This document shows, piece by piece, positions 1 to 60,216 of a stretch of DNA of 60,216 nucleotides. A program made the translations under genes and the position numbers. Position 1 is the stretch's first letter. Every line of letters begins with the position of its first letter. The notes below the pieces were generated by a model. That model worked only from the letters and a program-made list of their open reading frames with translations. It was not told the DNA's origin and did no database searches. The DNA lies in contig JAISHU010000102.1 of the NCBI GenBank assembly GCA_031262385.1, positions 1 through 60,216 on the forward strand. The letters run 5' to 3'. The stretch is from Mediterranea sp. (in: CFB group bacteria) (GTDB lineage Bacteria > Bacteroidota > Bacteroidia > Bacteroidales > Bacteroidaceae).

Positions 1-33
1 TAGTGCGGCAAGTGCAAATAAGAGGGTTTTCAT
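1..33 (-). CDS. start of an exported protein, truncated by the window edge
   Basis: The first 33 bases read on the minus strand as an ATG followed by MKTLLFALAAL, a typical Sec signal-peptide beginning, and the frame runs off the window. A -7 box (TATCTTTG on the minus strand, 57-64) lies about 24 nt upstream, which supports this as a real start with a short leader. The gene lies downstream of the GH31 gene on the same strand, but a terminator and a repeat element stand between them, so it is probably transcribed separately. Its function cannot be told from 11 residues. Confidence 0.6.
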   Translation of the reverse strand, partial: MKTLLFALAAL

Positions 34-56
34 ATTGGTTAGTTTTAAATTTCGCG

Positions 57-64
57 CAAAGATA
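57..64 (-). promoter_or_regulatory. candidate -7 box for the gene at the left edge
   Basis: The minus strand reads TATCTTTG, matching the Bacteroidota -7 consensus TAnnTTTG. It lies 23 nt upstream of the ATG at 33. No clear -33 TTG is seen at the expected 19-21 bp spacing, so this is a half-match only. Confidence 0.4.
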
Positions 65-128
65 TACAATTATCCTTTTACCTTTCGTTTGATACCTCCT
101 CCTCTATTATCGTAAAGTTATCAAATAT

Positions 129-642
129 CCTATTTAAGTATCACAATGTCGTATTTTCGTGCTTTTAGCTAACTCGTACTTTGCCAAAAACGTGCCTTTA
201 AACTGCACGCTATGCATTATCTTCGGCTACTCAACGAACCAACTCCGCGAAAACAATGAATCAACTCGGCGGAAACAACGAACTAACTCCGTGAAAACAA
301 CAAACTGTCGACGCAAAAACAACGAATCAACTGCCGGCTTAAAAAATTATCCCGGCAAGTTAGTCTGTATATCCCGGCAAATTGTTGTGTTATCCCGGCA
401 AGTTATTGCGCTAACTCGGCAAGATAATTTCATAAAGTTCTTTTTGGGGCAGTTTTTTCGCGCTGAACGTGCTTTTTGTTTCTTGACATTATTTCTTCAT
501 ATCTCTCTATGAGTGTGATAATTAAGCAGCCTATTTCACATAGTTTAACGCGCTATACTCGCACGAAAGTCACCAAGCCGTACTTCAGTCCGAAATAAGC
601 CCGTTTTTCGAGGGTTCGTTTGACGTTTTGACACTTTGATAA
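129..642 (+). repeat. dispersed ~510-bp intergenic element, copy 1
   Basis: The left block (CTAACTCGTACTTTGC near 168) is followed by an array of 21-22-bp units (about 230-440) with CGGC-like cores. After that comes a right block with TTTAACGCGCTATACTCGC near 543 that ends in TTTGACGTTTTGACA near 619-634. The same order recurs in copies 2 to 6. This copy fills the gap between the terminator of the large GH31 gene and the promoter of the left-edge gene. A 117-codon frame runs through it but is not kept open in copies 2 and 5, so I do not call a gene. No terminal inverted repeats or target duplications are evident by eye. Confidence 0.9.
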
Positions 643-729
643 AGGGATGTGTCGATGCAGAAAGGGTATGATAAGGAGAAATTAGACATCATTAGACTCT
701 TGTAATATAAAGATGATCAGATAGAAATT

Positions 730-765
730 AAAAAGGCGCACCCCATTAACAGGATGCGCCTTTTT
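730..765 (-). terminator. intrinsic terminator after the large GH31 gene
   Basis: A perfect 11-bp stem (AAAAAGGCGCA at 730-740 with TGCGCCTTTTT at 755-765) encloses a 14-nt loop. It begins about 25 nt past the GH31 stop on the minus strand and is flanked by A/T runs, giving a U-tract on the minus transcript. Confidence 0.85.
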
Positions 766-790
766 AAATATAATATCGGAAGTTTCTTAC

Positions 791-3700
791 TTAGAAATGC
801 GCCGTGTTCAGTCGCTTATCTACCAACATACCGTCGGTAGTCTTCAACTCAAACTTGGCATTCTTCAGAGCTTTGAACTTCAATACAAACAGCACTTCGT
901 CGCCGCTGAGAGTTTCTTGGTTGCCAATGTTGACGAAGGTGGGATAGAGCACCTTGTCACCGTTCTTGTGCAGACGGTCGTTGGTGAGGTTCTCCATTGC
1001 CTTGGTGCCGGTAGCTTCTACGCCGGCAAACTCAAACTCGCTTTGGTTGTAGGGAAGTGCAAAACTCAAGGCATTCACAGCCTCAAGTGCTACACCCTTC
1101 ACGGTGATGCTGAGTGTTTCGCCTGCTTTCACGGTGCGTTTGTCGGCAGTGATGCTAAGCGAACCGGCTACCTTCGGATCGTTACGACGAAGTTCCACAC
1201 CGTTTTCCAGACAGATAGCAACGTTCGATATGTCGTATGCATCGATAAGTCCGTTACGGTTGAGGTCGCCATTGCTGATATAACCCTCGAAGTCCGAATC
1301 GCCTTGGCGCAAACCGGTATAGTTGATGTACGACGTCAGGTCGTTTTCATCAATCTTACCGTCGTTGTTGATGTCGCCGGGCAGATAGCTCTTCGAGCCG
1401 GGCACCTTGAATACATAGATTTCGCGTCCCGAGCCGTAGTTGCCCACGCCTTCGGTGATATGCAGTTTGATGTAGCGTGCGGTGGGGTGACCTTCGAAAG
1501 TAAATACCTTGGTGTCGCCGTCGCGCTTCCAGTCGAAGTTGCCTGCTTCCGTCCAGTGTTCCTTATCCATGCCGTAGGATACGCTGCCTTTCAGCAGAGT
1601 GCCGTTGCCAGCATCGGTGCGGGGTAGGTAGTGGAATTTATCGAGTGTGTTAACCGAAGCCAAATCCATCACAAGGTCGAACGGTATGGCATCCACACGG
1701 TATCTGGTGTGCCAGATGCCTTCGCCTGTTTCGGAGAAGTTGAACATGCGTTGTATGCCGAAACCGCCTTGGTTGGCTACACTGGTTTCGCCTTTAATGC
1801 CGGCAATGGCAAACTCCAACGGATTCACTTTGGTAGATGCGCCGAAGGTAGTCCAGTCGGAATGTCCGTCCTTGTTAACCGCGCGCAACTTGAAGTCGTA
1901 TTTGGTGAGCGGTGTGAGGTCTTGGAACAACAACTGCGTATCGGTGATGCCGGTGTACAACTGTCCGTCGAACTCTATTTCGTAGCAGTCGGCACCCGTT
2001 ACCTTATCCCAACTCGGTGTCAGCGTGTAGGCTTCGGTTTGTGCGTCGGCTACTTGTGCGTGAGCCGGAGCGGTGAGTGCGCCGGTGCTTACCAAGAGAT
2101 TGCTTTCGGGAGCAAATTCATAGCCGTTCACCTTCAAAGTCAAGGTAGACGAAGTGATGTCGGTAGCCGCAACCTTTACCAAGAGTTGCGGGTTCTTGGT
2201 GATGACTTCTTTGGCGAAGTCGCTTCCGGGAGTGGCAAATTTGTTCAGATTGGGTGCGGCATCGTAGTAATATACGTTGCTTCCCTGTTCAAAGGCTTCG
2301 AGCGAGTTTACCGCTTTCAGGCTTACGTTTTTGTTGTTCAGTTTCAGCGACACGGCTTTGGGAGCGCGTGTTACGTTTACTCTGAACTCGGTAACTTTCT
2401 CTTTCACCATGCCGTCGAAAGTACCTTTGGTAGGATGTACGGTGATGACAGCCGTTTGTTTCTTGGCATCGGCAGTCTGCTCAATGAGTGTGCTTGCCGA
2501 AGCACCTTTCAGATAGAGTTGGCTTACGCCGTCGTCGTCGTAATCGGTAAACGAGCTATCTCCTGCGGGGTACACTTCGTAGATGCGCAGGTTTTTATTT
2601 ATCTCACCAACGTGGTTGTTGGGGTTTACCATGGGGATGATGGCACCCGCCTTTACAAACACGGGCAGCTTCCACAACGGTGCGGCATAGTTGTTCAGTA
2701 TGGCTTCGCCTTGGTAGGTCTGTCCGCTGAAGTAGTCTATCCACGTGCCTTGAGGCAGATAGATGCCGTTGCGCAGGTCGTTGCCCTTTTTGTCGGCTTT
2801 CGTCTCTTGATAGATAGGAGCTACGAGGAAATAAGGACCATACATATATTGGTATTGAGTGCTCTTGCCGTGCGTATAGTCGTTGGGATAATCCAAGAAC
2901 ATGGCACGTATCATCGGTTGACCGTCCACAGCTTCTTTGGCAATGCTATACGAATAGGGCAACAGTTCCGATTTCAGTTTCAGATACCAGCGGTTGATAG
3001 AGGTTGCCGGTTCGCCCAGAGCGTGGGGGTATTTTTCGTTACTGCCCCAACCGTCCATATTGAGTTGCATGGGAGTCCACGTCTTCCACTGGAAGTCGCG
3101 TGTATTTATCACCACGTTCTTTCCGCCGAAGATGCCGTCCATATCCGAAGTGATATTGGGTTGTCCCGACAGTCCCGAACCTATATAGGTAGGAATGTGG
3201 AAACGGATGTACTCCCACATACCTCCGGTTTGGTCGCCCGACCATTCGGCAGCATAGCGTTGTGTGCCTGCCCAACCGTCCAGCGAGATAATGAACGAAC
3301 GTGCATCGTTGCCGTAGTACTGCATGATGTGCGATACGTCGGCAATACCGTTGAGCCCGAACGAATAGCCGGCACCTACCCATGCCACATCGGTTTTAAG
3401 TACACGTACACCTGCATCGCGAACCTCTTTAACGATGTCGCGTTGCAGCAGAGCACTCACGCCTTCTTTGGGGTGAAGGTCCGACTGTGTCCACAATCCT
3501 ATCTCCACACCTTGTTTGTGTGCATAGTCTGCCAAGCTTTTCAGGTTGGCGATGTTGCCGTCCAGCGTCTCGGTTTGTCCGTAACCGGCTCCGTAGCCGT
3601 CGTTAGGCAGCAACCATCCCAGCGGCATGTCGTGCGCTTTGTAGCGGTCTATCACGGCACGTGCCGAGAATTGGTAGTTGTTTTTTTCACCGTTGAGCGA

Positions 3701-4588
3701 CTCTTTGGTGCCGCCGTTGTCTTTCTGGCTCTCTTTGTAGCGTTTGCCGTCTTCAAAGAGGATGCCGGTAGAGTCGGCTTTCCAGTAGTCGCGGTTATAG
3801 GCATTGAGGTGACCTTCGTAGAAGCCGAACTTAGGCAGCAGTATGGGGTTACCGGTAAGCTGGTAGTAGTCGTTGAGCAGTGGCACGGCACCGTCGTTCA
3901 CCATAACGAACATATCCAGATAGTTGGTTTCGTGGCTTAGGGTTACCACCTCTTTGGTAGTTGCGCCGAAGTCGTAGCTACCTTTTTTAAAGGTGTAGAA
4001 CATAATGCCGTAGCCGCCTGTCGACCAGTAATACGGTGTGGGCGAAGCTACGCCGCCGTCGGTCCAGCTATTTTGGTTTTCAATAGCGATGGCTTTGCCG
4101 CGGTGCGAGAAGCGTCCGTTCTGTATGCCTCCACCGTAGAAGTATTCGCCGGGTTGCTCTTTTAGCGACACCGTAACCTCTTTCTTGTCGAACACCACGG
4201 GTGCAGCTTCTTCCATAACCGTTTTGCCGGTGGCAAGGTTGATTACTTTCAGCAGGCGGGAGCTTTTGTTGATAACGAGTTTGATTTGGGCGGTAACAAT
4301 CGTAAACGAATCGCCTTCGTCGTTTACGCTCAGCACAGAGAGAGCTTTGCGCGGTTGTTCCACCAAAATAGTTGCGGGAGGTGTAGCTTCGGGAGCGCGA
4401 AGGATTCCTCCTGTGGGGTCTTGAAAACAGCGGAAGATGTTTTCTCCGTAGAAGTCGTACGTGGTACGTCCACCGTCGTCACAGACCAGTTCGACGGTTG
4501 TCGGATTAATCTTTTCGGCTTTTACAATGCGCGTGGCATGTGCCGATAAGGAAGTAACTAAAAGCAGTAAAATGACTAATTTTCTCAT
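791..4588 (-). CDS. multimodular GH31 glycosidase with FN3, CBM32-like, dockerin and cohesin-like domains
   Basis: An exported 1265-aa enzyme with a signal peptide at 1-18. The GH31 N-terminal beta domain and TIM barrel cover about 60-700. The likely nucleophile is Asp400 in VLKTDVAW, and the likely acid/base is the Asp in EWSGDQTG near 452. An FN3 domain follows (about 838-920), then a discoidin/CBM32-like domain (about 925-1063). A type I dockerin spans about 1068-1135, with two calcium loops (DINNDGKIDENDL and DLNRNGLIDAYDI), and a cohesin-like domain ends the protein (about 1142-1265). The KTDVAWVGAGYSFG barrel signature differs from the WLDSTEP type of the neighbouring GH31. From memory, it resembles the GH31 group that includes alpha-N-acetylgalactosaminidases with CBM32/dockerin tails, but an alpha-glucosidase or alpha-galactosidase activity cannot be excluded. 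It has its own -7 box and terminator, so it may be an independent unit rather than the end of the xylan operon. Confidence 0.88.
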   Translation of the reverse strand: MRKLVILLLLVTSLSAHATRIVKAEKINPTTVELVCDDGGRTTYDFYGENIFRCFQDPTGGILRAPEATPPATILVEQPRKALSVLSVNDEGDSFTIVTAQIKLVINKSSRLLKVINLATGKTVMEEAAPVVFDKKEVTVSLKEQPGEYFYGGGIQNGRFSHRGKAIAIENQNSWTDGGVASPTPYYWSTGGYGIMFYTFKKGSYDFGATTKEVVTLSHETNYLDMFVMVNDGAVPLLNDYYQLTGNPILLPKFGFYEGHLNAYNRDYWKADSTGILFEDGKRYKESQKDNGGTKESLNGEKNNYQFSARAVIDRYKAHDMPLGWLLPNDGYGAGYGQTETLDGNIANLKSLADYAHKQGVEIGLWTQSDLHPKEGVSALLQRDIVKEVRDAGVRVLKTDVAWVGAGYSFGLNGIADVSHIMQYYGNDARSFIISLDGWAGTQRYAAEWSGDQTGGMWEYIRFHIPTYIGSGLSGQPNITSDMDGIFGGKNVVINTRDFQWKTWTPMQLNMDGWGSNEKYPHALGEPATSINRWYLKLKSELLPYSYSIAKEAVDGQPMIRAMFLDYPNDYTHGKSTQYQYMYGPYFLVAPIYQETKADKKGNDLRNGIYLPQGTWIDYFSGQTYQGEAILNNYAAPLWKLPVFVKAGAIIPMVNPNNHVGEINKNLRIYEVYPAGDSSFTDYDDDGVSQLYLKGASASTLIEQTADAKKQTAVITVHPTKGTFDGMVKEKVTEFRVNVTRAPKAVSLKLNNKNVSLKAVNSLEAFEQGSNVYYYDAAPNLNKFATPGSDFAKEVITKNPQLLVKVAATDITSSTLTLKVNGYEFAPESNLLVSTGALTAPAHAQVADAQTEAYTLTPSWDKVTGADCYEIEFDGQLYTGITDTQLLFQDLTPLTKYDFKLRAVNKDGHSDWTTFGASTKVNPLEFAIAGIKGETSVANQGGFGIQRMFNFSETGEGIWHTRYRVDAIPFDLVMDLASVNTLDKFHYLPRTDAGNGTLLKGSVSYGMDKEHWTEAGNFDWKRDGDTKVFTFEGHPTARYIKLHITEGVGNYGSGREIYVFKVPGSKSYLPGDINNDGKIDENDLTSYINYTGLRQGDSDFEGYISNGDLNRNGLIDAYDISNVAICLENGVELRRNDPKVAGSLSITADKRTVKAGETLSITVKGVALEAVNALSFALPYNQSEFEFAGVEATGTKAMENLTNDRLHKNGDKVLYPTFVNIGNQETLSGDEVLFVLKFKALKNAKFELKTTDGMLVDKRLNTAHF

Positions 4589-4638
4589 AAAAATGAATTA
4601 TTTAATAGCGCAATCGGTTAATTTGCGGCAAACGGTGG

Positions 4639-4646
4639 CAAAGGTA
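4639..4646 (-). promoter_or_regulatory. candidate -7 box for the large GH31 gene
   Basis: The minus strand reads TACCTTTG, matching TAnnTTTG, 50 nt upstream of the GH31 ATG at 4588. It lies downstream of the hairpin that ends the preceding gene, which suggests separate transcription. A -33 TTG is not obvious. Confidence 0.45.
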
Positions 4647-4692
4647 GGTATAAAAATGTGAAAAGCTTATAAGCCATTTAATATAAACACAC

Positions 4693-4736
4693 AACCGCGT
4701 ACACATTTACCGAAAAAAGGAAATGTGTACGCGGTT
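4693..4736 (-). terminator. strong hairpin after the alpha-xylosidase-like GH31 gene
   Basis: A perfect 16-bp stem (AACCGCGTACACATTT at 4693-4708 with its complement at 4721-4736) encloses a 12-nt A/G-rich loop. It lies 34 nt past the stop codon at 4770 on the minus strand. A clear U-tract is missing, so it could be a terminator or a 3'-end stabilising hairpin. Confidence 0.65.
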
Positions 4737-4769
4737 CAAGAGGCAGGCTCTACGGAGTGACAGATGTTT

Positions 4770-7091
4770 CTAAAGCTTTATCTCCGCCGTTGTCCCGTTG
4801 TAGCTTATCTCTTGTGTAGCATCGCTGCCGGCGAGTTTCACCACAAAAGTGCGCGAGCCAAGCATACCTTTATAGGAACCGTTACGCTCGCCGATAGTAA
4901 GAGTACGATGTGCCTCGTCCCATGTAAAGGGTATCTCGGAATATTCTCCTTTTTCGTAGTTGTAATTGTCGAACTCATCCTCGTAGAGTGTAAACGTACC
5001 GTTGGCACCCGGGTAGATGCAGAGGGTGAGCTTGTCCCATTTCTTCTCCTCGGCATATTGTACATCGGGACCGACGGGCAGAATGGCACCTGCACGTACA
5101 AAGAGCGGGATGCGGTCGAGAGTGGTGGTTTGCTCCAGTGTCTGTCCTCCTTGGAGGCGACGGTTACCCCAAAAGTCGTACCAGTCGGTACCTTTGGGTA
5201 GATACACCGTGCGCACGGTGCTCTCGGACGAAGGTTCGACGACAGGACATACCAGCAGTGCACGACCGAACATATACTGGTCGTTGATGTCCCACACCTT
5301 CTTGTCGGCGGCAAAATCCATGACGAGAGCACGCATAAAGGTCGACCGACGGGCAGTTACTTCCCACGACGTGCTATATATATAAGGTAGTAACGTGTAG
5401 CGTAAGCGGATAAACTTAACGATAGCATCGTAGAGTGGTTCGCCCGCCTCGCCAAATTCCCACACTTCGCGTGCCGCATCAGCTCCGTGCGAACGCATCA
5501 TGGGACAGAAGGTACCGAACTGTAGCCAACGCAGAAACAGTTCGCGATAGTCGGGGTCGGCAGTACGGCGTGGATAGCGACCGAGGAAGAATCCCCCGAT
5601 ATCGCTGTTCCAATGAGGAATGCCGCAGAGCGAGAAGTTGAGACCTGCCGGTATCTGCCGTGCCAGTGTACGCCATGTAGCTTGTACGTCGCCTGTCCAT
5701 GTATTGGCTCCGTAGCGTTGTTGTCCGGCAAACGCCGAGCGTGTGAGGATAAACACCCGTTTGTCGGAACTTACCTGTCGCTGATGATCATACACGCCAC
5801 CTACCGTCAGCAACGGATAGGCATTACGAACACGGCGGAACGACCCGAGATATGTGCGCAGATTCAAATCTTCGGGCTTGAAACTCAAATGGTCGGGTTC
5901 GGTAGAGTCGAGCCACCAACCGTCCATACCCAGCGAGAAGAGTCCTTCGTTGAGGTAACGCCAAAAGATGTCGCGCGCTTCGGGATTGAAGGGGTCGTAA
6001 GGGCGCACACCCGAAGGATAGTCCATGCGGGGAGGCCAGCGCGACGAACCCGACTGAGGCCATGTCTGGAAGTCAAGCAACATGCCTTTGGGCTGCATCT
6101 CGCGATAAGGCTTGGTCATGGGACCAAACGAAGCCCACACCGAAATCATCAGATGCGCATTCATGTCGTGTATGTCGCTCATCATACCTTTAGGGTTGGG
6201 AAAGTCGGCATTTAAGAACTCCATGGCATTCCACAGGTAGTTACCTCCCCAGTACTGCCAATCTTGCACCACACCGTCGAGCGGTACACCCAGTTCGCGG
6301 TATTTCTTCACAATGCCGACGGTCTCCTCCTGACTTTTGTAGCGTTCCTTGCTTTGCCAGAAACCGTAGGTCCACAGGGGGAAGAGCGGCACGTCGCCCG
6401 TTAGCGCGCGTATCTCGCTTACCACGCCGTCGGCATTGCCGCCGTACATAAAATAGTAGTCTACACAGTCGCCTACCTCGGAGGTAAAGGAGGTGGCGTC
6501 AATGGAATCGGCAAAGGTCGTAGGCGAGTAGTTATCCCAGAAAAGACCGTAGCCCTTGACCGAGTGCACAATGTTGGTGAAATCTTCGGTATTGCCTTGT
6601 ATCATGTACTTACGCTGATTGCGCTGGCTCATTTTGCCATTTTGCAACTGTCCCAGCCCGTAAAGCGTTTCGTCTTTGTCCAACTTAAACGATTGGCTGA
6701 CACTGAAGGTGGGGGTGCCTACATCGTCAAAATCTTTAAAGTCGGCGGCAGCTTTCTCTTGCAGGAGCCTCTTGCCCTGTGCGGTGGAAAAGGTGACGAT
6801 ACCGGTGCGCAAGTTTAGTGCTACGCGCAGTTTGCTACCGGTGAGTTGCAACGTGCCCGACGAACGGTGCACGGTTACCTCTTCCGCATTGAGCGTAGGA
6901 CGGGCGGTTACAGAAAGACTTTGCTTTTCGTATGTACGACCTACGGGGGCTTTCAAGATGCGTACCGTCGTAGGAGTATAGAAAGAGAGGGTGATGCGCT
7001 GCCCGTTGACATCGGCAGTAGCTTCCGGTGATTGCGCATACAGTGTGGATGCGGCAAGCAGCAGGGAACAGAGAAATAAGAAATGTTTCAT
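4770..7091 (-). CDS. GH31 alpha-xylosidase/alpha-glucosidase
   Basis: An exported 773-aa GH31 enzyme with a signal peptide at 1-19. The barrel carries the classical nucleophile motif WWLDSTEPD (Asp395) and the acid/base motif TWTGDVQATW (Asp468). The fold order is N-terminal galactose-mutarotase-like domain, TIM barrel from about 235, then C-terminal beta domains including a DUF5110-like tail. The WLDSTEPD form is that of bacterial alpha-xylosidases. Unlike the xyloglucan enzyme of Bacteroides ovatus there seems to be no PA14 insert, given the shorter length. Within this cluster of GH10 and GH43 genes a role in removing alpha-linked xylose or glucose side chains is likely. It has its own -7 box and a following hairpin. 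Confidence 0.88.
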   Translation of the reverse strand: MKHFLFLCSLLLAASTLYAQSPEATADVNGQRITLSFYTPTTVRILKAPVGRTYEKQSLSVTARPTLNAEEVTVHRSSGTLQLTGSKLRVALNLRTGIVTFSTAQGKRLLQEKAAADFKDFDDVGTPTFSVSQSFKLDKDETLYGLGQLQNGKMSQRNQRKYMIQGNTEDFTNIVHSVKGYGLFWDNYSPTTFADSIDATSFTSEVGDCVDYYFMYGGNADGVVSEIRALTGDVPLFPLWTYGFWQSKERYKSQEETVGIVKKYRELGVPLDGVVQDWQYWGGNYLWNAMEFLNADFPNPKGMMSDIHDMNAHLMISVWASFGPMTKPYREMQPKGMLLDFQTWPQSGSSRWPPRMDYPSGVRPYDPFNPEARDIFWRYLNEGLFSLGMDGWWLDSTEPDHLSFKPEDLNLRTYLGSFRRVRNAYPLLTVGGVYDHQRQVSSDKRVFILTRSAFAGQQRYGANTWTGDVQATWRTLARQIPAGLNFSLCGIPHWNSDIGGFFLGRYPRRTADPDYRELFLRWLQFGTFCPMMRSHGADAAREVWEFGEAGEPLYDAIVKFIRLRYTLLPYIYSTSWEVTARRSTFMRALVMDFAADKKVWDINDQYMFGRALLVCPVVEPSSESTVRTVYLPKGTDWYDFWGNRRLQGGQTLEQTTTLDRIPLFVRAGAILPVGPDVQYAEEKKWDKLTLCIYPGANGTFTLYEDEFDNYNYEKGEYSEIPFTWDEAHRTLTIGERNGSYKGMLGSRTFVVKLAGSDATQEISYNGTTAEIKL

Positions 7092-7121
7092 AGGTATGAG
7101 TATTTATTAGTTATCTTCCGA

Positions 7122-7129
7122 CAAAGTTA
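7122..7129 (-). promoter_or_regulatory. candidate promoter (-7 box) of the alpha-xylosidase-like gene
   Basis: The minus strand reads TAACTTTG, matching TAnnTTTG, 30 nt upstream of the ATG at 7091. A TTG lies at 7153-7155, 23 bp away, slightly more than the usual 19-21 bp. Confidence 0.5.
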
Positions 7130-7175
7130 CAGCTATTTCACTCAGGTATAGGCAACTGTGTGTGAAAAACAACAT

Positions 7176-7235
7176 ACACAAATGGTGCAAAAAAGTCCGA
7201 TGATTGTAAATCGGTCTCTTTTGCACCATTTGTGT
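7176..7235 (-). terminator. long hairpin after the acetylesterase-GH43 gene
   Basis: A perfect 17-bp stem (ACACAAATGGTGCAAAA at 7176-7192 with its complement at 7219-7235). The inner part can extend through CGATGATTGTAAATCG. It begins 11 nt past the stop codon at 7247 on the minus strand and is followed by a T-rich run on that strand, so a terminator is likely. Confidence 0.7.
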
Positions 7236-7246
7236 ACCTTCTCCAA

Positions 7247-9502
<2,256 letters not shown>

Positions 9503-9515
9503 AATTATCAATTTA

Positions 9516-10643
9516 TTAATATTTCTTCGCGTCTTCGATGATGCGGTTTACGATGGGTTTGGGTTGGTTGTTACGGTCGAAGAGCAGCGGATAGTCGGTA
9601 CGTCCCGGTACGGGGAAGCCGTTTTTCCACGACGTAGCGTCGGTAACACCCCACACGGTCACGCGCAGCATGTTGGATTTGTTCTTCAGGAAGAGGTCGA
9701 AGAAGTCGCCCATACGATTGGTCCATTTGGTGGAAACAGAGTCGGGCAGTCCTTCCTTGTAGGGGTCAATCTCCTTGCGATAAGCTTCGCGGTCGGATAT
9801 GTTGGCACCACCCATGCGTCGGGGTTCGGGCAGGGCACTCATGTCGAGTTCGGTAACCAGCACCTTCACACCGGCGTTTACATAGTCGTCAATGGTAGCC
9901 TGATACTCTTCGAGCGTGGGGCTGGTCATGCCGATATGTCCTTGCATACCGATGCCGTCGATGCGGATGCCGCGTTCTTTAAGTGTTTTGATTAAACGCA
10001 CTACGGTGGCACGCTTGCCCGGATACCATTCGTTGTAGTCGTTGTAATACAGTTCGCAGTCGGGGTCGGCTTCGTTGGCATACTGGAATGCAAGGGGGAT
10101 GAACTCTTCGCCCAGAATTTCGTAGAACTTGCTGTTGCGATACGAGCCGTCTTCCAGAATGGCTTCGTTCACCACATCCCATCCTTTGATGCGACCTTTG
10201 TAGCGACTTACCACGGTGTAGATGTGTTCCTTCATACGTTCTTTCAGCACTTCGGGGGTAACGTTGTTGCCCTCGTCGTCTACGCAGAACCAGCGTGCCA
10301 ACTGCGAATGCCATATCAGACAGTGTCCGGTCATCCACAAATTGTTGTCGGTGCCGAACTGTACAAACTCGTCGGCTTGTACCCAGTCGTAACGGTCGGG
10401 TTCGGGGTGAATCACCGAATTTTTCATGCAGTTTTCGGGAACAATGGCGGCAAACTGCTTCTGTATAATGGCCACGGCGGCCGTGTCGCGTCCGGAAGTC
10501 TGCCAACTATTTAAGGCAGTACCGATGAGAAACTTGTCTTTCAGCGCGCTCTTCAGCGTCGGCTCTTGCTTGGGGCTACTGCTGCAAGCAGACAATACGG
10601 CAATCGCAAGACATGCGACTGCAAAGGATTTTTTTCGATTCAT
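9516..10643 (-). CDS. GH10 endo-1,4-beta-xylanase lipoprotein
   Basis: A 375-aa protein from the ATG at 10643; a second ATG two codons upstream (10649) is equally possible. It begins with a lipoprotein signal, AIAVLSAC with Cys20, so it is probably anchored in the outer membrane or on the surface. The GH10 barrel carries acid/base Glu160 in GWDVVNEAI and nucleophile Glu265 in LVTELDMS, and the substrate-binding block HCLIWHSQ near 107-114. The length is normal for a single-domain GH10. It lies 38 nt after the upstream GH43 gene and is probably co-transcribed. It cuts the xylan backbone and supplies oligosaccharides to the GH43 neighbours. Confidence 0.95.
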
Positions 10644-10681
10644 AGTCATTCGTTTTTCAAAAATATAAGTAAATGAGTGGA

Positions 10682-12421
10682 TTATTCTGTGGGGATGATG
10701 TCGTTGGCGATGGTGGCATAGAGTCCCAGCATACAACCGGTAAATCCGCCTGCCACGTCGGTCGAAAGGATGTCGCCCGATACCGTGCCGCCCACGCTGA
10801 CATAGTTGATGTTGTCGATAGTGTAGCCAAACCGGTAGGCATCTCCTTCGGCTTCAACTCTTAGCGTAATGGGGTTCTTGGTGTCAATGGGTACCGAAGC
10901 CAATACTTTGGAACCGCTACGTTCGGTGCGTTCCAGCACCAGATAGGTAGCTTTGTCTTTGCAGGTGATGCCGAAGACGTAGTGGAATCTTTCGCTCTGC
11001 ACACAAGCAATGCCCGCGAGTTCGTTGGCAGCCTTGGGTTGATAGTTGAGCGTGGCGCTGAAACTGAAGTTGCGATGTTGCTGACGATAGAACAGCGTGG
11101 AGGTTGGCTTCAGCTCTTTCATATTGGTCTCGAACGGTGTAAGCTGAAGACCGCCCTTTTTGGCTTTGGAGATAAACTCCTCGCGCGGACCGCGCAAAGC
11201 TATCCAACGATAGTCCAAAGGCAGCGTAGCAAACTCTTCGGCATAGGTGAAGTTGGCATTGGGCATGAATCCCTCTTCCCATGTACGGTTTACGGCACCT
11301 TTAGGCATCTTGAGTTTGGGTTCCAGCGGCACCAGTCCGTTGACGAATACGGGGAACTTGCCGCTCCAATCTACCGGCAGTATAAAGGTTTCGCGACCGG
11401 TATTGACACGTCCTGTTTCGTTGGGACGAACGGCGAGAAAGACACCGTAGTAATCACCGTCGGGGGTGCTGACGAGGTCGGCGTGACCTGCCCAGTCTAC
11501 CTTATTGGCACGGTTGGCGTTGAGATAACGCTGGCTGAGAATGGGGTTGTTGTCGGCAGGTATAAAGGGACCTGTGGGACTTTTGCCTTCGAAGATTACC
11601 TCGCTATGCCAGTCGCCCGTACCGCCTTCGGCACACATCAGGTAGTACAGTCCATCCTTTTTATAGATGTGCGGGGCTTCAATCCATATCGGTTTCTTGG
11701 AGAGGTCTACACCGCCGTTCACAATCACCTTGTCGGTGCCGGCTATCACTTGGTCGGCAGCTACGTCGTACTCCCACACCTTAATCACGCGATGACCTTC
11801 GTAGAGAGCTTGTCCGCGTGCCGGAGCATCGTTGTGCACGATGTATGCCTTGCCGTCGTCGTCGAAGAAGATAGAGGGGTCAATGCCGTCGAAGTTCAGC
11901 TTGATAGGGTCGCTCCAACCTTGGAAGGGGTCTTTGGTTTTTACGATGATGTTGCCGAAACCGCCCGCAAACTCGGTGGTAATCATGTAGAACGTCTCGT
12001 TGTGCGGGTTGTAGCGGATAGTTGGTGCGTAAACACCCTGACTGATGCCGGTGTCCCACACTTTAAGCTGCGAGGTGCGGTCGAGCACATGACCTATCTG
12101 TTTCCAATTGACCAAGTCGGTCGAGTGAAAGATAGGTACTCCCGGAAACATGGCAAACGACGAACATACCAAGAAGTAGTCGTTGCCGCGGCGACAAATG
12201 GAGGGGTCGGGATAACATCCTTGCAAGATAGGGCTGTAGAACTCGTCGGGGGCTAACGGATTCGAGGTATAAACGTCATCGTTTCCATGGTAAAGAGCCT
12301 CGGTGAACACGGGGGGATTCTTTACCTTCTTTGTTTTTGCGCCCTGCGCACAAGCTGCGGTAGCCCCTCCCGCCAAAAGTAGGGAGGCTGCAAGCATAAT
12401 CTTATTCATTCCTGATTTCAT
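10682..12421 (-). CDS. GH43 beta-xylosidase/arabinofuranosidase with C-terminal beta-sandwich
   Basis: A 579-aa exported protein; the start [10 protein letters not shown] leads into a signal peptide ending near 25. A GH43 propeller spans about 60-370: base Asp72 in GCYPDPSI, Asp181 in FDGIDPSIF and acid Glu248 in [10 protein letters not shown]. The second half (about 385-579) is a concanavalin-like sandwich of the kind found in two-domain GH43 beta-xylosidases. It sits 17 nt downstream of the other GH43 gene and 38 nt upstream of the GH10 gene, so all three look like one operon. Exact GH43 subfamily and substrate are not certain. Confidence 0.92.
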
Positions 12422-12438
12422 GAGTAATGGGGTTGGGT

Positions 12439-14007
12439 TTATTGAATGTTGAAATAATCAAAGTCGGCATGTCCACCGGGTTGGAGGGTGGAGTAATAAA
12501 ACAGTCCGTAACGATAGCCCATAAAGTGAGGCATGGAATACTCCATTTTCAACTGACTGCCTATCTTGGTCCACTGCTTTCCGTCCGTGCTGTAGAAGAA
12601 GTCCGCCACATCGCGTCGTTCGGTGAAGTCGCACGTTGCCTTGAGATAGAGTGTGTCGCCGGCAAGGGGCAAGGTTTCCACTACTTCGGGGATGCCCGTT
12701 TGTGCGCTCACCATTACTATCTGCTTTGTGCCCTGCAACATTCTCACTCCCACCAGACCAAACTTGCGTTGTACCAAGGCAAGTCCGGCATAATCGCCTT
12801 CGTTGATGCCCGATATGTCGATGGCAGTTTCACCCTCGCACGTGGGACCGATGGTACGTTGTGTCAGAGTGTTGCGTGCTTGGGTAAACAGCGTGTCGAT
12901 GCGCGAGGTGTGCAGACGCAGATAGCCTTCGCGTTCGTTTACCGACCACAGACTGTCGTTGGGTTGGTGATTCCATTGCCATACCAGCGGCAGGTCGGGT
13001 TCGCCGGTTGTTCGTCCGAAGTCGTCCGAAGCTACAATGCCGGGTATCAGTCCGCGGCTTGCCGGCAAGTCCAGTGTGTCGGGCACAAGTCCGTCTACAC
13101 CCAACACAGGCCATCCTTCTTCCCACGTCACAGGAGCAAGGTAGGGGATACGTCCCACCGAGCCGTAGTCGCGGAACAGATAGGTAAACCACCGTCCGTC
13201 GGGCGTGTCGATGAGGCCGCCCTGTGCAATGCCCCGGTCTTGCAACGCTACACGTCCTTCCCACGGTCCTTCTAAGCGGTCGGCACGATGAATAACGACC
13301 GTGCGCATGCCGCCTCGCGGCCAAGTGATGTTAAAGAGATAATATTTCCCGTTTACTTTAAAGAGTTGCGAACCTTCGGCAGGTAGCATCAGCTTGTCGC
13401 CTGCGGGAGCGCCGGCATTCTCTATGAGCACCCGTTCGCTTTCGGGAACAACACCCGAAAGGTCGTCTTTGAGTTGCACGATACGCAGCCGTCCGCCACC
13501 CCAAATGAGGTAGGCATGTCCGTCGTCATCGAAGAAAAGCGTATGGTCGTGGTACGACGGAGCAAACTCCTGTCGTTGCCATTCTCCTTTCTCTATGTCG
13601 TCGGTACTGAAGATGTAGGTTTTACCTGTGGTTTGTGCAAAAGTCGACACATAGAAACGGTTGTTGTGATAGCGGATGCAACTCGCCCACGTACCGCGGC
13701 CGTAGGTGTTTTTTCCGTCGGTGAGATTCATCTCGGGTATTTCTGCCAAGCGATTGTAGCAATAGCTTACGATTTCCCAATTCGTCAGGTCGGTGGAGCG
13801 CATCACAGGCACTCCGGGTGTTTCGTGCATGGTGGTGCTACTCATATAATAGGTGTCACCCACCCGCACCATAGACATGTCGGGGACATCGGCAAAGATA
13901 AGCGGATTGGTTGCCCGCTCTTTGACAGGTTGTTCGGTACATCCTGCCACGGCAATCGTCGTTACGATTATCGTCCATGCCCACCCGAAAAACTGTAACT
14001 GTTTCAT
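12439..14007 (-). CDS. GH43-family lipoprotein, second enzyme of the xylan cluster
   Basis: A 522-aa protein that starts MKQLQFFGWAW with a lipobox VAGC (Cys23). The GH43 residues are recognisable: Asp in FADVPDMSMV (~43), Asp in YHDHTLFFDDDG (~153) and Glu in LPAEGSQLFK (~210). The C-terminal half (about 330-522) is a beta-sandwich like that of its neighbour, although the two proteins are clearly different subfamilies. It is the first gene of the minus-strand cluster and has the nearest promoter. Arabinofuranosidase or xylosidase activity is likely from context but not proven by sequence. Confidence 0.9.
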   Translation of the reverse strand: MKQLQFFGWAWTIIVTTIAVAGCTEQPVKERATNPLIFADVPDMSMVRVGDTYYMSSTTMHETPGVPVMRSTDLTNWEIVSYCYNRLAEIPEMNLTDGKNTYGRGTWASCIRYHNNRFYVSTFAQTTGKTYIFSTDDIEKGEWQRQEFAPSYHDHTLFFDDDGHAYLIWGGGRLRIVQLKDDLSGVVPESERVLIENAGAPAGDKLMLPAEGSQLFKVNGKYYLFNITWPRGGMRTVVIHRADRLEGPWEGRVALQDRGIAQGGLIDTPDGRWFTYLFRDYGSVGRIPYLAPVTWEEGWPVLGVDGLVPDTLDLPASRGLIPGIVASDDFGRTTGEPDLPLVWQWNHQPNDSLWSVNEREGYLRLHTSRIDTLFTQARNTLTQRTIGPTCEGETAIDISGINEGDYAGLALVQRKFGLVGVRMLQGTKQIVMVSAQTGIPEVVETLPLAGDTLYLKATCDFTERRDVADFFYSTDGKQWTKIGSQLKMEYSMPHFMGYRYGLFYYSTLQPGGHADFDYFNIQ

Positions 14008-14059
14008 TCTTCTTTTTGTGTAATGGTTTTAGATAATGTATGCTATAATTTCACACCTA

Positions 14060-14067
14060 CAAAGTTA
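14060..14067 (-). promoter_or_regulatory. candidate promoter of the xylan operon
   Basis: The minus strand reads TAACTTTG, an exact TAnnTTTG match, 53 nt upstream of the first GH43 ATG. The same octamer precedes the alpha-xylosidase-like gene at 7122-7129. A -33 TTG at proper spacing is not evident, which suggests an activator may be needed. Confidence 0.5.
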
Positions 14068-14359
14068 GTTCATAATCACATAAATCATTAACGCGTAGGT
14101 TACACAAACTATCGGTGGTATAACATCGACTATCTCTGGCGTTACATTTTTTTTCGCTGACGTACCATTCGCATAAAAATAGAGGAAAAAGCAGCTTCTC
14201 GGCGCATTGTTCGCTTTCTCGAATCAAGTTCCTTTCGAAGCCCCGAATATTAGTTCCGTTTACCCGAAAAAGTTGGAATATTTCTTCCAAAAAAGAGATA
14301 TCCTGAAGGTAGAAAACCTCATTGGCGTATGGGTGTATTATCATTTTGGCACATTCTTC
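14068..14359. other. intergenic stretch without a confident gene
   Basis: This 290-nt stretch lies between the xylan-operon promoter and repeat copy 2. A minus-strand frame at 14344-14057 could encode 95 residues (MIIHPYANEVFYLQD...). It has no recognisable domain and would run through the promoter, and it may be a gene remnant or chance. Nothing else was seen. Confidence 0.4.
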
Positions 14360-14872
14360 CCTATTTGCGCATCACAATGTCTCAATATCGTGCTTTTAGC
14401 TAACTCGTACTTTGCGAAAAACGTGCCTTTAAACCGCACGCTATGCATTAACTCCCGCTACTTAACGAACCAACTCGGCGAAAACAACGAATCAACTCCG
14501 CAGAAACAACAAATCAACTCCGCGGAAACAACGAACTGTCGACGTGAAAACAACGAATTAACTGCGACCTTATGAAATTATCTCGGCACGTTAAGCTGTA
14601 TTTCTCGGCAGATTGTTGCATTATCCCGGCAAGTTATCGCGCTAACTCGGCAAGATAATTTCATAAAGTTCTTTTTGGGGCTGTTTTTTTGCGCTGAAGG
14701 CGCTTTTAGTATTTTGACATAATTTCCTCGTATCTTTCTGTAAGTATGTGTATTAAGGTGCTATTTTTACATAGTTTAACGCGCTATACTCGCGCGAAAG
14801 TCACCGAGCCGTACTTCGGTCCGAAATAAGCCCGTTTTTCGAGGGTTCGTTTGACGTTTTGACACTTTGATA
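14360..14872 (+). repeat. dispersed ~510-bp intergenic element, copy 2
   Basis: It has the same block order as copy 1. The left block lies at 14360-14460, the 21-22-bp unit array at about 14463-14660, and the conserved right block ends in TTTGACGTTTTGACA at about 14850-14864. It lies between the start of the xylan operon and the terminator of the phosphofructokinase gene. The frame seen in copy 1 is broken here by a TGA after the first array part. Confidence 0.9.
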
Positions 14873-14911
14873 ATTATAAACCGCTGCCCTTTCGCGACCG
14901 CAAAAAAAACA

Positions 14912-14951
14912 GAGGAGTTAAAGAAGCCGCAAACGGCTTCTTTAACTCCTC
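14912..14951 (-). terminator. intrinsic terminator of the phosphofructokinase gene
   Basis: A perfect 18-bp stem (14912-14929 with 14934-14951) and a tetraloop, followed on the minus strand by a run of eight T (14902-14909). It begins about 28 nt past the stop codon. This is a textbook rho-independent terminator. Confidence 0.92.
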
Positions 14952-14979
14952 CAAGTTTTATGTAGTCGGACGCAGGGCG

Positions 14980-16623
14980 TTATGCCTGCTCCAATTGCAA
15001 TGTTTTGGTGGGTTGGTCGCATACTTCCGTGGGACCGAAGTACTGGATGGGACCCGGATAAACATAGTCGGTAAGCTTAGCCCAGCGGTCGCGTTGAGCG
15101 GCAAATGCACGGAACGGAGCACCGTCGAGTTTTACCAATGCCTTTTGAATTACCGGTTTCATTTCGCCGTGGCGACGTTCCATGTTCATCATCATAGTGA
15201 TGGGCACACCGCCCGCAATCCATTGGTCGGCGGGAGCGGTAGTGTTGCGCACCGACGACATGTAGCCTGTTTTGCCGTTGGCAATGAGGAAGGCAGCCGT
15301 ATAACCCAGCGAGTAGCAGTAGTCGGCATCGTAGTTCGACGGAGCGGCACAGCGTCCTTCGTAGCCGAAGAAGTGGTGTTGCGTGGCAAATTTACCTGTA
15401 AACTTGCCCTCTTCTTTCCAAGCGGCGAGCTTGGTGGCAACCATTTCGGCGAGCAGCGTTTCGGTATCGATAAGCGACACTTGTACGTTGCCGTGCGGGT
15501 CGCGGTCGAGTGTGAGTTGGCGGGCTACAGCTTCGGGAAGGCTTGCATAGATGGCAGAGTTTTCAGCCGAAAGCTTACCGATGATGTAGTCGCGTTGTTG
15601 CGACTTCTTGATTTGCGAGAACTCTTTGGCATTGGCTGCAAGGAAGTCGTTCAGTTCGGCAATCAGTCGCTTCATGGCGGGAATGAACTCTATCAAGCCT
15701 TCGGGGATGAGTACGGTGCCGAAGTTGTTACCGTCGGTTGCACGTGCAGCTACTACACCGGCGATGTAGGTTACGATGTCGTCGAGCGACATGTTTTTGG
15801 CTTCCACCTCTTCGGATACGATGCAGATGTTGGGTTGTACCTGAAGGGCACATTCCAGTGCGATGTGCGAAGCCGAACGACCCATCAGTTTGATGAAGTG
15901 CCAGTATTTGCGTGCCGAGTTGCAGTCGCGCTGAATGTTGCCGATAACTTCGGAATAGACCTTGCAGGCAGTATCGAAGCCGAACGACGTCTCAATCATT
16001 TCGTTCTTTAAGTCGCCGTCGATGGTTTTGGGGCAACCTATCACTTGGATGCCGTACTTTTTAGCAGCATAATATTCCGCCAATACGCAGGCGTTGGTGT
16101 TCGAGTCGTCGCCGCCGATAATCACCAGCGCTTTGATGTCGAGTTGTTTCAGAATCTCGTACCCTTTTTCGAACTGCTCTTCTTTTTCCAATTTGGTACG
16201 TCCCGAACCGATGATGTCGAAGCCGCCCGTGTTGCGGTATTCGTCGATGATGTCGGCAGTAAGTTCCATATAATTATGGTCAACCAGTCCGCCCGGTCCC
16301 AATATAAAACCGTACAAACGGCTTGAGGGATTCAACTTCTTGATGCCGTCGAAGATGCCCGATATAACATTGTGTCCGCCCGGTGCTTGTCCTCCCGACA
16401 AGATAACACCCACGTTTACGGCAGGATAATCGGTAGATTGCGCCGCCTCTTCGAATTTAATGAGAGGCATCCCGTAAGTGTTAGGGAACAGTTGTTTGAT
16501 GGCTTCTTGGTCGGCAACCGATTGAGTAGCTGCTCCTTCGGTCGCTTTTACTGCGCCTTTCAGCGCTTTGGGCAGTTTGGGCTGATACGCAGCCCTTGCC
16601 AGTTGTAATGCACTTTTTGTCAT
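14980..16623 (-). CDS. pfp: PPi-dependent phosphofructokinase (diphosphate--fructose-6-phosphate 1-phosphotransferase)
   Basis: A 547-aa cytoplasmic glycolytic enzyme of the long PPi-PFK type that interconverts fructose 6-phosphate and fructose 1,6-bisphosphate. The motifs are GGQAPGGHN (77-85), GGDDSNT (170-176, the Asp pair typical of PPi-users), PKTIDGDL (198-205, catalytic Asp and the PPi-specific Lys) and MGRSASH (247-253). The length matches the plant/Bacteroidetes-type 550-residue subfamily. It stands alone, flanked by a perfect terminator and repeat copy 2 on the downstream side. Confidence 0.96.
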
Positions 16624-16754
16624 TTTATTTGTTATTTAAAGGAAACTTTTGTTATAATACTCCATAAAAAGCGTGGCAAATTTCGCTATTTTTCCCGAAA
16701 ACGCCTTACCTTTACCGAAAATAACTCGAATATTCACTTAATAACGTAAAGATT

Positions 16755-17021
16755 ATGGCAAGCAGAAGAGAACTAAAGAAGTATGTAAATTACATCGCGG
16801 GCGAACTTTTCTTAGAGTGTTTTATCAGAGGTTGGAACATGCCCGAAAAAGAGAATAGAAAGTGCGACGAACTGTTGAGTGAAGTATTGCAATTGCAAAA
16901 CGAGTTCATTAATCGCATCAGTCACACCGAAACAGGTAACGTCAAGAACTATTATCGCCGCTTTTACCAAGACTTTAATGCGAGGGTACGCGAAATAGAA
17001 GAAAAGCTCACTAAATGGTAA
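16755..17021 (+). CDS. small conserved-looking hypothetical protein
   Basis: An 88-aa protein starting MASRRELKKYVNYIAGELF. It is charged, almost certainly all-helical and has no signal or membrane segment. It ends 10 nt before the acyltransferase gene on the same strand, so the two are probably co-transcribed. I do not recognise a named domain. Codon use and length look like a real gene. Confidence 0.75.
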   Translation: MASRRELKKYVNYIAGELFLECFIRGWNMPEKENRKCDELLSEVLQLQNEFINRISHTETGNVKNYYRRFYQDFNARVREIEEKLTKW

Positions 17022-17031
17022 TTGCGGCAGA

Positions 17032-17580
17032 ATGAAACAAGCAATTTATCGTTTTCTCTATTATCGTCTGTTGGGGTGGAAAACCGACGTAACTTTACCC
17101 GAGGTGGACAAATGTGTGATATGTGTGGCTCCCCATACTTCCAATTGGGACTTGTTGATGGGGAAACTGTTTTATGGCGCTATCGGGCGCAATCCGGTCT
17201 ATTTTATGATGAAGAAAGAGTGGTTCTTCTTTCCGTTGGGTTATGTGTTTCGCGCTTTGGGAGGAATCCCTGTCGACCGCAGCCGCAAAACCTCGCTGGT
17301 AGACCAAATGAGCGAACAGTTTGCCCGGCGCAAACGCTTTCATCTCGCCATTACCCCCGAAGGTACGCGTAAGGCAAATGCCGACTGGAAAAAAGGTTTT
17401 TACTACATAGCCGTGACTGCCAAAGTACCGGTGCAATTGTTTGCTATCGACTATACCACCAAAACGATTACGGCTACCCGGATGTTCGTCCCGACAGGCG
17501 ATATCGAGAAAGAAATGGATGAAGTGAAGCTCTACTTTAAAGATTTCAAAGGCAAGAAACCCCGAAACTTTGCCTGCTGA
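17032..17580 (+). CDS. PlsC-type acyltransferase
   Basis: A 182-aa protein of the 1-acylglycerol-3-phosphate acyltransferase fold. It has the HX4D catalytic motif APHTSNWD (His35, Asp40) and the PEGTR motif (109-113). It is short, lacks the usual N-terminal membrane helices and ends soon after motif IV, so the acyl acceptor is uncertain. It follows the small hypothetical gene by 10 nt and precedes nhaC by 28 nt. A second, longer PlsC homologue lies at 49476-50237, which is the better candidate for phospholipid synthesis. Confidence 0.88.
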   Translation: MKQAIYRFLYYRLLGWKTDVTLPEVDKCVICVAPHTSNWDLLMGKLFYGAIGRNPVYFMMKKEWFFFPLGYVFRALGGIPVDRSRKTSLVDQMSEQFARRKRFHLAITPEGTRKANADWKKGFYYIAVTAKVPVQLFAIDYTTKTITATRMFVPTGDIEKEMDEVKLYFKDFKGKKPRNFAC

Positions 17581-17608
17581 AGCAAGTTTTTCGTGCGTTA
17601 GCTTTTAT

Positions 17609-19054
17609 ATGACAATCATGAATACCACAACAAAAAAACCTTCCCCTTTTGTCTCCCTCGCAACAATTCTGTTGCTGGTGGTGCTGTTGGCTGTAACCAT
17701 TCGCATCTTCGGCAGCAGTTCGCTCGAAGGAGGTAGCCAGATGGTGTTACTCACTACTACGGCTATCTGTGTGGCTATCTCCATGGGTTTCTATCACGTT
17801 AAATGGAAAGCCATAGAAGATGCCATCGTAAAAAATATCAGCGGCGTAGGTGTGTCGCTCCTCATCTTGCTGCTCATCGGAGCACTGTCGGGTAGTTGGA
17901 TGATTAGTGGTATCGTGCCTACTCTTATATATTATGGTATAGACATCATTCATCCCAACTTTTACCTTGCTTCCACTTGCATCATCTGCTGTGTAGTGTC
18001 GGTAATGACGGGCAGTTCGTGGACGACCATTGCTACCATAGGAATTGCTTTGATGGGAGTGGGTCAGGCACAAGGCTTTAGCGATGGGTGGATAGCCGGT
18101 GCTATCATCTCGGGTGCTTACTTTGGCGACAAGATATCGCCGTTGAGCGACACCACCGTGCTTGCTTCGTCTATCACCGACACACCGCTGTTTACGCACA
18201 TCCGCTACATGATGAAGACCACCATACCGTCTATTATACTGACGCTGATTATCTTCACCGTAGCCGGCTTTATGCACCAAAGCACCGGTGCCGAGCAACT
18301 TGGTCTCTATACCGACACGTTGAAAGAGACGTTTCACATCTCGCTGTGGTTGTTGGTTGTACCTGTGCTCACGGGCATCATGATAGCCCGCAAATTTCCT
18401 TCGCTCGTTACCTTGTTTTTATCGGCACTGTTGGCAGGAATAGCAGCAATCATCTTCCAGCCCCACCTGCTGGAACAGATAGCGGGCGGTGTAGTGGGTG
18501 CCTCGGGCATGTTTAAGGGATTGCTTATCGCTTTCTACGGCAGCACACAGATTGATACCGGCGACGCCACACTCAACGACCTTGTCTCTACGGGCGGCAT
18601 GGCGGGCATGCTCAATACCGTATGGCTGATACTCTGCGCCATGTGTTTCGGTGGTGCTATGACGGCGAGCGGCATGTTGCAAAGTATCATCTCGCTGTTT
18701 ATTCGCTTTATGCGGAAAACCGTAGGCATGGTGGCTTCTACCGTAGTATCTGGCATCTTCTTCAACCTCACTACGTCCGACCAGTATATCTCTATCATTC
18801 TTACCGGCAACCTGTTCCGTCACATCTACAAAGAAAGAGGTTACGAAAGCCGATTGTTGAGCCGCACCATCGAAGACGGCGTAACGGTGACTTCACCGCT
18901 TATCCCGTGGAACACCTGCGGCATGACGCAATCCGCCATACTGGGAATATCTACGTTTACCTATTTTCCTTATTGCTTCTTTAATATCATCAGTCCGCTG
19001 ATGAGCATTGCGATAGCGGCAATAGGGTATAAGATAGTGAGGACGAAGGAATAA
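17609..19054 (+). CDS. nhaC: NhaC-family Na+/H+ antiporter
   Basis: A 481-aa integral membrane protein with about 11-12 hydrophobic segments. The conserved block AYFGDKISPLSDTTVLASS and the later TSDQYISIILTGNLF are typical of NhaC. I use the ATG at 17609; an ATG at 17618 is equally good, and the frame is open back to a TTG inside the preceding gene. It probably exchanges Na+ for H+ in the inner membrane. Its stop lies 3 nt from the stop of the convergent sensor-kinase gene, with no room for a separate terminator. Confidence 0.93.
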   Translation: MTIMNTTTKKPSPFVSLATILLLVVLLAVTIRIFGSSSLEGGSQMVLLTTTAICVAISMGFYHVKWKAIEDAIVKNISGVGVSLLILLLIGALSGSWMISGIVPTLIYYGIDIIHPNFYLASTCIICCVVSVMTGSSWTTIATIGIALMGVGQAQGFSDGWIAGAIISGAYFGDKISPLSDTTVLASSITDTPLFTHIRYMMKTTIPSIILTLIIFTVAGFMHQSTGAEQLGLYTDTLKETFHISLWLLVVPVLTGIMIARKFPSLVTLFLSALLAGIAAIIFQPHLLEQIAGGVVGASGMFKGLLIAFYGSTQIDTGDATLNDLVSTGGMAGMLNTVWLILCAMCFGGAMTASGMLQSIISLFIRFMRKTVGMVASTVVSGIFFNLTTSDQYISIILTGNLFRHIYKERGYESRLLSRTIEDGVTVTSPLIPWNTCGMTQSAILGISTFTYFPYCFFNIISPLMSIAIAAIGYKIVRTKE

Positions 19055-19057
19055 CCT

Positions 19058-20641
19058 CTACTCTTTCTGCCACTTCAGCAGAATGTTCTTTAGTTGCTCT
19101 TGCGTAAAAGGTTTGGGGAGGAAATCGTTGCATCCCGCCTCTAACACCGCTTCTTTATCACTGTCGAAAGCATATGCGGTACAAGCAATGATAGGTATGT
19201 CGGATGCTATTTCGCGAATGGCTTTGGTTGCATCCAAACCGCCCATGTTGGGCATCCGCAAGTCCATCAATATCAGGTCGGGTTTGTTCTCTTTAAACAG
19301 TTCAATTGCCTTTACGCCGTCTTTGGCATGCAATAATTGGTAAGATTCATTAAGGATTACCTTTACCAAGGTGTAGTTGGTTAGCTCGTCTTCGGCAACG
19401 AGTAAGACAGATTTCTTTCTTCCTTTGGCTTGGGGCTTCCCTTCCGCATCTTTACGGATTTGTGTCGACTCGGGCTTCGTCTCCTTGTTGGTTGCAGATA
19501 GAGTATGAGGAGAAGTTTCGATTATTTCTTCTTCCTCCAAACGATTGGGCAACGTAAAGCTAAAGGTGCTTCCTTCGCCCAAGCGCGACGCTACCGAGAT
19601 GTTACCGCCAAGCTGCTCTACAATAAGTTTGGAGATAGATAGTCCCAACCCTGTTCCTTCCACCTCGTCGTGAACTTTGACGAAGCGGTCGAATACATTG
19701 TCGATTTTATTTTCCGGAATGCCGGTTCCCGTGTCGGTGACGTGGAACGTGATATACTTTCCTTCTTGTTTGTAACCGAAGTTCACACTTCCTTGGGCGG
19801 TATGCTTGAAGGCATTACCGATGAGATTGTTTAATACTTGGATAATGCGGTTTCGGTCGGTAGATATGCGCAGATTCTTCTCCGAAGGTTCGAAGGCGAA
19901 GGCAACGCCTTCCGGACTACGAAGCCTGTTGAGTTGGTAAACATCGTTGCACAGTTGCTGCAAGTCAACCGGGGTGACGGCAAATTTTATCTTTCCCGCT
20001 TCCATTTTCGACAAATCAAGTATCTCGTTGATTAAATGCAGCAATCGTTCGCTGCTGCTTGCCACCAACTCGTAGTAGCTTCTGCGTTCTTCCGCGTTTT
20101 GGTTTTCGGCAATGAGGCGTGAGAAGCCCATAATGGCATTGAGGGGCGTACGTATCTCGTGACTCATGTTGGCAAGAAAAATCGATTTGTTCTTATCAGA
20201 CTGTTCGGCTTTCTCTTTTTCAATAATCAGTTGTTGGGCATCCAGAGCCAACTCTTTCTGCTTTTTGCTGACTTGTGTAAGGTCTTTCCCTATGCCCCAA
20301 ATAACACCTTTTCCGTCTTTGGTTTTCAGGTAATACATATCCCCTATAAAAACTTGTATATCCGATTGGTCGGGCAAAGGGTGGTGCATCAGGATATTCC
20401 TGCGCGAGCCTTCTTTTTTAAGCTGTTTTACAAACAACTTCCACCGCTCTTCGTCGATGTAAAGCGAAAATTCAGGAATGCGCACCCTGTTAATATCGGT
20501 TTCGGGATTTAGGTGGTGAGGTTTGCAAAATGCCTCATTCCCAAATAATAAAGTGCCGTCTTCGGAAGCAGCCATAATATAGGATTCCGAATGGGTTAGT
20601 GCTTCCATGAGCACAGACGAAAAAGGTTCCAAGCTTTTCAT
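19058..20641 (-). CDS. soluble hybrid sensor histidine kinase with C-terminal receiver
   Basis: A 527-aa protein without signal peptide or membrane helices. A PAS-like domain covers about 15-125, followed by a short helix. HisKA holds the phospho-acceptor His161 in NMSHEIRTPLNAI, and the HATPase domain (about 260-370) has the N box NNLIGNAFKH, DTGTGIPE and GTGLGLSI. A charged linker follows. The receiver (about 410-525) has phospho-acceptor Asp460 in LILMDLRMP and Lys in LPKPF. There is no DNA-binding domain, so the output must pass to another protein. It faces nhaC convergently; the signal is unknown. Confidence 0.93.
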   Translation of the reverse strand: MKSLEPFSSVLMEALTHSESYIMAASEDGTLLFGNEAFCKPHHLNPETDINRVRIPEFSLYIDEERWKLFVKQLKKEGSRRNILMHHPLPDQSDIQVFIGDMYYLKTKDGKGVIWGIGKDLTQVSKKQKELALDAQQLIIEKEKAEQSDKNKSIFLANMSHEIRTPLNAIMGFSRLIAENQNAEERRSYYELVASSSERLLHLINEILDLSKMEAGKIKFAVTPVDLQQLCNDVYQLNRLRSPEGVAFAFEPSEKNLRISTDRNRIIQVLNNLIGNAFKHTAQGSVNFGYKQEGKYITFHVTDTGTGIPENKIDNVFDRFVKVHDEVEGTGLGLSISKLIVEQLGGNISVASRLGEGSTFSFTLPNRLEEEEIIETSPHTLSATNKETKPESTQIRKDAEGKPQAKGRKKSVLLVAEDELTNYTLVKVILNESYQLLHAKDGVKAIELFKENKPDLILMDLRMPNMGGLDATKAIREIASDIPIIACTAYAFDSDKEAVLEAGCNDFLPKPFTQEQLKNILLKWQKE

Positions 20642-20832
20642 GCTTTAAGGATTATAAGTTAAGACGATGGAAATAGTTGTCACACACAAATATGGCATCA
20701 AAATTATTTGTATTTTCTATTATACGCAAGAAATAATTATTGTTTACGATATGTTAACTACTAAACACAGGTTTTACCCCTCAATAAATTGCAGAAACAA
20801 CGTTATCTGTTCCGTTATCTATAAAAAGAATC

Positions 20833-20840
20833 TATCTTTG
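20833..20840 (+). promoter_or_regulatory. candidate -7 box of the nitrilase-family gene
   Basis: TATCTTTG matches TAnnTTTG, 69 nt upstream of the ATG at 20909. The -33 element is not clear. The leader between contains the near-repeat ACTCATAAACT twice. Confidence 0.45.
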
Positions 20841-20908
20841 TGCCTGTCAATTCAATAGACTCATAAACTGAGAAGATTATGAACTCATAAACTTATAAAC
20901 TTAAACAT

Positions 20909-21688
20909 ATGCGTATCACTCTCCTACAAACCGACATTGTTTGGGAAAACAAGCAGGTCAATATGCTTCGTCTGCGTGAGCGGTTGGAAGCACTTTCGGG
21001 CAAAACAAAGATTGTGGTGTTGCCCGAAACATTTTCTACGGGATTCAGTATGGCAAGCGAACAACTTGCCGAGCCGGTTTCGGGCGATACTATCGCCACG
21101 TTGCTACGTTGGGCATCCGAACTGGATTTGGCTCTTGCGGGCAGCTACATTTCCTGTAACGAACAACGTACGGTTTTCTATAACCGTGCCTTCTTCCTTA
21201 CGCCCGAAGGCAGAGCCTATTTCTGCGACAAACGACATTTGTTTCGCATGGGGCGCGAATCTCTTTATTTCACTGCGGGCAACGAACGACGCATCATCAC
21301 CTATCGCGGTTGGAACATCTTGTTACAGGTGTGTTACGACCTGCGCTTTCCCGTGTGGAGCCGCAATGTAGACGGCGAGTACGACCTACTTATCTATGTC
21401 GCCAACTGGCCCTCTTCGCGCCGTCGTGTGTGGGATGTGCTACTACAGGCACGTGCATTGGAAAATATGGTGTACGTGTGTGGTGTCAACCGCATAGGAA
21501 CCGACGGCGAAGGGTTGGCACACAATGGCGGAAGTGTGATATACTCTCCTAAAGGCGACCTGTTGGCTTCTGTACCCGACGATATAGAAGGTGTTGCTAC
21601 CGCCGACATCTCGCTATCGGATTTGCAAACCTTCCGTGCCAAGTTCCCCGCTTGGAGAGATGCGGATGAGTTTAGACTGTTCAGATAG
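20909..21688 (+). CDS. carbon-nitrogen hydrolase (omega-amidase / nitrilase superfamily)
   Basis: A 259-aa cytoplasmic protein with the nitrilase-superfamily triad: Glu40 in VLPETFSTGF, Lys108 in CDKRHLF and Cys142 in LLQVCYDLRFPVW. PETFSTGF and CYDLRFPVW are typical of the YafV/Nit2-like omega-amidases that hydrolyse 2-oxoglutaramate-like amides. The length is standard. It is a single gene with its own promoter, and the cobalamin riboswitch unit begins 39 nt after its stop. The precise substrate is inferred from family resemblance only. Confidence 0.9.
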   Translation: MRITLLQTDIVWENKQVNMLRLRERLEALSGKTKIVVLPETFSTGFSMASEQLAEPVSGDTIATLLRWASELDLALAGSYISCNEQRTVFYNRAFFLTPEGRAYFCDKRHLFRMGRESLYFTAGNERRIITYRGWNILLQVCYDLRFPVWSRNVDGEYDLLIYVANWPSSRRRVWDVLLQARALENMVYVCGVNRIGTDGEGLAHNGGSVIYSPKGDLLASVPDDIEGVATADISLSDLQTFRAKFPAWRDADEFRLFR

Positions 21689-21726
21689 GACAATGTGCGA
21701 AATAGTTGTCTTTTGGTACATTATTT

Positions 21727-21757
21727 TTTGCATTATATAGAACCTTTGTTACCTTTG
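21727..21757 (+). promoter_or_regulatory. promoter of the cobalamin riboswitch transcript
   Basis: A -33 TTTG at 21727-21730, a 19-bp spacer and a -7 box TACCTTTG at 21750-21757 make a near-perfect Bacteroidota promoter. Transcription would begin near 21764, just ahead of the aptamer. Confidence 0.8.
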
Positions 21758-21763
21758 CCGCGA

Positions 21764-21945
21764 TTTTGGTGCTACAATTCCACAACTTCGGAAAAGTAGT
21801 GAAAAGGGAATCAGGTGCAAATCCTGAACAGACCCGCTGCTGTAAGCTCCACTAAAATCTTCGAACAATAACCCCGCTATCCACTGTTCCGCAAGGAATG
21901 GGAAGGAGGTTCGAAGACGGAGTAAGTCAGAAGACCTGCCAAATG
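21764..21945 (+). ncRNA. cobalamin (AdoCbl-type) riboswitch aptamer
   Basis: The core of the B12 aptamer is directly visible: GGGAATCAGGTGCAAATCCTG near 21806, ACAGACCCGCTGCTGTAAGC near 21828-21847, CCACT and GGGAAGG near 21899-21906, and GTCAGAAGACCTGCC near 21926-21940. The last segment can also pair with GGCAGGTC at 21988-21995, a possible switching helix. It lies between a strong promoter and the propeller lipoprotein gene, so it should shut that gene down when cobalamin is plentiful. Confidence 0.93.
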
Positions 21946-22063
21946 AAATAGTTACAAGGCTTTCGTGGAATAGAGCCAAGGACAATCGGCAGGTCGGTAG
22001 CACGTCACACAGACGGCATAAGCATTACAACATCATAATCATACACCGTAACCCGTATCCGTA

Positions 22064-22109
22064 TCGTCTCACGAAAGCTTACAGCGTAGCTTTGTTGGGA
22101 CGATTTTTT
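22064..22109 (+). terminator. attenuator terminator of the cobalamin riboswitch
   Basis: TCGTCTCACGAAAGCT (22064-22079) pairs with AGCTTTGTTGGGACGA (22088-22103) with two internal mismatches and is followed by six T (22104-22109). It ends 21 nt before the ATG of the lipoprotein gene. This position suggests transcriptional attenuation by the riboswitch upstream. Confidence 0.7.
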
Positions 22110-22130
22110 AATTTAAATAGGTTTCAAAGT

Positions 22131-23453
22131 ATGAAAAGAAAGTTTATTCTGTTTGCTGTCATCGGAATGATGTTCAGCGCGTGTGCCGACTATCAAGACG
22201 ATATCGACGGCCTTAACAAAAAGTACGACGAGCTTCAGAAGGAGCAAGAACGACAAGCCGAACTGCTTGCCACGTACCAGCTGTTGTTACAAGCCATGGA
22301 AAGCCGCCTCACCGTCAGCGACATTGTAACCACCGACGAGGGATATAAAATTGTCTTCTCCGACGGCACCGAGTTGGTGGTGAAAAACGGTAGTTCCGTG
22401 GTACGCATCGTCGATACCGGCGACTCCATTCTCTTTTATATGAGCGACGGAAGCGTCATCACCATGGGCAAGACAGTCACCTTGGGATTGTTTGCTCTTT
22501 CCGAAGGAGGCTTTGGCGCGGGTAACGGCGAACTGGTCTATTTTGACTACAACCAAACCACCGGCAGCTTTGTGCGCAACGACAACAAGCGTTTCAAGAA
22601 CATTGGCGAAACCCCCAACGACCTGCTGCTCTACGGCTCTAAAATGTATTGCACCATTACAGGTACGTCGACCGACGGCGGTGTGTTGCGGGTGATTAAT
22701 CCTACTACCGGCGAAACCATCGGCGATGTGACAGTGATGCGCGATGAAGTCAAACAGCAACCCCGCCGACTTGCCGCCGCCGACGGCTATGTTTATGTCA
22801 GCCTTTACGGTGGAGGTGTGGCACGGGTGGATACGTTGTCTTTCGATTACAAAGCTATTGCGCTTGGCGGTACCTTCTCCGAAGGAATGTGTGTGTACGG
22901 TTCGTCGCTCTATGTGTGCAACTCGGGACAGGGCACCGGTAACACTGTGTCGGTGGTAGACAAAGCTACCTTTACCGAAATCAAAACCATCGAAGTGCCC
23001 TACAATCCCACTAATATTATTAATGTAGGCACCGACGAACTGTTCCTCAACACTGCTTCGGTGTGGAGCGGACCTTCGGCAGGCGCTTTGCCCAACATCC
23101 ACCTGCTGAACGCGAAGAGCGAAAAGATTACCAAGACCTTTGATATCGCTGCCGAAAACATGGTGGCAGGCAAACACTATGTGTACGGTACGGCAACCGA
23201 CTGGAATACTTTCGGCGGCATGCTGAAAAAGATTTCCATTGCCGACAACACGGTAACCGATTTCACCGACGACGAAGACGAGTTGATGCTTGCCTACAAA
23301 CTGTCGGTCAACCCCTTGAACGGCGAAGTGTTCCTCACCCAGCAGATGGGACAAGACATTCGTCGCTTTAAAGAAGACGGTACCTACATCGAAACCCTGA
23401 AAGCCGGACAACAAAACGGCGCCGCCATAGCATTTGTCAACGGCGTAAGATAA
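22131..23453 (+). CDS. BtuG-like cobalamin-binding beta-propeller lipoprotein with coiled-coil stalk
   Basis: A 440-aa protein from the ATG at 22131. The open frame begins at 22092, but that start would lie inside the attenuator. The lipobox MMFSAC gives Cys18. A short coiled coil (about 23-62) and a small segment rich in YKIVFSDGTEL (about 65-110) resemble the DUF4988 stalk of other Bacteroides surface proteins. The rest (about 115-440) is a YncE/DUF5074-like beta-propeller with repeats such as VRVIDTGDS and GGVLRVINPTTGE. The riboswitch upstream ties it to corrinoids, and BtuG is a propeller lipoprotein that captures B12 at the surface for BtuB. No btuB lies nearby. The BtuG assignment is inferred from fold and regulation. 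Confidence 0.75.
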   Translation: MKRKFILFAVIGMMFSACADYQDDIDGLNKKYDELQKEQERQAELLATYQLLLQAMESRLTVSDIVTTDEGYKIVFSDGTELVVKNGSSVVRIVDTGDSILFYMSDGSVITMGKTVTLGLFALSEGGFGAGNGELVYFDYNQTTGSFVRNDNKRFKNIGETPNDLLLYGSKMYCTITGTSTDGGVLRVINPTTGETIGDVTVMRDEVKQQPRRLAAADGYVYVSLYGGGVARVDTLSFDYKAIALGGTFSEGMCVYGSSLYVCNSGQGTGNTVSVVDKATFTEIKTIEVPYNPTNIINVGTDELFLNTASVWSGPSAGALPNIHLLNAKSEKITKTFDIAAENMVAGKHYVYGTATDWNTFGGMLKKISIADNTVTDFTDDEDELMLAYKLSVNPLNGEVFLTQQMGQDIRRFKEDGTYIETLKAGQQNGAAIAFVNGVR

Positions 23454-23550
23454 ACTCAAAAACTAAAAGCCTCACAAACTCAAAGACTCAATATAAATAA
23501 TAGGTAACTACACTTCTAAACTATTCTAAATCGCATAGTGAAGACTGTTT

Positions 23551-23591
23551 ATCCCCTCCTTGTGCGCAGCCATAGTCGCACGGGAGGGGAT
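23551..23591 (+). terminator. terminator after the BtuG-like gene
   Basis: ATCCCCTCC...TGTGCG (23551-23566) pairs with CGCAC.GGGAGGGGAT (23577-23591) with one bulge, and TTCTCTTTAT follows. It lies about 100 nt past the stop codon and just before repeat copy 3. Confidence 0.75.
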
Positions 23592-23641
23592 TCTCTTTAT
23601 ACTTTATCGGGGGAAGTTTCGTGTCGATAGCAATTGGACTG

Positions 23642-24143
23642 TTTTAGTAGCATAATGTCGTGTTTTTGCGGTTTCGGCTAACTCGTACTTTGCGGAAAAC
23701 GTGCCTTTAAACCGCATGTTATGCATGATCTTCCGCTACTTAACGAACCAACTCGGCGAAAACAACGAATCAACTCGGCGGAAACAACAAACTAACTCTG
23801 AGAAAACAACGAACTGTCCGCGCGAAAACAACGAATCAACTGCCCGCCGAATAAATTATCTCGGCACGTTAAGCTGTATTTCCCAGCAGATTATTGTGTT
23901 ATCTCGGCAAGTTATCGTGATAACTCGGCAAGATATTCTCAGAAAACTCCTTTTAAGAACGTTTTTTCGCGCTGAACATGCTTTTAGTATTTTGACACAG
24001 TGTGCTTATACGTAGCTGTGCAAGTGTTAGTTATGCTATTTTTTCACATCGTTTAACGCGCTACACTGCCAACGAAAGTCACGAGCCGCATCTTAGTCCG
24101 AAATAAGGGCGTTTTTTGAGGGGTTCGTTTGACGTTTTGACAG
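23642..24143 (+). repeat. dispersed ~510-bp intergenic element, copy 3
   Basis: It has the same blocks as copies 1 and 2, with the array at about 23742-23935. The right block is the most diverged of the five complete copies (for example CACTGCCAACGAAAG and AGGGCGTTTTTTGAGGGG) but still ends in TTTGACGTTTTGACA. It lies between the BtuG-like gene terminator and the SusC promoter. Confidence 0.9.
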
Positions 24144-24273
24144 AATGACAAAAACCCGATGGGCATGCGGTAGTATCAATCACAGTATAGTTATTTTCGG
24201 CTCGCTGTAGCTTTAGCGTGGGTTGACGTATATTTGACGTAGTAAATTGTATGGTTACTCTATGAACGCTGTT

Positions 24274-24281
24274 TATCTTTG
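24274..24281 (+). promoter_or_regulatory. candidate -7 box of the beta-glucan locus
   Basis: TATCTTTG matches TAnnTTTG, 44 nt upstream of the SusC ATG. A TTG at 24247-24249 lies 24 bp away, more than ideal. Poor -33 match would fit a promoter that needs an activator. Confidence 0.5.
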
Positions 24282-24325
24282 TCCTACATTTTTTTGGAAC
24301 TTTATAATAATCTATGTAACACCTT

Positions 24326-27300
24326 ATGAAAAAGTTAATTGCTTGTTGCTTCCTCGTAAGCATCGCTATTCTGACGTATGCGCAGAATATTTCGTTAAGT
24401 GGTACGGTGGTAGGTGCTTCGGACAACGAACCGTTACCCGGAGTAAACGTGGTGGTGAAAGGAAATACAACCACAGGTACTATCACTGATGCAGACGGCC
24501 GTTTCTCTCTGTCGGTTCCGTCAAACGCTGTTCTCTCATTCTCTTATGTGGGCTACCAGCCTCAAGATGTGTCGGTAAATGGTCGGCACCAACTGCAAGT
24601 CGTGCTGCACGAAGATACCGAAATACTGAACGAAGTCGTGGTGATAGGCTACGGCACGCAGAAAAAGAGTGTGGTTACGGCAGCTATAGCACGCGTATCG
24701 GCGGACGACTTGTCAGAGATTCCTCCTACGCGCGTAGATAATGTATTAAAGGGACTTGCCGCCGGTGTTACCGCTACTTCGGCTTCGGGACAACCGGGCG
24801 ACGGTTCGCGCATCCGCATCCGCGGTGTAGGTACTTACAACAACGCCGATCCGCTTTATATTGTGGACGGCATGCCTATCGAAGGAGGTATAGACTACCT
24901 CAATCCCACCGACATTCAGTCTATCGAAGTACTCAAAGACGCCGCTTCGGGTGCGGTGTATGGTACGCGTGCTGCCAACGGTGTGATATTAGTGACTACC
25001 AAAAGCGGGCGTCAGGAACGCACACGCGTGACGTACGATGTCTCTTACGGATGGCAAAACCCGTGGAAACATCGTGAGGTACTCAATGCCACCGAATATG
25101 CCATCATGATGAACGAAGGTTCGGTAAATTCGGGCGGCGAAATTATCTATCCCGACCCCTATTCGTACGGCGAAGGTACCGACTGGCAGAAAGAGGTGTT
25201 CAACGAAAACGCCCCCGTAGCCAATCATCAACTTAGCATCTCGGGAGGTACCGAAAAGGTGGACTACTACCTTTCGCTGGGATTCTTTACGCAAGAAGGT
25301 ATTGTGGGCGGTAACTACGGGCGTTCCAACTACGAGCGCCTCACGCTGCGCAGCAACACCAACTATACACTGTTCGACGAAACCAAGTCGCGCAACTTCC
25401 TCAACAAACTAAAGATAGGTGTCAACGCTTCGTATGCACGCGTTAAGTCCACCGGCATCACCACCAACTCCGAGTTCGGTTCGCCGCTGGGTAGTGCCCT
25501 GATGTTGTCGCCCATTCTGGGTGTTTATGCCGAAGACGAAGCGGCTACGCTGGCTCAATACGGCACCATTGCCACCTTTACCCCCGTGCGCGACCCGCAA
25601 AACGGACGGCTCTACATGATAGCCGGTCCCAGCTACAACGAAATAACCAATCCGCTGGCAAGTCTTTCGCTGCCGGCAAGCAAAGGGTGGTCGCATAAAT
25701 TTGTCTCCAACTTCTATGCCGAACTCAACATTTGGGATGCCTTGTCGTTCCGCACCAGCTATGGCGTCGACCTCTCGTTTTGGGGTAACGACAGCTACAC
25801 CAAGAAATATTACCTCACGGCAAACAATTACGCCGACCGTTCCAGCGTTACTTCCGGACAAAGTCGCGGTACCGTATGGCAGCTCGAAAATACACTGTCG
25901 TACGACAAAGTCTTCGGCAGTCACCACGTAGCGGTGGTGTTGGGACAATCGGCAAAGAAATCGAGCGGACGCAGCCTTAGCGGTTTTGCACGCGACATGA
26001 TAGAAGAAGACCCCTCGCGTGTGAACCTCGACTTCACCACAGGCTTGCAAGCCAATGGCGACCGCAATGCATGGGGTGGGGCACACAATGTTAACACACT
26101 GGCGTCGCTCTTCGGGCGTGTGAGCTACGACTTCGACGAACGCTACATGTTACAGGTTACGGTACGCCGCGACGGTTCGTCACGCTTCGGTAGCAACAAC
26201 CGTTATGCCACTTTCCCCTCGGCATCGGTAGGCTGGAACCTCACCAACGAGGCCTTTATGGCAGAACGTCCCGACTGGTGGACTACCACCAAAGTGCGTG
26301 CATCGTGGGGTAAGAACGGTAACGACAACATCGGCGACTTTGCTTACGTGGCACTTACCGCAACCAACAACAACTACGACTTTGGCAAAGGCATCGAAAC
26401 CATTAGCATAGGCACTAAGCCCAGCATCTTGCCCAACCGCAACCTGACGTGGGAAGAGACCACACAGACCGACATCGGTCTCGACTTCGGCTTCTTCAAC
26501 AATGCGTGGACACTCTCCATGGATTACTACATCAAGAAGACCACCGGTATGCTGATGACCATGCCTATTCCGCAATATGTAGGCGAATCGCGTCCCACCG
26601 GTAATGTGGGAGAAATGAAAAACAGCGGCTTTGAGCTTGAAACCAACTACCGCTTCCGTGTGCAGGACTGGAACTTCCGTATCGGCGGAAATGCCTCGTA
26701 CGTAAAGAACGAACTCATCAACTACGGCAACGATACCGGTTGGGCGAGCTTGGACGGCGTGCAGGGACTGGGAACTATCAGTCGTGCACAAAACGGTCTG
26801 CCCTTCCCGTACTTCTATGGTTATAAAACCGACGGCATCTTCCAAAACTACAACGAGATAAATAGCTATACCGGTGCCAACGGACTGATACAACCCGATG
26901 CCGTACCCGGCGATGTTCGCTTTGTCGATACCGATAACGACGGAAGCATTACGACTGCCGACCAAACCATGATTGGTAAAGGTATGCCCGACTGGACATT
27001 CGGCATCAACCTCAACGTGAGCTGGCGTAACTTCGACCTTAGCATGTTGTGGCAAGGCACAGCAGGCAACGATGTGTACGATGCTACCCGTCGCACCGAC
27101 CTCGCATCGGTGAACTTGCCTACCTACATGTTGAACCGTTGGACAGGCGACGGTAGCAGCAACACCCTGCCGCGCTACGAATATGCCGATGCCATTAACT
27201 GGGTATCGTCGGACCTCTATGTAAAAGACGGCTCTTACCTGCGGTTGAAAAATATTCAGTTGGGTTACACCCTGCCGCAGACACTTACCCGCAAGGTGTT

Positions 27301-27466
27301 TGTGTCGTCGCTGCGCTTCTACGTGGCAGCCGAGAACCTGCTGACGTTTACCAAGTACGAAGGTTTCGACCCCGAAATATCATCGGGCGGCACTTCGCTG
27401 GGTGTCGACCGCGGCATCTATCCGCAGGCACGCACCATTACCATAGGCGCTAACCTCAGTTTTTAA
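24326..27466 (+). CDS. SusC/RagA-family TonB-dependent outer-membrane transporter
   Basis: A 1046-aa protein with signal peptide 1-20. A carboxypeptidase-regulatory-like domain (about 22-105, LSGTVVGASDNEPLPGVNVVVKG) precedes a TonB box-like stretch and the plug (about 115-225, with LYIVDGMPI and AAIYGTRAANGVI-type motifs). The remainder is the 22-strand barrel, ending ITIGANLSF with the terminal Phe. It imports glycan oligosaccharides together with the SusD-like lipoprotein, which starts 14 nt downstream. The cargo is inferred as beta-1,3-glucan oligosaccharides from the GH16, GH5 and GH3 genes that follow. Confidence 0.96.
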   Translation: MKKLIACCFLVSIAILTYAQNISLSGTVVGASDNEPLPGVNVVVKGNTTTGTITDADGRFSLSVPSNAVLSFSYVGYQPQDVSVNGRHQLQVVLHEDTEILNEVVVIGYGTQKKSVVTAAIARVSADDLSEIPPTRVDNVLKGLAAGVTATSASGQPGDGSRIRIRGVGTYNNADPLYIVDGMPIEGGIDYLNPTDIQSIEVLKDAASGAVYGTRAANGVILVTTKSGRQERTRVTYDVSYGWQNPWKHREVLNATEYAIMMNEGSVNSGGEIIYPDPYSYGEGTDWQKEVFNENAPVANHQLSISGGTEKVDYYLSLGFFTQEGIVGGNYGRSNYERLTLRSNTNYTLFDETKSRNFLNKLKIGVNASYARVKSTGITTNSEFGSPLGSALMLSPILGVYAEDEAATLAQYGTIATFTPVRDPQNGRLYMIAGPSYNEITNPLASLSLPASKGWSHKFVSNFYAELNIWDALSFRTSYGVDLSFWGNDSYTKKYYLTANNYADRSSVTSGQSRGTVWQLENTLSYDKVFGSHHVAVVLGQSAKKSSGRSLSGFARDMIEEDPSRVNLDFTTGLQANGDRNAWGGAHNVNTLASLFGRVSYDFDERYMLQVTVRRDGSSRFGSNNRYATFPSASVGWNLTNEAFMAERPDWWTTTKVRASWGKNGNDNIGDFAYVALTATNNNYDFGKGIETISIGTKPSILPNRNLTWEETTQTDIGLDFGFFNNAWTLSMDYYIKKTTGMLMTMPIPQYVGESRPTGNVGEMKNSGFELETNYRFRVQDWNFRIGGNASYVKNELINYGNDTGWASLDGVQGLGTISRAQNGLPFPYFYGYKTDGIFQNYNEINSYTGANGLIQPDAVPGDVRFVDTDNDGSITTADQTMIGKGMPDWTFGINLNVSWRNFDLSMLWQGTAGNDVYDATRRTDLASVNLPTYMLNRWTGDGSSNTLPRYEYADAINWVSSDLYVKDGSYLRLKNIQLGYTLPQTLTRKVFVSSLRFYVAAENLLTFTKYEGFDPEISSGGTSLGVDRGIYPQARTITIGANLSF

Positions 27467-27480
27467 TCCTTTAGCCTTAG

Positions 27481-29007
27481 ATGACAATGAAACAGTATAA
27501 ACATATCCTTTCGGCAGTTTGCCTCGCAAGCGTTTTGCTTACTGCCAACTCTTGTTCGGAAAGTTTTCTGGACGTAAAGTCTCCGTCGCAAATCTCTATC
27601 GACGAATATTTCGATAGCGAAGCGCGCGTCTTCGAATCGCTGGTTGCCGCCTACGACCCTCTGAAATGGTTCGACTGGGGCATGGGCGAATACAATCCGC
27701 TCAACATCATGAGCGACATTATGGCGGACGACATCTGGGTAGGTGGCTCCGGCAAAAGCGACAATGCCAATTGGCACTATATGATGAACTACGAAGCCCG
27801 CCCCACAGCCGTGATTGCCGGTATCTGGGTGAGCGGCTACTCGGGTGTGAAACGTTGCAACGAGGTCTTCTTCTATATGAACGAAGCTACCAACGTGGGC
27901 GAAGCCAACAAAAAACTGTGGCTCGCCGAAACACAAGTGTTGCGCGCGTTCTACTATAACCTGCTGTGGAAGTTCTGGGGCAACATCCCTTACTATAACG
28001 AAAACTTGGAGTTCCCCTATCTGACAGAACAAAGCACTGCCGACCAAGTGTACGACGGCATTGTAGCCGACCTCGAAGCTGCCATCAATGCCAACGTGCT
28101 ACCCATGAAGGCGACCGATGCCAACAGCGGACGCGTCACCCGTGCCATGGCGTATATGCTTTATGCCGAGGTGGTGATGTACCAAAAGGACGAAAGCCGC
28201 TATGCCAATGCACTGAAATATATGGAAGAGATTATCAACTCCGGACAGTACGACCTTGTGCCCGACTATGGTACTATCTTCCTCGAAGAAGGCGAATGGA
28301 ACATTGAGTCCATTTGGGAAATCAACTATATGAACGACCAAGGCGGACGTTCGTGGGGTGCTCCGCTCAATACCGGCGGTACCGTGTTGCCGCGTCTTAT
28401 CAGTCCTTCGGGCTGGGCTGACGGCACCGACGGACACGACAACGGCTGGGGATTCGCTCCCGTACGTGCCGAAACCTACGCTATGTTTGACGCCAACGAT
28501 ACTCGCCGCGATGCCACTTGTTGGAACGCTGCTGCTGCGGGAAGCTACGGCGCACGCTACCAAGACACCGGTTTCTTCCTCGACAAGTATGTGGCACGTA
28601 GCGGATACAATGCCAACCACAATGCCGACGGCGACCTCAACTTTGGTAACAACCTGCGCATATACCGCTTCTCGGAGGCGTTACTCAATGCCGCCGAATT
28701 GTTGGCACGCGGCACCTCGGGTACGGGCGATGCGGCAACCTACCTCAACCGGGTGCATCACCGTGCCGGACTTACCGACAACCTTAGCCCCACCATCGAC
28801 AACATCTTGCAAGAACGACGGCTGGAATTTGTAGGCGAAGGCAAACGCTACTGGGACTTGATCCGTACCGACCGTGCCGCACAGGTGCTGGTGCCCGACG
28901 CATACGGTTACCGCACCAATGCATGGACGGCTTCCAAAAAGTATCTGCCTATACCACAATCGGAGATTGATGCGGCACAAGGTACGTTAACACAAAACAG
29001 TTATTAA
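27481..29007 (+). CDS. SusD/RagB-family glycan-binding lipoprotein
   Basis: A 508-aa protein with a lipoprotein signal ending ANSC (Cys25); an ATG two codons in (27487) is an alternative start. The SusD fold is recognisable from the N-terminal SFLDVKSPSQIS, the TPR-like helices (for example EANKKLWLAETQVLRAFYY) and the C-terminal RRLEFVGEGKRYWDLIRTD with LPIPQSEID. It forms the lid of the SusC transporter on the cell surface. It sits 14 nt after susC and 20 nt before the next lipoprotein gene. Confidence 0.96.
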   Translation: MTMKQYKHILSAVCLASVLLTANSCSESFLDVKSPSQISIDEYFDSEARVFESLVAAYDPLKWFDWGMGEYNPLNIMSDIMADDIWVGGSGKSDNANWHYMMNYEARPTAVIAGIWVSGYSGVKRCNEVFFYMNEATNVGEANKKLWLAETQVLRAFYYNLLWKFWGNIPYYNENLEFPYLTEQSTADQVYDGIVADLEAAINANVLPMKATDANSGRVTRAMAYMLYAEVVMYQKDESRYANALKYMEEIINSGQYDLVPDYGTIFLEEGEWNIESIWEINYMNDQGGRSWGAPLNTGGTVLPRLISPSGWADGTDGHDNGWGFAPVRAETYAMFDANDTRRDATCWNAAAAGSYGARYQDTGFFLDKYVARSGYNANHNADGDLNFGNNLRIYRFSEALLNAAELLARGTSGTGDAATYLNRVHHRAGLTDNLSPTIDNILQERRLEFVGEGKRYWDLIRTDRAAQVLVPDAYGYRTNAWTASKKYLPIPQSEIDAAQGTLTQNSY

Positions 29008-29027
29008 CTCTATACTCTGATAAGACA

Positions 29028-30419
29028 ATGAAAACATTTGCATATAGCCTTCTAACTCTTCTGGTGACGGCAGGGCTGAGTGCCTGCGCTCCCGAAGAAT
29101 ATGCGACGGTCGACGAGGCCGGTCTGCCATCGGTCAGCAACGTAGCCAATAACTTTACTATCAGTGTAAATCAAGAAACCAATACGGTGACTTTTGAGTA
29201 CACCGGCGCCGACAGCTATCCGATATGGATTATCAACAACGGCACCAACACCACCCGTAACACGCAGTTTAAGTTTACCCAAGTGTTTGCCAAGGCAGGC
29301 ACTTACACCGCCGAACTGAAGGTGGGCAACCGCAACGGTATCAGCGACGGCAGTGTGACGCGCGAATTTACGCTGGACAACACACTGGTAGACCTTGCCA
29401 AGGTGGCGCAACTGTGCGGCACAATCTCCAAAACGTGGGTATGGAACTCGCGCGTAGCCGGACACTTCGGTTGCGGAGAACCGGGCACCGACGGACTGAA
29501 CTGGTGGTCGGCACCTGCCGAAGACAAGAAAGATTGGGGCATGTACGACGACTCGTTTACTTTCAACGTCGACGGTACTTATACCTATAATCCGGGCGAC
29601 GGAGGTACGGTGTATGTCAACACCGGCGTGGCAGCCTTCAGTCAGTACAACACCAACGACGGAGCCGATTACATGGTACCCGTAGATCAACAAGTCAGCA
29701 CTTGGGAAATGGAATACGAGGGCGAAGACCTCTATTTGGTGTTCCCCGCCCACACGCTGGTAGGCTATCTGTCGAGCGACGAACAGTACGAAACGCCCAA
29801 GTTCAAGATATACTCTCTCTCGGACAACAAAATCGTGTTGACCAGTGTGCAAAGCGGCATCACGTGGCATTACGAATTTATACCGAAAGAGTTGTTTGAA
29901 AGCGGTGAAGTAGTCGAAGACCTCGACCCGAGCCAATACGCCGAAGGCATTGTCGGCACATGGACGTGGGACAGCTCGTTTGCCGGACACTTCGGCTGCG
30001 GCGAAAGTCCTGATAGCCCTACCAACTGGTGGAGTGCCGGTCCTAACGAGAAAGCCGACTGGGGTATCTACGACGACTTGATGACCTTCACCGCCGACGG
30101 CAACTATACCTTCAATCCGGGTCCCGACGGCGAGATATACGTCAACACGGGCGTTACGCTTTTCCCCGACTACAATACTGCCAACGGGCAGGATTTCGAT
30201 GCTCCGGTAAGCGAACAGACCACCACTTATCAGGTTGTGGAAGAGAGTGGGGCTTACTATCTGGTGCTTCCTGCCGATACCTATTTCACCTACATGCCGG
30301 GCGATGCGGTGTATCACAATCCGAAGTTCAAGATTACCAAGATGACCCCCAACAGCATACAGCTTTCATCGGTCGACACCGGTATCTCTTGGCGATATTC
30401 ATTTAAACGCGTGCCCTGA
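29028..30419 (+). CDS. surface glycan-binding lipoprotein with PKD-like domain and a duplicated module
   Basis: A 463-aa protein with lipobox GLSAC (Cys20). A PKD-like beta domain covers about 35-118. Two copies of one module of about 155 residues follow (about 130-290 and 305-463). Both contain W-W-S...AGHFGCGE, NWWS, DWG-YDD and YVNTG blocks. Many conserved Trp and Tyr residues suggest sugar-binding platforms. Its position after SusD fits the surface glycan-binding protein slot of beta-glucan loci. Its stop codon overlaps the GH16 start (TGATG), indicating translational coupling. It has no enzymatic motif. Confidence 0.82.
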   Translation: MKTFAYSLLTLLVTAGLSACAPEEYATVDEAGLPSVSNVANNFTISVNQETNTVTFEYTGADSYPIWIINNGTNTTRNTQFKFTQVFAKAGTYTAELKVGNRNGISDGSVTREFTLDNTLVDLAKVAQLCGTISKTWVWNSRVAGHFGCGEPGTDGLNWWSAPAEDKKDWGMYDDSFTFNVDGTYTYNPGDGGTVYVNTGVAAFSQYNTNDGADYMVPVDQQVSTWEMEYEGEDLYLVFPAHTLVGYLSSDEQYETPKFKIYSLSDNKIVLTSVQSGITWHYEFIPKELFESGEVVEDLDPSQYAEGIVGTWTWDSSFAGHFGCGESPDSPTNWWSAGPNEKADWGIYDDLMTFTADGNYTFNPGPDGEIYVNTGVTLFPDYNTANGQDFDAPVSEQTTTYQVVEESGAYYLVLPADTYFTYMPGDAVYHNPKFKITKMTPNSIQLSSVDTGISWRYSFKRVP

Positions 30420-31534
30420 TGAAGACATTTTTCTACTTGTTATACTTCCCCCTATTGGGGATTGCGGCTTGCGGGAGTGACAATAAAGTCACTCCCCCCG
30501 AGCCGGAAGTAAGCATCGGGTTGTCTGCGGAGCTTCTGACACCCGACTATGCGGCACAAACACAAACGGTCACCGTTACCGCCAATGCTGAGTGGGGCGT
30601 GAGTTCTGACGCAGAGTGGTGTACCTGCTCGCCTTCGGGCGGCATCGCCGGCACTACCACCCTAAAGGTTACCGTCGCCAAAAACAGCTACGGACAAGAA
30701 CGGACGGCTACCCTTACCTTCAAATCGGGCAACTACCGCAAGACACTCGACGTAAAGCAAGGCATCGACCCTGCCATTAACGAGATAAAAGCCCCCGAAG
30801 GCTACACGCTGGTGTGGCACGATGAGTTTGATGCTCCGCGGGGTGCCGACGGTGCTCCCGCCCTGCCCAACCGCAGCGAGTGGTGGTTCGAAACCGGTGG
30901 TGGAGGCTGGGGTAACAACGAACTGGAGACCTACATCGACGCTGTTCGCGGCACGGATACTTGCGCCGTAGTGAGCGATGGTACACTTAAAATCATAGCG
31001 AAGAAAGTGGGGGACGAAGTACTTTCCGTCCGCATGAATACAAGCAAAAGCTGGAAGTACGGCTACTTTGAGGCACGCCTCAAATTACCGTCGGGCAAAG
31101 GCACTTGGCCTGCCTTCTGGATGATGCCGCAACACTTTACGGCATGGCCTGATGACGGTGAGATTGACATTATGGAAGAGGTGGGCTACCGTCCCAATTA
31201 CGTATCGTCGTCCATACACACCAAGGCTTACAATCACAGCATAGGCACACAGAAAACCGGCGAACGGCTGGTGGAAGGAGCCGAAGGCGAGTTTCATGTG
31301 TATGCGCTGGAGTGGACCGAAGCTTCCATTAAAGGATATTGCGACGGCGTGTGTCACTTCACCTTCCAAAACGACAATCAGGGCAACAAAGACACTTGGC
31401 CTTTCAACGCTGCTTTCTACCTCAAGCTCAACCTCGCATGGGGTGGTAACTGGGGTGGGGCGCAAGGCGTGGACGAAAGCAAGTTGCCTGCCGTTTACGA
31501 GATAGAGTACGTACGTGTCTTCCAAAAGCAATGA
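30419..31534 (+). CDS. GH16 endo-beta-1,3-glucanase (laminarinase-type) lipoprotein with BACON domain
   Basis: A 371-aa lipoprotein (lipobox GIAAC, Cys18). A BACON-like beta domain (about 30-115) is followed by the GH16 jelly-roll. The catalytic motif GEIDIMEE gives nucleophile Glu248, Asp250 and acid/base Glu253. The extra Met in EIDIME is typical of laminarinases rather than of agarases or kappa-carrageenases. It probably cuts beta-1,3-glucan at the surface. Its start overlaps the preceding stop by 1 nt and its stop overlaps the GH5 start by 4 nt. Confidence 0.94.
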   Translation: MKTFFYLLYFPLLGIAACGSDNKVTPPEPEVSIGLSAELLTPDYAAQTQTVTVTANAEWGVSSDAEWCTCSPSGGIAGTTTLKVTVAKNSYGQERTATLTFKSGNYRKTLDVKQGIDPAINEIKAPEGYTLVWHDEFDAPRGADGAPALPNRSEWWFETGGGGWGNNELETYIDAVRGTDTCAVVSDGTLKIIAKKVGDEVLSVRMNTSKSWKYGYFEARLKLPSGKGTWPAFWMMPQHFTAWPDDGEIDIMEEVGYRPNYVSSSIHTKAYNHSIGTQKTGERLVEGAEGEFHVYALEWTEASIKGYCDGVCHFTFQNDNQGNKDTWPFNAAFYLKLNLAWGGNWGGAQGVDESKLPAVYEIEYVRVFQKQ

Positions 31535-32796
31535 TTACGATGAAAAAGATTCTGACCCTTATCGTGGGGTGCAGCCTCCTTATGGTGGTAGGCTGCACCC
31601 GTTCCGGCGAAGAGCGTGTGTCGGCAGACGCTTTTGTGCGTGTCAGCGGTACCGACCTCATTCGTCCCGATGGCAGTAAACTGTTCATCAAAGGCACTAA
31701 TTTAGGCAACTGGCTCAATCCCGAAGGCTATATGTTTGGCTTCGATAAAACCAACTCGGCACATTTTATCGACGAAATGGTGCGACAGTTGGTAGGTCCC
31801 GATGCCGCCAATCAGTTCTGGTTGCTGTTCAAAGAGAACTACATCACCCGTGCCGACATCGACTACATCAAGCAGGCCGGTTGTAATACCATTCGCCTGC
31901 CGTTCCATTACAAGCTCTTCACCGACGAAGACTATATGGGCATGGCTTCCAACCGCAACGAGGGTTTTGTCCGCATAGATGCATTGGTGGAGTGGTGCCG
32001 CGATGCCGGACTTTACCTGATACTCGATATGCACGATGCTCCCGGCGGACAGACGGGCGACAACATCGACGACAGTTACGGTTATCCGTGGCTTTTCGAG
32101 AGCAAAGCTTCGCAGGCACTTTTTGCCGACATCTGGCAACGCATTGCCCGCCGCTACAAAGACGAACCCGTTATTCTGGGCTACGAATTGATGAACGAGC
32201 CTATTGCACCCTATTTCGACAACATGGACTCGCTGAACCTGCGCTTGGCTTCGCTATATAAAATAGGTGTAGAGGCGATTCGAAAGGAAGACCCTCATCA
32301 CATTATTTTGTTGGGAGGCGCGCAATGGAACAGCAACTTCGCCCAGCTTTACGACACCCGTTTCGACAAGCAAATCATGTACACGTGTCATCGTTACGGC
32401 GGTGAACCTACTACACAGGCTATCGGGCACTTCATACAGTTTCGCGACAGTGTGCAGCGCCCCATGTATATGGGCGAGATAGGACACAACACCGATGAGT
32501 GGATGGCTGCTTTTTGCCGCACTATGGAAACCAACAACATCGGTTGGACCTTCTGGCCTTACAAGAAAGTCGATAACTCCGCTTTTATGGGTATCCGCCG
32601 ACCGGAACGGTGGGACAGCCTTGTGGTACGTTTTGCCGAAGCACCGCGCACCACTTACAAAGAGATACGTGAGGTACGTCCCGACCATACGGAGGCTATG
32701 CAGGCGCTGATGCAGTTTGTTGAGGCTGCACGCTTCGAAAATTGCGAAGTGCAACAGGGCTACATCAGGGCGTTGGGGCTGAATCCATTGCCGTAG
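31531..32796 (+). CDS. GH5-family glucanase lipoprotein
   Basis: A 421-aa protein. The start at 31531 overlaps the GH16 stop (ATGA); an ATG at 31540 would give the cleaner signal MKKILTLIVGCSLLMVVGC. The lipobox Cys is at 22. The GH5 barrel has acid/base Glu223 in GYELMNEPI and nucleophile Glu316 in MYMGEIGHN, plus His-rich blocks MHDAPGG and CHRYGG. The opening FIKGTNLGNWLNPEGYMF is like exo-beta-1,3-glucanases of GH5. Context of GH16 and GH3 supports a beta-glucan substrate, but the subfamily is not certain. Confidence 0.92.
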   Translation: MITMKKILTLIVGCSLLMVVGCTRSGEERVSADAFVRVSGTDLIRPDGSKLFIKGTNLGNWLNPEGYMFGFDKTNSAHFIDEMVRQLVGPDAANQFWLLFKENYITRADIDYIKQAGCNTIRLPFHYKLFTDEDYMGMASNRNEGFVRIDALVEWCRDAGLYLILDMHDAPGGQTGDNIDDSYGYPWLFESKASQALFADIWQRIARRYKDEPVILGYELMNEPIAPYFDNMDSLNLRLASLYKIGVEAIRKEDPHHIILLGGAQWNSNFAQLYDTRFDKQIMYTCHRYGGEPTTQAIGHFIQFRDSVQRPMYMGEIGHNTDEWMAAFCRTMETNNIGWTFWPYKKVDNSAFMGIRRPERWDSLVVRFAEAPRTTYKEIREVRPDHTEAMQALMQFVEAARFENCEVQQGYIRALGLNPLP

Positions 32797-32835
32797 CTCC
32801 AAAGAAGTTAGTATTATAAAATAAACGAAAGAACA

Positions 32836-35052
32836 ATGAAACGTTTTTATGTAACAATGGCTTTTACGGTAGCTGCTTTCGCCTTTGCTGCGGCACAACT
32901 CCCTGCCTATCGGAATGCCTCACTCCCGTTGGAAGAGAGAGTGGAAGATGCGTTGAGTCGCATGACTCTGCAAGAGAAAATAGGTGTGATACATGCGCAG
33001 TCCAAATTCAGTTCGGCGGGTGTACCTCGTTTGGGCATTCCCGAACTGTGGATGACTGACGGACCGCACGGCATCCGTCCCGAAGTGCTGTGGGACGAGT
33101 GGGATCAGGCGGGCTGGACGAACGACTCGTGTATGGCTTTCCCTGCACTCACCGCTCTTGCTGCCACATGGAACCCCGACATGGCGTTACTCTACGGACG
33201 TTCCATTGGCGAAGAGGCGCGCTACCGCAAGAAAGACGTACTGTTGGGACCAGGTGTCAACATCTACCGCACCCCGCTGAACGGACGCAACTTCGAGTAC
33301 ATGGGCGAAGACCCTTACCTTGCCTCGCGCATGGTGGTACCTTATATAAAAGGTGTACAACAAAACGGAGTGGCAGCTTGTGTAAAGCACTATGCCCTCA
33401 ATAACGAAGAGACTTTGCGTCATCAATACAATGTGGTGGTGGACGACCGTACGCTCTACGAAATATACCTGCCTGCTTTCAAGGCGGCGGTTACCGAAGG
33501 AGGAGCGTGGGCTATCATGCCTGCCTACAACCTCTATCGCAACGAACATGCCGCGCAAAACAAACGGTTGCTCAACGACATTCTGCGCGGTGAGTGGCAG
33601 TTCGACGGCGTTGCCATTTCCGACTGGGGAGCCGTACACGATACGCGTTCGTCTATCACTCAAGGGGTTGATATGGAGTTCGGCACGTGGACAGACGGAC
33701 TAAGTATGGGCAAAACCAACGCATACGATGCCTACTATTTGGCGCAACCTTACATGGAACTGATAGAGAAAGGCGAATATACCACCCGCGAACTGGACGA
33801 CAAGGTGCGTCGCGTGTTGAGGTTGGCGTTGCGCACCGCCATGGATGCCGGCAAACCGTTGGGGTCGATGAACTCGCCCGAACACGCCGAAGCTGCACGC
33901 CGCATTGCCGGCGAAGGCATTGTATTGCTCAAGAACGACGGTGGCGTGCTACCTGTCGACCTCAGTCGTAAACCCACTATTGTAGTGGTAGGCGAGAATG
34001 CCGTAAAGATGATGACCGTAGGAGGAGGTAGTTCGTCACTTAAAGTACGCTACGAAATATCTCCGCTCGACGGTTTGCGCAAGCAGGTGAGCACACAAGG
34101 CACCGTGAAATATGTGCGAGGTTACGTGGGCGATGTAGGCGGAAGCTACAACGGCGTGCAGTCGGGACAAGACCTCAACGACTCGCGCACGGCGGACGAG
34201 CTGATTGCCGAAGCCGTGGAAGCTGCACGCTCGGCTGACTACGTTATCTTTGTGGGTGGTCTCAACAAAAGCGAGCATCAAGACTGCGAAGGTGCCGACC
34301 GCACCGAACTGGGATTGCCTTACGCACAAGACCGCCTCATCAGTGCGCTGGCGAAAGTCAATCCTCGCATGGTGGTGGTCAACATATCGGGCAACGCCGT
34401 GGCAATGCCGTGGATAAACCAAGTGCCTGCCGTGCTACAAGGTTGGTATCTGGGCAGCGAAGCCGGAAATGCGCTCGCCGACGTACTCATCGGTAAGGTC
34501 AACCCTTCGGGACGGCTTCCTTTTACCTTTCCTGTGAAGCTCGAAGACGCCGGTATCGCCCCCATGCCACAGCTCCAACATCCTGCCGACACCGTCGACG
34601 TGGTTTACGAGGAGGGTCTTTTTGTGGGCTATCGGGGCATGGACAAGCGTCGGGTAAAAGCGCTCTTCCCTTTTGGACACGGATTGAGTTACACCACTTT
34701 TGCTTACGGCAAGCCTGTGCTCGATAAGAAGAAGATGACTGCCGACGACACACTGACGCTTACGCTGACGCTCACCAACACCGGCACACGCGAAGGCGAA
34801 GAGGTGGTGCAACTCTATATCGGCGATAAAAAGTCGTCGTTGCCGCGTCCCGCCAAGGAGTTAAAAGCTTTCCGTAAGGTGAAGCTGGCTGCCGGCGAAA
34901 GTCGTGAAATAAGCTTCACTATCGACCGTGCGGCATTGAGTTACTTCGACGACAATGCACACCGCTGGGTGGCAGAACCGGGTGCTTTCGAAGCTATTAT
35001 AGCCGCCTCCGCCGACGACGTGAAGGCGAAAGTTCCCTTTACACTTGAATAA
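32836..35052 (+). CDS. GH3 beta-glucosidase
   Basis: A 738-aa exported protein with signal peptide 1-20 and no lipobox, so probably periplasmic. The GH3 barrel contains KHYALNNEE and nucleophile Asp263 in GVAISDWGAVHDT. The GH3 C-terminal alpha/beta sandwich (about 365-600, ending GHGLSYTTF) and the FN3-like domain (about 640-735) follow. It would hydrolyse imported beta-glucan oligosaccharides to glucose, the final step of the locus. It follows the GH5 gene by 39 nt. Confidence 0.95.
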   Translation: MKRFYVTMAFTVAAFAFAAAQLPAYRNASLPLEERVEDALSRMTLQEKIGVIHAQSKFSSAGVPRLGIPELWMTDGPHGIRPEVLWDEWDQAGWTNDSCMAFPALTALAATWNPDMALLYGRSIGEEARYRKKDVLLGPGVNIYRTPLNGRNFEYMGEDPYLASRMVVPYIKGVQQNGVAACVKHYALNNEETLRHQYNVVVDDRTLYEIYLPAFKAAVTEGGAWAIMPAYNLYRNEHAAQNKRLLNDILRGEWQFDGVAISDWGAVHDTRSSITQGVDMEFGTWTDGLSMGKTNAYDAYYLAQPYMELIEKGEYTTRELDDKVRRVLRLALRTAMDAGKPLGSMNSPEHAEAARRIAGEGIVLLKNDGGVLPVDLSRKPTIVVVGENAVKMMTVGGGSSSLKVRYEISPLDGLRKQVSTQGTVKYVRGYVGDVGGSYNGVQSGQDLNDSRTADELIAEAVEAARSADYVIFVGGLNKSEHQDCEGADRTELGLPYAQDRLISALAKVNPRMVVVNISGNAVAMPWINQVPAVLQGWYLGSEAGNALADVLIGKVNPSGRLPFTFPVKLEDAGIAPMPQLQHPADTVDVVYEEGLFVGYRGMDKRRVKALFPFGHGLSYTTFAYGKPVLDKKKMTADDTLTLTLTLTNTGTREGEEVVQLYIGDKKSSLPRPAKELKAFRKVKLAAGESREISFTIDRAALSYFDDNAHRWVAEPGAFEAIIAASADDVKAKVPFTLE

Positions 35053-35076
35053 AATAGGGAAAAGGAACTATATTTG
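35045..35076 (+). promoter_or_regulatory. candidate promoter of the membrane-bound regulator
   Basis: A TTG at 35045-35047, a 21-bp spacer and TATATTTG at 35069-35076 match the Bacteroidota promoter pattern. The -33 part overlaps the end of the GH3 gene. The regulator may therefore be expressed independently of the operon it follows. Confidence 0.55.
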
Positions 35077-35099
35077 TTCCGTATTAACCCTTTATTCTT

Positions 35100-37898
35100 A
35101 TGAAAAGCAAACCACACACACTGAGAGTAATCCTCTTGTGGACGGTCATTCTCGTTTCGCTTGCCGATGTGCGTGCCGCTACGGTCGGCGGGCGGAACAA
35201 TTTCATTATCAACTACTCCAAACTACAGTCCGCCCGCAGCGGTGCGCAGACGTGGGACATTGCTTCCTACAACACCGACTGGATGTACTTCGCCAATCAG
35301 AACGGACTGCTGCAATACAACGGCAACACATGGACGCTCTTTCCGCTGCACAACGGCATGAATGTGCGTTCCGTGTGGCCGTCGCACACGTATCGCCGTA
35401 TCTATGCGGGTGGTATCTCCGAATTTGGATACTTCGAGCCTGATGCGCACGGAGTGTTGCGCTACATCTGTATGTCCGATTCGCTGAGCGACGCTCGTCG
35501 TTACATCGGTAATGTGTGGGGCATACACGAAATGGATAATGTTTTGTTTTTGCAAGGCGACACCCGCTTCCTTAAATATGTTCACGGACATTACACCGAT
35601 ATAGATGTGGGTTGCAAAATCGACTGTTCGGGCGTAGCGGACGGTGTGCTCTATGCCGGTACTTCCGAAGGAGTGAAGGTGTTGATGGGCAATCAGTTTA
35701 TTCCTCTCAACGGCAGCGGAAGGCTCAACGACAAACGTATTCGCGGCATCTTGCCTGCCGACGGAGGCATCACCGTGGTTACTGCCACCGACGGACTTTT
35801 CTTCTGCGACGGACATCGTTGCGAAGCCGTTTCTACCCCGATAGACGACTTCCTGATGCGCAACGATGTGTTCTGTGCCACTCTTTCGGGCGACTTGCTG
35901 GCGTTGGGTACCATTCGGAGCGGCGTGGCGGTGATGAACATCCGTACGGGTGACATTCGCTATTTCAACGAAGCGAACGGACTGCAAAACAACACCGTGC
36001 TGTCGCTTGCCTTCGATGCCGAACAAAACCTGTGGGCGGGCACCGACAACGGCATCGACTGTATCTGTCTGAGTTTGCCGTGGAGTAATCTCTATCCCTC
36101 GCGCGACTCGTACGGAGCCGCCTACTGTGCTTTGCCGGACGGCAACCGTCTCTACTTGGGTACCAGTCGCGGACTGTATGTCATGGATTACGGCGGCACG
36201 CTGTCGGATCATCGTTTGCCCATTCGTATGATTCCTCACAGCAGCGGTCAGGTATGGGGCTTGTCGCGCATCAACGACCGTCTGTTTTGCTTTCACGACC
36301 GGGGGGTGTTTCTTATCGAAGGCGAACAACTCAAACGCATAGGCACTCTTAGCGGTGCATGGACCGGACAGGCAGTTATGGGGCGCGACGACTGTTTCTA
36401 TATCGGTGTGTACGACGGCATTTGTTTGCTGACGGAACAATCCGAACGCGCGGAGATACGCCGCATCGAAGGCATCAACGACTCTTTTCGCTTCTTTGCG
36501 CAAGAGTCTGAACGGGTGCTGTGGCTTACCGACTTGAGCCGCTGTTACCGGGTGCAGTTGGACAGTACACTTACACGTGTGTTGAGCCGTACCGAGTTCG
36601 GTGTCGACGACGGACTGCCCGCAGGCAAAGTACGTCTGCACAAAACGGGCGATGCAATCTGCTTCTCCACACCCGAAGGGTTCTACCGTTACGATGCTCC
36701 GAGCGGACGGATAGTGCCCGACGAAACGTTGAACCGCCGCTTGGGCAAAGAGTCGCTTTATTATCACCTTACACAGCAAAACGACCGCCTCTTCGGACTC
36801 ACCTCCTACGGCGTATGTGTAGCCGATGCGCTGTCGGACTCTTTACAGGTGATATTGTTCAACCGGCAAATGACCGAATTGGTACCCGATGCCGAGACCT
36901 TTGTCGTGCTTTCCGATTCGTTGTTGCTGGTGCCTCACTACAATGGTTTTATGACGACCTCCACCGTGCGCTCGTCTGTCGAAAAGCACTTTTCGGTACG
37001 TATTGGCGACGTGCTCACTACCGAACCGCGCGACAGTCTGCTTTACACCTTTAATTATAGAGCGACCACGCCCTATCCGCAAATATCATACCTCAACAAC
37101 TCCCTGCGGTTTGAGTTCGGCTCTTACTCGTTTTCGGGCGACGAAGAGGTCTTTTTCCAATGCCGTCTGAATCAAGGTGAATGGTCGACGCCCGGCGTAT
37201 CGGCCACCAAAGAGTACAGTAACCTGCCCGAAGGCAGATACACTTTCGAGGTGCGTGCACGTTTTGCCGACGGCGAGGTGGCGGGCGACAGCTTCGACTT
37301 TCGCATTCTGCCTCCGTGGTACCGCTCTACCATTGCCTATCTGTGCTATATCATGCTGATGCTGGGGACTGTGGTCGCTGTTTACAAATGGGACAACCGG
37401 CGGGTGAAACGTAAAAAGCAGCAAGTGGTGCAAGAAAAAGACCGCGAAATGGCAGAGCGCGAACGGGTGCAGACTGCCAATCTGTTGATTAACCTCACTC
37501 GTAAGAACGAAATTCTTACCAACATCAAGGGCGAGCTACATAAAGTAATGTCGCTGGTGAAAGACGGCAACGAGAAAGAGGTGCGACAGCAACTGCTGGT
37601 ACTTAGCAGCAAGATTGATACCAACACTCACTCCGAAGAGGTGCTTCAGCGCATCGAAGAGCAATTCGACCTGATGCACAACAACTTTATGACGCGCCTG
37701 CAAGCCAAACATCCCACCCTGACGTTCAACGAACGCATGATGTGTGCCTATCTCAAGATGAACCTCTCCAGCAAAGAGATAGCTCCGCTGATGAATTTGT
37801 CGGTGCGGGGCGTCGAAACCATACGCTACCGCATCCGCAAGAAACTGGGGCTTGGACGCGAAGTCAATCTGCTGAACTATCTGGAGGAGTTGAGTTAG
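35100..37898 (+). CDS. membrane-spanning propeller/Y_Y_Y regulator with LuxR-type HTH
   Basis: A 932-aa one-component regulator. A signal sequence or anchor (about 8-26) leads into a long periplasmic beta-propeller with two-component-regulator-propeller-like repeats (about 40-620). A Y_Y_Y-like immunoglobulin domain follows (about 655-737) and then a transmembrane helix (about 742-762). In the cytoplasm a coiled coil (about 765-870) ends in a LuxR-type helix-turn-helix (about 875-932, LSSKEIAPLMNLSVRGVETIRYRIRKKL). The sensor half is that of hybrid two-component PUL regulators, but no histidine kinase or receiver is present. It presumably senses a beta-glucan oligosaccharide and activates the SusC promoter. 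Target and ligand are inferred from position. Confidence 0.88.
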   Translation: MKSKPHTLRVILLWTVILVSLADVRAATVGGRNNFIINYSKLQSARSGAQTWDIASYNTDWMYFANQNGLLQYNGNTWTLFPLHNGMNVRSVWPSHTYRRIYAGGISEFGYFEPDAHGVLRYICMSDSLSDARRYIGNVWGIHEMDNVLFLQGDTRFLKYVHGHYTDIDVGCKIDCSGVADGVLYAGTSEGVKVLMGNQFIPLNGSGRLNDKRIRGILPADGGITVVTATDGLFFCDGHRCEAVSTPIDDFLMRNDVFCATLSGDLLALGTIRSGVAVMNIRTGDIRYFNEANGLQNNTVLSLAFDAEQNLWAGTDNGIDCICLSLPWSNLYPSRDSYGAAYCALPDGNRLYLGTSRGLYVMDYGGTLSDHRLPIRMIPHSSGQVWGLSRINDRLFCFHDRGVFLIEGEQLKRIGTLSGAWTGQAVMGRDDCFYIGVYDGICLLTEQSERAEIRRIEGINDSFRFFAQESERVLWLTDLSRCYRVQLDSTLTRVLSRTEFGVDDGLPAGKVRLHKTGDAICFSTPEGFYRYDAPSGRIVPDETLNRRLGKESLYYHLTQQNDRLFGLTSYGVCVADALSDSLQVILFNRQMTELVPDAETFVVLSDSLLLVPHYNGFMTTSTVRSSVEKHFSVRIGDVLTTEPRDSLLYTFNYRATTPYPQISYLNNSLRFEFGSYSFSGDEEVFFQCRLNQGEWSTPGVSATKEYSNLPEGRYTFEVRARFADGEVAGDSFDFRILPPWYRSTIAYLCYIMLMLGTVVAVYKWDNRRVKRKKQQVVQEKDREMAERERVQTANLLINLTRKNEILTNIKGELHKVMSLVKDGNEKEVRQQLLVLSSKIDTNTHSEEVLQRIEEQFDLMHNNFMTRLQAKHPTLTFNERMMCAYLKMNLSSKEIAPLMNLSVRGVETIRYRIRKKLGLGREVNLLNYLEELS

Positions 37899-37978
37899 AG
37901 CAGGGAGTAACTCTATTTCTTTCTTCTTCTTTCTCTTTCGTTTTCTTCCTTGCTTTATGATCACGAAGTTGTTAAATA

Positions 37979-38485
37979 TCCGATTTACGTGTCATAATGT
38001 CGTGTTTTTGCGTTTTCGGCTAACTCGTACTTTGCGAAAAACGTGCCTTTAAACCGGACGTTACGCATTATTCCCCGCTACTTAACGAATCAACTCGGCG
38101 AAAACAACGAATCAACTCGGCGGAAACAACGAACTGTCAACGCGAAAACAACAAACTGTCGACGAGAAAACAACGAATCAACTGCCCGCCGAATAAATTA
38201 TCTCGGCAAGTTAAGCTGTATATCCCGGCAAATTATTGTGTTATCCCGGCAAGTTATCGCGATAACTCGGCAAGATAATTTCATAAAGCTCTTTTTGGGG
38301 TTGTTTTTCCGCGCTGAACGTGCTTTTAGTATTTTGACATAAATTCTTCATATCTTTCTGTGAATGTGCGCATTGAGTAGCTTATTTTACATAGTTTAAC
38401 GCGCTACACTCGCACGAAAGTCACCGAGCCGTACTTTAGTCCGAAATAAGCCCGTTTTTCGAGGGTTCGTTTGACGTTTTGACAG
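37979..38485 (+). repeat. dispersed ~510-bp intergenic element, copy 4
   Basis: This is the clearest copy for the array. CGGC-type cores fall at 38096, 38118, 38140, 38162, 38184, 38204, 38226, 38247 and 38268, that is every 20-22 bp. The left block is at 37979-38085 and the right block at 38290-38485. It lies between the regulator gene and the GT2 gene. A 99-codon frame passes through but is not kept in all copies. Confidence 0.92.
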
Positions 38486-38570
38486 AATGACACATTATTA
38501 ATTAGCACATTATCAAACCCACCCAATAGTTAAAACAGCATACAAACAAATATCTTGCAAAAAAAATAGA

Positions 38571-38578
38571 TACTTTTG
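38571..38578 (+). promoter_or_regulatory. candidate -7 box of the GT2 operon
   Basis: TACTTTTG matches TAnnTTTG, 71 nt upstream of the ATG at 38650. No -33 TTG at the correct spacing was found. Confidence 0.4.
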
Positions 38579-38649
38579 CTCGCGCTTAAATAATTATTCT
38601 ACAAACTAAAGCACATTATAACACAGTACTAATTTAAAACTATGCACGA

Positions 38650-39402
38650 ATGGATAACACCGTTGAGAGACTGTCTGTCATTATCCCCGCTTACAACGAG
38701 CGGAACACTATAGGTCTGATAATGGAAAAGATTATTCGGACGAAATTACCGCATCCCATAACAAAAGATATTGTAATAGTAGACGATTGTTCTACCGATG
38801 ATACTGCGGAGGTGATTCGTCAGGTAAAGGAGAATCATCCGAACGTTCACATTCAGTACATCAAACATCCGCAAAACAGGGGTAAAGGATATGCCGTGCG
38901 TACCGGCATACAGCATGCGGTGGGCGAAGTAATCATCATACAAGATGCCGATATGGAATACGATCCCGACGACTATACTGCTCTGTTGCAACCAATCTTG
39001 CGGGGCGAGTACAAGGTAGTGTACGGGTCGCGTATCTTGAACCGCGACAACAACTTCTCTTACTTCTCGTTCTATCTGGGAGGACGGTTGGTGTCGCTGG
39101 TTACCAGTCTGCTCTACGGACAACGAATTACCGACGAACCTACTTGCTACAAAATGTTCGACGCAACACTGCTGAAGTCCGTTCCGTTGACGAGCGACCG
39201 CTTCGGCTTTTGTCCCGAAGTGACTGCAAAAGTGTTGCGACTGGGCTATCGGATAAAAGAACTGCCTATCCGTTACTATCCCCGCTCTAAAAAAGAGGGA
39301 AAAAAGATACGCTGGAAAGACGGCGTGGAAGCTATCGCAATCTTGGTAAAATATAAATTCGGCAATCAATGGAAAAAAAGAAACAATCAAACCGCCTCTT
39401 GA
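38650..39402 (+). CDS. GT2 glycosyltransferase, polyprenyl-phosphate sugar synthase-like
   Basis: A 250-aa GT-A protein without membrane helices. It has the nucleotide-binding start LSVIIPAYNE, VDDCSTDDT and the metal-binding QDADMEYDPDD (Asp99, Asp101), followed by RFGFCPEVTAKV. This is the pattern of DPM1-type synthases that load a sugar onto a polyprenyl monophosphate. It overlaps the next gene by 34 nt and is followed by a GT-C-like membrane protein, so it probably makes the lipid-linked sugar donor for that enzyme. The sugar is unknown. Confidence 0.9.
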   Translation: MDNTVERLSVIIPAYNERNTIGLIMEKIIRTKLPHPITKDIVIVDDCSTDDTAEVIRQVKENHPNVHIQYIKHPQNRGKGYAVRTGIQHAVGEVIIIQDADMEYDPDDYTALLQPILRGEYKVVYGSRILNRDNNFSYFSFYLGGRLVSLVTSLLYGQRITDEPTCYKMFDATLLKSVPLTSDRFGFCPEVTAKVLRLGYRIKELPIRYYPRSKKEGKKIRWKDGVEAIAILVKYKFGNQWKKRNNQTAS

Positions 39403-39869
39403 TGAATGTGCTGCTACTCGTGGCGGGAATACTGCTGGTGAGCTATGCCCTGACCAAACAACCTGCCTATCACTGGGTGTACAGCGGTTTGCTGAAGCAG
39501 AACATGGAGCTAATCCGTAAACATCCCAAAGCGACATTCGACCAAAAGATGCAAATGAAGTTGGGTGCCAGCTACGAATACCTGCTGTATATCAAGCAAG
39601 AGACCCCAAAAGATGCGGTCATCCTCTATCCTACGGTGCGTGCGTTCAAGAAAGCCGGCTCACCGTTTACACAAGAGATATTCAACAAAATCTATGCGAC
39701 GCGTTTTCTCTATCCGCGCAAGTTGGTCACCGAAGACGAACTGACGACCAATAAATATGCCGATAAGATTACCCATGTGGCGATTGTCAACGGCGAAGGC
39801 AGGCAACACCTGTCTTATCCGGTCGACTCTACCTATCAACATGCAGTATTACCCGTAACCCCTCACTAA
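39369..39869 (+). CDS. small membrane-anchored protein of unknown function
   Basis: A 166-aa protein with one N-terminal transmembrane helix (about 11-27), followed by a periplasmic domain of about 135 residues ending in YPVDSTYQHAVLPVTPH. It overlaps the GT2 gene by 34 nt and precedes the GT-C-like gene by 13 nt, so the three are a tight unit. I do not recognise the domain. It could be a partner or substrate-presenting subunit of the GT-C protein. Confidence 0.8.
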   Translation: MEKKKQSNRLLMNVLLLVAGILLVSYALTKQPAYHWVYSGLLKQNMELIRKHPKATFDQKMQMKLGASYEYLLYIKQETPKDAVILYPTVRAFKKAGSPFTQEIFNKIYATRFLYPRKLVTEDELTTNKYADKITHVAIVNGEGRQHLSYPVDSTYQHAVLPVTPH

Positions 39870-39882
39870 TACCTCTATTAAT

Positions 39883-41256
39883 ATGCTTGTCGCAGGAATC
39901 TTTTTGGCTTGTCTCGCCGGCTATCTGCTGACGAATGTCTTATCGGTTAAATTCTCCGAAACAGAGAAGATAGGACTTTCCTTTCCGCTGGGTATGGGGT
40001 TGCAGACCCTCTTAATGGCGGTAGTCAATCTGGCGGGCATCGCCCTTACTCCCGCTACGTTGTTGGTCAACCTGTTGTTGTCGGTCGTAGTGTTGTCGGT
40101 GCCACTGTGGCTTCGCAGAGATTCGGTGAAGGCACATTACAAGGGATTTAAGCGTCCGGTGCTTGCCGATTACAGTCTGGTGTGGCTGCTGTTTATCGGA
40201 CTTATCGTCTATATAGAGTACATGAATTTTGCCAAATGTATCTACTTTCCCACATTCGACCGCGACAGTCTGGCGGGCTTCGACACCATCGGCTACGTCA
40301 TTGCACAAGAGCATACGCTGAAGGGGCTGAGCCTCTTTGATGCCGGATACATGACGGGCATACACGCTGCCGGCAGTTACATCGTCTATGCTCCTATGGT
40401 GCAGTTGAGCTACGCTTTTGTCTATATCTTGGGTGCTACTACCTCCAAGCTGATACCGGCATTGATGTTCCTCTCGCTGCTGATAGCTTTCTACGGAAGC
40501 ATGAGACGTGTCGTCGGTCACACGGGTGCCGCCATAGCCACCTTTTTTATGATGATTACTCCCGAGATGATAGCCTTCTCGTCTATGTCCGCTACCAACG
40601 TTATCCATGCGGTAAGTGCTTCGCTGGGCATCATCTATGTGACTTTGTGGATGCGCGGAGGCGAAAAGAGAGACCTCTATGCTGCTTCGCTGTTGCTGGG
40701 ACTCAACATGTGGACGCGTACCGACGGCGTGGTGTTTATACTCGCTGCCTTGTCGGTGGTGTTTGTCCGTATCTTGCAAACCAAGCAGTGGCGCAGCTTC
40801 GGACTGTTTTTCGGTCTTACTCTCTTTCCCGCCGTATTGTGGGTGGTGTTCTCCAAAATCAACGGTTTCTATACCGAGAGCATCGCCATTCTTCATCCCT
40901 ATTGGGATGCCGACAAAGCGGGAGTTATCCTCACCTATATGAAGGCGCACTACCTTAACACGCAGTTTTACGGCTGGAGCTTTATCTTCTTCCTGCTGTC
41001 GTTGCTGCTCAATGTACGCAACCTGTTTAAGAAAGGCGATAACCTGCCTCTGCTTGTCATGATAGTCGCCGCCACCGTGCTCTATATGATAGCTCTCTAT
41101 CAGGTGGATTACAAGTGGGACAGCATACAGAACGTTATGGCTTATTCGGCAAAACGCTTTCTGTTTTGCTTCATACCGTTGGTGTGGTTCTATGGTATGT
41201 CCAACCGTTGGGTGACGTATCTGCTGGAGAAATTGGGAATGTATAAGCCTGAGTGA
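39883..41256 (+). CDS. multi-pass membrane protein, GT-C-like glycosyltransferase
   Basis: A 457-aa protein with about 11-12 hydrophobic helices. After the third or fourth helix a large external loop holds acidic residues (FPTFDRDSLAGFDT), where GT-C enzymes carry their metal-binding and catalytic acids. Later blocks FMMITPEMIAFSSMSATNVIH and WTRTDGVVFI resemble GT39/GT83-like transferases. The neighbouring DPM1-like GT2 gene supports use of a polyprenyl-phosphate sugar donor. The acceptor, protein or glycolipid, cannot be told. Confidence 0.75.
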   Translation: MLVAGIFLACLAGYLLTNVLSVKFSETEKIGLSFPLGMGLQTLLMAVVNLAGIALTPATLLVNLLLSVVVLSVPLWLRRDSVKAHYKGFKRPVLADYSLVWLLFIGLIVYIEYMNFAKCIYFPTFDRDSLAGFDTIGYVIAQEHTLKGLSLFDAGYMTGIHAAGSYIVYAPMVQLSYAFVYILGATTSKLIPALMFLSLLIAFYGSMRRVVGHTGAAIATFFMMITPEMIAFSSMSATNVIHAVSASLGIIYVTLWMRGGEKRDLYAASLLLGLNMWTRTDGVVFILAALSVVFVRILQTKQWRSFGLFFGLTLFPAVLWVVFSKINGFYTESIAILHPYWDADKAGVILTYMKAHYLNTQFYGWSFIFFLLSLLLNVRNLFKKGDNLPLLVMIVAATVLYMIALYQVDYKWDSIQNVMAYSAKRFLFCFIPLVWFYGMSNRWVTYLLEKLGMYKPE

Positions 41257-41268
41257 GTAAAAAAGCAC

Positions 41269-41276
41269 TATTTTTG
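41269..41276 (+). promoter_or_regulatory. candidate -7 box of rmuC
   Basis: TATTTTTG matches TAnnTTTG, 30 nt upstream of the rmuC ATG. No convincing -33 element was seen. Confidence 0.35.
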
Positions 41277-41306
41277 CGTTTCAAATGGATAGTAAGATAA
41301 AAGCGT

Positions 41307-42644
41307 ATGGAAATAGTGTGGTTAATCATTGGAATGATGGTAGGCGGGCTGATAGGCGCGCTGGCAATCGGACGGAAAGTAAGTAGTTTAAAAGTACAGG
41401 AACAGGCGGCACGCGAACGAACGGCGGAACAAGAACGCCTCTTCAACGAACGCCTTGCCGACCAAGAACGCATAGCGAACGAACGTCTTGCCGACCAAGA
41501 GCGTGTGGCAAACGAACGTCTTGCCGAACAGCAAAAGCAGTGGACAGAGCGACTGAAACAGCAGGCGGAAGAGTCTGAAGCATTGCACCGCCGCATGAAT
41601 GTCGAGTTCGAGAATCTATCCAACCGCATCTTTAAGAGTAAGGCTGACGACTTTACCAAACTCAACTCCGAACATATCAATAACTTGCTGCGTCCGCTGG
41701 GCGATAACCTCAAAAGCTTCCGCGAGAAGGTGGAGCAGGTGTACGAAAACGAAGCCAAACAACGTTTCTCGCTCGAAGACCGCATCAAAGAACTGGTTGC
41801 CCTGAACAACCGCATCAGTGAAGATGCCAACAACCTGACACGTGCCCTGAAAGGCGATACGAAGATGCAGGGCAACTGGGGCGAAGTAATACTGGAACGT
41901 CTGTTGGAGGCTTCGGGACTGATAGAGGGGGAGCATTATTTCCGTCAGGAGTTCCTCAAGGACGAGCAAGGCAAGGTGATTGTGAACGATGAAAGCGGAC
42001 AGAAGATGCAACCCGACATCGTGGTGCGCTATCCCGATGAACGCGAAATCATTATCGACTCCAAAGTATCGCTTACCGCCTATACCGCCTACACTTCGAC
42101 AACCGACAAAGAAGAACAGGCACGCTTGCTCAAAGCACACTTGCAATCGGTACGCACACACATCGACGAGTTGAGCCGCAAGGACTATTCGCATTACAAT
42201 GTGAAGTCGCCCGATTTTGTGATGATGTTTGTCCCCACCGAAGGAGCTTACCTGCTGGCGGTGCAAAGCGATGCCAACCTGTGGGAGTATGCCTATAATA
42301 AAAAGGTGGTGCTGATGAGTCCGACCAACCTTATCAGTGCCTTGCGACTGTCGCTCGATTTGTGGCGACGCGAGAATCAGGTGCGCAATGTGCAAGATAT
42401 CATTAAGCGAGGCACGTTGCTCTACGACAAGATTGTAGGCTTTACCGATACCTTCCTGCGCATTGGCGACAACATCGGCGGACTGCAAAAAGATTACGAT
42501 AAAGCCATAAACCAACTCACCGACGGCAACGGAAGCTTGGTTCGCCAAGCCGAACTGCTTCGCGGCATGAGTCTTGCTCCCAAGAAACGTATCTCTCCAC
42601 GCCTGCTACCCAAAAAGGAGGACGAAGAAGAAGAGGAGGCGTAA
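41307..42644 (+). CDS. rmuC: DNA recombination protein RmuC
   Basis: A 445-aa protein with an N-terminal membrane anchor (about 4-22), a long coiled coil (about 25-110) and the RmuC nuclease-like domain (about 120-400). That domain is marked by [40 protein letters not shown] and [13 protein letters not shown]. The coiled coil contains three near-identical 11-residue repeats ([15 protein letters not shown]), encoded by a 33-bp tandem repeat. RmuC proteins limit recombination at inverted repeats. It ends in an acidic tail (EDEEEEEA). Confidence 0.95.
41445..41540 (+). repeat. in-frame 33-bp tandem repeat inside rmuC
   Basis: About three units of AACGAACG(C/T)CTTGCCGAcCA-like sequence encode [22 protein letters not shown] and [11 protein letters not shown]. 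Third positions differ between units, so the repeat is not brand new. It lengthens the coiled coil by eleven residues per unit. Confidence 0.85.
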
Positions 42645-42653
42645 GGGAGAAGT

Positions 42654-45080
<2,427 letters not shown>

Positions 45081-45125
45081 TTAAAAATTAGTTAGTGTGT
45101 ATATGGGGTGTGAACGGAGTGTGAG

Positions 45126-45797
45126 TTATCGTTTCCAAACGCCTGTGATTTCTCCGAATACCATTTTGTGCCACTCCTTGGCTTCGGCATAAGCATCGGT
45201 AACAAACTTACGTCCCTCTTCGGTGTAGAAGTCGTCGGGCGAAACGGTGGTAATCTGCACCAAGCGACATTCGATGACGAGTTTTGCTTCTTTGTAGGCG
45301 ATGCTTCCGCCCGGTGTGGTTACGGCTTGAAGTTTACTCTCTTTCATCTTGTTGCTGTCGCGTCCCGACTTCATACCAAACTGCATAATATCGGGCTTGT
45401 AGCTTTCGTCGAAATAGCAGAACGTGTATTTCTGTTCGCGGCGCATATACTCCAACGTGTAGCGGTTGGCACGCAGCATACACCATGTGGTGGGCTTGTT
45501 AAATTCTACACCCCAGCCTCCCCAACCGGCTACCATGGAGTTGTAGTTGGTCGAATCGCCTGCCGTGATAACGGTAAAATCTTTCGCCACCAGCGTAAAT
45601 ACGTCGGTAGGAATCTCTTCGGCGGTAATGGCGGTAAAGATTTCGTTGAACGACAACGGTTTCAGTTGTTCGGCGGTGAGCGCAACGGGGGTAGGTGCAG
45701 TGGTGCTCTCCTCTTCGGAGACTTCTGTTTTGGTTGCTCCGCTGCCACAAGCAGTCAGCATACATGCAGCGAGCATCATAAATAAAAACTGTTTCAT
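45126..45797 (-). CDS. flavin-reductase-like domain lipoprotein
   Basis: A 223-aa protein that starts with a lipoprotein signal (MLTAC, Cys17), followed by a Thr/Ser/Glu-rich linker and a domain resembling the flavin reductase-like/FMN-binding split barrel (about 55-215). The blocks AGDSTNYNSMVAGWGGWG, TTWCMLRANRYTLEYM and YTFCYFDE are those of flavoredoxin-type proteins, which normally stay in the cytoplasm. An exported lipid-anchored form implies a periplasmic redox role, or loss of flavin binding. It has its own promoter and faces no obvious partner. Confidence 0.8.
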   Translation of the reverse strand: MKQFLFMMLAACMLTACGSGATKTEVSEEESTTAPTPVALTAEQLKPLSFNEIFTAITAEEIPTDVFTLVAKDFTVITAGDSTNYNSMVAGWGGWGVEFNKPTTWCMLRANRYTLEYMRREQKYTFCYFDESYKPDIMQFGMKSGRDSNKMKESKLQAVTTPGGSIAYKEAKLVIECRLVQITTVSPDDFYTEEGRKFVTDAYAEAKEWHKMVFGEITGVWKR

Positions 45798-45831
45798 AGA
45801 GTGAAGTTATTAAAGGGTTATAAATGTTTTA

Positions 45832-45861
45832 CAAAGATACGTTGATAATCCTATTAATCAA
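45832..45861 (-). promoter_or_regulatory. promoter of the flavin-reductase-like gene
   Basis: The minus strand shows TTG (45859-45861), a 19-bp spacer and TATCTTTG (45832-45839), a good Bacteroidota promoter, 35 nt upstream of the ATG at 45797. Confidence 0.65.
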
Positions 45862-45879
45862 GAGGATGTGTCGAAATAT

Positions 45880-46341
45880 TTACACGTGCACTCCATATTC
45901 GTGCTTTACCTCATCCATTACGAAAGTGCTCTCTATGGAACCCAAGCTGTCGATAGTGCCCAGTACGTTGAGGGTAAATTCTTGATAGTACTTCATGTTG
46001 GGAGCGTGAATTTTCAGCAGGTAGTCGTGACTGCCCGATATGTTGTAGCACTCGGTAACCTCGGGGATGTCTTGAATGACGCGGGTAAAGGCTTGTGCAA
46101 TCTCTTTGTTCATACGGCGCAGTTTTACGCGGCAGAATACTACGAAGCCTTGATTGAGCTTTTCGGCATCGAGAACGGCGATGTACTTTTTGATGTATCC
46201 TTTGGCTTCCAACCGTTTGAGGCGTTCGAACACCGGTGTGGACGAAAGATGCACCTGCGCCGCCAGTTCCTTGGTGGTGAGGCGGGCATTGGATTGCAGG
46301 GTGCGCAAAATTTGAAGGTCTGTTTGGTCTAAAGTTTCCAT
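45880..46341 (-). CDS. Lrp/AsnC-family transcriptional regulator
   Basis: A 153-aa protein with an N-terminal winged helix (about 5-60, DLQILRTLQSNARLTTKELAAQVHLSSTPVFERLKRL) and a C-terminal RAM ligand-binding domain (about 65-150). It is of standard length. It is divergently transcribed from the O-acetylhomoserine sulfhydrylase gene with a shared 168-nt region, so it may control metY and itself in response to an amino acid such as methionine or leucine. The effector is not visible in the sequence. Confidence 0.94.
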   Translation of the reverse strand: METLDQTDLQILRTLQSNARLTTKELAAQVHLSSTPVFERLKRLEAKGYIKKYIAVLDAEKLNQGFVVFCRVKLRRMNKEIAQAFTRVIQDIPEVTECYNISGSHDYLLKIHAPNMKYYQEFTLNVLGTIDSLGSIESTFVMDEVKHEYGVHV

Positions 46342-46408
46342 AAGAATATTATTCTATTTAAATATGTTTTTAAGAGCTTTGGTAGTTGTTATGTTCTGTT
46401 TACCGGTG

Positions 46409-46416
46409 CAAACTTA
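46409..46416 (-). promoter_or_regulatory. candidate -7 box of the Lrp-family gene
   Basis: The minus strand reads TAAGTTTG, 68 nt upstream of the ATG at 46341. It lies back to back with the metY promoter, so a protein bound between them could affect both. Confidence 0.45.
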
Positions 46417-46443
46417 GCAATATTTTCTTAGTTTTTATAAAAG

Positions 46444-46476
46444 TTTGGTGGATGTATCTGCTACGTACTACTTTTG
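46444..46476 (+). promoter_or_regulatory. promoter of metY
   Basis: A -33 TTTG at 46444-46447, a 21-bp spacer and a -7 box TACTTTTG at 46469-46476 fit the Bacteroidota consensus. The start site would be near 46483, which argues for the ATG at 46510 over the upstream in-frame alternative at 46474. Confidence 0.7.
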
Positions 46477-46509
46477 TCAACAGAACAAAAAACATTAAAA
46501 CTTATAGAG

Positions 46510-47793
46510 ATGGAAAAGAAACTTCACTTTGAGACGCTCCAGCTTCATGTAGGTCAAGAGCAACCCGACTCTGCCACCGATGCGCGTGCAGTACCTATTT
46601 ATCAGACTACGTCGTATGTGTTCCGCAACTCGGCACATGCTGCCGCCCGTTTCGGTTTGCAAGATGCGGGTAACATCTACGGTCGCCTCACCAATTCTAC
46701 GCAAGGGGTATTCGAAGCCCGCGTAGCCGCACTCGAAGGCGGTGTTGCCGGACTGGCGGTGGCGTCGGGAGCAGCCGCGCTGACCTATGCATTTCAAAAC
46801 ATCACCCGTGCGGGCGACCACATTGTATCGGCACAAACTATTTACGGCGGCACTTACAACCTGTTGGAACACACGCTGCCTGCCTACGGAGTGACTGCTA
46901 CGTTTGTCGATCCGTCGGATTTGTCGAATTTCGAGCGTGCCATTCGCCCCAATACCAAAGCACTCTTCTTTGAAACACTGGGCAATCCTCATTCCAATAT
47001 CATCGACATCGAAGCGGTGGCTGCCATTGCGCACCGTCATCATATTCCGCTGATTGTCGACAATACATTCGGTACACCTTACCTTATTCGCCCCATTGAG
47101 CACGGAGCCGACATCGTGGTGCACTCGGCGACTAAGTTTATCGGTGGACACGGTACCTCGCTGGGAGGTGTGATTGTTGACGGAGGCAAATTCGACTGGG
47201 TAGCTTCGGGTAAGTTTCCGCAACTGACCGAACCCGAACCTTGCTATCATGGTGTGCGTTTTACCGATGCAGCCGGAGAGGCAGCCTACATCACCCGCAT
47301 TCGTGCCGTTTTGCTACGCGATACCGGTGCAGCTATCAGTCCGTTTAATGCCTTTATCTTGTTGCAGGGCTTGGAGACGCTTTCGCTGCGTGTGGAACGT
47401 CACGTGGAAAATGCCCTGAAAGTGGTCGATTACCTTGTGCGTCATCCTAAAGTAGCCGTTGTTCACCACCCCGCGCTGCCCGAACATCCCGACCACGCGC
47501 TCTACACACGCTACTTTCCGCATGGTGCCGGTTCCATATTTACCTTCGAGATAAAGGGCGGACAAGCCGAAGCACACCGTTTTATCGACAGTTTGCAAAT
47601 CTTTTCGCTGCTGGCAAATGTGGCGGACGTAAAATCGTTGGTGATTCACCCCGCCACCACCACTCACTCGCAACTCAACGAGCAGGAACTTATCGAGCAA
47701 GGCATCACACAAGGCACCGTCCGTCTGTCGGTAGGTACCGAGCACATAGACGATTTGCTGGCAGATTTGGAGCAGGCGTTTGCGAAGGTGTGA
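46510..47793 (+). CDS. metY: O-acetylhomoserine sulfhydrylase (PLP-dependent Cys/Met metabolism)
   Basis: A 427-aa protein from the ATG at 46510; the open frame begins at 46474 but that codon lies inside the promoter. The gamma-family PLP fold has Lys209 in [12 protein letters not shown], and the early block [20 protein letters not shown] plus PEPCYHG are characteristic of O-acetylhomoserine aminocarboxypropyltransferase. It makes homocysteine (and possibly cysteine) from O-acetylhomoserine and sulfide. It is divergent from an Lrp-family regulator. Repeat copy 5 starts only 4 nt after its stop codon. Confidence 0.95.
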
Positions 47794-47797
47794 GAAG

Positions 47798-48305
47798 TGT
47801 CAAAACGTCAAACGAACCCTCGAAAAACGGGCTTATTTCGGACTGAAGTACGGCTTGGTGACTTTCGTGCGAGTATAGCGCGTTAAACTATGTAAAAATA
47901 GCACCTTAATGCGCATGCTTACAGAAAGATATGACGAAATTATGTCAAAAAACAAAAAGCGTGTTCAGCGCGAAAAAACAGCCCAAAAAGGAGCTTTATG
48001 AAATTATCCCGGCAAGTTAGCGCGATAACTTGCCGGGATAACACAATAATTTGCCGGGATATACAGCTTAACGTGCCGAGATAATTTCTTTAGCCGGCAG
48101 TTGATTCGTTGTTTTCGCGTCGACAGTTTGTTGTTTCCGCGGAGTTAGTTCGTTGTTTCCGCGGAGTTGATTCGTTGTTTTCGCCGAGTTGGTTCGTTAA
48201 GTAGCGGGAGATAATGCATAACGTGCGGTTTAAAGGCACGTTTTTGGCAAAGTGTGAGTTAGCTAAAAGCGAGGGATTGTGACATTATGATGCGAAAATA
48301 GGTAA
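47798..48305 (-). repeat. dispersed ~510-bp intergenic element, copy 5 (inverted)
   Basis: This is the reverse complement of copies 1-4, with the TGTCAAAACGTCAAACGAACC end at 47798 and the left block near 48190-48305. The array spans about 48000-48190. The last unit has its core reversed relative to the other copies, which creates a perfect 16-bp inverted repeat (48004-48019 with 48026-48041). It lies between the convergent metY and porin genes and may act as their terminator. Confidence 0.92.
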
Positions 48306-48364
48306 TAATGTGCAAATCTGTCAATATGCTAAGGGGGCTTTACCTTCAGGATATATTTGTTGTT

Positions 48365-49390
48365 TTAGAACCTCACCTGCAACTGCGCTTGTAACACATT
48401 ATAGCCGTTGTTTTGCTTGGGGTTGCAATACGTGTATTGCGCCTGTACCCGGCATTTGGGGTAAAACCACCACTGAACACCCGCCATGTAGTTGGTTTGT
48501 TCGGTTAGCGCGCTGCTGCGGTCTTTGTTGAAGTAGTCGTACGAGGCTACGAAGTCGAAGTTGCGAAGCAGATGTGCGGTGGTCGACAAGTAGTAACCGT
48601 GGCTTTTTACTTGCCGGTCGGTACCTGTCAGATATTCGGTACGCACCTCTATGGGAGAGGTCTTTATGAGGACGCCTGCCGACCAGCGGTTGCGTGTGTA
48701 GTTGTCGCCCACGGCAATGTTGGGGTTCACGGCGGAGGCGGCTACGGCATGTCCGGTGCCTCGCATCATGCTGCCGCCCACGGTAAGCCACGAAAGCGGT
48801 TGTACGGCGAGCGTGCCTACCACGTCTTTCTGATTGTTCTTATCTTTAAGATTGGTGCCTTGACCGTTCATTACCGCCAGTTGGTAGCTCAGCAGATTGC
48901 TGAACGCATCGCCATAGAGCAGCAATCCGAAGTCGCGTCCCGACTGGGCACCATACAGCGGGTCACTGCCCGTAACGCCAGCCAAATAGCTTACCGCTTG
49001 CGAGTAGCAATTGATAAGTTCGGTATTGCAAGGCGACATGGGATTCTCGAAACTGAACATGGTTTTAAACTGACCTAAACGCACTTTCAGTTCGGGGCGA
49101 AAACGATATTCGGCATAGACTTCCAGTAGATTGCCCGAGTTGGCGAAGTCGTACATGAAGTAGCACAGCAGTCGGTCGGTAATCTTGCCTTCTGCCATAA
49201 AGATGATACGCTTTACATCGAACGTATTACTGCGTTCGGCGTCGTTGTATGTGTAGCCCGTTTGGGCGTAACCCGAGAGTGTAATGCGCTCTTTGAGCGT
49301 ATTCACCAGTGTGGAGGGGGCGCTTTCTTGCGCAGACAAAGAGAGGTTGCACAGCAGTAGTAGCGTGCAGATTGATAAGTAGTATTTCAC
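48365..49390 (-). CDS. porin of the phosphate-selective porin O/P type
   Basis: I choose the GTG at 49390, giving MKYYLSICTLLLLCNLSLSAQ as signal peptide (341 aa). The frame extends to a TTG at 49414, but that codon lies within the probable -7 box (TATTTTTG on the minus strand, 49412-49419). The body is a beta-barrel with many alternating strands, such as LSGYAQTGYTYND, LEVYAEYRFRPELKVRLGQFK and the terminal LQAQLQVRF ending in Phe. This fits the OprO/OprP-like porins of Bacteroidota. Substrate is unknown. Confidence 0.82.
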   Translation of the reverse strand: MKYYLSICTLLLLCNLSLSAQESAPSTLVNTLKERITLSGYAQTGYTYNDAERSNTFDVKRIIFMAEGKITDRLLCYFMYDFANSGNLLEVYAEYRFRPELKVRLGQFKTMFSFENPMSPCNTELINCYSQAVSYLAGVTGSDPLYGAQSGRDFGLLLYGDAFSNLLSYQLAVMNGQGTNLKDKNNQKDVVGTLAVQPLSWLTVGGSMMRGTGHAVAASAVNPNIAVGDNYTRNRWSAGVLIKTSPIEVRTEYLTGTDRQVKSHGYYLSTTAHLLRNFDFVASYDYFNKDRSSALTEQTNYMAGVQWWFYPKCRVQAQYTYCNPKQNNGYNVLQAQLQVRF

Positions 49391-49442
49391 AGAGTTATGT
49401 ATTAAAGGGTGCAAAAATAGAAAGAAAAATCAATTTTCCGCG

Positions 49443-49450
49443 TACCTTTG
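49443..49450 (+). promoter_or_regulatory. candidate -7 box of plsC
   Basis: TACCTTTG matches TAnnTTTG, 25 nt upstream of the ATG at 49476, and lies back to back with the porin promoter (TATTTTTG on the minus strand at 49412-49419). Confidence 0.5.
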
Positions 49451-49475
49451 TGCAAACAAAAACCCTAACAAACTT

Positions 49476-50237
49476 ATGCGCATCTTTTATTACGTATATC
49501 AACTATGCATTGCGCTACCTTTGCTGTTGATATTGACCCTCCTTACCGCCCTTGTAACTATTGTGGGATCGTTGTTGGGAGGTGCTCACTTTTGGGGATA
49601 CTATCCGGGCAAGATTTGGTCGCAACTGATTTGTATTCTGCTGCTTATTCCGGTGAAAGTCAGAGGCAGGGAACATCTGAACCAACGCACTTCGTATGTG
49701 TTTGTTCCCAATCATCAAGGTGCCTTCGATATATTCCTTATATATGGTTATCTGGGGCGGAACTTTAAGTGGATGATGAAAAAAAGTCTGCGCAAAATTC
49801 CGTTTGTGGGCAAAGCTTGCGAAAGTGCCGGGCATATCTTTGTCGACCGTTCGGGACCCAAGAAGGTGCTGGAAACCATTCGGCAGGCTAAAGCTTCGTT
49901 AACCGACGGTGTGTCGCTGGTGGTCTTTCCCGAGGGGGCACGTACCTTTACCGGACACATGGGTTATTTTAAGAAAGGAGCCTTTCAGCTTGCCGACGAG
50001 TTGCAACTTGAGGTGGTTCCGGTAACTATCGACGGTTCGTTCGAAGTGCTGCCGCGCACCGGCAAATGGATTCATCGCCACCGCATGACACTTACCATTC
50101 ACAAGCCCATAGCACCTGCGGCGCAAGGTATCGATAATATTAAAAAGACAATGGAAGAGGCATACGCTGCCGTAGAGAGTGCGTTGCCCGAAAGATACAA
50201 AGGGATGATTAAAAACGATGATCAGGAACGGGCTTAG
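49476..50237 (+). CDS. plsC: 1-acyl-sn-glycerol-3-phosphate acyltransferase
   Basis: A 253-aa membrane-associated protein. Two hydrophobic helices (about 8-35 and 48-61) precede the acyltransferase domain with NHQGAFD (His80, Asp85), the block GHIFVDRSG and FPEGAR near 150. This is the full-length PlsC layout that converts lysophosphatidic acid to phosphatidic acid. Its 3' end overlaps the 3' end of the convergent DUF4369-type gene by 29 nt. Confidence 0.92.
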   Translation: MRIFYYVYQLCIALPLLLILTLLTALVTIVGSLLGGAHFWGYYPGKIWSQLICILLLIPVKVRGREHLNQRTSYVFVPNHQGAFDIFLIYGYLGRNFKWMMKKSLRKIPFVGKACESAGHIFVDRSGPKKVLETIRQAKASLTDGVSLVVFPEGARTFTGHMGYFKKGAFQLADELQLEVVPVTIDGSFEVLPRTGKWIHRHRMTLTIHKPIAPAAQGIDNIKKTMEEAYAAVESALPERYKGMIKNDDQERA

Positions 50238-50994
50238 TGCTTCCGCCTGCCGTCAGATTCTCTTGTAGCCGGAGGTTTTCTTCTTGGCGTTGCTTCTGTT
50301 CGTCGAGCAACTTTTTGTTCTCTTTGGCTTTTCCCAACCACTCCTTCACCATGATGTTGCTGCGAAACGATTGCGGAGCACCTTTTATAATATCTTCTAA
50401 TTGCGGAGTCAACAGTGGATAGGGCAGGGTGCTGCACATCAGCATAAACATACCCGGTCCCAGTACATTATCATAATTGGTGGTGATAAAGTCGCGCACA
50501 TATTTGTTCATCTGTAGTATTAGTGAGTCGCTCTCGTGAGCTATTTGCTCGTGGATGCCTTCGTAGTCGGTACCTTCCATAATCATGCGTGCTTCCTTGC
50601 GCTCTATCTCGTCGAGCAGCAGCTCCAGTTTGTTGCGATGTTCTATAAACTCGTACAGCGCATCGTTGAGCGGAGTGCCCGTAGCTTTCAACTGCGTATT
50701 TCCTATGGTAACTTTAATCTTACCGCGTTCGAGCACCAAAGGCATCAGGTTGTCGTTATCCATAAAAAGCGCCACCATCATTACCGAATCGGGCTTACCT
50801 TTCATGGTAAAATAGCCGTGCACCACTTCCGCCGAATCAACCGTCTGCCAGTTGCCCTCTCTGAGGGTGCGGAGTGTCAGCATTTTACCGTCAAGACCGG
50901 TAATCGACGAAGTGCCGTTGATTTTGTAACTGTTTCCACAAGAGGTAAGAGCTACCAAAACAGTAAACAACCCAAAAATACGAATCTTACTCAT
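50209..50994 (-). CDS. DUF4369-like lipoprotein of unknown function
   Basis: A 261-aa protein from the ATG at 50994, chosen because it opens a lipoprotein signal MSKIRIFGLFTVLVALTSC (Cys19). The frame is open to 51057, but that would place the -7 box inside the gene. The beta-rich part (about 22-115, INGTSSITGLDGKMLTLRTL) resembles the DUF4369 domain found at the start of many Bacteroidota thioredoxin-like lipoproteins. Here no thioredoxin follows; a helical, charged C-terminal half (about 120-261) takes its place. It overlaps plsC at the 3' end. Confidence 0.78.
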   Translation of the reverse strand: MSKIRIFGLFTVLVALTSCGNSYKINGTSSITGLDGKMLTLRTLREGNWQTVDSAEVVHGYFTMKGKPDSVMMVALFMDNDNLMPLVLERGKIKVTIGNTQLKATGTPLNDALYEFIEHRNKLELLLDEIERKEARMIMEGTDYEGIHEQIAHESDSLILQMNKYVRDFITTNYDNVLGPGMFMLMCSTLPYPLLTPQLEDIIKGAPQSFRSNIMVKEWLGKAKENKKLLDEQKQRQEENLRLQENLTAGGSTKPVPDHRF

Positions 50995-51023
50995 TATATA
51001 TCTGTTCCTTAAATTAGGCAAGG

Positions 51024-51031
51024 CAAATGTA
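51024..51031 (-). promoter_or_regulatory. candidate -7 box of the DUF4369-like gene
   Basis: The minus strand reads TACATTTG, matching TAnnTTTG, 30 nt upstream of the ATG at 50994. It favours this ATG over the upstream one at 51057. Confidence 0.4.
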
Positions 51032-51126
51032 CATCCATTCCCAATACCCCCACACATTTAGGGTGAATAAATCATGTATTTTATGAAAACAAACGGCATA
51101 TTTAAGGAATATTCAACAAGAAGCAC

Positions 51127-51134
51127 TACTTTTG
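51127..51134 (+). promoter_or_regulatory. candidate -7 box of the S46 peptidase pair
   Basis: TACTTTTG matches TAnnTTTG, 48 nt upstream of the ATG at 51182. No clear -33 TTG was found. Confidence 0.45.
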
Positions 51135-51181
51135 CGCAAACGAAAAAAATCATTTTAAACTTTTAGCCCTATTACAACAAC

Positions 51182-53341
51182 ATGAAACGTAAAAACTTCT
51201 TGGTAGCATTACTCGCATTCGTTTGCGCCGGTGTGCTGCGTGCCGACGAAGGAATGTGGCTGTTGCAACTCATTAAGCAGCAAAATTCCATCGAATTAAT
51301 GAAAAAACAAGGACTGAAGCTCGAAGCCGATGACCTTTACAATCCGGGTGGCGTATCCTTGAAAGATGCCGTAGGTATCTTTGGCGGAGGTTGCACCGGC
51401 GAAATTATCTCGCCCGAAGGACTTATCCTTACCAATCACCACTGCGGTTATGGTGCTATCCAGCAACACAGTAGCGTAGAACACGACTATCTCACCGATG
51501 GTTTTTGGGCTATGAACCGCTCGCAGGAACTCCCTACACCGGGACTGCGCTTCACCTTTATTACACGCATCGAAGAGATTACCGACTTGGTGAATCTTAA
51601 GATTAAAAACGGTGAAGTGGACGAATATACCGCACAAACGCGCCCCTTCTTGGCTAAACTGGCTCAGGAACTCTTTGCCAAGAGCGACCTCTACGGCAAG
51701 AAAGGCATCGATGTGCAAGCATTGCCGTTCTATGCAGGCAACCGTTATTACCTGTTCTATCGCAAGGTCTATTCGGATGTACGCATGGTAGCCGCGCCTC
51801 CCTCGTCGGTAGGTAAGTTTGGCGGCGAAACAGACAACTGGATGTGGCCTCGTCACACCGGCGACTTCTCAATGTTTCGCATTTATGCCGATGCCAACGG
51901 CGAACCGGCAGACTACGCGGCAAACAATGTCCCGCTGAAGACTCCCAAATACCTCACTATCTCTATCAAAGGATTGGAAGAAGGCGACTACGCCATGATA
52001 ATGGGCTTCCCCGGAAGTACTTATCGCTACCTCACCACTGCCGAAGTGCAGTCGCGCATGGATGCACAAAACGAACCGCGTATCACCATCCGCACCGTAG
52101 CACTCGACGTGCTTCGCGAAGCCATGGCGGCAAGCGACCAAACACGCATCCAGTACGCCAGCAAGTATGCCGGCATCAGCAACTACTGGAAGAACTCTAT
52201 CGGCATGAACAAAGCCATTGTAGATAACGATGTGCTGGGTGTAAAGGCTGCACAAGAGAAAAACTTCGAAGCCTTTGCCAAAGGAAAACCCGAATACGAA
52301 GGAGTGGTGGACAAGATTAACGCCCTCGTTAACGAACAGATGAGTGTGAACCGTCAGGGTTACTACCTCTCCGAAGCCTTTAGCAACGTCATCGAGTTTA
52401 TCCGTCGCAACGTGCTGATTGATGACTTCCGCAAAGCCATCGAAGCAAAAGACGAAGCCGGCATCAAAAAAGGTACGGAACTGCTGCAAAGTCTCTTTAC
52501 TGCGATTCACAACAAAGACTACGATCACGAAGTAGACCGCCGCGTAGCCAAAGCTATTTTGCCGGTATATGCCGCCAACATCAGCCCCGACCAACGTCCC
52601 GCCTTCTACCAAACCATCGACAAAGAGTTTAAAGGCAACACCGATGCTTATGTGGATGCTATGTACGACAAGTCTATCCTTGCCAATAAAGCCAACCTCG
52701 ACAAGTTCTTGAAGAAACCCACGGTGAAAGCACTCGACAAAGACCTGATGCTCTCATTCATTGGTGCCAAAATAGAGAAACTGCAAGAACTGTCGACACA
52801 GATTGCCGCTCCCGAAAAAGAGTTGACCCTGCTGCACAAAGCCTACATCCGCGGATTGGGCGAGATGAAGCTGCCCACTCCGTCGTATCCCGATGCCAAC
52901 TTCACTATTCGCCTTACCTACGGCAACGTGAAAGAGTATCAACCCCGCGACGGCGTCACCTATAAATATTACACCACTACCGACGGCATACTGGAGAAAG
53001 AAGATCCCACGAACCGCGAGTTTAACGTGCCCGCCAAGTTGAAACAACTGATTCTTAGCAAAGACTTCGGACGCTACGCCATGAAGAACGGTGAGATGCC
53101 TGTCTGCTTCCTTAGCACCAACGATATTACCGGCGGTAACAGCGGAAGCCCCGTACTGAATGCCAACGGCGAACTGATAGGTGCCGCATTCGACGGCAAC
53201 TGGGAGTCGCTGAGCGGTGACATCAGTTTCAACAGCGAATTGCAACGTTGCATCAATGTGGATATCCGCTACATTCTTTTCATCCTTGAAAAGTTGGGCA
53301 ATTGCAGCCACCTTATTAACGAAATGACCATCGTTGAGTAA
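51182..53341 (+). CDS. S46 dipeptidyl-peptidase, DPP7-like (hydrophobic/broad P1)
   Basis: A 719-aa periplasmic serine exopeptidase with signal peptide 1-21. The chymotrypsin-type triad is His86 in LTNHHCGY, Asp228 in PRHTGDFS and Ser654 in GGNSGSPV. Residue 672, eighteen positions after the Ser, is Gly in AAFDGNWE. In S46 peptidases this position is Gly in DPP7 (hydrophobic P1) and Arg in DPP11 (acidic P1), so this one should be DPP7-like. It releases dipeptides from the N terminus of peptides. Its stop overlaps the start of the second S46 gene by 1 nt. Confidence 0.93.
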
Positions 53342-55506
53342 TGAAAAAGATACTTATAACAACCATTCTTACCGCAATCACCACGTTCCCCGTCCTTGCC
53401 GACGAGGGAATGTGGATGCTTACCGACCTGAAGAAACAGAATGAAGTAGCCATGACGGAACTGGGATTGCTCATTCCCGTTGACCAGATATATAGTCCCG
53501 ACGGAATTGCCATCAAAGATGCCGTGGTGCACTTTGGCGGCGGCTGCACGGGCGAAGTTATCTCGGCAGAAGGGTTGGTGCTCACCAACCACCATTGCGG
53601 TTATAGCTACATAGCCAAGCACAGCAGTGTGCAACACGATTACCTCACCGACGGATTTTGGGCGATGAACCGCTCTGAAGAGCTTCCTTGCCAAGGACTG
53701 AAGGTGACCTTTATCGACCGCATTCTGGATGTTACCGACTATGTGGAGCAACAACTCCAAAAGGACGATGACCCCACCGGCGTAAATTATCTTTCGCCCA
53801 AGTATCTGGCAACCGTTGCCAAACGCTTTGCCGAACAAGAGAACATCGCTCTTACACCCGGACGTTCGCTGGAACTGAAAGCCTTTTACGGCGGCAACCG
53901 CTATTACCTGTTCGTTAAGAATACCTACAGCGACATCCGCATGGTGGGTGCACCGCCATCGTCAATCGGAAAATTCGGTGCCGATACCGACAACTGGATG
54001 TGGCCTCGTCACACCGGCGACTTCTCTATCTTCCGCATCTATGCCGACAAAGAGGGACAGCCGGCGGAATACTCGCCCGAAAACAGACCTCTGCACGTTA
54101 AGAAGCATCTGACGCTCAACTTGAGCGGCTACCGCGAAGGTGACTTTGCCTTTGTAATGGGCTTCCCCGGTCGTAACTGGCGCTATATGATTTCCGACGA
54201 AGTGGAAGAGCGTATGCAAACCACCAACTTCATGCGTCAACATGTACGCGGAGCACGTCAGGAGGTGTTGATGCACGAGATGCAACGCGACCCCGCCGTA
54301 CGTATTCACTATGCCAGCATCTATGCTTCGTCGGCTAACTACTGGAAGAATGCCATTGGCATGAATGAAGGACTGGTGCGTCTGAAAGTGCTCGACACCA
54401 AACGTGCCCAGCAGGAGCAACTCTTGACGCGCGGTCGCGAACTGGGCGACAATAGCTACCAAGAAGCGTTCGACCGCATCCGCGACATCGTGGCTCACCG
54501 CCGCGCACCGCTCTATCATCAACAGGCAATCCAAGAGGCATTGGTGACGGGCATGAGCTTTATGAACATCCCCAACACAACTCCTCTGATTGTTGCCCTG
54601 AAGAGCAAAGACAAAGCTGCCATACAAGCTGCCGCCGATACATTGCGTGTCCGCGCGGAGGCTTATTTCGCATCGGTGCCTTTCCCCGACGTGGAGCGTC
54701 TGGTGGCTAAGCGCATGCTGAAGAGCTACATGGAGTATATCCCGCAAGAAGAACGCATCGGCATCTTCAATCTGATAGACAAACGCTTCAAAGGCGACAG
54801 CGATGCGTTTATTGATGCCTGCTTCGACTACTCGCTCTTTGGCAGCAAAGCCAACTTCGAGAAGTTTATGCGCAAACCCCAACTCAAGCGATTGGCTTCG
54901 GACTGGATTGTGCTCTTCAAGAGTGCTATCAGAGAAGGTCAGTTGCAAACGGCACTTGCCATGGCAGATGCCAACAAGGACTACGATGCCGCACACAAGG
55001 TGTGGGTAAAGGGAATGATGCAAATGAAACAGGCAAATGGTCAGCCCATCTATCCCGATGCCAACAGCACACTTCGTCTGACATACGGACGCATCTTGCC
55101 TTACGCTCCTTCGGATGGCGTAGAGTATCACTACTACACTACGATGAAGGGTGTTATGGAGAAAGAAGACCCCGATAACTTTGAGTTTGTGGTTCCCGAG
55201 AAGCTGAAACAACTCTACCGGAAGAAAGAGTTCGGTGGCTATGCTATGCCCGACGGCGAAATGGCTACCTGCTTCATTATTGATACCGACCAAACCGGAG
55301 GTAACAGCGGTAGTCCCGTGTTCAATGCCAAAGGCGAACTGATTGGTACCGGATTCGACCGCAACTTCGAAGGACTGACGGGCGACATTGCTTTCCGTCC
55401 CTCGTCGCAGCGTGCCATTGCCGTGGACATTCGCTACACCTTATTTATTATAGAGAAGTACGCAGGTGCCTCGCACCTCATAAAAGAAATGACGATAGTA
55501 GAATAG
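53341..55506 (+). CDS. S46 dipeptidyl-peptidase, DPP11-like (Asp/Glu at P1)
   Basis: A 721-aa paralogue of the preceding protein with signal peptide 1-20, the block [15 protein letters not shown] and catalytic Ser656 in GGNSGSPV. The specificity position (Ser plus 18, residue 674) is Arg in GFDRNFEG, as in DPP11, which prefers Asp or Glu at P1. The two genes overlap at TAATG, so they are made together and cover complementary peptide sets. The bio genes follow 43 nt downstream. Confidence 0.93.
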   Translation: MKKILITTILTAITTFPVLADEGMWMLTDLKKQNEVAMTELGLLIPVDQIYSPDGIAIKDAVVHFGGGCTGEVISAEGLVLTNHHCGYSYIAKHSSVQHDYLTDGFWAMNRSEELPCQGLKVTFIDRILDVTDYVEQQLQKDDDPTGVNYLSPKYLATVAKRFAEQENIALTPGRSLELKAFYGGNRYYLFVKNTYSDIRMVGAPPSSIGKFGADTDNWMWPRHTGDFSIFRIYADKEGQPAEYSPENRPLHVKKHLTLNLSGYREGDFAFVMGFPGRNWRYMISDEVEERMQTTNFMRQHVRGARQEVLMHEMQRDPAVRIHYASIYASSANYWKNAIGMNEGLVRLKVLDTKRAQQEQLLTRGRELGDNSYQEAFDRIRDIVAHRRAPLYHQQAIQEALVTGMSFMNIPNTTPLIVALKSKDKAAIQAAADTLRVRAEAYFASVPFPDVERLVAKRMLKSYMEYIPQEERIGIFNLIDKRFKGDSDAFIDACFDYSLFGSKANFEKFMRKPQLKRLASDWIVLFKSAIREGQLQTALAMADANKDYDAAHKVWVKGMMQMKQANGQPIYPDANSTLRLTYGRILPYAPSDGVEYHYYTTMKGVMEKEDPDNFEFVVPEKLKQLYRKKEFGGYAMPDGEMATCFIIDTDQTGGNSGSPVFNAKGELIGTGFDRNFEGLTGDIAFRPSSQRAIAVDIRYTLFIIEKYAGASHLIKEMTIVE

Positions 55507-55549
55507 TTTTTCGGCTTCGTCACTCGTAAGTCGGAAGACTTAAAAACGC

Positions 55550-56260
55550 ATGAAACAAACATTTATTGTAAACGAAGGCAATCCCCGCCTGCTGCTGTTC
55601 TTTGCAGGCTGGGGAGCCGACGAAACCCCTTTTAAAGAATATCGCCCGCAAGGGTGCGATTACCTGATATGCTACGACTATCGAACGTTAACGTTCGATA
55701 GCTCGTTGCTTGACGGTTACAACGAAGTAAATGTGGTGGGCTGGTCTATGGGCGTATGGGCTGCCACTCACGTGTTGGGTAAACTTAGCGGAGAAACCTC
55801 CGGACGACTGCCGCGACTGAACCGTTCGGTGGCATTGAACGGAACTCCCTTTCCCGCCGATGAAACGCGCGGCATTCCGCCTGCCATTTATCGCGGTACG
55901 CTGGAAGGACTCACCGGTGCTTCGCTCAACAAATTCCTGCGCCGCATGTGTAAAGACGGTGCGGCATACAAAGCTTTCTTGCAAGTCACTCCCCGTCGTC
56001 CGCTCGAAGAGCTGCGCGACGAACTCATCGCTATCGAGAAGGTGGCGGCAAGTCAACCTCTCCCTGCTTTTCATTGGACAAAAGCTGTCGTTGGCACGGA
56101 CGACCGCATCATTCCCCCCGCCAATCAGTTGAACTGCTGGCAAGAACTTTCGCAACTTTCCCCGTCGCTACTCGATGCATGTGAGGCATGCGAAGGGTTG
56201 GCACATTACGACGAACCGATGTTTCACCATTATCTGCAAGAAGCATGGACAAACGATTGA
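55550..56260 (+). CDS. bioG: pimeloyl-ACP methyl ester esterase BioG
   Basis: A 236-aa alpha/beta hydrolase of the DUF452/BioG family, which replaces BioH in many Bacteroidota. It has LLLFFAGWGADETPF and nucleophile Ser66 in VVGWSMGVWAATH, plus Asp in VGTDDRIIPP and a late His in LAHYDEPMFHHY. It removes the methyl group from pimeloyl-ACP methyl ester, ending the fatty-acid-like stage of biotin synthesis. It overlaps bioC by 16 nt. Confidence 0.93.
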   Translation: MKQTFIVNEGNPRLLLFFAGWGADETPFKEYRPQGCDYLICYDYRTLTFDSSLLDGYNEVNVVGWSMGVWAATHVLGKLSGETSGRLPRLNRSVALNGTPFPADETRGIPPAIYRGTLEGLTGASLNKFLRRMCKDGAAYKAFLQVTPRRPLEELRDELIAIEKVAASQPLPAFHWTKAVVGTDDRIIPPANQLNCWQELSQLSPSLLDACEACEGLAHYDEPMFHHYLQEAWTND

Positions 56261-56997
56261 TTGCCGAACGTTTCGCCCGTGCCCGAAATACCTATTCTAC
56301 CGAAGCGCGCGTACAACATCAGGTTGCCGCCAAAATGATGAATCTGTTGCAAACCTACACGCCCGCCGAACGCTTTCGCCGGATAGTGGAGTTTGGTTGC
56401 GGCACCGGCAGTTACTCGCGTCTGCTTAGCCGGGAACTGCACCCCGAACGTTTGTTGCTCAACGACCTCTGCGGGGAGATGCGGGAGTGTGTGGCAGAAC
56501 TGCTCACCGACAATATCCTCTTTCTTGCCGACGATGCCGAGACGGCGGAGTTCCCCACGCAAACCGACCTGATAACATCGTGCTCCACCCTGCAATGGTT
56601 TGCCGATGCAGGCGGATTCTTTCGCCGTTGCCACCGGTTTCTTGCGCCCGACGGCTACTTGGCATTCAGCACCTTCGGTAAAGAGAATATGTTCGAGGTG
56701 CAAGCCTTGACGGGCAACGGATTGGATTATCTGCCTAAAGAGACGCTGCAAACCTTGCTTTCGCCCTGTTACGACACGGTTCACCTCTCCGAAGAGATTG
56801 TCCGTCTCAGCTTCCGCACTCCGCTCGATGTGTTGAAACACATGCAACAAACGGGTGTCACCGGTACCGAAAAGCGTGTGTGGACACGCGGACGGCTGCA
56901 AACTTTCTGTCACGACTATGCCGAACGCTTTGCCGATGCCGACGGACAGGTTACGCTGACCTATCACCCCATTTATGTAATCGCTAAAAAGAAATAA
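56245..56997 (+). CDS. bioC: malonyl-ACP O-methyltransferase BioC
   Basis: A 250-aa SAM-dependent methyltransferase from the ATG at 56245 (MDKRLIAERFARARNTYSTEA, a typical BioC start); the open frame extends to 56188 inside bioG. SAM motif I is VEFGCGTGSYSR (about 48-59), followed by LLLNDLC and the BioC block STLQWFAD. It methylates malonyl-ACP to start the pimeloyl moiety. It overlaps bioG and ends 7 nt before bioD. Confidence 0.95.
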   Translation: MDKRLIAERFARARNTYSTEARVQHQVAAKMMNLLQTYTPAERFRRIVEFGCGTGSYSRLLSRELHPERLLLNDLCGEMRECVAELLTDNILFLADDAETAEFPTQTDLITSCSTLQWFADAGGFFRRCHRFLAPDGYLAFSTFGKENMFEVQALTGNGLDYLPKETLQTLLSPCYDTVHLSEEIVRLSFRTPLDVLKHMQQTGVTGTEKRVWTRGRLQTFCHDYAERFADADGQVTLTYHPIYVIAKKK

Positions 56998-57004
56998 CTC
57001 CGCA

Positions 57005-57646
57005 ATGAACAATATCTATTTCGTCAGCGGCATTGATACGGATGCCGGCAAATCGTACTGCACGGCGTGGTATGCCCGCCAACTTATGCAGAGCGGCAAA
57101 CGTGTCATCACCCAGAAGTTTATACAAACCGGCAACATCGACCGCAGCGAAGACATCGAATTGCATCGCCGCATCATGAATATCGACATGACCCCTGAAG
57201 ACCGCGAGATGCTTACCATGCCTCAGATATTCAGCTATCCCGCTTCGCCGCATCTTGCAGCGCAAATAGACCGCCGTGATATTGACTTCGCCCGGATTGA
57301 ACGTGCCACCATAGAGCTTTCGCACCGCTACGATACGGTGCTCGTCGAAGGTGCCGGCGGACTGATGGTACCGCTTACCGAGACATACCTCACCATTGAT
57401 TACATTGCCGAAAAGAATTATCCCCTAATCTTTGTAACTTCGGGCAAACTGGGTAGCATCAACCACACCCTGCTGAGCTTGGAAGCCATTCGTTCCCGCA
57501 ATCTCACGCTCGACGCCGTGCTGTACAATCTCTATCCTCCGGTTGAAGATAAAACCATACAGGATGATACGTACCGCTACATCCGCAACTATTTACATCG
57601 ACACTTTCCGGAGGCGAAGTTTGTGACGGTGCCGGTGATAGGGTGA
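57005..57646 (+). CDS. bioD: dethiobiotin synthetase BioD
   Basis: A 213-aa ATP-dependent carboxylase-type enzyme that closes the ureido ring of dethiobiotin. The P-loop is GIDTDAGKSYCTAW (about 9-22, with Ser in place of the usual Thr), followed by QKFIQTG and VEGAGGLMVPL. Length is slightly short but standard. It ends the bioG-bioC-bioD run; bioA, bioB and bioF are not in this window. Confidence 0.95.
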   Translation: MNNIYFVSGIDTDAGKSYCTAWYARQLMQSGKRVITQKFIQTGNIDRSEDIELHRRIMNIDMTPEDREMLTMPQIFSYPASPHLAAQIDRRDIDFARIERATIELSHRYDTVLVEGAGGLMVPLTETYLTIDYIAEKNYPLIFVTSGKLGSINHTLLSLEAIRSRNLTLDAVLYNLYPPVEDKTIQDDTYRYIRNYLHRHFPEAKFVTVPVIG

Positions 57647-57682
57647 TATATAAGGAAGGTTTTTACAGGTTTCGCATACAGT

Positions 57683-59032
57683 TTATAGAAACAGCGTCAT
57701 ATAAACCGGTAGGTACAACAACTGCTCCTCTTTTCGTAAGTCCTTTGTATAAAGCAGATATGCCGAAAGCACCCTATTCGAAAACTTCTTGCAAAAAGCA
57801 TCGAGCGAGGCGTGTCGCTTATACCCCGACGATTTAACTTCAATCGGACAAATCTTGTCGGCTCGCGACAGTAAGAAATCTATTTCATAGTTGTGCTTTC
57901 CCGATTCGGTAGGAAACGTGTAGTAAAACAAACGATTTCCGGCAGCACGAAGCATTTGTGCCACTACATTCTCGTACAAATAGCCTAAGTTGGTTTCCAA
58001 TTTGTCGCTTAGCAGTTTGCGATAGATGCTATTTTCGGTAAAGTCTTTATCTTTAAAAGCAAGCGTTACGAAAAGTCCCGTGTCGCCGACATACATCTTG
58101 TAACGATTAATATCCATGTGATGTGCCATGCCCGTGCCGGGATCGTTGGCATGATAGGCTATGTTGACGGTCATAGAATCTTTCATTTCGGCAATGAGCC
58201 TGTCTGTCACGGCATCGCTTACATTATCGCCTATCACACTCGACACTTGGTATCTGGATGAGTTTTTGCTCAATTCGGCAGGAATGGCATCGAAAAGCAT
58301 GGATGCCCTGCCTGAAGGGTCAATCTTTCGGAAGTCGTCTTCGTAAAGTTGAATGATAGAACGCTTCATATAGTCTACTGCCGATAAATCGTTCTTTTCA
58401 ATATATGTATGGACAGCTTGCGGCATGCCTCCGACCAACATATACAGGCGGAAATCGCGCAACAACTTGCGATTGGCATCGTCACCCAATGCTATTTGTT
58501 GCTGGAAAACCGATTTTAATAGGGGCATCGTAGCCGTATCGCCAAGTGCCCAACGAAATTCTTCGTAATCCAACGGGTAGAGATAAAGCTTATATTCTTC
58601 GCTGGGGATGACTATATCTTCTACGTGTTTCTTAATAGAGATAAGCGAACCTGTTTCAATGTAGTCATAGCGATGATCGGCGACTAAATGTTTAATGGCT
58701 TGTCGTGCCAACGGTTGCAACTGCACTTCATCGAAAATGATAACCGATTTTCGCTCTTGAAGTTGTACGCTGTAAAGCAATTGAAGCCGAAGGAAGAAAT
58801 AGTCGAGGTCGGACAAGTCGTTAAACAGTCGGAATACCTCTTGCGAGGCTTTAGAGAAGTCGATAAGAATGTGAGTGTCGTATTCGCGTCGGGCAAACTC
58901 TGTGACAAGAGTGGATTTCCCCACACGGCGAGCGCCTTCTATCAAGAGGGCTGTTGCTCCGGCATCTCTGTTTTTCCAAAGCAGCATTTTATCGTATAGT
59001 TTACGCTTAAAGATAACTTTATCCGGTTCCAT
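57683..59032 (-). CDS. AAA-family ATPase with DUF4143-type C-terminal domain
   Basis: A 449-aa protein from the ATG at 59032 (MEPDKVIFKRKLYDKM). A Walker A IEGARRVGKSTLV (about 31-43) and a Walker B SVIIFDEVQL lie in the AAA_14 domain (about 25-160). The C-terminal DUF4143-like domain contains a PD-(D/E)XK-like block: EIDFLLSRADKICPIEVKSS (about 385-405). Such ATPases are common and often scattered by transfer in Bacteroidota; function is unknown. The gene is convergent with bioD. Confidence 0.93.
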   Translation of the reverse strand: MEPDKVIFKRKLYDKMLLWKNRDAGATALLIEGARRVGKSTLVTEFARREYDTHILIDFSKASQEVFRLFNDLSDLDYFFLRLQLLYSVQLQERKSVIIFDEVQLQPLARQAIKHLVADHRYDYIETGSLISIKKHVEDIVIPSEEYKLYLYPLDYEEFRWALGDTATMPLLKSVFQQQIALGDDANRKLLRDFRLYMLVGGMPQAVHTYIEKNDLSAVDYMKRSIIQLYEDDFRKIDPSGRASMLFDAIPAELSKNSSRYQVSSVIGDNVSDAVTDRLIAEMKDSMTVNIAYHANDPGTGMAHHMDINRYKMYVGDTGLFVTLAFKDKDFTENSIYRKLLSDKLETNLGYLYENVVAQMLRAAGNRLFYYTFPTESGKHNYEIDFLLSRADKICPIEVKSSGYKRHASLDAFCKKFSNRVLSAYLLYTKDLRKEEQLLYLPVYMTLFL

Positions 59033-59050
59033 AATTGTGATTTTGATATA

Positions 59051-59058
59051 CAAAAGTA
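59051..59058 (-). promoter_or_regulatory. candidate -7 box of the AAA ATPase gene
   Basis: The minus strand reads TACTTTTG, 19 nt upstream of the ATG at 59032, implying a short leader and favouring this ATG over one at 59053 that overlaps the box. Confidence 0.45.
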
Positions 59059-59075
59059 ACTACATTCCCCCATCC

Positions 59076-59151
59076 CTCAAAATCTTTTTCTCCTAAATAC
59101 CCGAAAATCTCAAAATCTTTTTGCTTAAAATACCCGAAAATCTCAAAATCT
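59076..59151. repeat. 33-bp tandem repeat between two minus-strand genes
   Basis: Two units (59076-59108 and 59109-59141) of CTCAAAATCTTTTT...TACCCGAAAAT differ at a few central positions, and a third partial unit runs into the stop codon of the transporter gene. On the minus strand this is the 3' end of the transporter gene and the upstream region of the ATPase gene. It is unrelated in sequence to the dispersed element. Confidence 0.85.
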
Positions 59152-60111
59152 TCACCGATTTCCCTCGTTTTTCTCTTTTCGGTAGAGTTGCCACGCATTA
59201 AATATATTTTGCCACAGCACATACGAGCCGGGTCCGATAGCTGCCAATGGATTGAGGTAGGCGAACGACATCCAAATGGCAAGAATGGTGTTCTTTTGTC
59301 CCAATGCCTGTCCGCCGCTGATGCGGTCGCCATAGTGTCCGCCCACACGCTTGCCGACAAAGAATTGCAGAGCGCACATCGCCAATCCGACAAGTGCAAT
59401 GCTCCACTCCACACCGGCGGTAGTGTGGCTGGTCAGTAGCAGTTGCACCGTTTGCCCCGACACGATAGTCAGCGCTAATGCCCACATATAGAAGGCGATG
59501 CCGCTATAACGTCTCAGCCATGCATGGACGGGTTTCAACCATAGTTTGAGTGTCCAAGCCAGCAAGAAGGGAAGTATCAATAGGGGGAAGACTTTGCTCA
59601 ATATCTTTAAGAAAGCCGCTCCGAACGTGATGCCTTGATGTACTTCGACCATAGGAAACAGCAACGGTACGGCAACGGCAGCCAGCAGATTGGAGAGTAG
59701 GGTATAAGTGGTAAGTGTGGCGGCATTGCCTCCGAGCTTGCCGGTAATTACTGCGGCAGCCGTGGCGGTAGGACACACAAGGCAGACCATGGCAGCTTCG
59801 AGCAGCACCCGCCATGTGTCCGAAAGCGGTAGCCACAGCAACAACGCCACCGTTGCGAGGCACGACAACAGTTGAAACAGTAACAGGCGTCCGTGCCACC
59901 CGCAAGGTTTCAGTTCGCCGAGACGTTCTACTTTGCAGAAGGTCAGCAACAACTGCCCGAATATCAATATCGGAATAAAGTAACCGATGCCGGTAGAGAT
60001 ACCCGCTTTTACCGATGTCGGTAGCGAGACATTTGTCAGCACAAAATAGCTCAAGACGCCTGTCAGCATAGCCAGCGGCAGCGTCCACTTCTTTATAAAA
60101 CCTGTTAGCAT
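59152..60111 (-). CDS. bile acid:sodium symporter (BASS)-like transporter
   Basis: A 319-aa integral membrane protein with about nine to ten helices. It has the block CLVCPTATAAAVITGKLGGNAA near 113-134 and GQKNTILAIWMSFAYLNP near 270-287, which are features of BASS-family transporters. The substrate is unknown; members carry bile acids, pantoate or other organic anions with Na+. A -7 box sits only 4 nt upstream of the ATG at 60111, so the transcript may be leaderless or use the next ATG at residue 15. Confidence 0.88.
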   Translation of the reverse strand: MLTGFIKKWTLPLAMLTGVLSYFVLTNVSLPTSVKAGISTGIGYFIPILIFGQLLLTFCKVERLGELKPCGWHGRLLLFQLLSCLATVALLLWLPLSDTWRVLLEAAMVCLVCPTATAAAVITGKLGGNAATLTTYTLLSNLLAAVAVPLLFPMVEVHQGITFGAAFLKILSKVFPLLILPFLLAWTLKLWLKPVHAWLRRYSGIAFYMWALALTIVSGQTVQLLLTSHTTAGVEWSIALVGLAMCALQFFVGKRVGGHYGDRISGGQALGQKNTILAIWMSFAYLNPLAAIGPGSYVLWQNIFNAWQLYRKEKNEGNR

Positions 60112-60115
60112 GCCG

Positions 60116-60123
60116 CAAAGGTA
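60116..60123 (-). promoter_or_regulatory. -7 box very close to the transporter ATG
   Basis: The minus strand reads TACCTTTG, matching TAnnTTTG. Transcription about 7 nt downstream would start at or inside the ATG (60109-60111). Confidence 0.5.
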
Positions 60124-60167
60124 GTGCTTCTTTCTTAATACACCTCTGCTGCGACGTATCTATTATC

Positions 60168-60216
60168 AAAGTGTCAAAACGTCAAACGAACCCTCGAAAA
60201 ACGGGCTTATTTCGGG
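60168..60216 (-). repeat. dispersed ~510-bp intergenic element, copy 6 (cut by the window edge)
   Basis: CAAAGTGTCAAAACGTCAAACGAACCCTCGAAAAACGGGCTTATTTCGG is the reverse complement of the right end of copies 1 and 2, base for base over the visible part. The orientation matches copy 5. The rest of the copy lies outside the window. Confidence 0.92.

Follow-up and report, generated by a model that had tools for sequence, protein, structure and literature searches.

A dispersed intergenic element with a 22-bp internal array, possibly of MITE-like origin, in Bacteroides genomes

REP, BIME and ERIC-type repeats are short palindromes found in many dispersed, intergenic and non-coding copies, plasmid iterons are direct repeats of ~17–22 bp set in helical phase, and Tn7-type transposons make a 5-bp target duplication. 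According to the available text of PMC8649781, the ends of Tn7-type transposons carry ~22-bp TnsB sites in both orientations that are bound by the transposase. In Porphyromonas gingivalis, BrickBuilt was described as a MITE with a minisatellite, and the accessible parts of that report (PMC4596501) give 19 copies from P. gingivalis and P. gulae, with short, unequal flanking duplications in three of the four copies having both ends.

As far as these partly available sources go, BrickBuilt is the nearest described system in build to the element analyzed here, although its unit and ends differ. Both have a leader, a tandem array whose unit spans roughly two helical turns and a tail, are strictly intergenic, lack a transposase, occur in tens of copies at sites mostly common to strains, and break assemblies (PMC4596501). 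In contrast, the BrickBuilt unit is 23 bp long with one consensus, AGAYCATARTATCCTCTCRTRTG, for which the stretch studied here has 0 matches at up to three mismatches; its copies hold 1 to 22.8 units, whereas the number is near-constant in the element; and its ends are of the IS5-type GAGACC form, found in 2 of 68 copies of the element at up to two mismatches (PMC4596501, accessible parts). PgRS/MITE464 of P. gingivalis is likewise MITE-like with internal tandem repeats, and is set apart by its description, with a 41-bp unit and IS5-type ends (same source, PMC4596501). The resemblance to Tn7-type ends in having arrays of ~22-bp sites is an analogy only; the Tn7 sites lie at two ends flanking cargo genes, as described in the available text of PMC8649781, whereas the array of the element is central. 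Terminal arrays, a tnsB-like gene (or room for any tns gene) and a target duplication are all absent from the element. Helical phasing is shared with plasmid iterons and dispersal with REP, BIME and ERIC-type repeats, but the element is present in tens of chromosomal copies and is a 500-bp modular structure containing an array.

No published account of this family was found in the literature covered, in which subscription journals were thinly represented (including PMC4596501, PMC5771137 and PMC8649781, each available in part). The family had also not been recognized in a sequence-only reading. In searches using copy 1 as the query, no match was obtained in Rfam, even at an E-value of 1, or in phage or plasmid databases. 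One pattern match to a viral contig was judged by reading to be stray, without the element.

Layout and distribution of the element

The window, meaning the whole 60,216-nt stretch analyzed, is positions 1–60216 of contig C11 in the home genome, G000. All six ~510-bp copies proposed in the sequence-only reading are present (Table 1), the sixth being truncated by the contig end. The right-end 24-mer occurs at six sites in the window at up to three mismatches, compared with an average of 0 in 100 dinucleotide shuffles, and the five full copies could be aligned in a common layout across ~510 bp (pairwise repeats of 82–89%). The shared sequence of copy 5 starts 2 bp past the end of a gene at 46474–47793.

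Table 1 Copies of the element in the window and components of copy 1
Feature	Position	Strand	Right-end 24-mer	Basis
Copy 1, full	129..642	+	610–633	five-copy alignment; left block from 168
Copy 2, full	14360..14873	+	14841–14864	repeat alignment, right-end 24-mer
Copy 3, full, more diverged	23642..24150	+	24119–24142	repeat alignment, right-end 24-mer
Copy 4, full	37979..38492	+	38461–38484	repeat alignment, right-end 24-mer
Copy 5, full, inverted, flanking genes convergent	47795..48305	-	47798–47821	repeat alignment, right-end 24-mer
Copy 6, inverted, right end only, truncated by contig end	60163..60216	-	60172–60195	right-end 24-mer
Copy 1 leader (left) block, starts GCTAACTCGTAC	168..232	+		limits from consensus columns
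Copy 1 array A, 22-bp units, type AACTCGGCGAAAACAACGAATC	233..338	+		lag-22 period; limits approximate
Copy 1 array B, 21–22-bp units, type TTATCCCGGCAAGTTA	347..429	+		limits approximate
Copy 1 tail, terminating in right block TCCGAAATAAGC...GACGTTTTGACACTTTGATAA	430..642	+		limits approximate

In each copy, a leader block and a tail block enclose an array of 22-bp units. The home leader is akin to the leaders of the G025 and G168 families, and the right block of the tail is the best-conserved part between species. Leader start and right end are exactly 466 bp apart in 55 of the 68 full home copies, the top period is 22 bp in 67 of these copies and 44 bp in one, and the last unit of array B is inverted in ~28. 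The right ends also bear TGTCA/TGACA boxes.

The element extends well beyond the 60 kb, so that neither outcome named beforehand as refuting the sequence-only reading, a match to a described family or confinement to this stretch, was obtained. In the draft of the home genome (2.595 Mb, 84% complete), 84 right ends were located, 42 per strand, with 0 in a reversed-pattern control; both end blocks are present in 68 of the 84 copies. Repeats of ~500 bp break draft assemblies, and 10 of the 84 right ends lie close enough to a contig end to leave their copy truncated. By extrapolation from 84% completeness, the complete genome would hold near 100 copies, not the hundreds that had been considered possible from the window. 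Similarly, the proposed spacing of one copy every 9–14 kb describes the locally rich window but not the genome, where the density is ~1 right end per 31 kb. The proposals that copies lie only between genes and are oriented independently of them were both borne out, as 0 of 68 full copies fell within an ORF (using a crude ORF caller), and the 44 copies with both neighbors called were flanked by divergent (15), tandem (20; 11 + 9) or convergent (9) genes.

Among relatives, the tail block recurs within the genus Bacteroides (GTDB sense), where the tail-block model R1 matched 58 of 158 genomes, the remaining 100 yielding none at the chosen threshold. Outside the genus, R1 matched 2 of 392 other genomes drawn from the order, with 21/42- or 22/44-bp periods beside the tail at six of the seven loci. 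Copy number ranges from none detected to 84 places per genome, and one genome that is 99% complete (G024) gives 0 matches even under laxer filters. Ten of the 11 matches in G085 have at least one flank in common with a match in G007, and an inversion-like flank swap was seen in these draft assemblies between G085 L281/L282 and G007 L260/L274 and G094 L278. One clean empty site was found (479 bp in G007 versus 18 bp in G085), which could instead have arisen by loss between short direct repeats at both ends. At the site of L267, the array in G094 is an unrelated one of 42 bp with no tail block. A neighbor gene is shared with home-genome loci at 1 of 20 loci in G025 and 3 of 30 in G168 (right block read in 23 of the 30); conservation of position between distant species was rejected, the sharing being close to chance expectation given an estimated ~1,700 gene gaps.

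Variation and spacing among copies

Core divergence among home copies averages 13.8%, and nearest neighbors are at least 5.5% apart, indicating that there are no recent duplicates. Across the 68 copies, 2,916 substitutions from consensus were counted versus 13 gap events, four of which are 22 bp long, and 175 of 470 columns are invariant. Mean linkage (r2) between sites was.21 at 1–5 bp,.053 at 6–15 bp and ~.02 farther apart, and all four gametes were present in 1011 of 1011 site pairs separated by more than 100 bp. Simulations covered a tree without recombination, independent decay and tract exchange. The tree gave far r2 values of.57–.84 and independent decay gave 0% two-allele columns, whereas exchange with tracts averaging 40 or 120 bp gave r2 of.13–.25,.045–.103 and.017–.022 in the same distance classes, with 52–69% two-allele columns compared to 74% observed. 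Exchange of 40–120-bp tracts reproduces the pattern of the home copies, while a tree or independent decay fails to do so, although the lack of linkage could in part be mimicked by selection that tolerates two bases in each column. In G007, G085 and G094, orthologous copies are more alike than non-orthologous copies (array,.73 versus.50), so exchange there is incomplete.

The top period of the internal array is 22, 43 or 44 bp in 24 of 27 other genomes, and yet in 334 of 351 genome pairs the likeness of array units does not exceed that of shuffled sequence (units are shared in the other 17). That the central repeats mostly change sequence while holding their spacing, between ends that can still be recognized, is suggestive of a protein-binding DNA scaffold. 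When units were tested for palindromy, 11 of 27 arrays reached p<.05 (Stouffer z 9.5), with no significant dyad signal in 16 of the 27 and none in the two arrays of the home genome itself (p.42 and.87); six of the 27 were hand-picked, and six of 33 candidate loci were under the cut-off. The best period of leader-tail distances is 10.6–11.0 bp in three of four sets (p.0005 for 89 pooled distances; best period 11.8 in G025), although the 11-bp steps are weak in the one-locus-per-genome set (p.023, or.062 using distinct values only). Leader-to-tail distances are shown to be quantized at about 11 bp, or one helical turn. Overall, the most telling features are the period conserved across species and the missing linkage between copies, neither of which was visible to the sequence-only reading.

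Origin and candidate function

Protein coding was rejected on the basis of the variability by codon position (.355/.370/.317) and of the most open frame, whose open runs have a median of 82 codons (46–117) out of ~156. Target duplications are absent from the 68 home copies and from four sets of copies in relatives (31 + 24 + 17 + 27, with three copies belonging to two sets); in all of these, flank matches within the same copy equal cross-copy matches. The 9-bp box CTTTGATAA adjoining the right end was dismissed as a target duplication because it is nearly constant among home copies. No transposase was seen in the copies read, and the element is too short to fit one. Earlier claims that both features are lacking hold. 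Inverted similarity between the two ends is weak: inverted ends (at least 9 of 10 matches) occur in 14 of 68 copies versus 5 of 68 shuffled, a weak excess. The element resembles a MITE in being short, non-coding and dispersed with discrete ends, but not in target site duplication.

We interpret the family, with moderate confidence, as an old, non-autonomous, MITE-like DNA element of Bacteroides (GTDB sense) with a phased array of putative protein sites and copies homogenized by recombination. Of the three readings offered earlier (a chromosome-organization site, a structured RNA or a mobilized non-coding element), the last is best supported, given the dispersal, the discrete ends, the variable number of places per genome and the empty site. 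Some recombinase would have carried the copies along as passengers, for the most part in the distant past, and they would now be inherited in place, with short tracts exchanged by ectopic homologous recombination that homogenizes the set of each genome. The 22-bp units, two helical turns in length, are candidate sites for a DNA-binding protein, which may often be a dimer since many units are palindromic. Bound to one face of the helix, it could assemble a nucleoprotein complex that bridges leader and tail. By analogy with the 22-bp transposase sites of Tn7-type ends, this protein may be, or have been, the mobilizing transposase. More tentatively, the family might represent a new class of DNA element similar to satellite DNA, i.e., dispersed nucleoprotein scaffolds selected for period and phase, in which sequence turns over with a species-specific binding protein and the tens of copies form one freely recombining population within a chromosome.

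Mobility could also be long past, with a nucleoid-associated or segregation protein on the phased arrays now organizing the chromosome from domesticated sites. Near-constant length, helical phasing, the invariant columns and the sites common to close relatives all fit this explanation, which seems rather doubtful: most genomes of the genus lack a tail match, G024 gives none even under laxer filters and copy number varies widely. Polar chromosome sites such as KOPS and Chi are oriented according to replication direction, unlike the 84 home copies, which show no polarity relative to GC skew (mean.0009 along element orientation, 47 of 84 positive), and neighboring copies have the same orientation in 8 cases and the opposite in 10. 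It is unlikely that the array is a passive minisatellite with no bound protein, its period inherited from one ancestral 22-bp array and whole units copied by recombination. The largely free unit sequence, the 22-bp deletions and the unrelated array at L267 in G094 would follow, but the 11-bp (half-unit) leader-tail steps, the palindromic tendency and the conserved leader and tail would be left unexplained.

Old, independent copies at drift equilibrium, with columns tolerating two bases under selection, would yield an absence of linkage and strong differences between columns without any exchange. This is distinctly improbable, as neither the linkage found at 1–15 bp nor transversions in 24 of 58 two-base columns would be expected, the inverted last unit is common to its ~28 copies without its surroundings, and simulated exchange reproduces the data. 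A structured RNA, or a small regulatory RNA gene in many copies, is very improbable. Some folding excess is present, as the 68-copy alignment folds at -30 and -39 kcal/mol on its two strands, whereas five shuffles of the columns, made for one strand, gave -10 to -20 kcal/mol, and copy 1 has z -2.29 on the reverse strand. Against this, the forward strand has z -0.88, inverted array B units suffice for hairpins, copies have no orientation relative to genes and Rfam gave no match to copy 1. Furthermore, 80 tail sequences yielded no consensus base pair, and 32 longer tails from the G007 group yielded just three, contributing -0.01 kcal/mol; covariation noted by eye in tails (short hairpins in single copies) was lost in the consensus test.

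If the recombination reading is true, these MITE-like copies would constitute a natural archive of ectopic gene conversion within a gut genus, marked at 84 places in one genome, and sequence data alone would suffice to measure the rate and tract length of exchange; the simulations point to tracts between some tens and about a hundred bases long. A changing array under a fixed 22-bp period sharply predicts a phased DNA-binding protein whose preference is specific to each species. The family would also extend the BrickBuilt kind of architecture, which the available text of PMC4596501 reports from two Porphyromonas species, to elements spread across Bacteroides.

Copies and anatomy of the element in G000

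All six copies of the intergenic element that the sequence-only reading had placed in the window were recovered in those places by repeat comparison, five-copy alignment and a right-end search. The window is contig C11 of the draft genome G000 (171 contigs, 2,595,335 bases, 83.94% complete), in which a right-end 24-mer with up to three mismatches matched 84 places (42 per strand, 65 exact), while the reversed 24-mer used as a control matched none. The 78 places outside the window were all retrieved for comparison. Sixty-eight right ends had a recognized leader block and constitute the full copies in all G000 counts; ten were cut by a contig end and six lacked a leader match. Locus L065 aligned nearly full-length, its leader having been missed by the search pattern, the left part of L107 and L115 differed from other copies, and L084, L098 and L100 were truncated. 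Outside and adjoining the right end, several of loci L039-L116 share short modules (GAATGCGTCGCCGCAGTTGAGGAG..., GGATGCGTCTCCCAACTTC..., AATGTGCTAATGAGGCGGTGC...), which are apparently other intergenic repeats of G000.

Parts of the element in the G000 consensus
Part	Sequence or unit	Position
Leader	GCTAACTCGTACTTTGC.AAAAACG	
Array A	22-bp units	between leader and array B
Array B	21-22-bp units	3' of array A
Tail	unrepeated	between array B and right block
Right block	ends GACGTTTTGACACTTTGATAA	

The element consensus starts with an outer left part that varies among copies and comes in two visible types. From leader start to right end, the distance was exactly 466 bp in 55 of the 68 copies (range 444-468). 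Across these copies the 470-bp core carried 2,916 substitutions relative to the consensus and just 13 gap events, 4 of them 22 bp long, and 175 of the 470 columns were invariant despite a mean of 6.2 changes per column. Variability by codon position was flat across the element, and none of the 68 copies lay inside an ORF called by a crude caller. With this caller, median distances to neighboring genes were approximately 158 and 130 bp, and the 44 copies with both neighbors called were flanked by divergent (15), tandem (20) or convergent (9) genes. Element orientation showed no correspondence with GC skew in G000.

Copy 5 adjoins a coding end, as its shared sequence starts 2 bp past ORF 46474-47793 (homocysteine synthase family; window 47793-47798). 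Elsewhere in the window, a cobalamin riboswitch (RF00174, 101 bits, 21750-21957, plus strand) lies upstream of ORF 22092-23453, and a 1265-aa GH31 protein (791-4588, minus strand) has a dockerin type I and a cohesin domain, both above Pfam cut-offs, suggesting cellulosome-like parts combined in one Bacteroides protein. The adjacent plus-strand ORFs 51182-53341 and 53341-55506 (719 and 721 aa) have repeated DNA stretches in common (D4, D6, D8) and are probably a tandem duplication.

Linkage and probable exchange among copies

Core divergence between pairs of the 68 copies averaged 13.8% (range 5.5-29.2%), the nearest relative of every copy was at least 5.5% diverged, and a four-cluster cut left 61 copies in one cluster; the copies form no tree. 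Mean r2 across 119 common variable sites was.21 at 1-5 bp,.053 at 6-15 bp and ~.02 farther apart (chance.015). At 58 sites a second base occurred in at least 15 copies; 43 of these were essentially two-allele (share.74), and 24 were transversions. Four-gamete combinations were present in all 1011 pairs of these 58 sites more than 100 bp apart.

Far r2 was.57-.84 in trees simulated without recombination (4 runs); when decay was simulated as independent, using column-specific rates, r2 was low at every distance and no two-allele columns arose (3 runs). Exchange among 68 copies with 30% of columns fixed was simulated once at each mean tract length (15, 40 and 120 bp), yielding r2 values of.075,.131 and.247 at 1-5 bp,.028,.045 and.103 at 6-15 bp, and.016,.017 and.022 beyond 15 bp, with two-allele shares of.67,.69 and.52 and 61-72 common columns. 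The G000 data (.21,.053 and.018; two-allele share.74; 58 columns) were close to the 40-120-bp tract runs, with the two-allele share somewhat above every exchange run.

The exchange simulation thus supports tract exchange among copies, and it lowered the weight of the alternative that copies do not exchange and selection tolerates two bases per column, which we consider unlikely. A structured RNA gained weight from the 68-copy whole-element alignment, which folds better than five column shuffles; inverted units in array B may be the source of this excess, RNA tests of the tail found no consensus structure, and we regard this explanation as highly improbable.

The element in related genomes

Used as a DNA query, the full element matched only G025 among 60 relatives, and weakly; this locus led to diverged families in G025 (at least 20 copies) and G168 (at least 23), with leaders and tails related to those of G000 and different arrays, of which G025 alone has at least two types. 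In L130, L131, L133 and L134 of G025, a hairpin-like CCCCCGC...GGGGGTG stretch occupies a place that is array in other copies. A tail model built from 23 sequences, with no structure, matched at least 58 of the 158 Bacteroides genomes (genus in the GTDB sense) and at least 31 of 93 good ones (E 0.001), counts that are lower bounds given strict filters and up to 27 candidates scored per genome. Among 393 genomes drawn from the order, with G000 and two or more others of its genus in the draw (10 candidates scored each, E 0.0001), three were positive: G000, G413 from another genus of the same family, and G261 from another family. In six of seven loci from these positives, the strongest period on one or both sides of the tail was 21, 42 or 44 bp, marginally so in L316; L319 had no such period, and L316 and L323 also had other periods (41 and 33) on their other side.

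Among close relatives, tail matches numbered 15 in G007, 11 in G085, 6 in G094 and 0 in G024. Ten of the 11 in G085 have at least one flank in common with a G007 match, and these sites are therefore inherited. In 13 site-sharing pairs, mean array identity was.73 versus.50 for non-orthologous pairs, and outermost tail identity was.84 versus.73. At the L260/L278 site the flanks were 89-94% identical and the array unalignable (.48), and at a site common to G164 and G121 the tail was kept and the alignment ended at the array. The flanks of L260 and L274 in G007 are paired differently around L281 and L282 of G085, the outcome expected from inversion between two oppositely oriented copies; L278 of G094 is arranged as in G007. 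Locus L264 (G007) spans 479 bp, bounded at each end by ACARAATGACA-like direct repeats, versus 18 bp in G085 between flanks 87-88% identical; the latter is a clean empty site, compatible with gain or loss. The L267 site in G094 has an unrelated 42-bp array and no tail block; this intergenic array (L305, about 2951-3284, ~8 tandem units) stands where G007 and G085 have the element.

Flank 7-mers gave no indication of target duplication in the 68 G000 copies (76 same-copy matches versus 72 ± 15 cross-copy), and flank matches within and between copies were likewise equal in relatives (31, 24, 17 and 27 copies). Inverted similarity between element ends was weak, and no copy read carried a transposase; in these comparisons the element shows no sign of ordinary transposition.

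Array period, phasing and interpretation

Among loci from 27 other genomes, one from each (lags 14-45; G007, G085 and G094 mutually close), the strongest period was 22 in 19, 44 in three, 43 in two, and 23, 41 or not significant in one each; it was 22 or 44 in 17 of 21 G025, 20 of 24 G168 and all 68 G000 copies. The best 22-base match between arrays reached at least 18 in 17 of 351 pairs across the 27 genomes (shuffled maximum 17), and the other 334 fell within the shuffled range. In most genomes compared, the array period is kept while array sequence changes. Units tended to be palindromic: 11 of 27 arrays tested had p<.05, and z averaged 1.83 over all 27. The arrays tested comprised 21 of the 27 loci (six were below the cut) and six G025/G168 loci picked by us; the two arrays of G000 did not show this tendency.

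Distances from leader to tail cluster in ~11-bp steps in four sets of 28, 23, 15 and 23 copies (10 loci lacking a leader match were excluded; three loci belong to two sets), with best periods of 11.0 (G007 group), 10.6 (G168), 11.8 (G025) and 10.8 (one-per-genome). Phasing was significant when pooled (p.0005) and for distinct values per set (p.0005), although pooled values overstate the case because copies in a set have common ancestry; the one-per-genome set gave p.023, and its distinct values p.062.

The nearest described element, BrickBuilt (PMC4596501), is alike in build and layout, and differs in unit, unit number and ends. Its defining unit had no match in the window at up to three mismatches, and its defining ends matched 2 of 68 copies at up to two mismatches, so our element is not a BrickBuilt member. 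In binding, our element may resemble a Tn7-type transposase array (PMC8649781).

Dispersal, period, phasing and missing linkage have all been measured, and we infer an array-binding protein, a recombinase and any host benefit. The reading we favor, at about an even chance, is an old, MITE-like, non-autonomous DNA element that is now mostly inherited in place. Ectopic recombination between copies would homogenize the set, and the array units would serve as helically phased, putative sites for a protein.
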